A DNA stretch of 64,000 bases from Bolinopsis microptera. Lineage: Eukaryota; Ctenophora; Tentaculata; Lobata; Bolinopsidae. The stretch lies in assembly GCF_026151205.1 (NCBI RefSeq), contig NC_087076.1, forward strand, positions 15,329,419 to 15,393,418, written 5' to 3'. Below the pieces are notes generated by a model that was given only the letters and a program-made list of their open reading frames with translations, searched no databases and was not told where the DNA came from. Position 1 is the first letter of the stretch. Each line of letters begins with the position of its first letter. Below, in pieces: positions 1-64,000 of this stretch. The position numbers and the translations under genes are program-made.

Positions 1-367
1 TTTTTAGGCATAAGTCTTAAGTAGATTGTAACATCTAGACCTTCTTGCTATGTAGCATAATAACACTAATAGGAAAGACAACATTGACAATTTAATTGGC
101 AGCGGGAAATAACTGCTTAGTGGTGTCATTAATTCAGTAAGAACTTCCAAAGACTGAACCCCATACTTTCGAAAGTTTAATGTCATATAGTACCAACACT
201 CATATAATTTTTTCCAATATCGTCCAGCTTCTGCAGCGCATGAGTTTTATGAAACTGATGAAGAGCTTGTAAGAAAACATGGATTTATTATTTTAATAAG
301 TTATTCTGACACTGTTGATTGCATTTGCATGGAAACTCTGAGTTTGAAGAATCGATGTTTTCAATTA
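1..367 (-). mobile_element. LINE A, 5' part (end of a reverse pass)
   Basis: This is the reverse complement of 1505-1875 and continues a reverse pass cut by the window edge. It covers the esterase-like part of LINE A ORF1, including the complement of the GTNDI motif near position 190. The first bases are shared with the ends of the other reverse passes (near 11,724 and 23,495). Confidence 0.8.
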
Positions 368-435
368 TATATATATAATATAGCTATATAATATATATAT
401 CATATGTATATAATATATATATATATATATCTATA
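368..435. repeat. TA-rich microsatellite, one per pass
   Basis: This is an irregular (TA)n/(TATA-A) tract. The same tract recurs at about 1437-1504, 12,098-12,172, 13,190-13,262, 23,866-23,935 and 24,926-24,998, always between the A-turn segment and the LINE A 5' side. Its length differs from pass to pass. It is the practical 5' limit used here for LINE A. Confidence 0.85.
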
Positions 436-1436
436 TTATATTTTAAACTTGACGAAATTTCCCCGGCAACGGGGACATAGAAAGAAAAAACACCGAAAAT
501 CGACCTCAAAATGACCCTCCCCCCCCTGGGTGATGCCAAACCCAGCTCGCAAATGAGTTGAAACCTCGCCATTTTTAGCAGGGTTGAGAAAAAGGATAGG
601 AAAAGCTATAGCATTCATAAGAATTTTGATTAGTGCTTTAGATTTTTTAATAATTAACGACCGGAAGTGAGTTAAAAATCGTTAGAATAATGGCGTTATT
701 TAAGCAAAGGTTTACTGCGCTGTTTGCTGTAGCAACGTTAAAATGCACGTGCGCGAGCAACCACAGATTAACTACGCGCGTTGTAATGGCTTATGCAACG
801 TCATAATTTCAACACTAGCTCACATTTACGCTCACGCTTATGACTCTTATAACATTGTTTGTGATTTGGTATTTTTGAATGCTGTAAAAAGTATCGTTTG
901 GGATCCGAATACTAACAAACTCTGTCGGACATAATGGAATTTATCTAACAATGGCGACAGCGTCTGTTATAAATTCATTCCCCCAAACGATCTTTTTACC
1001 CCTCAAAAAAATCCATCACAAAACAAAGTATAAAGTCATAGCGTGAGCGTAAATGTGAGCTAGTTTGAAAATTATGACTATCAAACAAGCATAACAACGT
1101 CGCGTATGTTAATCCTGTGGGTATCTCGCGCACGTGCCATTTAAACGTTGCTACTCAACACGCAGTAAACCTTTGCTTAAATAACGCCATTATTCTAACG
1201 TTATTTAACCTCACTTCCGACGTTAATTTATAAAAAATCAAAGCCTAAACAAAAATTTCCAGAATGCTATAGCCTAGTCCTAACCCTTTCTACAAACCCT
1301 GCTAAAAATGGCGAGGTTTCCAACTCCATTTGCGAGCTGGTTTGGCATCACCAGAGGTCATTTTGAGGACGATATTCGTGTTTTTTCTTCTATGTCCCCG
1401 TAGCCGGGGAAATTTCGTCAAGTTAAAATATAACAA
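436..1436. other. Arms around turn A, no gene recognised
   Basis: Left and right halves are reverse complements around the spacer at 929-954. The arms hold several short self-complementary motifs (GTTGC-tac-GCAAC and CAACGCGCGTTG types) and a GC-richer stretch near the TA tract. I see no coding frame that holds in all passes. Equivalent segments are 12,173-13,189 and 23,936-24,925. Confidence 0.7.
929..954. other. Turn A spacer, copy 1
   Basis: A short AT-rich spacer (begins ACATAATGG, ends AACAATGG) lies between complementary arm ends CGCTGTCG and CGACAGCG. The same spacer in the same orientation occurs at the other two A turns, so it is a fixed loop of a hairpin. It does not resemble a standard SMRTbell adapter. 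Confidence 0.85.
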
Positions 1437-1629
1437 AGATATATATATATATATATAATATACAATATAATATAATATATGTATATATATATAATATATA
1501 TATAATGAAAACAACGATTCAACCAAACTCAAGAAGTTTCATGCAAAGCAATCAACAGTGTCGAGAATAACTTATAATATTAATAAATCCATGTTTTCCT
1601 TACAAGCCCTCATCAGATTTCATAAAACT

Positions 1630-2036
1630 CAAGCACAGCAGAAGCTGACGATATTGAAAAAAATTATTTGATTTGGTACTAATGACATTAAACATTCTAA
1701 GAATGGGTTCAGATTCCTTAGAAGAACTTTACTGAATTAATTGACACCACTAAAGCAGTTATTTCCGCGCAATTAAAATTGTCCAATTTTTGTCCTTCCA
1801 TTAAAGTTTTTTATATTCCTACATACAAAGAATTTCTAGATTTAACATCTACTTAAAGACTTATGCCTAAAAAAAAATTGCGTTTTCCTAGACTGTTTCT
1901 CAAACTTTTTAACTCGAGACTTATAGATCATGTAATGAACTTCTATACCATCGATTGCTTCATCTCAACATGAGAGGAGTAGTTTACTGTCCACTTGCTT
2001 AAGTTTGTTTTGTAAACGAACACAGTTTTGACAGTT
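1630..2036 (+). CDS. LINE A ORF1, SGNH-esterase-like domain (noisy frame)
   Basis: The translated stretch contains GTNDIKHS (about 1675-1698), then in other passes FPAAIII and LKNNC, and ends with WLHLNMRGVG just before a stop near 2036. A G-x-N-D motif followed by a late D/H-L-N motif is the signature of the SGNH hydrolase (esterase) domain carried by ORF1 of many CR1/L2-clade LINEs, where it may act on lipids or ribonucleoprotein targeting. The catalytic serine block (GDS) should lie upstream, near or before the TA tract, and I cannot see it reliably. The cleanest open stretch of this domain is in forward pass 3 at 25,162-25,449. The frame is interrupted by indels that differ between passes. 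Confidence 0.6.
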
Positions 2037-2779
2037 GTAAATAATCTTCTGGGAATTTAATCTTTGATCTTTTCTTCATTTAATATTTTGATAAGACTTG
2101 CCCCCTAAAAATTAAAACTCAAACAAATCTCTGATTTAATCTTGTCTCAATTTTATCCTCCTAGTCTCAGGTACATTCGTCACTGCCCAATTTTCCATAT
2201 GTTAACAATGAATCGTTTTAGACTTAAAAAGGTCTTTTGCATGCAAAAGGCCTCGTACACAGTCCAGAAATGCACATATACATATCAACACGTTTAACCT
2301 AACAAAATTTACACATTTAATTCTCCATGCACCCCACACATCAACTACAATTACATAATCATAGTGTTTCACTTCAATTCCTCTCATGACTTACCTCTCC
2401 AATTCTCTCTCCACACTAGGTCCATGAACACCGTATCCCCTAGATTCTAATATCATTCTCTCAACTCCTTACAGCCACGTTATCTTATACCATTTCATGC
2501 TTGCTCCACATCAAACTTTTTCTTTGTAAATATCTCCTCATGGTTTATAAGAAATGTACTTCCTTCCTGTATGATGAATAGAGTCAAGTATTCCAGCGCC
2601 TCAGCTCCAGTATCTTTATTCATTCTTTGTTTTCTCTCTTAACTTTCTTTTGATAACTCTTGTTATCCTTCTATGCTTAATCCAGGTCCCAACTCGCCCC
2701 TATCTTATACTCTGACCAAAATTGTCCAAGTTCTGTATCCTTTCAAATAAAAAACCCAAAACTCCTCCCATCCCTACTT

Positions 2780-5605
2780 GATGGTAATAAGATTTTCCGA
2801 ACTCAATCCTTCTAAACATAAGCAGCCTGACATAATAGCCCTAAATGAGACTTGGCTCAAAAAATCTATTTCTACAAACGAAATCTTTCCCTCTTCTCAT
2901 ATGAAATCTTCCGCAATGACCGCACGAGAAAAGACCCAATCCTCAAGAGCCCTAATAACCCTAAAAAGTTTAGGGAAAATGAGGTGGTGTTCTTTTGGCT
3001 GTTCGGTCTGATCTCGATGCCACTACAACCCGACTACCATTATCCTAGGTGCATAAAATGCTTGCCGTTAAAATTGGCTTTTTTCCCTAACAAAAGAATA
3101 ATGTAATCTGTACCTTGTTATAGAGTAGAATCTTTGTTACCTAATCATGATGTCAAAGTTTAGTTATTTCGCAACTAGTTTCCAAAAAAGAATCCCCCTA
3201 AAATCTAGTTTATTGTGATTTTAAATCTTCCCCCATACAACTGCTATCTCATCAGTACGATACCTATTGAGCAATCATCATAGATTCTTTCATGAGTCTT
3301 TCGTCTCTCCCATTGATCACATCACCCACCCATAAAAGTGGTAATTACATAGACAATTCTTCCCATAATTATGATAACACAATCGATAACATGATTCTGA
3401 TGATCCTCATTCCGTGTGCAAATCTGATCATTATTCTGTCACTTTTTCAATTACAAGCACCTTTCCCGCAGAAAACTCCTAAACGTAAAATCTATAATAA
3501 AAGAAAGCAAACTGGAGACATGATTAAACGTGAATATGCTCGATTAATTGCAAGTCCTTAGAATGCCAATATGCCCTTATTCCTCTGGAAGTAGTTTAAA
3601 ACTGCATTATGAATTTAGTGATATACTATTCCTAAATAACTAATTAAATCAGAATTTCAACCCCCGTCGATAGAGAACTTTTTGTCTTCATGCCGAAAAA
3701 GGATAACTCAGATCCTAAATTCAAATTTCTGGTTTCTATTTCTGATGAGTTAAAGTTGTTTACTTAGCCGTAAAGATTTAAGAGGCTTTCATAAGCCAAA
3801 ATAAGAGACAATCTTTTTTCAATAGTGATATCCAGCGCTAATAACTAAGACAGTTTTGGTCACATACACACCGAGTATAAACTAACTCCTGCCGTTATGT
3901 CCTAATTGTGTTAGTTATTCTGGACACTTCGTTCAAACCCAAACCAAGCTGAACTATTCAATCTTTCTTTACAACTCAGTTTTCCGGATCCTTCACTTAT
4001 GACACGAATCTCTATGTCAATGATGTTGATTTTGATATGACTTCGATCATCGGGATTTCGTAGCTTCTTTCAAATATAATTCAAATAAAGCCCAGGACCA
4101 GATGGGCATACACGGAAAATTCTCAAAAATTGTTCCTAGGTTTAGCTTACCTCAACATGCATTTTTCGTGGATCTTACAACACGGCTACATTCCACAAGA
4201 ATGGAAAACTTCAAATGTTTCCCAATATTTAAGAAAGTAAGAAAAGTGAGTTGAAAACATAGACCAATATCCCTTTACTTGTTAGTCATGAAAGTTTTTT
4301 GAGCGCATTGTTAAACGTAAACTGCATTCTTTGACAGTAACCCTTCATGATCCAGGCAGCATGGTTTTCTAAGCACAATCATGCACAACCATATGGATGA
4401 CTTTGTGATAGCCTGCATGTCTCTTAACGAAAACATTATCAATCATGTTGTTATTTTTGATTTTCTAAGCATTTGATTCTGTAAATCATGATATCCTTCA
4501 TCATAAGCAAAAGACCTTATATTAACATGATTGGTACACTTCTCAAATTCTTACCAATTACCTTCAGGCCGTTTACCAAAGATGGTTATTGTAATGAGAA
4601 TATGTCATCTACCCTCTCATTAATTCTGTGTCCACCAGGCCTCTATTCTGGTCCCTTACTTTTGGTATTGTTTATCAATGATATTCCTCTTGGCCCTTTT
4701 CGGATAATACTGAATTGTTTTTGTATCGATGATACAAAAATCGGCGTAAAATACATTCATCTCGGAATTAATACTAATTTACAAATGATATAGACCTATC
4801 TCTCTGACTGGGCACTAAAACAAAATGCATTTCCATCCATCAAAATGTAAAGTGGCTTATTGTTTCAGAAAACATCTTATCTCCTCCATTCGCATCAATC
4901 TTGATGGCTTCCTCTTGTGTATGTAATTTGAAAAAGAACTTGAGTCGATTTACTCCTAATCTAAGTGAATAGTCAGTGCGACAGAATTTATACTAAGCCT
5001 GCCAACAACTGGTATGGTCAGAAGAGATGGCCAAAGTTGTCAGTTGTATCAGAAACGTCGCCGGCGCTTTCCTCCCCTTGTTCGTAGCCATTCGAAAATT
5101 GTTCCATATCTGGCGCCTTTGTTATAAATCACTAGGATAAATAAAAAGTCTCCAAAAGAGAGCTATTTAAATGATTCGTCTGAAGAGGGCCGCAGTTATC
5201 CACCTGAGCAATATTCAAAAATGCTAAGCTTGTGACCAATCTCCCTTTGTCTCAAAAGTTTTACTTGATAGATCTTATTTTTTTTTCCACCAAGTTCTTA
5301 ACAATTTAATTCCTGAATCACTGCCTCAACATCTCTCTTTATATCAGGGCACTTCTCGACAAACGTGCCACCTCGACAGTCGTCTATTGTGTCCATCAAT
5401 TTTACTAAGTTTAATTCAGAATTCACACACCACATGAACCTCAATGGGGGGGAGCCCACTGGCAAACTCAATTTCTACAAACCCATATACTGTGAATGGA
5501 ACTCCCTTTACCGGTAAGACAGATTGTGTCAACTAGTCTTTTCAAAGCTAGTCACTAGCATCTATTGAAATGTTTAATGGATATGAACAACAGTCTAGCC
5601 TAGTC
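2780..5605 (+). CDS. LINE A ORF2, endonuclease and reverse transcriptase (noisy frame)
   Basis: The endonuclease begins with QPDIIALNETWL (about 2822-2858) and continues through IFRNDR. The reverse transcriptase follows from about 4060: KAQGPDG, then a YFDFAKAFDSVNHD-type block, a GVPQGSILGPLL-type block and a YADD-type active site near 4725, best read by comparing passes. A C-terminal LRRCHLDS-type block precedes a stop near 5600. The protein would nick target DNA and copy the LINE RNA in place. The frame is broken repeatedly in this pass by one-base indels, but the same sites are usually unbroken in other passes. Equivalent regions occur in every pass. Confidence 0.7.
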
Positions 5606-6018
5606 TCTTTGCTTCCCCATATTATATTTATTTTTGTTTATTAATTTTTTTATCTACCTTCCTAATCTTTCAACATCATATCACACTTCACGCGCACACC
5701 TTCTCACACATTAAAGACCAATTCAGACCTTGTATTAATTTATCTTGGAATTTGACGTATTGAAATACAAATTTGACTCTATATCCACAGTTATTCCACC
5801 ATGATTTGTTTGGTTATTAAAATAGTTTTTTCAAAATTTTTGATTTAGATTAATTTCGAATGTAATGGTCCAAGTCCTGCGGACATAGTTCACTATGAGT
5901 TTACCGTGTTTGGGTCCCATCAATATTACAGATGGGGCGATAATTTTTGAACGATTCAATTTTTATATTCAACTAATGCTGTACTCTGGTAAAATTAAAA
6001 GTATTAATAAAAAAAATA

Positions 6019-6680
6019 AAATTAACATAAATTAACAAATAAAAACAAAATCAACGACCGAACGAATTGAAACAAAATGAAATACAAAGAACAAAAACTA
6101 AAATAAAAATAAAGAGTTCCTAAAAAGCATTTCTTCGCATAAACTTGTTGTGTCCTACCTTTACTTATGAGTTCCTCCTCCTCTTAATAGATAGGCCATC
6201 TTTATTTAAAATAATATAAAGTTTTTCAGTAAGGCAGAGATTAACAATCTTTCGTACCCCCCTTGTACGGATGACATGTTAGATTATTTTTTCCAAGATA
6301 TTTTTATATGGTTTTGTTTACTTTCAACTCCCATATTTTCTAGATACTCGGTCTATTTCGTATGCGTCTTCGAGTTGAAAGAGCTTGTGTGAACTGAACG
6401 GTCTTAAAAGTGTTTTCAGTAAGCCTCAATATATTTGTGCACTATCTTTTTCATTTTCCACTGCAATATTGATTTCATATAATCACTGCAGCGTCCAGCA
6501 TTGTCCGTTCAGGTGGTCACATTCCGGCTTATTCTGCACTTGCACTTTTTCGATTTAATTGTATTTTCTTTCTAGCTTGGTGTCTTGCTCGCTAATATGA
6601 TCCAACTTGGTAGGCAACTGTATGTAGCTTATATGTGTTTCTGTTGAACTTTGTAAATTGGTGTCCTCTGGGGAAGTGCT
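6019..6680 (-). mobile_element. Penelope-like element, GIY-YIG part, forward pass 1
   Basis: Read on the minus strand, this stretch encodes the C-terminal part of a Penelope-like retroelement protein: a CPLNGQCL cysteine block, then KYIGLTE, then KIWSLKD, then a CLTEK block. That order is the GIY-YIG endonuclease region of Penelope-like elements. The upstream reverse transcriptase is not present because the pass turns back at B. The element lies tail to tail with LINE A. Confidence 0.7.
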
Positions 6681-6821
6681 TTGTCTATAATCGAAAGCTC
6701 TTGCCTATGTTTTGTTATTGTTTACATTTGTAACAGAAGCCTTAAATGTGCCCACTAACGGACAATGCCTGAAGCAGCGTGATATATGAAGCAACGAATT
6801 GCAGTGGAAAAGAAAAGAAAG
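6681..6821. other. Turn B spacer, copy 1
   Basis: The left arm ends at GGGGAAGTGC and the right arm resumes at GCCCTTCCCC. The ~140-nt spacer is not random: about 50 nt continue the antisense Penelope-like sequence, followed by a sense copy of the CPLNGQCL-encoding segment (near 6740), which joins the right arm at a shared GAGCAC/GCACTT microhomology. The same structure is at 18,438-18,576 and 30,215-30,354. Confidence 0.75.
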
Positions 6822-7494
6822 AGCCCTTCCCCAAGGACAACCAATTCACAAAATGTTAACAAAACAAAATAACTATCATACTTGGCCTACCCAACTATGA
6901 TCCATCATAGCGACACCCAAGAAACCCAAAGAAACCAACCAGAAAGAACCTCAACTAAATCGAAACGTCAATTGCAAAAGCCGTAAATGTGCCCCCTGAA
7001 CGGACAATGCCTTGAAGCATCAGTGATATATGAACAACTATTGCAGGTGGAAAATGAAAAGAAAGAACACAAATAAATTGGGCTTACTGAAAACAACTTT
7101 AAGACCCGTTTCAGTTCACACACAACTCTTTTCAACTCGAGAAGCTACAAATCATACGGAGCTATCGTAAGAAAATATGGAGTTTGAAAGATAAACAACC
7201 ACCATATAAAAAACTTGGAAAATAATATTCAAACATGCTCATCCGTACAAGGTGGGTACGAAAGATTGTCCATCCTCTGCCTATACTAAAAACTTTATAT
7301 TATATAAATAAAGATGGCAATCTATTAATAGGAGGAAGGGAACTCATAAGTAAATGTCGGCACAACCAACAATTTATCTAAGAAATGTCTTTTAGAATTT
7401 TAATTTAATTTTATTTTTGTTCTGTTTCATTTTCGTTTCAATTGTTCGTTTTCGTTTCGTTTTGATTTTGTTTTTGATTTAGTTACGTTACTTA
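6822..7494 (+). mobile_element. Penelope-like element, GIY-YIG part, reverse pass 1
   Basis: This is the sense-strand view of the Penelope-like 3' region. It starts with an HFPKDNQF-like stretch, then the cysteine block near 6990, KYIGLTE near 7065-7093, KIWSLKD near 7167-7190 and the block leading to the GGG-rich end near 7340. In this family the domain nicks target DNA. I place the 3' end against the LINE A tail at about 7495. Confidence 0.7.
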
Positions 7495-10400
7495 ATATTA
7501 TTTTTTTTATTAAATACATCTTCAATTTACGAGTACAGCAATAGATGAAATATAAAATAGAATCGTCAAAATATCGCCCCATCTGTTAAATATGATGGGC
7601 ACCCAAACACGTAAACACATAGGGAACTATGTCCGCAGTAACTTTGACCCATCCATCGAATAATCAAAAATCCAAAATTTATGAAAACTATTAATAACCA
7701 AACAAATCCATGGTAATAACTGTTGGAATAGAGGTCAAAATTTGTATATCAATACGTCAAATTTCCAGATAACATTAGATACAGGCCTGAAATGGTCATA
7801 ATGTGTGAGAAGTGTGCGGTGAAGTGTGATATGATGTTGAAAGTATAGGAAGTAATAAAAAAATTATAAAACAAAAATAATAATAATATGGGGACAAAGA
7901 GACTGAGCTAAGACTTTGTTTCACTATCCAATAAACATTTCCATAGATCTTAGTGACCTCAGCTTTTGAAAAGACTATAACACAATCTGTCTACCTGTCA
8001 AGGGAGGTCCATTCCACATATATGGGTTTCTGTAGAAAAAATGAATTGCCATTGGCTATTGAGGACATGTGTGTGTGAATTCTGACTTCTGAACTTAGTA
8101 AAATTGATGACACAAAAGACAGACTGTCGAGGTGGCAACGTCTTTAGTCGAGAAGTGCCCTGAATAACGAGAATAGTGAGGCAGTTGATACAGAATTAAA
8201 TTGTTAAAGAACTTTGTGGAAACAAATAAGATCATTCAAGTCAAACTTTTGAGACAAAGGAGAATGGCGAACAAGCTTGCACTTTTGACAGATTGCTCAG
8301 GTTATCACTGCGGCCCTCTTCAAACAGAATCCATTTTAAATAGCTCTCTTTTAGGAGACTTCTAATTTATCATCTATAGTAATTATTACAAGGCGCAATT
8401 AGGAACAATTTTCGAATTGGCTACGAACCAGGGAAGGTAAAGCGCCCGCCGCGTTTTCTGATCAATGCAATATGCCATCTCTTCTGACCATACCAAGTTT
8501 GTTTGGCAGGCCTTAGTATAAAATTCTGTCCACTGACAATTCCAACCTAGCTAAGGAGTAAACATCGACTCCAAGATCTTTTCTAACTCTACATACTCAA
8601 GGAGGATGAGCCATCTAGATTGTAACGAATGGAGGAGATAAAGATGTTTTTCCTAAACAATAAGCACTTTACATTTTGCTGGAATGGAATCGCATTTTGG
8701 TTTTCTTAGTGCCCCAGTCCAGAGAGATAGTCCCTATATCCATTTGTAAATTAGTATTATCAGAAGATGAATGTATTTTACCTGCCAGATTTTTTATCAT
8801 CGGCATACAAAACAATATCATGTATATCCGAAAGGACAAGAGGAAACATTGAAAAACAATACAAAAAGTAAGGACCAAGAAGACCCTGGGGACACCAGAA
8901 TTACTGAAGGGTACTGACATCTCATTACCAATAACCACTCTTTGTTACGCCTTGACGTAATTGTAAGAAATTTGAGAAGTGTACCATCAATGTTATATAA
9001 GGTCTTTAGCTTATGAAGCAGGGATATCATGATTTAAACAGAATCAAAATGCCATAGCAAAATCAAAATACACAACAGTGATTGATAATGTTTTTTCGTT
9101 AAGAGACAATGCCAGGCTATCACAAAGTCCAACCATATTGGTTGTGCATGACATGTGCTCTAGAAAACCTGCTGCCTGGGATCAAGATGGTACTTGTCAA
9201 AGAAAGCAGTTTGACGTTAACATCCTCAAAAACATCATTACTAAACAATAAGGGATATTGGTCTATAGTTTTTTCAACCTCACTTTTTCTTTACCTTTCT
9301 TAAAATATTGGGACAACATTTCAAGTTACCATTCTTGTGAATGTAGCCGCTGTTTGTAAGATCCACGAAAAAATGGCATGTAGAGGTAACTAAACCTACG
9401 GAACAATTTTTGAGAATTTTACCGTGTATGCATCTGGTCCCCGGCTTTATTTGAAATTAATATTTGAAAGAAGCTTCGAACATCCCGAAAACAAAAAATG
9501 GGGATCGAAGTCAATATCAAAAATCAACATCATTGACATGGAGATAATATTCAGTGCATAAAAGTGAAGATCCGAAAACTGGTTATAAAAGTAAGAATTG
9601 AAAGTTCAGCATTGAGCCTTGGTTTGAACCGAAAAGCTGTCCAGAATAACTAAAAACAATTAGGAATCCGGCAGAGATTAATTATAACTTAACATGGGAC
9701 CCAAGAACTTCTTAGTTAATAGCGCTGGATCATCCACATATTGAAAAGATAGTCTCTATTTTGGCTATAAAGCCTCTTAAAATCTTTACGGCTAAGTAAC
9801 AAACTTTAAACACATCAGAAATAGAACCAACATTTTTAAATTTAGAATCTGAGGACTATCCTTTTTAACGGCATGAAGAAAAAAGTTCACTATCGAACAC
9901 GGGGGTTGAAACTCGATATAATAAGTTACTTTAGGAATATGTGATATCAACAAATTTCATAATGCAGTCTTTAACTAACTTCCTAACGAATCAGGATCTA
10001 GGCTTCTAGGACTGCCATTAATCGAGCAGAATTCACAATAATTCATTCCCATTTGCTTTCTTATAATTATAGATTTTACGTTTAGAGTTTTCTTGCGGGA
10101 AAATGACCTTTTAATTGAAAAAGTGACAAAAATGATCCAGATTTTGCCCCGGAATGAGGATCACAGAACATCAAGTTACGATTGTGTTTATCCATAAATA
10201 CTGAAAGAATGTCTTAATGTATTACCCCTTTTATGGTGGTGATGTGTATCAACTGGATAGAAAAGATCACTGAAAGAATCTTTGAAGGATTGCTCAATAG
10301 GTACGGTACTTGTGAAAATAGCCAGTCTGTATGGGGGAGATTAAAATCACCAAATAACATAATTTTAGGGGATTCTTATTGGAAACTAGCTTGCGAATAT

Positions 10401-12097
10401 AACAAACTATGAACTCTGATTAGGTAACCCTAGAGTTCCTACTCTATAACAATACAGATAACAATACTCTCTTTGATAGAAAAGCAATTGTTAAACGGCA
10501 CATTACAGCCCCTAGGCTAAACTGGTAGTCGGTTGTAGTGGCAAATCGAGATCAGCCGAACAGGCAAAGAACACCACCTCCATTTCCCCTAAACTTTTAG
10601 GTTATTAGATCTTTGAGGAAGAGTCTTCCGTGCGGTCATTTGCGGAAGATTTCATAATTAGAAGAAGGAAAGATTTCGTTTCTAGAAATAGATTTTTTTT
10701 GAGCCAAGTCTCATTAGGCAATTATGTCAGGCAGCTCTATGTATAAGCAAAGGATTAAGTTCGGAAATCTTATTACCATCAAGAAGGGGATGGGACGGAG
10801 CATAGGTTACTGAAAGAATAAGACCATTTTTTGGGGGGGGAAAAACCAATTTTTTTTGGTAAAGTAAAGAATAGGGTGTTGGGACCTGATTAAGCATAGA
10901 AGGATTAACAAATTATCAAAAGAAAGTTAAAGAGAAACCCAAAGAATGAATAAAGAACTAACGCCTAGCGGCTGGAATACTTGACTCTATTCAACTTACC
11001 AGGGAGAAGAACAATCTTATAAACCATGAGGAGATAATTACAAATATAGAGTTTTGATGTGGGAGCCAGCAAGAAATTGTATAAGATAACGTGGGCTGTC
11101 AAGGAGAAGAGAGAATGAATATAACCTCTAGGGGGAATGACGGTGTTATCATGGAACTAGACGTGGAGAGAAGAATTGGAGAAGGAAGTCATGATGAGAG
11201 AAATAGAAGGAAAAACAAATGAATTAAGATAATTGTAGTTTGATGTGTTGGGGTGCCTGAGAATTAAATGTGTAAATTTTTGTTAGGTATAAACGTGTTG
11301 ATATGTATATTGCATTACTTGACTGTATACGAGGATGCCTTTTGTCATGCAAAAAGACCTATCCTAAGTCAAAACGATCATTGCTAACATATGGAAAAAT
11401 GGGCAGTGACCGATGTACCTGAAATAGGAGCATAAAATTGAAAAAAGATTAAATCAGAGATTGTTTTGAGTTTTAATTTTAGGCGCAACGTCTTAATCAA
11501 AAATTAAATGAAAGAAAAGATCAAAGATTTAAAATTCCCAGAAGATTATTTACAACCCTGCAACACTGTGTTCGTTTACAACAAACTTAAGTTAAGCCAA
11601 GTGGAACAGTAACCTACTCCTCTCATGTTGAGATGACGCCAAATCATGGTATAGAAGTTCATTAAATGCTCTAAGTCTCGATTTAAAAAAGTTTAGAAAC
11701 GCCAAGAACACGCAATTATTCTTTAGGCATAAGTCTTTAAGTAGATTTGTTAAAATCTAGAACATTCAGTGCTATGTATGAATATAAACGCTAAAATAGA
11801 AGACAACATTGGACATTAAAATTGCAGCGGGAAATAACTGCATAGTGTTGTCAAATAAATTCAGTAAGATACTTCCTAAGGAACTGACCCATATTAGAAG
11901 TTTAATGTCATTAGTACCCAACACTCAATAAAATTTTTTCAATATCGTCATCTTCTGCAGCTGCAATTGAGTTTTATGTAAAAATGATGAAGGAGCTTGT
12001 AAGGAAAACATGGATTATTTAATTTAAAAAGTTAATTCTGACACTGATGATTGCTATTTGCATGAAACTCCTGATTGTTAGAATCCTTTGTTTTCAT
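7495..12097 (-). mobile_element. LINE A, reverse pass 1
   Basis: This is the reverse complement of the LINE A described at 1505-6018. The reverse transcriptase lies at about 7900-9450, the endonuclease at about 9950-10,770 and the esterase-like ORF1 end at about 11,550-11,960, all on the minus strand. Frames are broken by noise at different places than in forward pass 1. Confidence 0.8.
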
Positions 12098-12666
12098 TAT
12101 ATATATAAAAAATATATATATAATATATATATCCTCTATTATATCATATATAAATTATATATATCTACAAATAAATTTTTAAAACTTGACGAAATTTCCT
12201 TCCGCCGGCAACGGGGACAAGAAGAAAAAAAAACCGAAAAAATCGACCTCAAAATGACCCACCGGTGATGCCAAACCCAGCTCGCGAAATGAGTTGAAAC
12301 TCGCCATTTTACTGGTTGTAAAAATGGATAGAATAGGCCTATAGCATTCTTAGTATTTTGATTTAGGCCTTAGATTTTTTATAATTACCGTCGGAAGTGA
12401 GGTTAAAAATCGTTATACTAATGGCGTTTATTTAAGCATAGGTTAAACTGCGCTGTTGCGTAAGCAACGTTAAAATGCACGTGCGCAGCAACCACAGATT
12501 AACAACGCGCGTTGTTTATGCTGTTTGCTACGTCATAATTTCAAAACTAGCTCACCATTTACGCTCACGCTATGCCCCCAAACATCTATAATAACTTAGT
12601 TTGTGATTGGTATTTTGATGCGGTAAAAAGTATCGTTTTGGAAACCGAATACTAACAACGCTGTCG

Positions 12667-12693
12667 ACATAATGGAATTTATCTAACCAATGG
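12667..12693. other. Turn A spacer, copy 2
   Basis: The spacer and flanking CGCTGTCG/CGACAGCG arm ends match turn A copy 1, with one extra base. The perfect part of the stem here extends over the preceding AACAACGCTGTCG region. Confidence 0.85.
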
Positions 12694-13262
12694 CGACAGC
12701 GTTTTGTTAGATTCGGATTCCCAAAACGATACTTTTATACCCGCATCAAAAATAACCAATCAAAAACAAAGTTATAAAAAGTCATAGCCGTGACGTAAAT
12801 GTGAGCTTAGTTTTGAAATTATGACTAGCATACAGCATAACAACGCGGTTGTTAATCTGTGGTTTGCTCGCGCACGTGCAATATTAACGATTGCTACGCA
12901 AGCAGCGCCAGTAAACCTTTGCTTAATTAACGCCATTTTCTAACGATTATTTAACCTCACTTCCGACTTAATTATAAAAAATCTAAAGCCCTAAATCAAA
13001 ATTCTAAGAATGCTATAGCCTATTCCTATCCTTTTTCTACAACCCTGCTAAAAATGGCGAGGTTTCAAACTCCATTTGCGAGCCTGGGTTTTGGCATCAC
13101 CAGAAAAGGGGGGTCATTTTGAGGTCGATTTTCGGTGTTTTTTCTTCTATGTCCCATGCCGGAGAAATTTCGTCAAGTTTAAAATATAAATATAGATATA
13201 TATATTAGATATATATATACATATAAATATAGTCTATAGTATATATATATATATAAATATAA

Positions 13263-16200
13263 GTGAAAACAACGATCTACAAACTCAGAGAATCAGCATA
13301 TGCAATCATCAGTGTCAGAATAACTTTATTAAATTAATAAATCCATGTTTTCCTACAAGCACCTTCATCATTTTCATAAAAACTCATGCAGCTGCAGAAG
13401 CTGACGATATTGAAAAATTATATTAGTGTTGGTACTAATTGACAATAAACATTCTAAGTAAGGGTTCAGATCTTAGGAAGTATCTTACTGATTAATTGAC
13501 ACCACTAGAGCATTATTTCCCGCTGCAATTAATAATTGTCCAATGTTGTCTTCTATTAAAGTGTTATATCCTCCATAGCAAAGAAAGTCTAGATTTTAAC
13601 AATCTACTTAAAGACTTATGCCTAAAGAATAATTGCGTGGTTCCTAGACTGTTTCTCAAACTTTAACTCGAGACATTAGATCATGTAATGAACTTCTAAA
13701 CCATGATTGGCTTCATCTCAACATGAAGTAGTAGGTTACTGTCCACTTGGCTTAAGTTTTGTTGTAAACGAACACAGATTTTTGACAGTTGTAAATAATC
13801 CCTTCTGAATTTAATCTTTGATCTTTTCTTCATTAATATTTGATTAAGAACGTTGCGCCCTAAACTAAAAACTCAAACCAAATCCTGATTTAATCTTTTT
13901 CTCAATTTTAAATGCCTCTATTTCATTTACATTCGTCACTGCCCATTTTCCATATGTTAGACAATGAATCGTTTAGACTTAGTAATAGGTCTTTTTTGCA
14001 TCAAAAGAGCTCGTACACAGTCAAGAAATGCACATATACATATCACACTTTATACCTAACAAAATTTACACATTTTAATTCCTCCATGCACCCACACATC
14101 AACTACCAATTATCAATAATCATGTTTTCTCTTCTAGTCTCTCATCATGACTTACCTTCTCCCAATTCTTCTCTCCACGACTAGTCCTTGAACACTCGTA
14201 TTCCCCTAGATTTCTAATATTCATTCCTCTTCTACTTCCTTGACAGCCCACGTTAATCTTATACCATTTCTTGCTTGCTCCCACATCAAACTTTCCTTTG
14301 TAATTATCTCCTCATGGTTTATAAGAAAAGTACTTCCCTGGTAAGATGAATAGAGTCAAGTATTCCAGCCGCCTCAGCGTCAGTATCTATATTCATCTTT
14401 GGGTTTTCTCTCTTAACTTTCTTGTGATAACTCTTGTTATCCTTCATGCTTAATCCAGGTCCCCAACTCCCCTAAACTATACCTACCAAAATGTCCAAGG
14501 TCATATTCCTCAATAACCTAAGCTCCTCCCATCCCCTTCTGATGTAATAAGATTTCCGAACTCAATCCTTTGCTAACATAGAGCAGCCTTACATAATTGC
14601 CCTTAAATGAGAACTTGGCTCAAAAATCTATTCTAGCAACGAAATCTTTCCTTCTTCTCAATATGAAATCCTTCCGCAATGACCGCCCGAGAAAGACTCA
14701 TCTCAAGATCCTAAATACCCTAAAAAGTTTAGGAAAATGGAGTGGTGATCTTTTGGCAGTTCGGTCCCCTGATATCGATGCCACAACAACCCGACCACCA
14801 GTTAGCCTAGGTGCAAAATGCTTGCCGTTAAAATTGCTTTTCCCTAAACAAAGAGTATTGTAATCTGTACGATGTTATAGATTAGGAACTCTTGGTTACC
14901 TAATCATGATGTCATAGTTAGTTATATTCGCAAGCTAGTTTTCCAAAAGAATCCCCTAAAAAATCTATGTTATAGGTGATTTTAATCTCCCCCATAAACA
15001 GGCTAACCTCATCCAGTACCGTACCAATTGGAGCAATCCTCATAACTCTTTCAGGATCTTTCACATCTCCCAGTTGAACACATCACCCACCCATAAAAGT
15101 GAAATACATTAACCATTCTCTCAGTAATTATGATAACACAATGATAACTTTGAATGTCTGTGATCCCTCATTCCGTGTGGCAAATCTGAACATTTTCCTT
15201 CACTTTTTTCATTAAAAGCTCCTTTTTCCCGCAAGAACACTCCTAATCGTAAATCTATAATTATTAAAGAAAGCAAACTGGGACATGAATTAATCGTGAA
15301 TAATGCTCGATTAAATTGGCAATCCTAGAATTCCTAATCCTGATTCGTCTTGAAGTTAGTTAAAGACTGCATTTATACATTTTAGTTATGATATACATAT
15401 TCCTACAGTAACTTTTAAATCAGAGTTCAACCCCGTGGTTCGAGGAGAAACTTTTTTTCTTCATGCGTAAAAAGGATAGACTCAGATCTAAATTTAAAAT
15501 TTCTGGTTCTAATTCTGATGAGTTAAAGATTGTTACTAGCCGTAAAGAATTAAGTAGCTTTCATCAGCCCAAAATAAGAGACAATCAGTTCAATTATGAT
15601 CCAAGCTTATATCAAAAGTTTTTTGTCACATGTTAATAAAAATCTAACCCTGCCGTAATTCCTATTGTGTTTATGATTCTGACAGCTTCGGTCTAACGGC
15701 CCCCTACCCCTCCCCCCCCCCTACCATAAGCTCAAGCTGAACTTTTCAATTCTTTCTTTATAACCATTTTCGGATCCTTCAACTTTATGACACTGATAGC
15801 TCCTATTCAATGATGTTGATTTTGATAGGACTTCATAATCGGAGTTCGTAAGCTTCTTTCAAATATTAATTCAAAAAAAGCCCAGGAACCAGATGGCATA
15901 CACGTAAGAATTCTCAAAAATTGTTCCGTAGGTTTAGCTTACCCTCTACTGCATTTTTCGTGGAATCTTACAACAGCGGCTACATTCACAAAATGGGAAA
16001 CTTTGCAAATGTTGTCCCAATATTAAGAAAGGTAAGAAAAGTGAGGTTGAAACTAAGACCAATATCCATTACTTGTTTATCATGAAAGTTTTTGAGCGCA
16101 TTGTTAAACGTAAACTGCTTCTTTGACAATACCCTTCATGATCCCAGCAATGTTTTCTAGAGCACAAGTCCCATGCACAACCAATATGGTACTTTTGTGA

Positions 16201-17800
16201 TAGCCCTCATTGTCCTCTTAACGAAAACATTATCATCAGTTGTTATTTTGATTTTGCAAAGCATTTGATACTGGAAATCATGATATCCTTTCATAAGCTA
16301 AAACCTTATAAACAGTGAGGGTACACTTCACAAAATTCTTACCATACCTTCAAGGCGTTACCAAAGAGTGGGTTATTGGTAATGAGTGTCATCTACCCTC
16401 TCATGAATTCCGGTGTCCCCATGGCTCTATTCATGTCCCCATACTTTTACTGGTTTATCAATGATATCCGTCTTGCCTTTCGGATAATACTGATATTGTT
16501 TTGTATGCCGAATATACAAAAATCTGGCGTACAATACATTCACTTCTATAATACAAATTACAATGGATATAGACTATCCTCTACTGGGCACTAGAAACAA
16601 AATGCATTCCATCCAGCAAAATGTAAAGTCTTATTGTTTCAGAAAACCATCTTTATCTCTCCATTCGCAATAACAATCTAGATCTCTCCTCTTGTGAATG
16701 TAGAGGTGTAGAAAAAAGACTTGGAGTCGATTTTACACCTAAGCTAATTGAATAGTCATGCGACAGAATTTAAAACTAAGGCCTGCCAACAACTTGGTAT
16801 GGCAAAGAGGCCATATTTGTCATTGATCAGAATCTCGCGGCGCTTACCTCTCCCTGGTTCGTGCCAATTCGTAAAATTGGTTCCATAATCTGCGCCCTGG
16901 TAATAAAATCACTTTTTTATTTTAAAAAGTTGGGGGAAAAAATTAAAAGTCTCCTAAAGTGAGCTATTAAATGGATTCTGTCTGAAGAGGGCGCAGTTAT
17001 CCACCTGAGCAATATGTCAAAAAAAGTGCAACGTGTCGACCATTCTCCCTTTGTCTCAAAAGTTTTGACTTGAATATTCTTATTTTTTTTCCACAAAGTT
17101 CTTAACAATCTAATCCTGTATCACTGCCTCACTAACTCTCTTTATATTCAAAGGCACTTCTCGACAACGTTTGCCACCTCGACAGTCTGTCTATTGGGTC
17201 ATCATTTTACCTAATTAAGTCAGAATTCACCACCACATGTACCTCAAATAGCCCACAGCAAAGATCATTTTTCTACAGAACCCATATACTGTGGAATGAC
17301 TCCCTTTACAGGTAAAACAGATGTGTCTACTAGTCTTTTTCAAAGCTAGGTCACTAAGCATCTATGAAAGTTAATGTTATGAAACAACATCTACCTAGTC
17401 TCTTTGCTCCCCATATTATTATAAATTTTGTTTTATTATTTTTTATCTACCCTCCTATACTTTCAACATCATATCACACTTCACCCCACACCTTCCCACA
17501 CATTAATGACCATTTTCAGACCTGTATCTAATGTACTTAAATTTACGTATTGAAATACAAAGTTGACTCATACCACATTATTCACCATGGATTTGTGTTA
17601 TTAAATAGTTTTTTCATAAATTTTTGATTTAGATAATTCGATGTAATGGTCCAAGTTAACTGCTGACATATTCACTATGTGTTTACCGTGTTTGGGTGCC
17701 CACCTATTTTTACAGAGTGGGGCGATTTTTGAACGATTCTATTGTTATATTCATCTATGCTGGTACTCTGTAAAATTGAAAGTAATTAATAAAAAAATAA
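13263..17800 (+). mobile_element. LINE A, forward pass 2
   Basis: This is the same element and order as at 1505-6018: esterase-like ORF1 at about 13,390-13,785, endonuclease from about 14,570, reverse transcriptase at about 15,880-17,390, and a 3' tail TTAATAAAAAAAT near 17,785. A C-rich burst at about 15,698-15,722 has no counterpart in other passes and looks like a read error. Confidence 0.8.
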
Positions 17801-18437
17801 AATTAACTTACTAACTAAATCAAAAACAAAATCAAACGAACGAAACGAAATTGAAACGAAAATGAAATACAGAACAATAACTAAAATTTAAAATAAAATT
17901 CCTAAAAGCATTTCTCAGCATAAACTTGTTTGGTGCCTACTTACTTATGAGTCCCTCCCCTATTTAATAATTGCCATCTTTATTTAAAATAATATAAAAG
18001 TTTTTCATAAGCAGAGATTGCAATCATTCGCCCCCCCTTGTACGAATGAGCATTTTGATTATTTTCAAGAGATTTTATAGTTTTGTTTATCTTTCAACTC
18101 CCATATTTTCTTAGATACTCCGTCGGATTCGACTTCTCGAGTTTGAAGAGAGCTTGTTTGTGAAACTGAAAACGGTCTTAAAAGTTTTTCATAAGCCCAA
18201 TATAGTTGTGCTCTACTTTTTCATTTTCCACTGCAATATTGCTTCATATACACTGCTTGCTTCCACATTTGTCCTGCAGCTCAGGTCCGCTTGCGCAATT
18301 GCACGATATCATTTAATGTAGTTCCTTTCTGAGCTGTGTCTGGTGCTCGCTAAATGGATCCTACTTTTCGGTAGGCAACTTATGATAGATTAATTGGTTC
18401 TGTTGAACATTTTGTAATTGTTCCTCTGGGAAGTGAT
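17801..18437 (-). mobile_element. Penelope-like element, GIY-YIG part, forward pass 2
   Basis: Antisense copy of the Penelope-like 3' region, matching 6019-6680 base for base apart from scattered indels. It ends at turn B copy 2. Confidence 0.7.
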
Positions 18438-18576
18438 TGTTCTAGTATCGAGAACTCTTGCCTATGTTAGTTGTTACTTTGCTAAAGCCGAAATGTGCCC
18501 ACTGAAAAACGGCAATGCCGAAATCTGCAGTGATATATATAAGCAACTATTGCAGTGGAAAATTAAAAGAAATGAA
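18438..18576. other. Turn B spacer, copy 2
   Basis: Same build as at 6681-6821: an antisense Penelope-like continuation, then a sense copy of the CPLNGQCL-encoding segment, then a join into the reverse arm at GCACTTCCCC. Confidence 0.75.
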
Positions 18577-19221
18577 GCACTTCCCCAAGGACAACCAATT
18601 TCACAAAATTCAACAAAACACAATTAAGCTATCATACAGTTTGACTACCCAACGTAGATCCATCTTAGCGAGCACCAGACACCAACTCAGAAAAACCTAC
18701 AATAAAATCGAAAACGGCAATTGCAGAAAGCCGAAAAGTCCCACTGAACGGACAATGCGGAACACAGTGATAAATGAAGCAACAATTTGCATGAAAATGA
18801 AAAGAACGAAGCACAAATATATAAGGCTTACTGAAAACACTTTAAAGACCCGTTTCATTCACACACAAGCGCTTTCAACTCGAAAGCTACGAAATCAACG
18901 AGCTTCTAAGAAAATATGGAGTTGAAAGATAACAAACACCATATAAAATATCTTGAAAATAACCAAACATCTCAACCGGTACAAGAGGGGACGAAAGATT
19001 GTCATCTCTGCCTTACTGAAAAACTTAATTTATTTTAAATGAAAGATGGCAATCTATTAATAGGAGGAGAAATCTAAGTAAATGTAGCACACCAACAAGT
19101 TTATGCTGAAGAAATGCGTTTGAGGAATTTTAATTAATTTTAGTTTTGTTCTTGTATTGCATTTTCTTTCAATTCGTTTCGTTTCGTTGATATTTGTTTT
19201 TATTTAGTTAAGTAAGTTAAT
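18577..19221 (+). mobile_element. Penelope-like element, GIY-YIG part, reverse pass 2
   Basis: Sense copy with the longest readable stretch of this domain in the window (roughly 18,700-18,925), showing RLTENTLKTRF in place of the GLTENTLKTRF expected from other passes, then LRNQ and SKKIWS. It is bounded by turn B on the left and by the LINE A tail on the right. Confidence 0.7.
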
Positions 19222-20981
19222 TTTATTTATTTATTAAATACTTTTCAAATTACAGATTACAGCAATAGATTAATATAAAATAGTATCGTTCAAAATATCG
19301 CCCCCATCTGTAAAATATGATGGCACCCAAACACGTAAACACATAGTGAACTATTCCGCGTAACTTGGACCATACATCGAATAAATCTAAATCCAAAAAT
19401 TATGAAAAAAACTATATAATAACAAACAAATCCAAGGTGAATTAACTGTGCAAAATGATATAGAGTCAAAATTTGTATTTCAATACGTCAAATTATCCAT
19501 ATCATTAGATACAGGTCTGACATGGTCATTACTGTGTGAGAAGGTGTGCGTTGAAGTTGAATGAAGTAGAAATATAGGAAGGTATATAAATAAATTAATA
19601 AAACAAAATAATAATAATATGGGGAGCCAAGAGACAAGCTAGACTGTAGTTCACTATCCAATAAACATTCCATAGATGCTAGTGACCTCAGCATTGAAAA
19701 GACTAGTAGACACATCGTCTTACCAGTAAAGGGAGTCCATTCCACAATAATATGGGTCTGTAGAAAAAAAAGAATGCAGTGGGCTATTCGAGGTACATTA
19801 GTGGGGTGTGTGGATTCTGACTTAACTAGTAAAATTGATGACACAACAGACAGACTGTCGAGGTGCAACGACCCTAGTCGAGAAGTGCCTGAATATAAAG
19901 AGATAGATGAGGCAGTGATACAGGAAGTAAAATTGTAAAAACTTTGTGAAAAAAAATAAGATCATTCAAGTCAAACATTTTGAGACAAAGGAGAATGTCG
20001 ACAAGCTTGCACTTTTTGACATATGCTCCAGGTGGGATAACTGCGGCCCTCTTCAGACAAATCCATTTAATAGCTTTCTCTTTTGAGACTTTCTAAATTA
20101 ACACAAAGTTGATATATTACAAGGGCCGCCAGATATGGACATTTATCGAATTGCCTACGAACCAGGGAGAGGTAAGCGCCGGCGACGTTCTGATCAATGA
20201 CAATAATCCATCCTTCTTCCCTGACCTACCAATTGTTTGGCAGGCCTTATTATAAATTCTGTCCGCACTGACTATTTCCAACTAGCTTAGGAGTAACATC
20301 ACCCTCCAAGACTTTTCTAACTCTACATCCACAGAGAGGAAGCCATCAAGATTGATGCGAATGGAGGAGATACAATGGTTTCCTGAAACAATAAGCACTT
20401 AAACATTTTGCAGGATGAACGCTTTTTTGTTTCTTAGTGCCCCCCAGTCAGAGAGATAGTCTAATAATCCATTTGTAAATAGATTATCAGAAGATGAATG
20501 TATTTAACCAGATTTTTTTGTATCATCGGCAACAAAACAAGAGTCAGTATTATCAGCAAGGCCAGAGAGGAATAACAATTGGATAAACAATACAAAAAGT
20601 AAGGGACCCCAAGAATAGAGCCTGGGGGACAACAAATTAACTGAGAGGGTAGATGACATCTCATTACCAATACCCCTCCTTTGTAACGCCTTGAAGTAAT
20701 TGGTAAGAAATTGGAAATGTAACCATCAATTTATATAAGGTCTTTAGCTTATGAAGAAGGATATCAAGATTTAAGAATCAATGCCTTAGCAAAATCAAAA
20801 TACACAACATGAATTGAAAATGTTTTTTCGTTAAAACAATGCAGGCTATCACAAAAAGTCAACCAATATTGGTTTGTGCATGACTTGTGCTCTAGAAAAC
20901 CCCTGCGCCTGGGGGGGGGGGACAGATGGGGGGTCATAGGGGCCATAGAGGGGGGGGATGGAGGGGGATACTCGGGGGGGT

Positions 20982-21013
<32 letters not shown>

Positions 21014-23865
21014 TCCAGAATGGTACTTTCAAAAAACATTACGGGTTAACAAGCCTCAAAAACTTTCATGACTACACAATAGATAATGGTCTTAGTTTTT
21101 CAACCTCACTTTTCTTACCTTTCTTAAATATTGGGACAACAAATTTCAGTTTCCATTCTTGTGGAATGTAGCCGCTTTTGCAAGATCCACGAAAAATGCA
21201 TGTTTAAGAGGGTAAGCCTAAACCTACGAACAATTTTTGAATTATACACGTAATGCCATCTGTCCTCTGTCTTTAATTGAATAATATTTGAAAGAAGCTT
21301 CGAACATCCCGATGATCGAAGTCATATCAAAATCAAACATCATTGACATAGGAATACATGTCATAAAGTGAAGGATGGCCGAAAAACTGGTTATTAAAAG
21401 AAATAGAATTGAAAAGTTCAGCTTTGAGCTTGGTTTGAACCGCAGCTGTCCAGATAACTAACACATAGTAATACGGCAGAGTTATATTTATACTTAACAT
21501 GTGACCAAAACTTCTTAGTTATTAGCGCTGGAACAACACTATTGAAAAAGATTGTCGTCTTATTTTGGCTGTGAAATCCTCTAAATCATTTACGGCTATA
21601 ACAAAACTTTAACTCATCAGAAATAGACCAGAAATTTTAAATTTAGATCTGATCTATCCTTTTTAACGGCTGAAGAAATAAGTTCACTATCGAACCACGG
21701 GGGTGAAACTCTGATATTAAATAGTTTACTTTTAGATTGTATATCACTAAATTCATCAATGCGATTCTTTAACTAACTTCCAGACGAATCAGATCTAAGG
21801 CATTCTAGGACTGCCAATTAATCGAGCATAATTCACGGATTAAATCATGTTCCCAGTTTGCTTTCTAATAATTATAGATTTTACTTTAGGAGTTTTCCTT
21901 GCGGAAAAGGGAGCTTTAATTGAAAAAGTGACAGGAAAATGATCAGCTTTGCACTACGGAAGGGATCACCGACATTCAAGTTATCGATTGTGTTATCATA
22001 ATTACTGAGAAGAATGTTCTAATGTATACCCACTTTTATGGGTGGGTGAATGATCAACTTAGAGAGAAAGATCACTGAAAAATCTATTGAAGGGAATGCT
22101 CAAAGTACGGTACGGATAGGATAGCCATCGTATTGGGAATTTAAAAAATCACCAAAACAATTTTAGGGGGAGTTCATTTTGGAAACTAGCATGCGAATAT
22201 AACTAACTATGACATCAATGATTTAGTAACCAAGATTCCTACTACTATAACCAGTACAGATTACATTGCTCTCTTTGATAGAAAAGCAATTTAACGCAAG
22301 CATTCTGCACCTAGCTAACTGTAGTCGGGTTGTAGTGGCATCGAGAGCAGACCGAACAGCCAAAGAACACCACCTCCATTTTCCCCTAAACTTTTAGGGT
22401 TATTAAGGATCTGAGGTGAGTCCTTTCTCGTGCGTCATTGCGAAGATTTCATATTGAAAGAAGGAAAGATTTCGTTGCTAAAATAATTTTATGAGCCAAT
22501 CTCATTAGGGCAATTATGGCCAGGCTGCACTATGTAGCAAAGATTGAAGTTCGGAATCTTATACCTTCAAGAAGGGGATGGAGGAGCCATAGGTTAACTG
22601 AAAGTATAAGACCTTGACCATTTTTGTAAGTATAGATAGTGATTGGGACCTGATTAAAGCATAGAAGGATTAACAAGAGTTATACAAAAAAAAAGTTAAG
22701 AGAGAAAACCCAAGAATGCGAATAAAGATACTAAACTCCTGAGCCGGCTGGAATACTTACTCTATTCCTTACCAGTGAGAAGAACATTTTCTTAATAAAC
22801 CATGAGGAGATAATTACAAAGAAAAGTTTGATGTGGAGCTAGCCGAAGAAATGGTATAAATTACGTGGGCTGTCAAGGAGTAATGATAGGAATGAATATT
22901 AGAATCTAGGGGAATACCGGGTTCATGAGACCTAGTCGTGAGAGAAGAATTGGGAGAAGGTAAGTCATGATGAGAGAATAGAAGAGAAACATATATTATA
23001 AAATGTAGATGATGTGTGGGGTGCATGGAGAATTAAAAGTGTAAAATTTGTTGGTATAACGTGTTGATAGTATATGTGCATTTCTTGTTGTGTAACGAGG
23101 CTTTGCATGCAAAAGACCTATTCTAATCTAAACGATTCCATTGTCTAACATATAGAAAATGGCAGTGACCGAATGTACCAAAATTGGAGGCATAAAAAAT
23201 TGAGAAAAAAGAATTAAACATAGATTGTGTTGAGTTTTTAATTTTAGGCGCAACGCTGAATCAAAATATTAAATGAAAGAAAAGACAAGATTTAAATTCC
23301 CAGAAGATTTATTTAAAACCCTGTCAAAACTGTGTTCGTTTACAACAAACTTAAAGCCAAAGTGGACAGTAACCTAACTCCTTCTCCATGTTAGATATAG
23401 AGCCCAATCATGGTAAGAATTTCATTAACATGATCTAAAATCTCGAGTTTAAAAAGATTTGAGAAACAGTCTATGGAACACGCAATTATTCTTTAGCATA
23501 ATCTTTAAGTAGAGTGTTAAAATCTAAGAACATACTTTGCTATGTAGGAAATAAACACTTAAGAAAGACAACATTGACAATTATACTTGCAGCGTAAATA
23601 ACTGCTAAGTGGTGTCAATTAATTCAGTAAGATACTTCCTAAGAACTGAACCCCCATACATAAATGTTGAAATTCATTATACCAACAAAACTCAATATAT
23701 TTTTTTCAATATCGTCAGCTTCTGCTGCTGCAAGCGTTATATTGATGAAACAGATGAAGGAGCAATAAGGAAAACAAGGATTATATTAATGTAATCAGTT
23801 ATACAACACTGATGATTGCATTTGCATGAACCTCTGAGATGAAGAATCGATGTTTACATTAAAAC
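19222..23865 (-). mobile_element. LINE A, reverse pass 2
   Basis: Reverse complement of LINE A: 3' tail at about 19,222, reverse transcriptase at about 19,640-21,300, endonuclease at about 21,760-22,540, esterase-like ORF1 end at about 23,330-23,700. It is interrupted by a G-rich burst at 20,915-21,012 that is absent from all other passes. Confidence 0.8.
20915..21012. other. G-homopolymer burst inside LINE A
   Basis: A run of G stretches broken by short ACAGAT, CATA and GATACTC pieces is inserted in the reverse-transcriptase region, between bases that are adjacent in other passes (after CCTGGG). Frames through it give only Gly/Pro-rich peptides. It is most likely a sequencing or base-calling burst. 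Confidence 0.7.
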
Positions 23866-24418
23866 TATCTATTATAAATATATAACTATATATACATAAC
23901 AATAAAAAAATATAAATATAAATGCTATATAAAAATATTAAACTTGACTAACAATTCCCCGCAACGGGGAACATAGAAAAAAAACCCGAAAAACGACCTC
24001 AAAATGCCCCTCTGGTGAAGCCAAACCCAGCACGCACATGGATTGAAACCTCGCCATTATTAGCCGGTTGTAGAAAACAGGATAAGGAATAGGCTATAGC
24101 ATTCTGAATTTTGATTTAGGCTTAGATTATTTATAATTAACTTACGAAGTTGAGGTTAAAATCATCCGTTAGAATAAAGGCGTTATTTACGCAAAGGTTT
24201 TCTGCGCGTATGCTAGCAACGTTAAAAGCACGTGCGGCGGCAACCACAGATTAAACAACGAGCGCGTTGTTATGCAGTATAGGCTACGTCAAAATATTCA
24301 AAACTAGCACACATTTACGCTCACGCTATGACTTCTTATAACTTTTGGTTTGTGATTGTTTTTTGATAGCGGAAAAAAGAAACGTATTTGGGAATCCGAA
24401 TACTAACAATCTCTTGTC

Positions 24419-24447
24419 GACATAAAAGAATCTATCTAACAATGGGC
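24419..24447. other. Turn A spacer, copy 3
   Basis: Same spacer and arm ends as at 929-954, in the same orientation, with small differences (AAAAGAATC for the usual AATGGAATT). Confidence 0.85.
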
Positions 24448-24998
24448 GACAGCGTTGTAAGTATTCGGATCCCAAAACGAAACTTTTTACCGCAACAAAA
24501 ATACCAATCACAAACAAAGTTATAAAGAAGTCATAGCGTGAGCGTAAAAGTGAGCTAGTTTTGAAATTATTGACCGTAGCATACAGCATAACAACGCGCG
24601 TGTTAATCTGTGTGCCGCGCACGAGCATTTTAACGTTGCTACGCAACATCGCAGTAAACCATTGCTAAAATAACGCCAATATTCTAACGATTATATAACC
24701 CACACTCCGACGTTAATTAATAAAAAAATCTAAAGCCTAAATCAAAATTCTAAGAGATCTATTATCCTAATCCCTATCCTATTCTACAACCTGCTAAAAA
24801 TGGCTAGGTTTTCAACTCCATTTGCGACTGGGTTTGGCATCACGCATAGGGTACAATGTTGAGGTCGCTTCGGTTTTTTTTCTTCCTATGGCCCCCGTTG
24901 CCGGGGAAATTTCGTCAAGTTTAAAAAAATATATAGATATTTATAATATATATATAAATACAAATATATATAATATAAATATATAATATATATATATA

Positions 24999-27900
24999 AT
25001 GAAAACAACGATTCTACAACTCAGATATTCATGCAAATGCAATCATCAGTGATCAGAATAACATATAAAATAATAAACCAGTTTTTCCTTACAAGCTTCC
25101 TCATCATTTTCATAAAACTCATGCAGCGCAGAAGCTGACGATATTGAAAAAATTATATTGAGTGTTGGTACTAATGACAGTAAAACATTCTAAGTATGGG
25201 GTACAGTTCCTAGGAAGTATCTTACTGAATTATGACACCACTAAGCATTATTTCCCAGCTGCAATTATAATTGACCAATGTTGTCTTCCTATTAAGTGTT
25301 TATATGCCCTACATACACAGAATGTTCATAGTATTTTAACATATCTACGTAAAGAGCTTAGGCCTAAAAATAATTGCGTGCTCCTAACTGTTTCCCTCAA
25401 ACATTTTAACTCGAGACTTAGATCATGTAATGTACTTCTATACCAATGATTGGCTTCATCTCAACATGAGAGAGTAGGTTTTACTGTCCACTTGGCTTAA
25501 GTTTTGTTTGTAAACGAACACATTTTGACAGGTGTAAATAATCTTCTGGATTTAAACATTGATCTGTTCTTTTCATTTACTAATTTGATTAAGACGTTGC
25601 CCTAAAATAAAACTCAAACAATCTCTGATTTTAATCTTTTCTCATTTTATGCCCTCCTATTTCAGGACATTCGGTCACGCCCATTTTTCCATATGTTAGA
25701 CAATGAATCGTATTAGACTAGAATATGTCTTTTTTGCATGCAAAAGGCTCGTACCCAGTCCAAGAAATGCACATAAACATATCAACACCGTTTTATACCC
25801 AACAAAATTTACACATTTAATTCTCCATGCACCCACACATCAACTACAATTATCATAATCAATATGTTTCTCTTCTATTCTCTCATCATGACTTACCTTT
25901 CTCCCAAATTCTTCTCTCACGACTAGGTTCCCATAACACCGTATTCCCCCCTAGATTCTAATATTCATGCCTCTCTACTCCTTGACAGCCCACGTTATTC
26001 TTATACAATATCTTCTTGCTCCCACATCAATCTTTTCTTTGTTAATTAATCTCCTCAAGGTTTATAAGAAATGTTCTGTCTCACCAGTTAAGATAATAAG
26101 TCAAGATTCCCGCCGCCTCAGGCGTCTAGTATCTTCATTCTTCTTGGGTTTTCTCTCTTAACTTTCTTTGAAACTCTTGTTAATTCCCTTCTATGCTTAA
26201 ACCATCCAACTCCCATCTATACAATACCAAAATGTCACAATGGTCTTATTCCTTTTCAGTAACCAAGCTCCTCCCATCCCTTCTTGATGGTTATAAGATT
26301 TCCGAACTTACATCCTTTGCTAACATAGAGCAGCCTGACATAATTGCCCTAATGAGATTGGCTCAAAAAATCTATTTCTACAAACGAAACTATCCTCTTC
26401 TCAATATGAAATCTTCCGCAATGACGCACGAGAAAGACTCATCCTCATGATCTAATAACCCCCCTAAAAAGGTTTAGGGAAAATGGAGGGTGTTCTTTTT
26501 GCTGTATCGGTCTGATCTCGATGCCACTACCAACCCACTACCAGTTTAGCCTAGGTGGCAGAAATGCTTGCTTAAAATTGCTTTCCTAACAAAGAGAGTA
26601 TTTGTAATTCTGTACATGTTATAGAGTAGAACTCTGGGTTACCAAATCATATTCAACAGTAGTTTTTTTATATTCGCAAGCAGTTTTCCAAAAGAAGCCC
26701 CCGTAAAATCTATGTTCTTGGTGATTTTAATCTCCCCCATACAGACTCTATCTTCATCCATACCGTAACTATTGAGCAATCCTTCATAGATTCTTTCAGT
26801 GATCTTTCCTCTCCCTATGATCACAACACCCACCCTAAAAGTGGTTATAATTAGACATTCTTCTCAGTAATTATATAACAAATCGATAACTAAATTGTCT
26901 GTGATCCTCATTCCGTGTTCAAAATCTGATCATTTCCTGTCACTTTTTCAATTAAAGCTCCATTTCCCGCAAGAAAACTCCTAACGTAAAATCTATAATT
27001 ATAAGAAAGCAACTGGACATTATTAATCGTGAATTATGCCGTTTAATAGGCAATCCTAGAATGCCTAGATCCTGATTCGTCCTTTGTAGTTAGTTAAGAC
27101 GCAAAAAAAAAAATTTTTTTTCAAAAAAAAATGAAATTAGTTGAATATACATATACCTAAAGTTAACTATTCAATCAGAGTTTCAACCCCCGTGGTTCGA
27201 TAGTGAACTTTTTCTTCATGCCGTAAAAAGGATAGACTCAATACGAATTTAAAACTTTCGTTCAAATTCTGCGATTAAAGTTTGTTACTAGCCGAAAGAT
27301 TTTAAGATGCTATCATCACCAAAAATAAGAGACAATCATTTCAATAGTGATGAAGCAGCGCTAATAACTAATAAGATTTGTCACATGTTAATAAAAATCT
27401 AACTCCTGCCGTATTCCTAAATTGTGTTTAGTTATCTGACAGCTTCGGTTCAAACCCAACTCAAGCTGAACTTTTCATATTCTTTCTTTATAACCAGTTT
27501 CAGGAATCCCTTCACATTATGACACAGATTATCTCCCTATGTCCAATGATGTTGAGTTTGATATTGACTTCGATCATTCGATGTTCGAAGCTTTTTTATC
27601 GTACAAATATTAATTCAAATAAAGCCAGGACCATATGGCATACACGGTAAAGATCTCAAAAATTGTCCGTATGTATTAGCTTACCCTCTAACATGCATTT
27701 TCGTGATCTTACAACAGCGGCTACATCCACAAGACTGGAAACTTGCAATGTTGTCCAATATTAGAAAGTAAGAAAAGTGAGTTGAAAACTTATAGACCAA
27801 TATCCTTACTTGTTTTTTAGTCATGAAAGTTTTTGACGCATTTTTAAACTAACTGCTTTCTTTGACAAACCCTTCCTTGATCCCAGGCAGCATGGTTTGT

Positions 27901-29541
27901 CTAAGCACAAGTCATGCACAACCAATATGGTTGACTTTTGAGATAGCCAGGCAATGTCCTCTTAACGAAACATTATCAATCAAGTTGTTATTTTGAATTG
28001 GCTAAGGCATTTGATTCTGTAATCATGATATCCTTCTCAAATCTAAAGACCTATATAACATTATGTACAACTTCTCAATTCTTACCAATACCTTCAAGGC
28101 CGTTACCAAAGAGTGTTATGTGGTAATGAATGTCCATCTACCCTCTCAGTTAATTCTGGTGACCCCAGGCACTATGCCTTGGACCCTTTCCTTTTGTATT
28201 GTTTATCAAATGATATTCCTCTTTGCCTTTCGGATAAATACTATATTGTTTGGTATGCCGATATACAAAAAATCTGCGTAAAATACATTCATCTTCGATA
28301 ATACAAATTTACAAATGGATCTAGACTATCTCACAGACTGCACTAAGAAACAAAATGCGATATCATCCAGCAAAATGTAAAGTGCTTATTGTTTCAGGAA
28401 AACCATCTTTATCTCCTCATTCGCATACAATCTTGAATGGCTACTCCTCTTGTGTAGTATAGTTAGAAAAAGATCTTGAGTCGATGTTACTCCGTAAAGC
28501 TAAGTGGAATAGTCAGTGCGACATGAATTTATACTAAGCCTGCCAACAACTTGTCGTGGACCAGAATGGCCATATTGTCATGATCAAAACGTCGCCGGCG
28601 CATTACTCACCCAGTCGTAGCCAATACGAAAATTTTCCATAATCTGTGCGCCCTGTGTAAAAAATCACTTAGTGATAAATTAGAAAGTCTCCAAAAGAGA
28701 GCTATTAAATGGATTCTGTCTGAAGAGGGGGCCGCATTTATCCCACCTGAGCAATTATGACAAAAAGATGCAAGCTTGTCGACATTCTCCTTTGTCTCAA
28801 AAGTTTGACTTGACTATCATATTTTTTTCCCACAAAGTTTCTAACAATTTCATTCCTTAATCACTCCTCACTAACTCTCTATATCAGCACTTCTCGACTA
28901 AGACGTTGCCACCTCGACAGTCTGCTATGTGTCATCCAATTTTAACTAAGTTAAATCAAATTCACACACCACATTTACCCTCAAATAGCCCTCAGGCAAA
29001 TCATTTTTCTACAGAACATAACTGTGGAATGGACTCCTTACAGTAAGACAGATGTGGTCTACTATCTTTCAAAGGCTGAGGTCACTAAGCATCTATTGGA
29101 AATGTTTATTGGATAGTGGAAACACAGTCTAGTCCTAGTCTCTTCTCCCCAATTATTATATTTTGTTTTATTAATTTTTTTATCTACCTTCCTATCATTC
29201 AACATCAATATCACACTTCACCCGCACACCTTCTCACACATTAATGACCATTTCAAGACCAGAATCTAATGTATCTGAATTTGACCTATTGAAATACAAC
29301 TTTTGACTCTATATCACATATATCCCCATGGAATTGTTGTTATTAAATAGTTTTTCATAAATTTTGATTTAATTAATTCGATGTAATAGTCCAAAATATA
29401 CTGCGGACATAGTCACCTATGTGTTTACCGTGTTTGGTGCCCATCAATATTTTACAGATGGGCGAATTTTGACGATTCTATTTTATATTCATCTATTGCG
29501 TACTCTTAAAAATTGGAAAAGTCATTAATAAAAAAAAAAAA
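24999..29541 (+). mobile_element. LINE A, forward pass 3
   Basis: Same element: esterase-like ORF1 at about 25,110-25,530 (best open stretch 25,162-25,449, with FPAAIII and CLPIK), endonuclease from about 26,290, reverse transcriptase at about 27,600-29,130, 3' tail near 29,527-29,541. An A/T burst at about 27,103-27,131 is private to this pass. Confidence 0.8.
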
Positions 29542-30214
29542 TCTAACTTAACTTAACTAAATCAAAAACAAAATCAAACGAAACGAAACGAATTTGAAAA
29601 CGAAAATGAAAAACAAGAACAAAAACTAAAATTAACATAAAATTCCTAAAAGCATTCTTCAGCCTAAACTGTTGGTGTTCACGAGAGATAACTAGATAGA
29701 GTTCCCTCCTCCTATTTAAATAATTGGCCATCATTTATTTAAAATAATATAGAAGTTTTTTCAGTAAGCAGAGATTGACAATCTTCGTACCCCCCTTGTA
29801 CGGATAGCATGTTGATATTTCCAAGATATTTATATGGTTGTTTGTTATCTTTCAACTCCATATTTCTTTCTTAATAGCTCCGTCTGAATTTCAAGCTTCT
29901 CGAATTGCAAAGCTTGTGTTGATCTGAAACGGGTCTTAAAATGTTTTTCAGTAAGCCCAATATTTATTGTTGTTCTCTTTCTTTTCATGTTTCCACTGCA
30001 ATAGTTGCTCCATATCTCACTGCTGCTTCCAGCATAGTTCCGTTCAGTGGGCACATTTCCGCTTCTGCAATTGCACTTTTCGATTTAATTGTAGGTTCTT
30101 TCTGAAGCTTGGGTCTGGTGCTCGCTAAGAGGGATTCCTCGTGTTGGGTAGGCAACTGTAATAGCTTAATTGTTCGTTAACATTTTGTGAAATTGTGTCC
30201 TCTGGGGAAGTGCT
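29542..30214 (-). mobile_element. Penelope-like element, GIY-YIG part, forward pass 3
   Basis: Antisense copy of the Penelope-like 3' region. The minus strand shows GLTEKHFKTRF and LRKKYGV fragments of the GIY-YIG block near 29,850-29,970. It ends at turn B copy 3. Confidence 0.7.
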
Positions 30215-30354
30215 TGTCTAGTACTCGGAGGAAGCGACTTGCCATGTTTGTTTGTTACATTTTCAGAACCAGAACATGTGCCCACTGAACGGACAATGCC
30301 TGGAAACAGCAGTGATATATGAAAGCAACTATTGAGTGAAAATGAAAACAAAAG
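30215..30354. other. Turn B spacer, copy 3
   Basis: Third instance of the B spacer with the same antisense-then-sense Penelope-like content and the same join into the reverse arm. Confidence 0.75.
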
Positions 30355-31042
30355 TGCACTCCCCAGAGACACAATTTTCACAAACAAATGTTCAACAGAA
30401 ACACAATTAAGTTATCAAACAGTTGCCTACCCAACGTAGGATCCTACATCTTAGCGAGCACCAGACACACAAGCTCAGAAAGAACCACGACTTAAATCGA
30501 AAACCTGCAATTGCAGAAAGGCGGAAATGTGCCCACTGAACGGACAATGCCTGGACGCAGCAGTGATATATTAAGCAACTTATTGCAGGGAAAATGAAAA
30601 GAAAGAGCACAAATATAATTGGTCTTACTGAAAACACTTTAAAGACCCGTTTCAGTTCACACACAAGCTCTTACAAACTCTAGAACTACGAAATCAGAAC
30701 GAGCTATCTAAGAAAATATGGCGTTGAAAGATAAACAAAACACCATATAAAATATCTTGGAAAATAATCAAACATTCTCATCCGTAACAAGGGGGTACAA
30801 AGATTGTCATCTCTGCTTACTGAAAACTTTATATTATTTTAAATAAAGATTAGGCAATCTATTAAATAGGAGGAGAATCATAAGTAAATGAGGCCCCCCC
30901 CCCCCCAACACCAACAAGTTTATGCTGAAGAAATCTTTTTAGGAATTTTTATTTAATTTTAGTTTTTGTTCTTGTATTACAATTTCGTTTCAATTCGTTT
31001 CGTTCGTTTTGATTTTTTGATTTTGATTTAGTTAATTAATTT
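30355..31042 (+). mobile_element. Penelope-like element, GIY-YIG part, reverse pass 3
   Basis: Sense copy of the Penelope-like 3' region, with the cysteine block near 30,525-30,550 and the KYIG/GLTE region near 30,610-30,640. A 14-base C run near 30,895-30,908 is private to this pass. Confidence 0.7.
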
Positions 31043-31560
31043 AATTTTTATTTTTTTCTTAAATACTTTTCAAATTTACAGAGTACAGCAATAGATGAAT
31101 ATAAAAAGAATCGTCAAAATAACGCCCCCATCTGATAAATATGATGGGCACCCAAACACGGTAAACACATAGTGGAACTATGTCCGCAGTAACTTGACCG
31201 CATTACAAATCGAATAATCAAATCCAAAAATGTAATGAAAAACTATTTAATAACAACAAATCCATGGTGAATAACTGTGGAAATAGAGTCAAAATTTGTA
31301 TTTCAATACGTCAAATTCCAGATACATTAATACAGGTCTGAAATGGTCATTAATGTGTGCGAGAGTGTGCGGTGACGTGTGATAGGATGTTTGAAAGTAT
31401 AGGAAGTAGATAAAAAAAATTAATACAACAAAAATAAACAATAATTTGGGGACAAAGATACTAGGCTAACTGTTGTTTCACTATCCAATAAACATTTCCA
31501 TACATCTTATGACCTCACATTGAAAAGATTATAGACACAATCTGTCTTACCTGTAAAGGG
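31043..31560 (-). mobile_element. LINE A 3' part, truncated reverse pass 3
   Basis: The pass runs from the LINE A tail into the C-terminal reverse-transcriptase region and stops abruptly after CTTACCTGTAAAGGG, where all other passes continue with AGTCCATTCC. The sequence after 31,560 belongs to a different LINE A copy in the opposite orientation, so this is a junction, probably made by the assembly. Confidence 0.75.
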
Positions 31561-33820
31561 TGGTTTCAATAAAAAAAATTTTCGTACGGAAAATTTAAGT
31601 TGGGTTTCCGGGAAGGAATTAATAAAAAGGTGTCTCAAAGTGGTGAAAAAAATTGGGGGAACATCACTAAAAAATATTCTTTCTTTTTCTTTAAAACTCA
31701 TGCAGTGCAGAAGCTGACAAATTTTAAAAAAGGGAATTATATTGAGTTTTCCCCGGTAAAAATTGAAAATTAAAAACCCTTTTTAAGTTGGGTTCATTTC
31801 CCTTAGGAAGAAATTTTTTCGGGATTAATTTGACACCCTAAGCAGTTTTTCCCGCTGCAATTAAAATTTTATCCAATGTTGTTTTAATTAAGTGTTTATT
31901 TTTTTTTAAAGCAAAGAAGGGTTCTAGTTTTTAAACAATCTACTTAAAGATTATCCCTTTAAAGAATAATTGCGTGTTCAAAAATTTTTTCCCCAAAACT
32001 TTTTAATGGAGACTTTGATCATGAAAGGGAATTTTTATACCATGTTTGGGGTATTAATGGGGGAGAGGTTTATGTTTCCATTGGTTTAAAGTTTGTTGTA
32101 AACGAACACTTTTTGCCCGGGTTTTTGAAAATAAATTCTTTGGAATTTAAATTTTTGGGTTTCTTTTTTCCCATTTAATTTTTTGGAAAAGGACGTTGCC
32201 CCCCAAAAAATTAAAAACCAAACAAATCTCGTTTTAACTTTTTTTTTAATTTTTTTTGGCCCCCCTTTTTCAGGTACATTGGGTTATGTTTTTTCCAACT
32301 GTTAGAAATAAAAGTTTGGGATTAAAATGGGTTTTTTTTGGCATGAAAAAAGGCCCTGTACACAGTCAAAAAAATGAAATTTTTAATAAAAACGTGTATC
32401 CCAAAAAAATTTCCACATTTAAGTTCCTTTTACCCCCCCAACATAAACTAAAATTAAATCTAATATATGTTTTTTTCTATTCTTTTTTTTCTTGCTTACT
32501 TTTTCACAATTTTTCTCTCCACGGTTAGGCCCATAAACCCCGTTTTCCCCCTTAGATTCTGATATTTTCCTCTCTACTCCTTGACAGCCCCCGTTATTTT
32601 TTTCCATTTTTTGCTTGCTCCACATCCCAAAATTTTTTTGAAAATTTTCTCCCATGGGTTTTTAAGGGAAAAGTTCTTTCCTGGTTTAAAATAATAGAGT
32701 CAAGATTCCAGCCCCCTCAGGCGTCTAGTCTCTTTATTCATTCTTTGGGTTTTCTCTCTTAAACTTTCTTTTTATAAATCCTTTTAATTTCCTTTTTATG
32801 CTTAATCCCGGTTCCCCAAATCACTATCGTACTATACCAAAATCCCAAAGGGTTTTTTTTTTTTTTGAACCTAAGCTCCCCCATCCCCTTTTTTGATGTT
32901 AAAAAGATTTCGAAAATTCAATCCTTTGCTAAAAATGGGGCAGCCCGACCCTAATTGGGCCCCAAAAAAGGGGGCTTGGCTCAAAAAGTTATTTCTAGCA
33001 AAAGAAATCTTTCCCTTTTTTAATATGAAAACTTCCCCAATGGGCCCCGAGGAAAAGGGCTCATCCTCAAGATCCTAATAACCCTAAAAAGTTTAGGGAA
33101 AATTTGGGGGTGGTGTTCTTTTGGCTGTTCGGGTTTGATCTCGAGCCATACAACCCCCTTTCCCGTTAGCTAGGTGCGGAAATGCTTGCCGTTAAAAATT
33201 TCTTTTCCCAACAAAAAGGGGTTTGTAATCTGTACTTGTTTTAGAGTAGGAACTCTTGGGGTTTCCCCAATATGATGTCATAGTTAGTTATATTCGCAAG
33301 TAGGGTTTTCCAAAAAAAAATTCCCCCCAAAATCTATGTTTTTGGTGATTTTAATTCCCCCCTTAAGACTGGCTATCTTTTCCGTACCGGGCCAATTTTA
33401 GCAATTTCCCTTTATAGATTCTTTCAGTGTCTTTTTTCTCTCCCGTTGTTTACTACCCACCCCTAAAAGTTGGGAATACCCTTAAAACTTTCTTCTCAGT
33501 AATTTATGATAACACAATCGATTAATTGAATGTCTGTGATCCTCAATTCCGTGTGTTGAAATCTGATCATTTTCTGTCTCTTTTTCAATTAAAGCTCCTT
33601 TTCCCGCAAGAATAAAACATTTTTTTCCTTTAACGTAAAATTATAATTATAAGAAAGACTGGGACAGATTATTAATCGTGAATTATGCTCGATTAATTGG
33701 CAAGTCTAGAATGCTGATCTGATTCGCTTGGAAGTTTGTTAAAGACTGCATTTGAATTTAGTTGATTTCATATTCTTAAAGTAACTATTTTTTATATCAG
33801 AGTTTCAACCCCCGTGGTTC

Positions 33821-33823
<3 letters not shown>

Positions 33824-33879
<56 letters not shown>
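33824..33879. repeat. Poly(T), the 3' tail of LINE D
   Basis: An uninterrupted T run directly follows TTCGA of LINE A. As the complement of a poly(A) tail it sets LINE D on the minus strand. A homopolymer of this length is also a likely place for sequencing-length error. Confidence 0.85.
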
Positions 33880-33880
<1 letters not shown>

Positions 33881-34289
33881 AAATTTAATTAATCTTTATA
33901 TGTATAAATCAAGCGGTACATTCAGCCATGCAAATTACAATGAATATTTTGATTATACAAAATGGTAAATGGTATGCAATATAAGTTGCTTATGTTTGGC
34001 GGGATGACAACTAACGAGAAAAATAACTTGATTATATATTTAATTAATTCGTGAACAACACATAGAAAGGGGCCACATTAACGTTGGGCGTCTACCAATT
34101 TGAATGACAAACATTAACTAGGAAATCAAAAACATATCATAATAATTATAGGAATTTTGTTCATACAATTCCGTCACTAACTGATAAGAAAAAGAAAAAG
34201 GACAAGCAGATAGGAATTGGGCGGACCAGAATTGTAACCAACAAAAACAAATTTCTGTGTCATATTATGATGAGTAATCTGCAGGACTG

Positions 34290-36780
34290 TATCGGCTGCC
34301 CAGGGTACTTGCTCAGTTTGGCCTTAAAAGTAGAATCCGCTCTGATGCGGGGATACATACTGGTAGACTTATTCCATTTCAGATAGACTATGAAAAAAGC
34401 TATGCGGGAAGCATCCGAGAGCAGGGCACAGTGGTACTCATGTAAGTATGAAGTATCCGACTATCAATTATTTTGAGCATTTGTGCTAGTGTATCCGGGT
34501 GCCTCTGGGACGCATAGGGACTATATATGTAGGGAGCGAAAATGGAATTTTGTATTTCACAATTTTATAGAAGCTGTAAGATCGTTATAAATAAACTTCT
34601 GTTTTAAACAGGGAGAATATTTAGTTTTCTTTTTGCTCGTAGCAAAGTTTTCGTCATTAAACTGGAGTAAGGTTCACTATTGATCATTTAATAGCCTCTT
34701 TTGGAATAGCAACAAACTGTTGAAGATGAGTTGCAGATGGAGGGGACCATATGAACAGAACAATGTTAAAAAATTTTATAGGACTAATTAACGCTACATA
34801 GAACGATCTTTGCTGCTTTTTATCAGTAGTGAAATGACATGTTCTTTATGTAGTCAGTATAGAGGTAGCTTTGGAAACTAGCGCTTTACATGTGCACCCA
34901 ATTAAACATGGGTTTATTGCGATTCGAAATTGACTGATGGGCACAATGTCAATTTACTTCCAGAAAGTTTATAAATGAAGGTATTGAATGGAAGTAGCCA
35001 GCACGTTTCTTTGCAGGGTCTCTGAGAGGGCTTTGCACCTTTTTTGTGGGTGGAAACTTCATTCGATTTTCTACTGACCAATCATATAATCTGTTGTTGT
35101 ATTTGGATTATGTGGATGTCAGGGTAACCAAGGATCTCCCTCAATTTTTAGTGTATTGCATAAGGGCGATATTGGTGCATTCTCAGAGAACAGGAGATCA
35201 TGTCATTTTAAATATTTACAAACAAATAAAGGGCCAAGTATAGAACCTTGAGGGGACACCAGACGAACTGGTTAGAGAAGAAATGTTTGGCCTCCTATCA
35301 TACTGGTGTTGTCGCCTCATGATAGGATTAATAAATTTAAGCATAAGTCCATCGACATTAAAAATATTCTATAATTTACTTAAAATGAGGTCATGCGAAA
35401 CGTTATCAAATGCTTTCGCAAAATAAATATATTATAATCGTCCTTGGACCTGTTTTTCAATGCAAGTGCAAGATTGTCAGTGTGAAAGGTATCATTTGGG
35501 TTGTGCATGAACGTTTCTTTAACAAAACCGTGTTGTCGGTCATCCTACAGATCAGAAAATGCAGCGTATATGCTTGTCTTTATGCACCTTTCAAAGACTT
35601 TCATTACATGTGATGTTAACGAGATAGGCTGTTGTTCTTCAACCGAAGGACTTATCGCCCTTTTTGTGCACTGGTACTACAAGTGCCTGATTCCAATCAG
35701 GGGGGTATGCATCGCTCGAGAAGACAGGTTAAATAAAAAACTAGTGGGTATGCAGGCTTGGGCACAGTTTTTGCAGGATCTCCCATGATATTTTCAGTGT
35801 GCAGGGGCCGTGTTTGGATTTAACTTTTAAGAATCAGCAGTCATTCTTCTCAATAAACTCAAAGACTTGAAAAACACTCATCACGAAAATCTATGTCAAT
35901 GCCATAATCGCTCTCTTGAGAAAAATGCTATAAAAAATATTCGTTTAAAAAGGGCCAGCTTGATAGATGGATTGTTTCGAAAGCGTTTAAGGATATGTGA
36001 CAGTTTCGGGATCCTGGTTGACTTTGATTTAGATTTAACGTAGGTCAGATTTCTTGAGATAATGAGCATCATGGAGTTCATCATCAACTCTGAGTTATTT
36101 TCGTCCATCTAATTTTTAAATTTTGTGCGAAATGCACGGAAAACTTTTGTTTATGAGACTCAGAGTTGTTACTTATGCCTTATCTCCATTTCTCCTTATT
36201 CGTAGGAGACGATCACATTCAGAGTCATACCATGGGGGCTGGATGTAACTGAGATTAATGGTCTTTTAGGTCCTTCGGTCACAGGCTGCACGAGAATCCT
36301 CTGAATCGACTCCAGCAAGATAGATAAGGATCATTACACTCAAATTTACTATCCAATTCGATGCTAATTAACTCAGAATTGGCCCCTAAGATTACCTTTA
36401 CTATAATTAAAAGATCTTTTTTTAGGCTGCTTAAATACTTGGTCTTAATTTATCAATGTGTCAAAGTGATCAAAATTGTCGGACATTTACACATTTCGTT
36501 TTGATCTAAAAACCTTTAACATTCTTAATAAGGTTTTGAATGTTAAGTGAAACACAAGATCTAAGGTGGTTGCGGACTTGTGAGTAGGGGGAGCTAATAG
36601 TTGTGTATATGTCCGAGGTCATCAGTGAGAAAAATTTACAAAGCTAGAATGTAGGCTGTGCAAGATGTGACATCTGGCCAGGAAATCGAAGCCAAATTAA
36701 AGTCACTACCCAGAATGTGCCTTTGCAATTTTTCTGGCAGATGTAAAGTAACAAATGGTTTCTTGAAAGATTCAAATTTA
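34290..36780 (-). pseudogene. LINE D ORF2, decayed endonuclease and reverse transcriptase
   Basis: On the minus strand, in order: SDFNLAS (endonuclease metal-binding region, about 36,695-36,715), TTLDLVF (about 36,550-36,570, corresponding to STLDLV in relatives), YFAKAFDNVSHD (reverse-transcriptase block, about 35,390-35,430), PQGSILGPLF (about 35,220-35,255), and a C-terminal WNKSTSMYPRIR block near 34,330-34,370. Several frame changes and stops separate these, so it is not functional as read. It resembles the CR1/L2 group more than RTE or L1 by motif style. Confidence 0.7.
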
Positions 36781-39700
36781 TCTAAGCAAGCGTTCCTACT
36801 CTATAAAATGTCGATATAAAAAGTTTCTTCCACACTGAGTCTTAATTATGATGGATTAATAATTCGTTGAACACTAACTTTAGAGAACTTTAGACTCGAG
36901 ATTCAATGTTGTTCTATGGGCAATCAGAACACACACCGTTTTTCTGAATTTCTTGGGTGGGTTGCATCCACTGGATGCGATCTTAAGGATCGGTCAAGCC
37001 TAAATATTTGATTTGTAGGGAGCACCTCATTACTGAGAAGGATTTTTCAGCCATGTCATTCGGTTGAAATAATGTGTGAGGCTTAAGTTTGTAGATATAA
37101 ACCATGGAATTCATTGTTCTTGGTCTAGTTTGTGGTGGTGTTCTGATGCTAATTCGCGTGTATTTAGGAAAAACCTTGGACATTAATTGTAACAAGGATA
37201 AATTTGGTCCAGGGTTCGTAAGGAACAATTACAAATATATCAGGGAATTATTAGGAGAGATAGTAAACCAGACCACACTAGACATGACCCAAGCCAGTGT
37301 GGTTATACGAAAAGTAACTTACAGTCTGTTTCGGTGACATGGTAGGTGACAGTTCGTTTTTGTGGTAGTTAGCAATTTTACAGAAATTGCAGCTATGGTG
37401 TCCAATGCCCCCCTCCCCTTACACAAGTTTAAAGTGTCTGAGAAAGAAAAATGGTACAAAATTATTACCATGGAAAGTAAGATTTATGGATGACTAAACA
37501 TGGTAAGAGTGTATTTTAGTGGTAGGGGAGTATAATAGAATCGATATGTCAAAGAACAATATATACAAAATAACATAAGAATAAATCACCCAATGGAATA
37601 ACATATGTACGAGGACAGAAGACAGGGACAACAAATGTTCCCGTTTCCTCTTGTTACTTTTACTGATGATAAATACCTAGGAAAACATACCTGATGCAAC
37701 TCGGGGTTGTTGAGCGATATTCCCATGGAAACTTTAAGTATATGATTAACAGATTTGTGTCTCGCGTTGTGTTTTGATTAGGGTATGTGCTATAAAATGT
37801 CTAGTAACATTAATATGCTATACTTCTTATGAAACATATAAATAACATCAAATGATCAGATCCTATGGTTACTGATGCAGACAATTGAAAAAATTTTTAA
37901 ATATTGAATGGAATTACCACATCAGTATCCAATGGATTAAACCTTTTGAGTGTATGATTCTGAGATAGAACTTTTGCCAAAACTGCATTCCCAGCATGGG
38001 GCTGGGAGATGAATAGCTAAAAGCCCTTTTTTGTAAATTTAGGAAATATCTCTCGTTTTGTTTCATAGCGGTTAAGAAAGCCCAAAAAAACCAAGGTATA
38101 ACAGTTTATGCTAGAGCAGCGATCAAGAGAAATTATTCATAGCACAAACAGTACCGGGATCTTTTATCTTGTCCGTTGGGGTGGGACTGGTGGAATAGCT
38201 TGTACAAAACACGTGCTTTTGGATACGTTTTTTGCTGTCTTCATAAGGTCACTCACAGGGGTTTGAGATGATTGACACCCTGGGTTACAGTTACGTGATG
38301 TCGTTGGCACCGAAAGCTTTAAGAACAGTTTCTTTACTGCACAAGAGGTTCTTTGTATGAATGGCCTCAATTGATTTCTGTATAGCTGAGTCTTAAGCCC
38401 ACCTTATCTATGTTGGTGACAGTTCTTTACCTTACATGAGGCGGTCAGGTCAACGGAGCAGCAAAGGTGTCACAGCAATGAGGATGATAGACTTTGGTGT
38501 TTTTGAGAGTCTGTGTTGGGTGCTTTTGGGGGTACCTTATTAGGACTGTCGGTGTAGGAGAGGGAAAGATAGGAGATGAAGGGGAGAGGAAGGTGTGGTT
38601 AATCTTTTAGGAAGGAGTGACTAGACCTCCAAAAATTCATTGTCAGAAGGATGCAACTTGGGGCAATCCTGTGCCTCATGACTTGCTGTGCACCAGATTC
38701 AGGATGTTCAGTTGCCATTGGTGGCAGGAAGGGTGAGTCTGCGGTATTCAACTCTTGGGGCCTTGACCAGAGGCCCTAGTTGGCGTTGTTTTTTGGTTTG
38801 TTATCGAGCACAATCTCAAGTGACCGCGGGAGCCCTATTGAGTAAAGTGCAATGGAGGCTGGACTGTGATTTTATTAGGGTCTTATGTTCTTTTTAGTGA
38901 ACTTTTTTCTTCATGCCGTAAAAAGATAGACTCAGGCTAAATTTTAAAATTTTGGTTCTATTTTGATGTGTTAAAGTTTGTTTATTGCCGTATAGATTTT
39001 TATGAGGTTTCATCAGCCAATATAAGAGACAATCTTTTCAATAGTGATGATCAGCGCTTAGAACTATAGAAGTGGTGGTCACATGTTAAGTATAATTTTA
39101 ACTCCTGCCGTTTTTATTGTGTAAGTTATTTGGACAGCTTGGTTCAACCCAAAGCTAAGCTGAAACTTTTCCAATTCTTTCTTTTATAACCAATGTTTTT
39201 GGGATCCTTCACTTATGACAATGACATCTCCTATGCAATGTTGTTGATTTTGATATTGATTCGATATCGGGATGTTGTAAGCTTCTTTCAAATTTAATTC
39301 AAATAAAGCCAGGGACCAGATGCATACACGGTAAATTCTCAAAAATTGTTCCGTAGGTTTAGCTTACCTCTAAATGCATTTTTTGTGGTCTTACAACAGC
39401 GGCTACATTCACAGAATGGAAACTTGCAAATGTTGTCCAATATTTTAGAAAAGGTAAGAAAAGTGAGGTTGGAAAACTATCGACCAATATCCCTACTTGT
39501 TTAGTCATGAAAGTTTTTGAGCGCATTGTTATACGTAAATGCTTTCTTTGACAAGTACCCTCTGAATCCCAGGCAGCTGGTTTTCTAGAGCACAAGTCAT
39601 GCACAACCAATATGGTGACTTTTGTGATAGCCTGGCATTGTCTTTAACGAAATCATTATCAATCATGTTTGTATTTTGATTTTGCTAAGCATTTGATTCT

Positions 39701-41269
39701 GTAAATCATTGATATCTTCTTCATAAGCTAAAGGAACCTTAATATTAACATTGAGGTACACTTCTCAAATTTCTTACAATTACTTCAAGGCCGTTTACAA
39801 AGAGTGGTTATTGGTAATGAGATGTCAATCTACCTCTCAGGTTAATTCTGGTGGTCCCCAGGGTCTATTTTGGTCCCTTACTTTTTGTATTGTTTATCAA
39901 TTGATATTTCTTGGCCGATCTTTCGGATTTAATACTGTTATTGTTTTTGTATGCCGAATGTAAAAACTCTGGCGCGTAAAATTCATAAATCTTCTGAAAT
40001 ACTTAATTTAAAATGGGATATAGACTATCTCTCTGACTGGGCACTAAGAAACAAAATGCGATTCCATCAGCAAATGTAAAGTGCTATTGTTTCAGGAAAA
40101 CCATCTTTATCTCTCCATTCGCATATAATTTGATGGCTTCCTCTTGGGTATGTAGACGTTAGAAAAAGATCTTGGAGTCGATGTTTCTCCTAAGTACGTA
40201 GGAATAGTCAGTGCGACAGAAATTATACTAAGGCTGCAACAACTTGTATGGTCAGAAGAGATGGCATATTGTCATTGATCAGGAAAACGTCGCCGGGGGT
40301 GGCGCTTTACCTCTCCCTGGTTCGTAGCCAATCGTAAATTGTTCCATAATCTGGGCCTTGTAATAAATCACTTAGTGATAAATTAGAAAGTCTCCAAAGA
40401 GGAGCTGATTAATGGATCTGTCTGAAGAGGGCCGCAGTTTTCCATGAGCATATGTCAAAGTGCAAGTTGTCGACATCTCTTTGTCTCATAAGTTTGACTT
40501 GAATGATCTTATTTTTTTCCACAAAGTTTTACAATTTAATTCTGTATCGCTGCCTACCTATCTATCTTTATATCAGGCATTCTCGGACTAGACGTTGCAC
40601 CTCGGACAGTCTGTCTATTGTGTCATCAATTTTTACCTAAGTTACGTCAGAATTCACACACCAAAATGTACCTCAAATAGCCCACTGGCAAAATCATTTT
40701 TTACAGAACCTATACTGTGGAATGGACTCCTTTTCCAGGTAGACAGATTGTGTTACTAGTCTTTTCAAAGCTGTGGTATAAGAATCTATGTGGAATTATG
40801 TTTATTGGGATAGTGAACAACGTCTAGCCTAGTCTCTTTTGCTCCATATGATTAATATTTTTGTTTTTATTAATTTTTTTATTACCTTCCCATACTTTCA
40901 ACATCATATCACTCCTTCACCCCCACACCTTCTCACACATTAATGACCATTTCAGACTGTATCTAAGTATCTGGAATTTGACGTATTGAAATACAATTTT
41001 GACTCATATCCCCAGTTATTCACCATGGATTTGTTTGCTTATTAAATAGTTTTTCATAAATTTTGGATTTAGATTAATTCGATGTAATGGGTTCCAAGTT
41101 AATGCGGAATAGTTCATTATGTGTTTCGCCGTGTTTGGGTGCCCATCATATTTTACAGATGGGGGCGATATTTTGAACGATTCTATTTTATATTCTTCTA
41201 TTGCTGTACTCTGTAAAATTTGAAAAGTATTTAATAAAAAAAATAATAATAGTAGTAGGTGTATCAATT

Positions 41270-42430
41270 AACAACATAAGTTGTTATGATTCATTGTGGA
41301 CGTGGCAAAGTGATTGGACATTGGGTGAAGAACCATCTTGCGCAGGATCACTGGAAATGCGTACATTGAGCAGTATAAACCGCTGTGACCATGTTTTCGG
41401 CCTGATTGATTTATTCTTTATTCGTCTTATTTCGTACTAGCATATATATGCTTTACTTTGTGGTAATTTATATTCTTCGTTTCATCTTGAACATTCAGCA
41501 AAGGTAAGTGTTTAGGATTAATATTGATAAATCATTATTTGTTGCACATTTGTTTTGAAAATGTACATTGTAAAGTGATCAAGTACGGAGTAGGGAGTGG
41601 TATACAACTACAAGTGCAACACTTATGACGTATATTATGCCTGTTGTGTCACAATAACTTTACAAATTTTGATAGTTTAGAATCAAGATAATCTGTGAGG
41701 TATTCAAGACAACATCTTTTTAGCAGATAAATACAGTAGTGTACAGATATGTGTGCTGTTCTCAATGCGGGATTATGTTAAACAAGCGGTGAGGAGAGCT
41801 GTCTGCATAGTCTTCTTTTTAATTTCCAATCTTTTACGATAAAAGGAATCTCTCTAAAGACCTGATTGGGAAAAGTTTAAAAATGGATGCCATATTACTT
41901 ATAAATGTCTGAATATTATGTGAATAATCCATTTACGAGGTTGGAAAAATGAGGTCGGGGAACTACTAGTTAAGGATTAAGTTCAAGTTTCGTCAAACTA
42001 TGATATAATTTAACAAACATGGTGGTATTTTTGGGATCATTTTGGGTTTTCAAACTTTCCCTATTTTGGCAATAATATTGATCTTGTGACTGTGTGTATA
42101 GTATGTACATATGCTGGGAATTATGGACCAACCAATTTGTAATTTATCATTTCAGTATTTTATTTTTTAACATGAGATGTTTGTCTATCTTATCATTAGA
42201 TCTCTGTTGTATTTACAAAATTAAGACTCATCCCGAAAAGTATTATAAGATCAGGTGATATGAACATGAGCCACGTGATAGAGGATAATATCTAGATCTC
42301 TCCTAATTAGTTCTCCCTATAAATTACCAGTAGTCAGATAGGGGTTTGATGTACAATGTACAATGTACAATGTACAATGTACAATGTACAATGTAAAATG
42401 TACATGAACTTCACCAGAATGTTGTGACAC
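41270..42430. repeat. Tandem duplication, left copy (diverged)
   Basis: Aligns in order with 42,470-43,540. Shared landmarks: CATTGAGCAGTATA, TTCTTCGTTTCATCT, GAGCTGTCTGCATAGT, ACCAACCAA-TTGTAATT, ATCAGGTGATAT plus CCACGTGATAGA, and GTACATGAACTTCACCAGA. The copies differ by many substitutions and indels, so the duplication is old. In the left copy the stretch matching the last visible exon of the CH-like gene is overrun by a 7-bp repeat and looks non-coding. Confidence 0.75.
42350..42405. repeat. 7-bp tandem repeat (GTACAAT)n
   Basis: About eight units of GTACAAT, the last ones varied, end in GTACATGAACTT. It sits where the right-hand duplicate has a single GATGTACATGAACTT, so it seems to have grown from one unit of the duplicated sequence. 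Confidence 0.9.
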
Positions 42431-42469
42431 CGGGTACAGGAAGAACTCCGTTTGGCTGGCATGATCACC

Positions 42470-43540
42470 AGAAATTGCGTGGAATCATACATTGAGCAGT
42501 ATATTCAATATTTATGCTTTTGATCTGCACTTAGCATTAAGTCATAAGACGCTGTGATCGAGTTTGTCGGATAAGTGCTTTTTTCTTTGTTCGTCCCTTG
42601 TGTTTCGTACTACATCATTTTCTTACCGTTGGAAATAATGTTTCTTCGTTTCATCTGAACATTGCCAATACCCGGCCAAAAGGTATGTGTAGGATAGATT
42701 TTTATCAATCCATACCAATCCATCTAATTTGCAATAGTCAGGCAGAGAATTGTAGTATGCAGTTCAAAGCGCTCGACTACAAGTACTCAAGCAGTAGAAG
42801 TATACGTGAACGTAACGTGTTCGTCACCCCAGGCATGAACGCATTGGACACGTGAACCTGTTCTGAGACTTGCTTCCACATCAGTGCAGTTACAGTATGT
42901 GCAGTTACATAGTTTGTTGTCTGACATGCGGAAAATGTACAACGAGCGACGTTAAAAGAGCCGTCTGCATAGTTCTATTTTTAGCTTCCATCTTGTTACA
43001 GATAATAGGAATAATCATTGGTCACGGAACTCATTGGACTCTTGATTGGGCACCTGTACTGGTGAATGTGTGCGTTGTACTACCGTTTACTTTACGAAAG
43101 AGAGATCGAAAAAAAGAGTTTAAGAAAGAGGTCCCTAAAACATTAGATGTATGATTTAATTTGAACTAAAATGGGGTATTTTTTGTGGTATTCTGTGTTT
43201 TCTGATTTGTGGTTATCATTATCTTGTGTGTACTATTATATGCTATTAAGTGTTACAGGCCAACCAAATTGTAATTCGTTTTTAATAATTCTGGTATTTT
43301 ATCATTCAGTCTTGTCTCCAAAAAGTTGTTTTACTATTTCATATGGCCATCATTTTGAAATCAGTCCTTCATCACCAAATAACTTCCTAAATTGTGATAA
43401 TATAACATCAGGTGATATCAACCACGTGATAGATAATATATTGATCTCGTATAACAATCAGTTCTCCTACTCACCTGTAGTAAGGTTGAGGTTGATGTAC
43501 ATGAACTTGACCAGACTGTTAATAGTCGTGGAGCGAGGAA
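42470..43540. repeat. Tandem duplication, right copy
   Basis: Partner of 41,270-42,430. It includes the exon at 43,475-43,592 of the minus-strand CH-like gene and a plus-strand open stretch (42,870-43,154). The CCACGTGATAGA and ATCAGGTGATAT landmarks lie near 43,395-43,440. Confidence 0.75.
42870..43154 (+). CDS. Hypothetical small membrane protein (weak)
   Basis: An open stretch of about 95 codons starts MLPHQCS, carries a hydrophobic segment (VLFLASILLQIIGIIIG, roughly residues 34-50), a second one around VLVNVCVVLPF, and a basic end rich in K, R and E. It is not a family I recognise. The duplicated copy to the left still shows RRAVCIVFFL but then meets a stop, so if this was a gene the left duplicate is dead. 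It could equally be a chance open frame or the final exon of a larger gene; no upstream exon was found. Confidence 0.25.
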   Translation: MLPHQCSYSMCSYIVCCLTCGKCTTSDVKRAVCIVLFLASILLQIIGIIIGHGTHWTLDWAPVLVNVCVVLPFTLRKRDRKKEFKKEVPKTLDV

Positions 43541-46138
43541 CGTCCGTTACTTCAAACCTGTCCCTTATCTTCGTACTGATATCCTCGTTTACCTGATAAA
43601 TATTTAAATAAAATTATACAAATTATAGTTATAGAACGTGAAGAAAACTTTAAATCTGATCCACTGTTCCGCAAAATAGTATTATATTTAATATACTCAA
43701 AACATAATTTCCACCTGTGCTTGGAGAACTGACAGTTTCTTGGACCAGCTCCTCATTTTGGGGACCTCATGAACACCCTCCAACTTTGACAGCTCCTTTC
43801 CAATAACCTCTATCTTCAGCGTGTACTCCTTCTTCTGTCTGATAATGTCAAGAGACTGTGCGATGTTGGGTAACTCTTCCAGCGCTTTTGTGTTTAGAAC
43901 TAACTTGTCTTGCAGCGAATCTGGAACACAGACGGTGGTACTTTATTACAGTTTTCATCACAAATAATACCCTAAGTATATTCTTATTATTTAATGCGAT
44001 TCACCAAGCACGTTTATTACGTATTTGCTGAACAAAACAAGTACATGTAGAAACTAAGCTCTTGTTAAAAGGGGGGAGGATGATAAAAGGGCTCGCAGGA
44101 CAGCTCAGAATTACCTACTCGGTTGACGACAGCAAGTGCCTGTTTGAACTGCAGACCTCTCATGAGGAGGGCAATAAAGAAAGCGCAGATAGCCATGAGA
44201 TCACAGTGGACCAGGTCCTCACTGTCCACCTTGTGGTCAACTCCCATCATCTCACCCACTAGATCCAGTGCTAGTCTTATTGTCCATCTGAACAGCAGTT
44301 CTATTTAAAACAAAAAAAATAGATAACACTTTTATTGAATCTTACTTTATGGCGTATGAATTGAGAAACCAAAAGCTTATTTGAACAGCACTAGTACAAC
44401 TGTTAGTTTAGCAAGAAACTAGAAACTACTGACCTGTCGTTAAGGAGGACCTCAGGTGTAAAAGTGGAGGGGAAGAGAGCGTTTATTAATCTGAGGAGTA
44501 TTCTTGTGTCGGAGAGATCTTCAATATCGTTTAGGGGTGGTGATCGTTTGCCACTTGAACCTTCATGATCGATGTATATTTGTATCGCCTGGAATAATAA
44601 AGATGCATTCACTAGAATTATATGAATAGTGAGATGAAGTCTGACGAGTCTTTTAATGCAGTTTAATGAAACTTACCTGTGCTCAACAACGCTCATTGTT
44701 AATTTGACGTACCACTACACTATCAACCCAGAAAATTATTAATCTAAAAACGATGTGGTCTACACAGATGATTCAGACCACTGCACTACTATTTCATGAT
44801 CTAATTTACCACAACCGATTCCATCATCCACAATATATCATGCTGATTATAGTAATATTTAGTCCATTGTTGCTATTTTATATTACAAGCATACCAATAC
44901 ACATTGCATAAATGACAATAGAATCAGATCAATAATCATATTATGCATGCTATCAAATGGTAAGAAGCATAAATGAATCCAGTGCGTGTATAAGCCGATT
45001 AGAACAGGAATAAAGTGAGTGCATGTGATTAAACGGAATGTAATGTTCACTGTCGGAGATGATTAACAGATTAGCTGAAGACTGGATTAATTAAACAAGT
45101 ACCTCAATGACTGATTCTTCGGGTTTCATCTTCTTTTTCTTGTCTTTCAATTTTCGCTGCTTTTCCTGCATTATGTAATTGATTAAAGCTCTTTCAAATT
45201 TAAAATAATCATCTGGAAAATCACTGACAGAATCTTAGGATAAGATACGAATTTACTGAAGGCTTAGTTTAAACAAAGGAATAATACAATTATTCCGTTA
45301 TCCATTTAAACATCCAATTGTATAAAACGACACTCGCCTGATTTTGCATTTGTTTGTAGGAGTAGTTGTTACCATCAGTGTAGCCTGGACTCTCTGGTCT
45401 GGGTTGTGGTATCCAGGAATAGGACTCGTTTAATATCATAAACTCGTTGGCATGGTACTTTCCTGTCTTGTCCCACGTTTCACGAATGTCGTATTTTACT
45501 AGATTCCAAAGGAACCAGGATATCTTGATTGGGAAAGCTGAGTTACAACTTTAAAGATCATTCCTATAAAAATAGACAGTCGGTGTGGATCATATATCAC
45601 CTTAACAATGCTAAAAAGTTCACTGACCCATTTAAATTTCAATTATTTATTTACTTCTTGTGAGCTGAAAACTGGCAAAAAGTTAAACTAACCTCCTCCT
45701 GGTCACCGATTACTAAGCGATCTCTGTCGTACACATAGTTGTAAGGTAAAATATCATTGTCTTGTAGTTCTGCAATAATCCACTCAATACGTGTCTTTTT
45801 TTGTTGATCTGTCAACTCATCACACGACTGAACTTTTTTCATTTCACGACCTTGGAAAAGTTTAAGTTTACACTCTCATGAAGTTTAATCTGAAAGGTAA
45901 AATCACTTGATTTGAAATCTATTTGTCACTCATCACTTTGTAGTTTATAGCAATGATGATGATGATAATATTTTAATCATGAATGTTGATCTCATACCAA
46001 GAAATGATTCTGCAAGGTGCTTTAATGTAAATCCTCGAAAAAGATCTTTGAAAATGTTGGTCGTTTTCGTGCCATAAGAAAGAAGTCTGATGTTCAGCCA
46101 GAATCCAAAGCAACTAGTTCGTGTGTATTGCTGCATGT
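43475..46138 (-). CDS. Host gene with CH-like domain(s) and coiled coil, partial
   Basis: Eight exons join in phase on the minus strand: 46138-45998, 45850-45693, 45523-45338, 45165-45103, 44588-44434, 44287-44115, 43920-43715, 43592-43475. All introns are GT-AG except the one after 45,338, which begins CAG|GCGAGT (GC-AG). The product reads LRGFTLKHLAESFLG-like helices, then NDILPYNYVY, then a Lys-rich linker, then DTRILLRLINALFPSTF, DLVHCDLMAICAFF, and a heptad-like tail (LEELPNIAQSLD to LSVLQAQ). The helices ending in a short hydrophobic core suggest calponin-homology folds, perhaps two, followed by a coiled coil, as in cytoskeletal or ciliary proteins. I cannot name the family. The first exon (right of 46,138) and the end (left of 43,475) are not identified. 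Confidence 0.6.
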
Positions 46139-46979
46139 CTGAAAGAGATCACTGTATAATATTGCGATTCATTACAATAACAAGGACATAATATATTTAT
46201 TCTAAGTGGCATAAAAAACTGGTAATCTAATACTATTTATACCATAATTCACTAAGAAACAAAAACACAGATTTGTAAAGTTTTGGACACAGGCAATATA
46301 ATTTATGGCACATTTATATTACGTGTTGATCTGAATAATCGAATAGCACCATATTTTATATTTTAAAATATTTTTCAGTACGACTGTGTACATAAGATAT
46401 TATAGAGGAAAAGTGATATCATAAATATTTAAATATAGTAATACCGATTTTTGAATGACAGTACCTTATATCAGTAAGCTTTAAACCAAATCGACCTCAC
46501 TTTTGTCACAATTGTCACAAGCATTAATGGAATCAGTTCACATGGTAAAGTCTAGAGAGAGAGAGTTAAATTAGCATGCAGTACTCAGGTTATTGCTTTG
46601 TTAGATATAAGCCTGCTGAGATAATATGTAGATTGTAGTAAAAGTACAATCATTGAGTATTGTTACAACTAGTTGCATAGCTATTGAACATCTGTAATCA
46701 ATATTTCTGACACTGCTTCATTGAAGTCTTTAAAATCCTTTGATTGATACATGACCCCTGCCAAACTATATTCACAAGAGGAAAGGAAACATTTGGACTT
46801 GCTCTTTCGCCATCAGGCAATTTTGTCTACATAGTTAGATTCATTTGGCAGTAACAAATGAATTCACCACCATGGCATAACTGATAACATTACTATTCAT
46901 TAACAGTACTTAGAGTTAGTTCAGATATTGTACACTTTTTAGTCTCAAATTCATAAAAATGCTGCCACCCTTCACATAG
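46139..46979. other. Non-coding stretch, nothing recognised
   Basis: AT-rich sequence right of the first recognised exon of the CH-like gene. It could be an intron or the upstream region of that gene. I see no exon that would join in phase, no RNA gene and no element ends. Confidence 0.5.
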
Positions 46980-47267
46980 CAGTGACGTAACGAAGGGCCC
47001 TGCCAACCCAGGTGTGCGGGGGCGCCATCTTAGGGGGGGGGGGCGCAAAATCGTCGTTGAATGTGGGACAATTTTGAAAAACTTAACTGAGGTACTAGCA
47101 AAACTGCGCGTTTTGCTCTAGAAACACACTTTATTAGAGATTTTACCGGCGTATTCTCTAAAATCACCAAATTTGTTCAATTTTAGGGAGGAGCGCCAAA
47201 AGGGGAGGGGCGCCAACAGGGGGGCGCATTTTCGGCAGGGGTGCCAACAGGCAACGTTACACCACTG
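46980..47267 (+). mobile_element. hAT-type MITE with 8-bp target duplication
   Basis: A 288-bp non-coding element with terminal inverted repeats CAGTGACGTAACG and, at the other end in complement, CAGTGGTGTAACG. It is flanked by a perfect 8-bp direct repeat TCACATAG (46,972-46,979 and 47,268-47,275). An 8-bp duplication with CAGTG ends fits the hAT superfamily. The inside is rich in GGGGGGCGC runs, with no transposase. A second, truncated copy lies at 61,876-62,095 in the opposite orientation. Confidence 0.85.
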
Positions 47268-48069
47268 TCACATAGCAGAGGTAACAGAACAGTCATGGTA
47301 CCAGCAGGGACATAGCTAGGCTGTGGCAAAAGCAGGCAATGCCTGCTCCAGGAAACACTTTTCCTGCTCTTGAAAATTTAACAATGTAATAATGTTCATA
47401 TTATTAAGAAAAAAGCACAAGCTTTTAGTGTTCACATTGATATCAATCACCAAATTTCAACTGCAGCAAGTGCAGAAACGAGTCAAAAGCCACAGTTGCC
47501 ACCATGCTTGGAGTTACATGGGTTATCTTGTGAATCTTGGGGCTTGAAAAGGTGAAAAATTCAAAAATTGTATCCACAAAATCGGCTAAGAAAACAATAT
47601 TTTTCCTGAAAAGTTCTGTGCTAGGATGCATGGAAAACGCATTTAGTGACCACAATCTTTAATCTTCGGAGTTGCTTTGAGTTTGCTCCATGGTTGATCG
47701 TCAATCATGTGAATTACCCAGCTTTAGATGATCACGGCTGGGACAATGCATGCTTCAACGGAAAATCCTGGCTAAGTCTCTGGACACCAATAATCGGAAA
47801 ATCTGTAATCGAGGGATCCTGCCAAAAAATTTGAAATTTTCTAAGGGTACCCTTCAGTAAATCGCAGCACTACTATACACTACACTACTGTAACAGCTTA
47901 TGTTATGCCAACAGTTATTATTAATGATTTAGATTTAAACCAATCCAGTGCTGACTGTTGATATTCCTTAAAATTTAATAAAATTTATTTTTGTATCTCA
48001 AAAATGATGTTGAGTTTTTAATATGACGTAGAATTATAGCTATTCTCGTACAGCATAAGTATGTGCGTT
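47268..48069. other. Non-coding stretch, no gene recognised
   Basis: Contains a CAGGGACATAGCTAGG motif near 47,306 that resembles the ends of other small DNA elements, but no matching end is visible. Short open stretches on either strand (for example near 47,443-47,655, minus) match no family I know. Confidence 0.4.
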
Positions 48070-48612
48070 TTTGATTCACGATGTCAATCCTTCGCAGCTC
48101 GGTGAGGCACAGTAGTGCATCTCGCCGATCTACCGAAGCATCTCGCCGATCTACGAGAAGCATTATTTGATGCGCGCGCGACCCAGTAGTGCATCGCGCT
48201 ACAAGTGCGTTTGAATTGAACTAGACTATGAACATGCTAGCTCTTTTATTTTGTTAGTTGGGCGACATTTTAGGTTATACTGGACCTAACAAGTTTTTGT
48301 ATCACGTTGCGACCCCCACGGTCGTTTCACTACCTTTATCGTCCTGACGATACAAGGGGAGCCGCGCACTTCGTGCGCGGCGGGTCATACAACATATGAC
48401 AAGCTTTCTTCTCGAAATGAAGCAGCGCGCGACAGGCCAGACCAATAACAATGGTCAATTATAGCGCGCGCTTACCGACTCATGGCTATTATATGTGAAA
48501 TTTATGATGATCAATTGATTTACGATGTCAATCCTTCGCAGCTCGGCGAGGCCCAGTGGTGCATTTCCAATTTTGCCGATCTACCGAGAAGAATTGTTTG
48601 ATTCGCGGCCCA
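48070..48612. repeat. GC-rich repeat cluster with palindromic motifs
   Basis: Two copies of a ~100-130 bp unit start CGATGTCAATCCTTCGCAG at about 48,077 and 48,521 and run through CCGATCTACCGA and CCCAGTAGTG/CCCAGTGGTG. The first copy has an internal short duplication (GCATCTCGCCGATCTAC twice near 48,117-48,155). The spacer between the copies is GC-rich with several stem-loops. It stands out from the AT-rich surroundings. I do not recognise a named element; it could be a small dispersed repeat. Confidence 0.7.
48361..48381. other. Perfect 9-bp GC hairpin
   Basis: GCCGCGCAC, a three-base loop TTC, then GTGCGCGGC: a perfect stem inside the repeat cluster, preceded by the weaker stem ATCGT-cctg-ACGAT. 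It could be a structural feature of the repeat; no T-run follows. Confidence 0.8.
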
Positions 48613-48709
48613 GTAGTGTTTCTTTCAATATTTGAGATAGGGAATATATTGATTTTTAGAAAGCTTTTTTTTATATAGGGTCATTGTAACAATCATGTGT
48701 ACATTGTTT

Positions 48710-48920
48710 GAAATTTCCAAAAAAAAAAAATTGTAGGATTCAAGATTCGAGTTTATTTTGCTACACGTTGTATACTTCTCGTGCACGCGATCAAAAAGGG
48801 TTACAGCGTGTGTGAAATTTCCAAAAATAAAATAAATATGTAGGATTCAAGATTCGAGTTTATTTTGCTACACGTTGTATACTTCTCATGCACGCGATCA
48901 AAAGGGGTTACAGCGTGTGT
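48710..48920. repeat. Two tandem copies of a ~104-bp unit
   Basis: Copies start GAAATTTCCAAAAA at 48,710 and 48,814 and end CAGCGTGTGT. They are nearly identical (CTTCTCGTGC against CTTCTCATGC, and a changed A-run), so the duplication is recent. No coding sense seen. Confidence 0.9.
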
Positions 48921-49464
48921 CAATTTTGCTCTAACCAGAGCCCTCTCGCTTGCAGTAGCGCGCGACCGCCGAAGGCTAATTGTGAAATAAGCGCGTCACG
49001 CAGTACGCGTAGACACATGGCTATGTGAAGTCAAAGCTTATTACATAAAATGTTTTATTCGTGTGCGTGCATGCAAAGAGAAACAAGCAATAATTAGCAA
49101 GCTAGGTAAGCATCGCCCGTAAATTATTCACAGGTCCTTTGCACTTCGGGGAATAAAAGTAAATCATACTTTTAAAGTAAAGTAAGTAAAGTAAAAATTA
49201 TGACATAACATTATCACTAATGTCTACAAAGTATCATCACACTACATGGAAAAATAACTATTTCTCCATCAAATTTAAAGGTAATAATTTATCAAATATT
49301 AATCATGAATAAAAACAACATTACAAAATTTAATTTATTCATACTTCCCAGTGGAGTAAAGATTTATAAAACGTTTCTTTGCTACATAAGGATGGAACCA
49401 CAGATAATCATTGTGTTTTTCCTTATTACTGATATAACTGGTACCTTCAATTCTTGTTAAAACT
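48921..49464. other. Non-coding stretch
   Basis: Holds a short AAAGTAAAGTAAG microsatellite near 49,165-49,195 and otherwise plain AT-rich sequence. No gene seen. Confidence 0.5.
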
Positions 49465-49515
49465 TACTTACTTTGGTTACTTTGGTTGTGTTTATCCTCG
49501 TAGCAGGAAGGGTCA

Positions 49516-49593
49516 TCAGATTTCTGACCACCTCGATGGCGAGTAGTCTACCAGGGAATTAGACCAGCTGCAGCTATAACCGGAAGTCGGAGT
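49516..49593 (-). CDS. LINE B ORF2 C-terminus beyond the copia insertion
   Basis: About 24 codons (TSGYSCSWSNSLVDYSPSRW, then SEI and a stop at 49,516-49,518) follow in frame from PDNPP at 55,266. The PPTSGY...NSLVD ending is the usual end of this LINE group. It shows that the copia element entered LINE B without loss of sequence. Confidence 0.85.
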   Translation of the reverse strand, partial: TPTSGYSCSWSNSLVDYSPSRWSEI

Positions 49594-49768
49594 TGTGAAT
49601 GTTTGTATTTCCATTAACATAGTTTTAATACTTTCAATTACTACAATATAACTGTTTCAGGAGATATGTTCCCTGTTTATGTGTCTTAGGCTAGTGGAGC
49701 CTTGTTTGATATCCCTTCCCTTATACCCTTGGTGTTTCATTGCTTTCAGTGGTACTTGCCATTTCACA
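49594..49768 (+). repeat. Copia 5' LTR
   Basis: 175 bp, starts TGTGAA and ends TTCACA, a perfect inverted pair. It differs from the right LTR only at the base in TTTCAGTGG versus TTTCACTGG. Confidence 0.95.
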
Positions 49769-51756
49769 TTGGTAGCAAGGAAGTGAACCTGCTGATTTGA
49801 GATCTACCGTGATGACAGGTGAAAACTCATTGGAGACACCTGCACCAAGCCCGGGTAACAATAGAACTGGATACAAGGCTCCACCGGCTTACAAGGAAGG
49901 TCGCTGCTATGAGGACTGGAGGTTGGACATTGATCTGTGGAGTGAGTTTACGGCTCTTCCCAAGAAGAGGAGGGCAACTGCGTTTCTTTTGGAGCTGAAG
50001 GAAGGAAAAGTCAAGAACCATGTTAGATCCTTGGGCAAGGAAGTGCTCATAGCTGAGGATGGCTTGGAGCAGATAATAGCTCGATTAGATAAGATCTACA
50101 AGGAAGACTCGTCACATATAGCATATAAAATATACTGTAAGTTCGAACAGTATGAAAGGCGCGATGAAATGAATCTGCAGAGTTATATATCTGAGTTCGA
50201 GAAGTTGTACGACGATCTGAAAAAGCACAAGATCGAGCTGCCAGAAGAAGTACTTGCATATAGAGTATTGAACAGTGCCAAGCTGGCACCAGAGAAAGTC
50301 GATCTTGCATTGGCAACTGTGAAGAGTATGACCTATGCAGAGATGGCAAAAACGATAGGGAAAATCTTCACACGACTCCCAAACACCGACAGTCAGCAAC
50401 ACGGAAGTGAAACTACTGTGATAAAGAGTGAGCCAGAAGAGTGTAACTTTACCTACAACAACAACTGGAGACGAGGCTCTAGAGGAGGTTCAAGAGGTTC
50501 AGGGAGTTACAGTGGTCCGTATAAAAATAACCGAGGAACCAACAGAGGAACTTCATTTCCATATTCAAGAGATGCTAGAACCAGGTTCAATAGCGGCTGT
50601 TTTGAGTGTGGAGATAAGGGCCATATTGTTCGTTTTTGTCCAAAGAAAGCAAGAGGTGCTCAGTACTTCGCGGAGGAAGAAATGGAATCAGAGAACTCTG
50701 GAAGCGCCTACGTGACTCTGATGGTAGAAGAAACCACCCTCATTCAGGAGAAGCCTGATTCCAGCTCACTAGTGTTCGAGACACTATCGTGTGCAGTCAT
50801 TGATTCTGGCTGCACAAAGACTGTGGTTGGAAGAAACTGGGTTGAACAGTATGCAGAAACATTGGGAGAAGAAGAAAGACGGATGATGACTCCAACTGAA
50901 TGTGCAACCCCTTTCAAGTTCGGAGATGGTAAGAAGGTGACCTCAGTTGAAAAGATAAAGATCCCAGGGAGGATAGGGACGCAGAAAATACTCATCAATG
51001 CAAATGTTGTGAGTTGTGACTTACCCCTACTATTGAGCAAACCCTCTTTGAAGAAGGCAGGAGCAGTAATTGACTTCACCAAAGACACAATGATGTTCAA
51101 CAGAGAACAGGTCAAATTGCTTGAGTGTAAGTCAGGACATTACTGTGTACCCCTGTGCAACAGAAGGAGATGTCTCAGCGACTCAAGTGTGCAGTTGGTA
51201 TTGACAGTTACTGAAGATACTATGGGTGGCACAGATGAAAAAGAAATGAAAAAGAAAGCCTTGAAACTGCATAGGCAGTTTGCTCATGCTCCAGCATACA
51301 AGCTGCAGAGTATGTTGAGGAATGCAGGCTTCACTAAGAAAGAGTTTATGAAGGCTCTAGAGATAGTATGCAGTAACTGCGAAGTGTGCCAAAGATATGC
51401 TAAGCCAAAACCAAGACCGGTTGTCGGGCTGCCAAGGGGAACTGTTTTCAATGATTGTGTGGCAATGGACTTGAAAACTGTGCAAGGACAGCCAACATTC
51501 ATCCACATGATAGATTGTGCGACTAGATTTTCGGTTGCTAAGATAATCCCGAACAAAAAGAAGGAAACTGTTGTTGATGCAGTGTGCACAAGCTGGATTG
51601 CATTGTTTGGAAGTCCGAGGCGTTTCATGGCAGACAATGGTGGTGAATTCTCCAATGCAGAATATGTGGAGATGTGTGAGCAGTTTAATGTGGAACTACA
51701 GCAATCTGCAGCAGAAAGCCCATTCAGTAATGGGATGGTGGAAAGGCACCATAGAG

Positions 51757-52400
51757 TGGCTCCCCCTAAATAGCTGGGGCATTGAACCAGCTTAGTTGAT
51801 CAGCATCCCATCCCTTGCATACAATTAATTACAAAAGCACTAATTATACCTGTTTCAAAAGCATCCTGTCTGGAAGTTCCCTGACTGCCGTGTGAATCTT
51901 TGGATCTATTTTTGGATCTATTTTTATATTGATATGATTTTTATATACCTATATATCCATCGCATAATTTCCATGTCCGCCTGAACAAACCTGGCACCAT
52001 CAAATCTTACCTCTAGAAACCCCAGAACAAATCAAGCCTAGTCTGAATTCAAAACTAGTTGACCAGCTACGTACAGTTTCCTGGACAACTGGAACCTTTT
52101 TGGGCCATGCACAAGCCAATAGCATGTATGGTCCTGCAGTGGGGTCTCCTTGTCCTTGGATCTGTGTTTTGATCCGTCTTTTCTTAAAATTTTCAATTTG
52201 TGTCACTTAGACTCACCTATTAAATGTTAATCGACACCACTGGTCCTAGTTAGATTTAGCCAAGGCACGACTACTCAAAAGTAACAGTTAAATAGGTGTG
52301 ACATACTATTATATTCTTATAATTATATCATATGAATTGATTGCACTGCTAATAAATAAAATACTTTGTTTTACTAAAATACTTTGTTTTACTAAATAAT
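51757..52400. mobile_element. ~650-bp insertion inside the copia element
   Basis: The copia integrase region is interrupted by a non-coding block ending in two near-copies of ATACTTTGTTTTACTAAA (52,365-52,398). The left end on the minus strand has GGTTCAATGCC, like an RNA-polymerase-III B box, which hints at a SINE, but I find no convincing A box and no clear target duplication. The element is not recognised. Confidence 0.6.
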
Positions 52401-55090
52401 AGCCGAGATGATGGTGAAGACAAAAGAAGATGTACGATGCACATGGGAGGTGTCACTAGCTTGGGCTGTCAGTGCAAAGAACTCACTTCAGATGTCAGGA
52501 GGATATTCCCCGTACCAGCTTGTCTTGGGAAAGAACCCGCCATTGCCAAATGTGGTAGATAATCATCTTCCTGCCTTGGAGGAGAAAGTTGCCAGTAGAC
52601 ATCTGGAAGACAATCTGAGAGCAATGAGGACTGCACGTGAGGAGTTCATAAAAGCAGAGAATAGTGCTAAAATCAAACGTGCCTTGCGGTCACAGGTCCG
52701 TACCTGTCAAGACACTGTGCTGGAGATGGGTGAAAAGGTTCTCTATAAGAGAAACAATTCTGACAGATGGAGTGGACCTGGTGTTGTGATAGGACGTGAT
52801 GGTCAAACTTTTGTTGTCAAACATGGCTTCCAAATAGTGAAAGTGCACCCATGCCATATCTCTAAGAAGACGACCCAAGAGAAGCATCAATTTGTTTCAC
52901 CCGAAAGTAATGATGGTACAGAAAAAAGGATGGTTGATGAAGATCAGACTCCAAGATACTATTCTGAAGAAGTTTCACTTGAGCAGAGAGCTTCTAGAGA
53001 GAAAGAGTTGAGAATTCCTACAACAAGCACGGTAGTAACTGCTGACACCCGCGAGTTGGCAACTCAAGTCATTGTGCCTACGGCAAGTAGACAACAAGAG
53101 TCTGTAGAAAAGATAGAGCTCCCCAAAGTGAAGACACATGTTCTCTTTCGAGCAAAATACCCTGAAGACGGAGAAGAAGAAACATGGGAGAAGGTTTATA
53201 TTCACAGTAGAGCAGGAAAAGCCTCTGGAAAATATGCTAAGTGTCTGAACATTCAGCTCGATGGGGAAAGCACTACCCAATGTGTGGACTGGTCTGAACT
53301 TGCTTCTGAGTGGCATGCTGATCCAGAACAAGAGCAAGAACAAGAGCATGAAGTCATGTTCACCAATGGAGAGATGTTTCAGCAAGATATAGTTGATGCA
53401 AAGATTGCAGAACTCGAGAAATTCAAGCGCAATGAGGTCTATGATGAAGTGGGAAATGATGGTCAGTCTACAATTGGTGTAAGATGGGTAGTTACCCGAA
53501 AAACAACAGGAGAACCAAAAGCAAGGTTGGTTGCTCTAGGCTACCAAGAGAGGGATAAAGGTTTGAGGGCTGACTCACCGACATGTAGTAAGGATACTAT
53601 TCGTATCGTTACAATGTTGTGCCAAGGACTGAAGTGGCTCATTCAACACATAGATGTACAAGCTGCTTTCTTACAAGGGGAACAGTTAACAAGAACATTG
53701 TTTATAAAGCCACCAAAAGAAGCATCAACAGTAATGCTTTGGAAGCTGAAAAAATGCATCTACGGACTGATTGATGGGCCTCGAAAATGGTATATTACTC
53801 TGAGACGTACTCTAGAGGATCTGGGAATGACAATCTCTAGTTATGATGAATCGTTTTTCTTTGGACACCAGGGGGAAGAGCTGGCTGGTCTGATAGCCAT
53901 TCATGTGGATGACCTCATGTTTGGAGGGAATGAGTGGTTCTTAAGCCATGTCATGGGTTCATTGAAGAGCAAGTTTAAGTTGAGCACTGAAGTTGAAGGT
54001 TCTTTTGTGTACACAGGTCTAGATATCAAGCAGAGTTTCATGCTCATCAATGTTTCTCAGTTTGGATACATTGAACAAATATCTGAGATCAAAATCGATT
54101 CAGCTAGAGTAAAACTAAACGATGTGCCAATAAACGAGGTTGAAAAGAGACAGCTCAGGTCAGCTGCTGGACAACTGCTGTGGGTTGCTACTCAAACGAG
54201 GCCTGACATAAGCTATGGAACTTGTATTGCCGCAAACTCGTACTCCTCTGGAACTGTGCGTGATCTGAAGTTGGTAAATAAAACAATACGGTTTATGAAG
54301 CGAAACCCGTTATCACTGAAATTCCCGAAAATCCAGTTTAATGGGGCATTTATCATAGTCTTCAGTGATGCCTCATTTGGAAATCTTTCTGATGGATCTT
54401 CTCAGGGTGGACACATAATATTCATGGCTGAAAAGAGTGGAAAATGCTGCCCTCTTACCTGGCCTGGCAGAGCCGAAAGATACGTAAAGTTTGCAAGAGT
54501 ACACTCGGTGCAGAGAGTTGGGCTCTAGTTGATGCTCTAGATGCAGCAGAGCTAATATCAACCCAACTCGACCAGATCTTCAGGGGAAAGGGCTTGTTCC
54601 CTATCATCGGTCTAACAGACTGTAAGTCACTGTATGATGCGATTAGAACAACCAACTCTCTGGAAGATAAGGGCTTGCGGATTCCAATGGCATGTCTGAG
54701 GCAACGATTTAACCGAGATGAGGTCAAATTTGTTTGGGTTCCGACAGGATTGCAACTGGCAGACTGCCTTACTAAGGCAGGGGCTTCATCGGGGCTACTA
54801 CGTGGGACTATTGAGGATGGGAAACTTCCCAAAGCTGTATCAGCTTTATTGTTCAATGGAATTTAGAACGCTTATTTGTTGGTTACAAAAACAATTGAAT
54901 TATATGAATTTTATGTGTGATGTATTAGTTCGTATTCGAACGTTTTTTTAAAGAGTTTTTAAAGAGTTGAATAAAGGTATATATTTATTATTTTTATCAT
55001 AATTACAATTTATCAGATGAATTGGGCTCATTCGAGCACGAGCATTTTTTATCTATTTAAGTTTTTATTAAAGAGAAAGAAAGGGGAGAT

Positions 55091-55265
55091 TGTGAATGTT
55101 TGTATTTCCATTAACATAGTTTTAATACTTTCAATTACTACAATATAACTGTTTCAGGAGATATGTTCCCTGTTTATGTGTCTTAGGCTAGTGGAGCCTT
55201 GTTTGATATCCCTTCCCTTATACCCTTGGTGTTTCATTGCTTTCACTGGTACTTGCCATTTCACA
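55091..55265 (+). repeat. Copia 3' LTR
   Basis: 175 bp, same ends as the left LTR. It is preceded by a purine-rich tract AAAGAGAAAGAAAGGGGAGA and followed by GGAGG of LINE B. Confidence 0.95.
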
Positions 55266-56925
55266 GGAGGGTTGTCCGGTATCAAAGCAATAAACTTGGA
55301 CAAACTAACTTTAAACGACTCAAACGTAGCTTCAGCTTTAATATTATCAGGCACTTTGTTCCACAGTTTTGGTCCTCTTACAGCAAATGAGCTGTCATAG
55401 AGTGTCTGGTTGCTCGAGGAACTCAACCTAGACAGGGAAGGGATGATTGCTTGGGTACCATGTCTGGATGTTTTTGTGAACCTTATATTGCTGCAATTGG
55501 GGACAACATTGTGAAGGATCTTCCACATCATCAGAATAGTGTACCGTTCCCTTCTGCGCTGCAGTGACATTAGCTTTAGATGTGAAAGCCTCTCCCAGTA
55601 GTTCATATTTTCCAGACCGCATATACGATCGGTGAATGTTCGCTGGACCCCCTCCAAAAGCTGGATCTCAGTCACCTTAACAGGGTCCCACAGCGGACAA
55701 CAGTACTCTAGTAGGCTTCTGACCAAAGACTTATATAGGGTAGTCATTACGGTCCTATCACGAGTTTTGAAGACACTAAACACCCATGACAGTGTGCTTC
55801 TAGCTTTCTTGACCATATTACCGATCTGTTTGGACCAGTTCAGATCGCTTGATACCATAACTCCGAGGTCTCTAACGTTCTCAACGGGATGTAGTATTTC
55901 CTCGCTGGAGACCTTGTAAAGTAGAGTTTCCACGTAAAAAGGAAGTTCAGAAAAGGTACTTTTTCTATTGTGGAGATGATTCAGGAGCTCAAACTTCTGT
56001 TCGTGGAGCTTCATGTTGTTGCAGCGTGACCAGTCGAGAATACCGTACAGATCAGCCTGAAGCAGCAGACAGTCCTCAAAGCAATCGATACGTTTGGAGA
56101 CCCTAGTATCGTCAGCAAAGAAGCTTACCTTAGAAGAGGTAACAGCTAGCTCTAGATCGTTAATAAACAAAATGAACAATAGTGGTCCTAACACACTTCC
56201 CTGAGGGACACCACTTAGAACCCTGGCACTGTCCGAATGAACACCGTTTAGGACTACAACCTGTTCACGGTCAGAGAGAAATGACTGGATCCAGCTTAGA
56301 AGTTTGCCGTGAAATCCGTATCTCTTTAACTTTAACAAGAGAAGGTCCAAGTCAACTTTGTCAAACGCCTTGGCGAAGTCGAGGTATATGGAGTCTGTGT
56401 CTTTCCCCTGAGTAAACCCTTCAAAGATGTCATCAAAGTGATCGAGCATTTGGGTCAAGCAGCTTCTGTTCGATCTGAAACCATGTTGTTTGTCAGATAA
56501 CAAATTGTTGGTTTCGAGATGCTGAACCATGTGTTTCCTAACCACTCTTTCATAGACTTTGACTACATGTGAGGTCAGAGTAACCGGTCTGTAGTTAGCA
56601 GCATCACACCTGCTACCTTTCTTGAAAAGCGGTGTGACATATCCAGTCTTGTAGAAAGTTGGGACTATGCCTTTATACATGGACTCAGACCAGAGGAGAT
56701 GAATCGGAACACTCAAGCTTGAAGCACATCTTTTGAGGAGAATAGCAGGAATACCATCGGGTCCGGGTGCAGAGTCCAGCTTAATCTCAGATATAGCTTC
56801 CACGATGTGGTTAGGTGTGAGTACCAGTTCTGTATCCCTGCTAGTGAGAGGTGGTACTGTAAATGTAGGTAGTGACTTATCAGGGCAGTTGGGGTCACTA
56901 AAGACAGAACAGAACTGTTGCTGCA
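55266..56925 (-). CDS. LINE B ORF2, reverse-transcriptase half
   Basis: Motifs in order: LDSAPGPDGIPAILL, YRPVTLTSHVVKVYER, QHGFRSNRSC, YLDFAKAFDKVD, SGVPQGSVLGPLLFILFINDL, SFFADDTRV (active site, in place of the usual YADD), DLGVMVSSDLNWS, RSLLEYCCPLWDP, RICGLENMNYWERL. It copies the LINE RNA into the nicked target. The frame is intact up to the copia insertion after PDNPP; beyond the copia, at 49,593-49,516, the same frame continues TSGYSCSWSNS and stops after SRWSEI. The FADD active site is a natural variant seen in many LINEs. Confidence 0.9.
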
Positions 56926-58385
56926 GTATATATTAGCTAACTCTTTCCGTTCAGTTACCAGTTTCTTATCACGGTTTAGAAGAGTTGAAATATTGTGCTT
57001 AACTTTAGAAAAAGATTTAGCGTATGAGTAAAAGTATTTAGGATTGACTTTAATTTTATCCACTGCTCTCTTTTCACCTTTATCAAGATGGTGGACTATA
57101 GCTTCCTTGATCTCATAGCAAATTAATCCAATTTCGTCTTCAAGTTTCTTGATTCGAGCTAGGTCATTGGCACACTTTGCAGCAGAGAGACGGGTTTTAA
57201 GTCGTGACTTCTTCCTTCTCAGCGAATTATAAAGCTTCGGCTGGCCAGTTGGTGGTCGTTTCCGAGGAACATTTTCCAGGCATATATTAAGCACTGTCCG
57301 TGTAAACTCTGCGGGAAATTCTTCAAAAGTGCTTGCGTCTCCTAAGTCCTTCCAATTCACTCTGTTCAGGATCTCAGTAATCGGTTCGAAGTCTGCCCGA
57401 TTAAAGTCTAGGGCTCGGAAGCTCATTTCGTCAAGATATGAAGCCTGAGCCTTCTCCATCAGACCAGGGTTAAAGGATAGCAGTACATTAACCATTTCAT
57501 GATCAGATATTTCTGTTGCTTCACAAGTTACATCAGATACTAGCCGATCATTGTTACACAAGACGAGGTCTAGTGTACTGTTTCCCCTGGTTGGGACAGT
57601 AACCACCTGACTCAGCAGATGGGTTGACATGAAGCTTAGCAGGTATTGGGCGGAGAGATTTGAGTCAGAGGTCCCACCACTCATGATGTTTAGTGTTTCC
57701 CAGTCAATCTGGGGAAAGTTGAAATCGCCTGTTATAAAGACGTCGTAGCCACTAGGTGCAAGGTTCTCAATAGCGAATGTAAATCTATCTATTAGTTTTG
57801 AGAAACTACTTGAGCTTGCGTCAGGTGGCCTATAAGCAACTGCTATGCAAAGTTTAGCAGAAGGGTAGACATTAAAGATTCCCTGGCAAATGCTGTCGTC
57901 GTAAGTCTCCGACACCGAGACTGGGATGGACGACAGTGAGTAAAGTATTACTCCTCCGCCAACTCTCTTACTGCGATCACTTCGACAAAGTGAGTATCCG
58001 GGTAACTGAAGCTGGGCGTCACTGATATGTGACTTAAGCCAAGATTCTGTGATAGCAATAAAGGGGTAGAGCTGTCCAGACTGTCGTTTATCATCTACAT
58101 GACCAACAAGGTCATTAAGCTTCCATCTGCAGGTACTGTGGGCAGATGGATTTAAACTCCTAGCATTTAATAATAAGAGTGAGGAGAGAAAGGAATCTGG
58201 TGGTGTGGTAGCCTGGGCACACCTAGACTCATCATTGGGGGAGCTGATTGAACTGGGTAGATCATGGATGCTCCCATTGGCTGTGTGACAGTTTGGGATG
58301 GGGATGGGGTACCTTGATCCATCTTTTTCTCCAATGCTTCCAACTTGGCCGCCATCCCAGTGATCAAGTTTCGTAGCTCTAAAAA
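56713..58385 (-). CDS. LINE B ORF2, endonuclease half
   Basis: The frame is open from about 58,385, overlapping the ORF1 end in a different frame (offset -1). Endonuclease motifs: LLLLNARSLNP, AITESWL, GYSLCRSDRSKRVGGG, then AVAYRPP, TGDFNFPQIDW, STLDLVLC and EISDHE. No in-frame ATG occurs before the domain starts; the first is at 57,915, inside it. A 2-bp TA gain near 56,926 moves the frame, so the reverse-transcriptase half follows in another frame. The tail of this frame down to 56,713 is out-of-frame read-through. Confidence 0.85.
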
Positions 58386-59447
58386 ATCACTCGTGTTGGC
58401 ATTGGCATCACTATTCTGTTTGCTGTACCTCTGATTCGTGTTTAGAGTGTTACTCTTAGGACGCTCTCCCCTCTCAGGACGCTCCTTTGTACTCTTTCTG
58501 GTTGACCGGGGGTGAAACTTTAAACAGTCCTTTTTAGAACACGAACCATTCTCAAGTGCAGTTCTACAGATATCAGGGTGAAAGAATGTACAGTTTTTAC
58601 CTTCTTTACAACCACTCCTTCCCGTGAAACCAGATGCTCGGTACTGATTGCAGACCCTTGGATGAGTAGAAGGGCAAGAGTTCCCGTTGATCTTCTTTTT
58701 TCCACTGATTCCGTGTGGACAACTCCAGTTTAGGAACTCTTGACAAACAGTTGTGACTGGTTGTGAAGAGTCTGTAGCTGCAGCTGTCGTTGCAGTGGCT
58801 GAACTAGGCGATAACACAGGAGATGGAATTTGGGTCGAAGATATCACACTAGAAGGATTAAGACTGGAAACATCTGCTGAACTGTCCAAGGACTGGCTGT
58901 CAGCAGAAGAAACATTTCCTGATAGTGAAGACGATGTGTGGCGTGATCTCTGTTTCCTAGGTTCTATAGGATCAATTAGCCCATGACATGTGTTACAGAG
59001 CCACACAAAACCTGTCGGCGTGTTCATAGCTGACAGGGTCTGATGTAGCTCTTTGTTTCTTTCACAACAATGTGAACCTTTGAAACATTTAAAGCAATTG
59101 AAAAAAGGCATGACCTCAGGATCATGATCAATCACGTAGTTATCACCGCACTCTCCACACTTTCCAGGCATCAGAGCCATAAAACCAAGATAAAGGCGAT
59201 TGGCAAGAGATGACTTAGTGAAAATCTTAAAATCGTCCTTGTCAGCAAGAGCAATTCCTAGAAATTCAGCACAACTTTCAAGTATTCCAACCGTAAATTG
59301 ATTAAGTCGCTGAAGGTTAACTGAACGAGACTGTAAACATTCAAAAGCAGAAATAACAGGTCTGATAGACGAGTTAGCTTTTTCTATCAGTTTCCCGATA
59401 ATAATCTTGGTACTTTCACTGTCATTTTTCTGGGGATTCCCTGCCAT
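58167..59447 (-). CDS. LINE B ORF1, PHD-like and CCCH zinc-finger protein
   Basis: About 426 residues from MAGNPQK; an ATG 39 nt further upstream is possible, but the 59,447 start has a strong context (ACACCATGG). Residues ~100-160 hold CGEC, CFKC, H-CC and CNTCH in PHD-like spacing. A Ser/Thr-rich linker follows, then a CCCH cluster: C-x8-C (CQEFLNWSC), then CKEGKNCTFFH, then C-x8-C-x4-C-x3-H (CRTALENGSCSKKDCLKFH). The end has a short coiled coil (LITGMAAKLEALEKKM) and a Pro/Met-rich tail. CCCH fingers bind RNA in many proteins, so this ORF1 probably coats the LINE RNA in place of the usual RRM or CCHC fingers. The frame is intact to the stop at 58,167. Confidence 0.85.
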   Translation of the reverse strand: MAGNPQKNDSESTKIIIGKLIEKANSSIRPVISAFECLQSRSVNLQRLNQFTVGILESCAEFLGIALADKDDFKIFTKSSLANRLYLGFMALMPGKCGECGDNYVIDHDPEVMPFFNCFKCFKGSHCCERNKELHQTLSAMNTPTGFVWLCNTCHGLIDPIEPRKQRSRHTSSSLSGNVSSADSQSLDSSADVSSLNPSSVISSTQIPSPVLSPSSATATTAAATDSSQPVTTVCQEFLNWSCPHGISGKKKINGNSCPSTHPRVCNQYRASGFTGRSGCKEGKNCTFFHPDICRTALENGSCSKKDCLKFHPRSTRKSTKERPERGERPKSNTLNTNQRYSKQNSDANANTSDFLELRNLITGMAAKLEALEKKMDQGTPSPSQTVTQPMGASMIYPVQSAPPMMSLGVPRLPHHQIPFSPHSYY

Positions 59448-59530
59448 GGTGTAATGTATACCCGATGTATAAATGTACAATGGCACACGTTCACTTATCG
59501 CAATTTAGCAACAAATAACTGATAAGCGAG

Positions 59531-61430
59531 CACTTAAAATTACAACCAAACAAAAACGATTATATGATAAAAAAAACATTCCAAAAATGAAAGTCATTTA
59601 CCATACATTTAGAAATCATATTCTTTTTAAAACTTTCCAATCCAATTTTAAAACTCAAAACTGTCTAGCAGTTCTTCACCTCCGAAGGGAGTTTGTTCCA
59701 ATAAGGAACAACCCGCTCTGGAAGAAAAGAACACTGAAGATTCTTGACCTTTGTCACACTCTTACTACATCTATTGGATGAAACCAGCTTAAGACCTGAT
59801 CTGCTTGGTCTGAACAAGTCTGAACCATAATCAGTCAAGCCACTAATAACCTTAAAAGCTTTAATAAGGTCCCCAGTCCCCACGTATTCGCCGCTCTGCC
59901 AGCGTTGTCAAATTAAGGATTTCCAGTCTACGGCTGTAAGGAAGAGTACCCACCTCATCAATCAGACGGGTAAACCGCCTCTGGACGCTCTCCAGCTCCA
60001 AAACAGTCCCCCAACTTCCATGAGCCGCAACTGGATTCCACAATTGGACACAATACTCTAGATGAGGTCTTATCAAAGCTTTATAGATGGCTATCATTAC
60101 ACATTTTTCTCTAATTATCAAATTCCTTACAATCCAGCAAATCATACGATTTGCCTTGGAAATACATGCTTTTATCTGTTCATTCCAAAGCAGGGAACTA
60201 TGGGTAATAACCCCCAAATCTTTTTCCTGATCAGATACTTCAAGTTCTACGCCATTTACTAAATAATTTAAGTTAGGGTTGCTATTAAGATTAATATGAA
60301 CAACTTTACATTTAGCAGGATTAAACTTCAAAAGCCAAATACTCTCCCAGACTTCCAGTTCTACAATATCTTCAGCAACACTGCTGTGGTTAGCTGCATT
60401 ACCAATCAACTTGAGGTCATCTGCAAATAATTTAATCTTATTCTTGACTATATCAGGTAAATCATTAATATAAAGAATAAATAGCAAAGGACCCAATACT
60501 GACCCCTGGGGAACACCAGATAACACGTGTTTCACCTCAGACCATTGTCCTTCTACGCAAACTCTCATGGTTCTGTCTGTAAGAAAATCTTTAATAACAT
60601 CTAAAACTTTTCCTTTGACCCCAAACCCCTCCAATTTAGATAAAAGTCTAAAGTGGGGGACAGTGTCAAAGGCCTTACTAAAATCAAAATACAGTAGATC
60701 AACAGGATCACCTTCATCTAAAATATCAAGAATATTATCAAATGTCTCTAAAAGATTAGATAAGCAAGATTTGCCCTTAACAAATCCATGCTGATGCTTT
60801 GATATTCGTTCTTCTAAAAAATCTAATAAATGTGCCCTCACCAACTTTTCGTACACTTTGCACAAAATACAAGTTAAGGAAACTGGTCTATAGTTTAAGG
60901 GATCTGATTTAACACCCTTTTTAAACAATGCTACAACGGATGCTGACTTCCACACTTCAGGAAGAGATCCCGTTTCTGAACACATTTTAAATAATTTAGT
61001 GACTGCTTCTACAAAGTTGTCATCATAAGCTAACGATTTTAATAACTTTGGATGAACACCATCCGGACCTGAACTCTTAAAAATATTAAGCTTTAAAAGT
61101 TGCTTCTTAATATCAGCACTGCTAACTTGCAAATTACTAATAACATCTTTATCATAATCCAAAGTGTCATTTTTAGGAAGAGGGCCAGGTGGCTCACACA
61201 CAAACACTGAGCTGAAGGCACTTGCAAGTACTTCAGCAGACTCAGCAGAACTATCTGTGCGTGTACCATCTCCTCAATCCAAGGAAACCACACTTGATTT
61301 TACTTGTCTTTTGTTACGTAAATATGAGTAAAAAGACTTACTATTCTGCTTTAAATTAGATGTAATCTTCTTTTCATAGTTAACTTTTGAGTTTAAGGAA
61401 TACAAATTTTTACAAATTACAAATCATATT
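59531..61430 (-). mobile_element. LINE C, 5'-truncated CR1-like LINE
   Basis: A minus-strand reverse-transcriptase-only LINE remnant. It starts inside the pre-RT region (KSFYSYLRNK near 61,330) and ends just left of LINE B's 5' side, with the coding frame running out near 59,512. It lacks an endonuclease and ORF1, as expected of 5' truncation during reverse transcription. Together with LINE B it forms a head-to-tail pair on the same strand. Confidence 0.8.
59665..61280 (-). pseudogene. LINE C reverse transcriptase
   Basis: Motifs in order: SSGPDGVHPKLLK, NYRPVSLTCILCKVYEKL, QHGFVKGKSC, YFDFSKAFDTVPH, SGVPQGSVLGPLLFILYIND, LFADDLKL, KDLGVITHSSLLW, RPHLEYCVQLWNP, LESVQRRFTRLI. A TGA interrupts the early part near 61,274 (SLD then GDGTR). 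A 7-bp tandem duplication (TGGGGAC) near 59,875 moves the frame before the C-terminal LIKAFKVISGL, which continues to 59,665. With only two lesions it is a young but dead copy. The style is CR1-like and differs from LINE B. Confidence 0.85.
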
Positions 61431-61875
61431 ATATCGTGTTATAAAAATTGATCGAGCTTGTCTAATTAAATGAATATTGCTTATATTATTACTATTTGTC
61501 AATTATAACCCACGAGTATCTTTTGTAAATAGTGGAACGTAAAAGCGAATGGTCGAATTAATTGTTACCGTTTCATTTAATCTATTAAACAATATATATG
61601 CATGGCTAAACTTATAGTTGGATTATGACCATTGCTGAAAATATCAGCATATATTGTTTGAATGACCTTAATATCGGTCCTACCCTTGCTCTCTTTATAT
61701 CAGCTAATAGTCTTAAACTATTTTCACTACTACAATTCAACGAGAAAAAATTGTTCAATGAAACATGAAATTTAATTTGTAGCACATTTTGCAGAATGAA
61801 CTAATATCTTGCAATTCAATAAAATATAAGGCCCATTTGGCCCATATGTGTTGGGGTCCAATCGACGGACTCGGG
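61431..61875. other. Non-coding stretch
   Basis: AT-rich DNA between the truncated 5' end of LINE C and the MITE copy. No gene or RNA seen. Confidence 0.5.
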
Positions 61876-62095
61876 CAGTGGCATAATGTTGCCTGTTGGT
61901 GCCTCACTCCCCTTTTGGCGCCCCTCTCTAAAATTAAACAAAATTAGGTTATTTTAGAGGATACACCGGTAAAATCTCTAGAAAAAATGCTAGAGCGAAA
62001 TGCGCAGTTTTGTTAGTACTTCAGTTAAGTTTTTCAAAATTTTCCCTCATTCAAATGACGATATGGCGCCCCCCTAAGATGGCGTCCCCCGCACG
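61876..62095 (-). mobile_element. hAT-type MITE, truncated second copy
   Basis: Begins CAGTGGCATAATG and aligns, in reverse orientation, to 46,980-47,267: GCCTGTTGG, CTCTAAAATTAAAC, CACCGGTAAAATCTCTA, TTCAGTTAAGTTTTTCAAAATTTT and GCGCCCCCCTAAGATGGCG match. It stops after CCCCGCAC, so the far inverted repeat is missing and no target duplication can be seen. Confidence 0.8.
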
Positions 62096-62244
62096 ACAAT
62101 GCTCAAAATTTGTTTCACTTAAAAATATTTGTTTCACTAATTAAATTACTCTTTAATGTACAAGGCAGGATTTCAAATATTACATCAAAGCTAGAACTTA
62201 CCATGCATATACTAGCTCACATGTTTTACGCATTACAGTTACAA

Positions 62245-62640
62245 GTGTGAGGATCTATGTAATGCCATAGCAGGCATAGCAAGGCAACTATGTGTCAGGA
62301 ATTTGGATCCAACACTGTTGACCTCATTGACAGCATGTCGACTTGTTCCCTTGGATAAGAAGCCTGGAGTCAGGGCTGTAGGCATAGGTGAAGTCTTACG
62401 AAGGATAATAGGGAAGAAAGTAATGACCCTCCTACAGAAGGATCTGGTTGGAGCCACTGCTCCTATTCAAGTTTGTGACACTATTCAGGGAGGAGTGGAA
62501 GCAGCAGTCCACGCTGCAAGGGACTGCTTTGAAGACCCTGAAACTAAAGCCATCATCTTAGTGGATGCAGAGAATGCATTCAACTTGCTGAACCGAGAGA
62601 CAGCTCTTAACAACATGACATGTACATTGTATATCCAGAA
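62245..62640 (+). pseudogene. Reverse-transcriptase fragment of another retroelement
   Basis: An open stretch reads CRLVPLDKKPGVRAVGIGEV, then RRIIGKKVMTLLQKDL, QVCDTIQGGVEAAVHA and IILVDAENAFNLLNRETAL. KPGVRxVGIGE...RRIIGK with LVDAxNAFNxxNR is a recognisable reverse-transcriptase N-terminal block found in many invertebrate retroelements, but I am not sure of the clade name. It breaks off after about 130 codons into unrelated sequence. It differs from LINEs A-D. Confidence 0.65.
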
Positions 62641-63306
62641 GTTGCTACTTACATTGCTACACATGGTTTAATGTTCCATTGACAATTTTTGTTTCATTGA
62701 TGGAATGTTTGACAAAAGGTGTTGGCTATAAAATTGAAATTCACAGTCTTTGTTCCAATGTATGAGACTTCTGAACCTTTTTTCATGCTCCGAGTGACAG
62801 GCATGCCTATAAATCTCAGCCAAATCTGTTTTGAATGTATTGGAAAGAACATTGTTTGATACCAGAGTTTTTCATTCTCCGGCTCCAACAATACATCATA
62901 AGAGATTGTGGCCATCAGCTATGTACAGTAGTACAGTCCTAACATGTGTTAAATAGCTATTAAAATTCAGTCATTTATTTAAAGTTATATTAAAGTTCAG
63001 TTATTTATGTAGGGACCAGATTGGAACACTGTGTTTCCAGACTCTTGCTATGTTTTCAATTAATGCAAGTAAATTGAAAGTGATTTTTCTAGATTATTTA
63101 TTATTCCCATTATTTTTCTGTATTATCAATTCTGTATAATTATGTATTGTTTGAAAAGATTTCAAATATTTATATCAATTTACTCTATCATAATTCAACA
63201 ACTTGAAATTATTGTAACCAGACATACCCCCACATTATTATGTAGGTCATACATTGAATAACTGCTAACAGAATTGTTAAATGTAACTCATTTAAGGGTA
63301 GGTCAG
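62641..63306. other. Region upstream of AP-1 gamma, no gene seen
   Basis: AT-rich; probably holds the upstream region or the first intron of the AP-1 gamma gene. The AG at 63,305-63,306, just before the start codon, would serve as an acceptor if a 5'-UTR exon lies upstream. Confidence 0.45.
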
Positions 63307-63307
63307 C

Positions 63308-63802
63308 ATGGTTGTATCGCTTCTACCTTCAACTGTGAAACTCAGAGATCTGATCAGGCAGATCAGATCTGCTAGGACTGCTGCAGAAGAGAGAGGCATT
63401 ATTACCAAAGGTTTGTGAAATTATAGCTTTTAGGTTTTATCTCTCTCATCAGAGGCACTAAATGTGGATACAATACATTATCATTTACTGAGATAACAAT
63501 GTGCACAGCATGAAATATACCACACATTATACTCTCTATACCTTCAACTATTACCTTCAACATTCACTGCTCCTAAACTATGAATAATAATTACACTGAT
63601 TTACTTTGTTTTCTTGACATTTTTTGTTTTCTTGACCCATTGTGTATCACAGAGTGTGCAGCGATAAGAGATAGCTTCAGAGAGGAGGATAATGATAACA
63701 GGTGCAGGAATGTTGCTAAACTTCTTTACATCCACATGTTGGGATTCCCTGCTCACTTTGGACAACTGGAGTGTCTTAAACTCATTTTCTTCTCCGAATT
63801 CG
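63308..63802 (+). CDS. AP1G1: AP-1 complex subunit gamma, first two coding exons
   Basis: Exon 1 (63,308-63,410) encodes [20 protein letters not shown], then [14 protein letters not shown]. Exon 2 (63,653-63,802) continues with [34 protein letters not shown] and QLECLKLI. The exons join in phase (G|AG gives the Glu) across a GT-AG intron of 242 bp. This is the highly conserved N-terminus of gamma-adaptin (RLRELIRTIRTARTxAEER, then ECAAIRxSFREEDN in relatives), the large subunit that helps the AP-1 clathrin adaptor recruit cargo at the trans-Golgi and endosomes. The segment after LKLI reads FFSEF where relatives have residues such as ASQKF. The donor after 63,802 is G|GTAAAA. The rest of the gene lies beyond the window. 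Confidence 0.9.
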
Positions 63803-64000
63803 GTAAAAATTGTATAATTTTCAATTATGTAGGCTGATGTTTAAAAAATATCGTATTGAAAAAACGGCTAAAATTCTTGGTCCGCTGGTCTCAACAATAC
63901 GGCGTCATTTTTACGGAACTGGTAGCATGGTGTTAGCCCTATATATCACAGAGTCCGGCTGTGTGAGTATAAATATAAAAACGAGTGACACCAGCTCAAT
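63803..64000 (+). other. AP-1 gamma intron 2, start
   Basis: Begins GTAAAAATTG and runs to the window end with no acceptor and exon matching the next conserved block (DKRIGYLG). Confidence 0.7.

Follow-up and report, generated by a model that had tools for sequence, protein, structure and literature searches.

Structure of the array

The window analysed here is a stretch of 64,000 nt from the assembly of the ctenophore Bolinopsis microptera; coordinates prefixed C5 are those of the contig that carries it, window position 31,560 being C5:15360978. Self-comparison of the window shows that alternating 5.8-kb arms with two kinds of turn, A and B, fill positions 1-31,560, a pattern that is far beyond chance. 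Matches between arms, whether inverted or direct, are about 81-84% identical, and gaps mostly exceed mismatches in the alignments (754 versus 487 in the longest). The first-pass annotation had described this alternation across 31 kb beginning at position 1; the alternation is confirmed, but its extent is greater and the start is not at position 1. The array extends past the left edge of the window, at least to C5:15247435, and occupies more than 113 kb of C5, a 5-kb N stretch counted in. Arms were mapped across the 60 kb to the left of the window, except for this stretch of 5,000 Ns, over which their phase is preserved. The array positions among the matches listed in the X-Y-join and turn-B searches (see below) run from C5:15247435 to C5:15359884. 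The segment C5:15241851-15242450 gave no match to an array arm and the array must therefore begin to its right, between 15242451 and 15247435; it ends at 15360978. The mean distance between successive B turns, calculated from the listed positions of at least ten B turns on C5, is 11,742 nt, in agreement with the 11.74-kb period proposed earlier. Single arms are disrupted by bursts that interrupt the match to other arms: a C-rich one at 15,701-15,723 and a G-rich one of about 115 nt at 20,899-21,013.

Reading from turn A, each arm consists of about 540 nt of a repeat family, X (at least 40 further copies of which lie elsewhere), a piece of a second repeat, Y, a LINE of about 4.4 kb, the remainder of Y, and turn B. 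In arm 3 these are X at 12,661-13,200 (+ strand), the LINE, inserted in Y, at 13,368-17,796 (+ strand), and Y at 17,797-18,480 (- strand, the direction being that of an open frame in L014). In a polished copy of the LINE, ORF1 carries a GDSL-type domain and the second frame an exo/endonuclease domain within its first 400 residues. At L016 the two Y pieces adjoin without the LINE, resembling an empty site. A single unfolded locus that could be the source of the X-Y join was not found among the 40 scored of 488 candidates. The first-pass annotation held that both turn spacers look genomic and that one carries Penelope-like sequence; the genomic look is borne out, and the assignment of Y as a Penelope-like element, made by reading, is weakly supported, its match to GIY-YIG in Pfam being 17.9 bits, under the cut-off of 22.6.

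The two turns

Turn A is centred near window positions 937, 12,661, and 24,433, and its loop of about 26 nt lies at 929-954, 12,667-12,693, and 24,420-24,446 (all + strand). As claimed earlier, the loop keeps one orientation: this is so in all three window copies (forward/reverse scores 110/62, 120/78, and 103/63) and in four further scored copies on C5. What does X look like where it is not folded? Native sequence runs straight through the point of the turn: four of the six X copies read have CTGTAGACATAATGG...AATGGCGACAGCG, and in the other two CAACAG replaces CGACAG. The array strand folds back at this point, CGCTGTCG coming before ACATAATGG, read errors aside. The CTGTAG/CGACAG pair, native in L037, is an inverted repeat matching at 5 of 6 bp with a spacer of 26 nt, 38 bp in total. 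A natural palindrome at turn A was ruled out in two ways. The turn blocks alignment of X, for all 40 listed matches that reach the right end of the query begin there, at about position 12,661 in arm 3 (40 scored of 512 candidates), and the six X copies read, from four loci, go straight across. Turn A thus looks like a fold-back that joined the imperfect inverted repeat CTGTAG...CGACAG.

Turn B is a compound fold-back centred near 6,757, 18,494, and 30,300; with flanks it occupies 6,641-6,917, 18,400-18,680 (the query of the turn-B search), and 30,179-30,466, all on the + strand. Its loop, reconstructed from one polished copy, is about 145 nt, close to the 140 nt or so first estimated, and it too has a constant orientation, + in the three window copies and in all ten listed C5 turns. 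Native Y again passes through: at the site of the turn all seven copies read have ...TTACATTTG|AGCTG... and continue as ACATTTGAGCTG. We read the turn, with positions taken on L014, as two apparent switches. The first would be a jump onto the opposite strand at a CAA 196 nt away, with TTG as microhomology, so that the first inverted pair is the 3-bp CAA/TTG; in the second, after some 97 nt had been copied, the strand would have jumped across AGCAC back toward the end. The 19 Y copies listed all align with turn B only in pieces (40 scored of 44 candidates), and this, with the native continuation of the seven that were read, rules out a natural palindrome here also. Inverted pairs of Y occur elsewhere (L014 and L015), with different fold points.

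Both turns, then, look like template-switch junctions rather than natural palindromes, and the letters of both loops are genomic sequence. Searching with the adapter letters brought up nothing of adapter length at any of the six window turns; the matches were at chance level, one of them, of 12 nt (E = 9), lying within a turn B region.

Error signature of the arms

Array segments were compared with a polished copy of the LINE, L030. All 17 segments are 88.8-90.9% identical to it, with 2.5-4.0% mismatches, 3.0-4.8% deletions, and 2.5-4.5% insertions, which is the error level of a single read in an assembly that is otherwise polished. In a pile-up of the arms, at least 70% of them share a state differing from L030 at just 3 of 3,551 positions, and the pile-up shows no clear variant confined to some of the arms. 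Among substitutions linked to orientation, the strongest is present in 0 of 8 versus 4 of 7 arms (p 0.026 before any correction). The arms are one sequence, each with about 10% read error, and the pile-up rules out the reading of them as aged repeats some 18% diverged from one another.

Errors are shared more among arms of the same orientation (0.073, 55 pairs) than between opposite arms (0.032, 63 pairs), the exception being a short segment at 20,155 (0.059 with its own versus 0.054 with the other orientation). Deletions are strongly biased: 483 G and 111 C are lost from + arms, 446 C and 49 G from - arms. Since G deletions predominate on + arms and C deletions on - arms, reading kept to a single strand sense through the whole array; in that sense, T>A is the most frequent substitution on + and - arms alike.

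Which platform would have produced such errors? PacBio CLR reads are generally richer in insertions than this mix, and rates alone would allow a linear concatemer read by nanopore. We first favoured a nanopore read for the balanced error rates and then came to regard it as less likely, because the errors recur little and only 239 of 1,629 substitutions are transitions; this judgement leans on general traits of the platforms.

The right edge of the array

The array ends at a join (31,560/31,561) between sequences of opposite strand sense, as judged by deletion bias: two parts of a LINE to the right of it have lost 40 C to 6 G and 36 C to 5 G. This sense is opposite to that of the array, from which it follows that the join lies between two reads. 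It falls a few bases from the 5' end of a LINE.

Beyond it, positions 31,566-47,878 (+ strand) are a second, partly raw copy of C5:15225386-15241860, the sequence at the left of the array, in the same order and orientation. Identity between the copies is 80% at 31,566-33,822, 89% at 33,900-38,884, 87% at 41,300-43,290, 96% at 43,284-47,036, and 91% at 47,115-47,878. We take these 16 kb to be only that, a second, poorer copy, probably a haplotype or an assembly duplicate. An earlier proposal of ours, that C5:15241860 joins window position 47,878 directly, was withdrawn: other sequence, with no match in the window, sits there.

Copies of the array elsewhere in the assembly

The same raw letters are reused at two of three other places that were fetched. 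C9:7649715-7650914 is identical to C5:15306483-15307682 at 1,200 of 1,200 letters, and C5:9559425-9560424 to C5:15270929-15271928 at 1,000 of 1,000; for either piece, the five listed arms that match next best do so at 80-82%. For the third place, on C7, the stretch of the C5 array compared contains no exact copy. This place has the same turn A, errors of its own, and the strand sense of the array, so it comes from a further pass, either of that same read or of a similar molecule.

Both joins recur elsewhere too. Turn B is present in joined form in 21 of 40 scored candidates (of 44), ten of them in this array and 11 elsewhere: one on C1, three on C5 near 9.55 Mb, two each on C7, C9, and C13, and one on C11. 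Eight of these 11 have the same score as a turn in the array, and on C13, C9, and C5 near 9.55 Mb the B turns show spacings also found in the array. The X-Y join is nearly whole in 37 listed matches, 18 of them in this array and 19 at other places. Twelve of the 19 outside matches pair by score with an array match, four each on C13, C9, and C5 near 9.55 Mb; those on C7 (four) and C11 (two) have no such partner. The last of the 19, together with a partial match, was left out because the two correspond to a stretch reading N beside the window. At the places known by score, equality suggests that the letters are identical there too, and the passes on C7 and C11 could belong to other reads.

How might one read come to stand at several places? 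The published B. microptera assembly, probably the one analysed here, was made with wtdbg2, TGS-GapCloser 1.1.1, Purge Haplotigs, Pilon, and HiRise scaffolding, and the paper describing it gives PacBio CLR and HiFi libraries, run on Sequel II, for its species jointly (PMC10232365). Judging by the use of wtdbg2 and by the errors, CLR would be the library used for B. microptera. The main text of that paper has no mention of amplification or low input. TGS-GapCloser, as described, may take several candidate sequences from one long read, across gaps (PMC7476103).

Origin of the array

We conclude that positions 1-31,560 (+ strand), the part of the array inside the window, are very probably raw single-pass sequence of a long read, circling a 5.8-kb dumbbell, that was pasted uncorrected into the assembly. 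As a genomic feature its novelty is nil. The molecule that was read folds back on itself and was probably closed, though this we hold a little less firmly: a self-complementary single strand forming a dumbbell with a 5.8-kb duplex and hairpin ends A and B. End A would have formed by polymerase fold-back over the imperfect inverted repeat with its 26-nt spacer, and end B by the two template switches, at TTG (inverted) and then at AGCAC. The sequencing polymerase would then have gone round the dumbbell about ten times over the stretch now on C5, giving a PacBio-type read; because the turns are free of adapters, the software would have been unable to cut it into passes, and gap closing would then have placed pieces of the uncut read at several sites. 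One closed strand, circled repeatedly, accounts for the fixed loops, their fixed orientation, the single strand sense, and the lack of arm variants. How an adapter-free dumbbell was primed we can only guess; the 145-nt loop may have been nicked or mispriming may have occurred in it. Of the three options that the first-pass annotation offered, a closed dumbbell read round and round fits best; an amplification fold-back could still have given rise to the dumbbell, which may have formed in cells, in an ODIRA-like manner, or in the tube.

The remaining option, that the genome holds a tandem array, fared badly. A real chromosomal array of 5.8-kb inverted arms, some 113-118 kb long and unpolished because reads could not be uniquely placed in it, would agree with turns and period being fixed over ten listed units, and bridging gaps with long reads is after all the purpose of gap closers (PMC7476103). 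It is nonetheless very improbable in an assembly that was probably gap-closed with long reads: pieces of it, errors included, recur letter for letter at two further places, a single strand sense runs throughout while the adjoining sequence has the opposite one, 16 kb at the right repeat sequence at the left, and the pile-up shows no arm-specific variants. We give as little credence to an ordinary SMRTbell read with the adapters missed at both ends. Missed adapters are a cited cause of palindromic PacBio reads (PMC6218980), but the search of the six window turns with the adapter letters found only the chance-level 12-nt match, and the loops consist of genomic sequence whose joining points are fixed to the base; the earlier opinion that missed adapters explain the turns poorly is upheld.

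Two further possibilities differ from our preferred reading in the molecule rather than in the pasting. Could a linear concatemer, made by rolling circle in vivo or by whole-genome amplification, have been read once from end to end? Microhomology junctions fit a strand-displacing polymerase, and whole-genome amplification yields long reads with palindromes, as many as 15 in some of them (PMC6218980). A concatemer would need one pass of more than 113 kb, the main text of the assembly paper is silent on amplification and low input, and repeated self-primed doubling should, by our reasoning, flip the loops alternately, whereas here their orientation is fixed; we consider it unlikely. Slightly less likely again is hairpin-capped extrachromosomal DNA with nested retroelements, made in the ctenophore by ODIRA-like switching at both ends and then read and pasted. 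Apparent template switches do close both ends, and turn A joins an interrupted inverted repeat of 38 bp, near the 40-80 bp lengths that are enriched among yeast ODIRA junctions (PMC10766183). Against this, formation in vitro could give the same junctions, turn B is compound with its first inverted pair 196 nt apart, and a molecule of the opposite sense was not seen in the one stretch tested outside the array and its copies. Such an origin in vivo is compatible with a closed dumbbell read repeatedly and pasted, and the chromosomal array would then still be an assembly error.

In any study of the assembly, the false insert of more than 113 kb, with its pieces elsewhere, will pass for giant palindromes, repeat arrays, and false duplications. 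Artefacts of this kind can easily be tested for by their alternating arms of one sequence, each with about 10% error, their constant strand sense, and verbatim copies elsewhere. If the dumbbell arose in cells, its read would show directly, in an animal, an intermediate capped by hairpins.

Comparison with known systems

The array resembles the raw-read insertions of TGS-GapCloser, in which a segment of a long read fills a gap and one read can serve several gaps (PMC7476103); it differs from the usual fill in that the insert is longer than 113 kb, folded on itself, and uncorrected, although the tool offers correction. With the chimeras of whole-genome amplification treated by Pacasus (PMC6218980) it shares a single read made up of many inverted passes in alternation; unlike them, it has two turns that are constant in the passes examined, and amplification goes unmentioned in the main text of the assembly paper. 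The putative dumbbell is also like the 'dogbone', or hairpin-capped extrachromosomal DNA, of ODIRA (PMC10766183), a closed strand complementary to itself whose ends lie at short inverted repeats with an interruption; it differs in that its turn B is compound and wider.

Repeated sequence on either side of the array

Sequence comparison showed that a 16-kb segment of the contig holding the window (C5:15225386-15241860) recurs as a poorer second copy at window positions 31566-47878, with the array of alternating 5.8-kb inverted arms lying between the two copies; their order and orientation are the same. A 600-nt stretch that begins roughly where the first copy stops had no match in the window. 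The second copy is possibly an unpurged haplotype.

Just right of the array (window 31561-33822), homopolymers are inflated, mismatch against the LINE is 10.7%, and the error profile differs from that of the array. This stretch adjoins a run of 57 T at position 33823. Further right, clean sequence at 49797-54866 carries polyprotein frames of 658, 706 and 140 aa that were judged Copia-like by eye from the ORFs. Left of the window, the array is interrupted by exactly 5,000 N and resumes beyond them in the same phase.

Copies elsewhere in the assembly

Polished copies of repeat Y form inverted pairs at two other loci (L014, 4078-6528; L015, 3652-7304), with arms of 1,069 nt and 1,673 nt at 99.9% identity. 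At a third locus (C3:6887300-6892000, L040), copies of repeat X are flanked by long arrays with a 10-bp repeat step.

The genome was also searched for the joined turns or arm joins (X-Y junctions) of the same raw dumbbell sequence as in the array, which probably stems from a read circling a hairpin-ended 5.8-kb molecule. Among the matches listed, these occur at C1:26059269, C5:9542417-9566139, C7:13894249-13912661, C9:7649715-7668130, C11:17867055-17873805 and C13:16101353-16119852.
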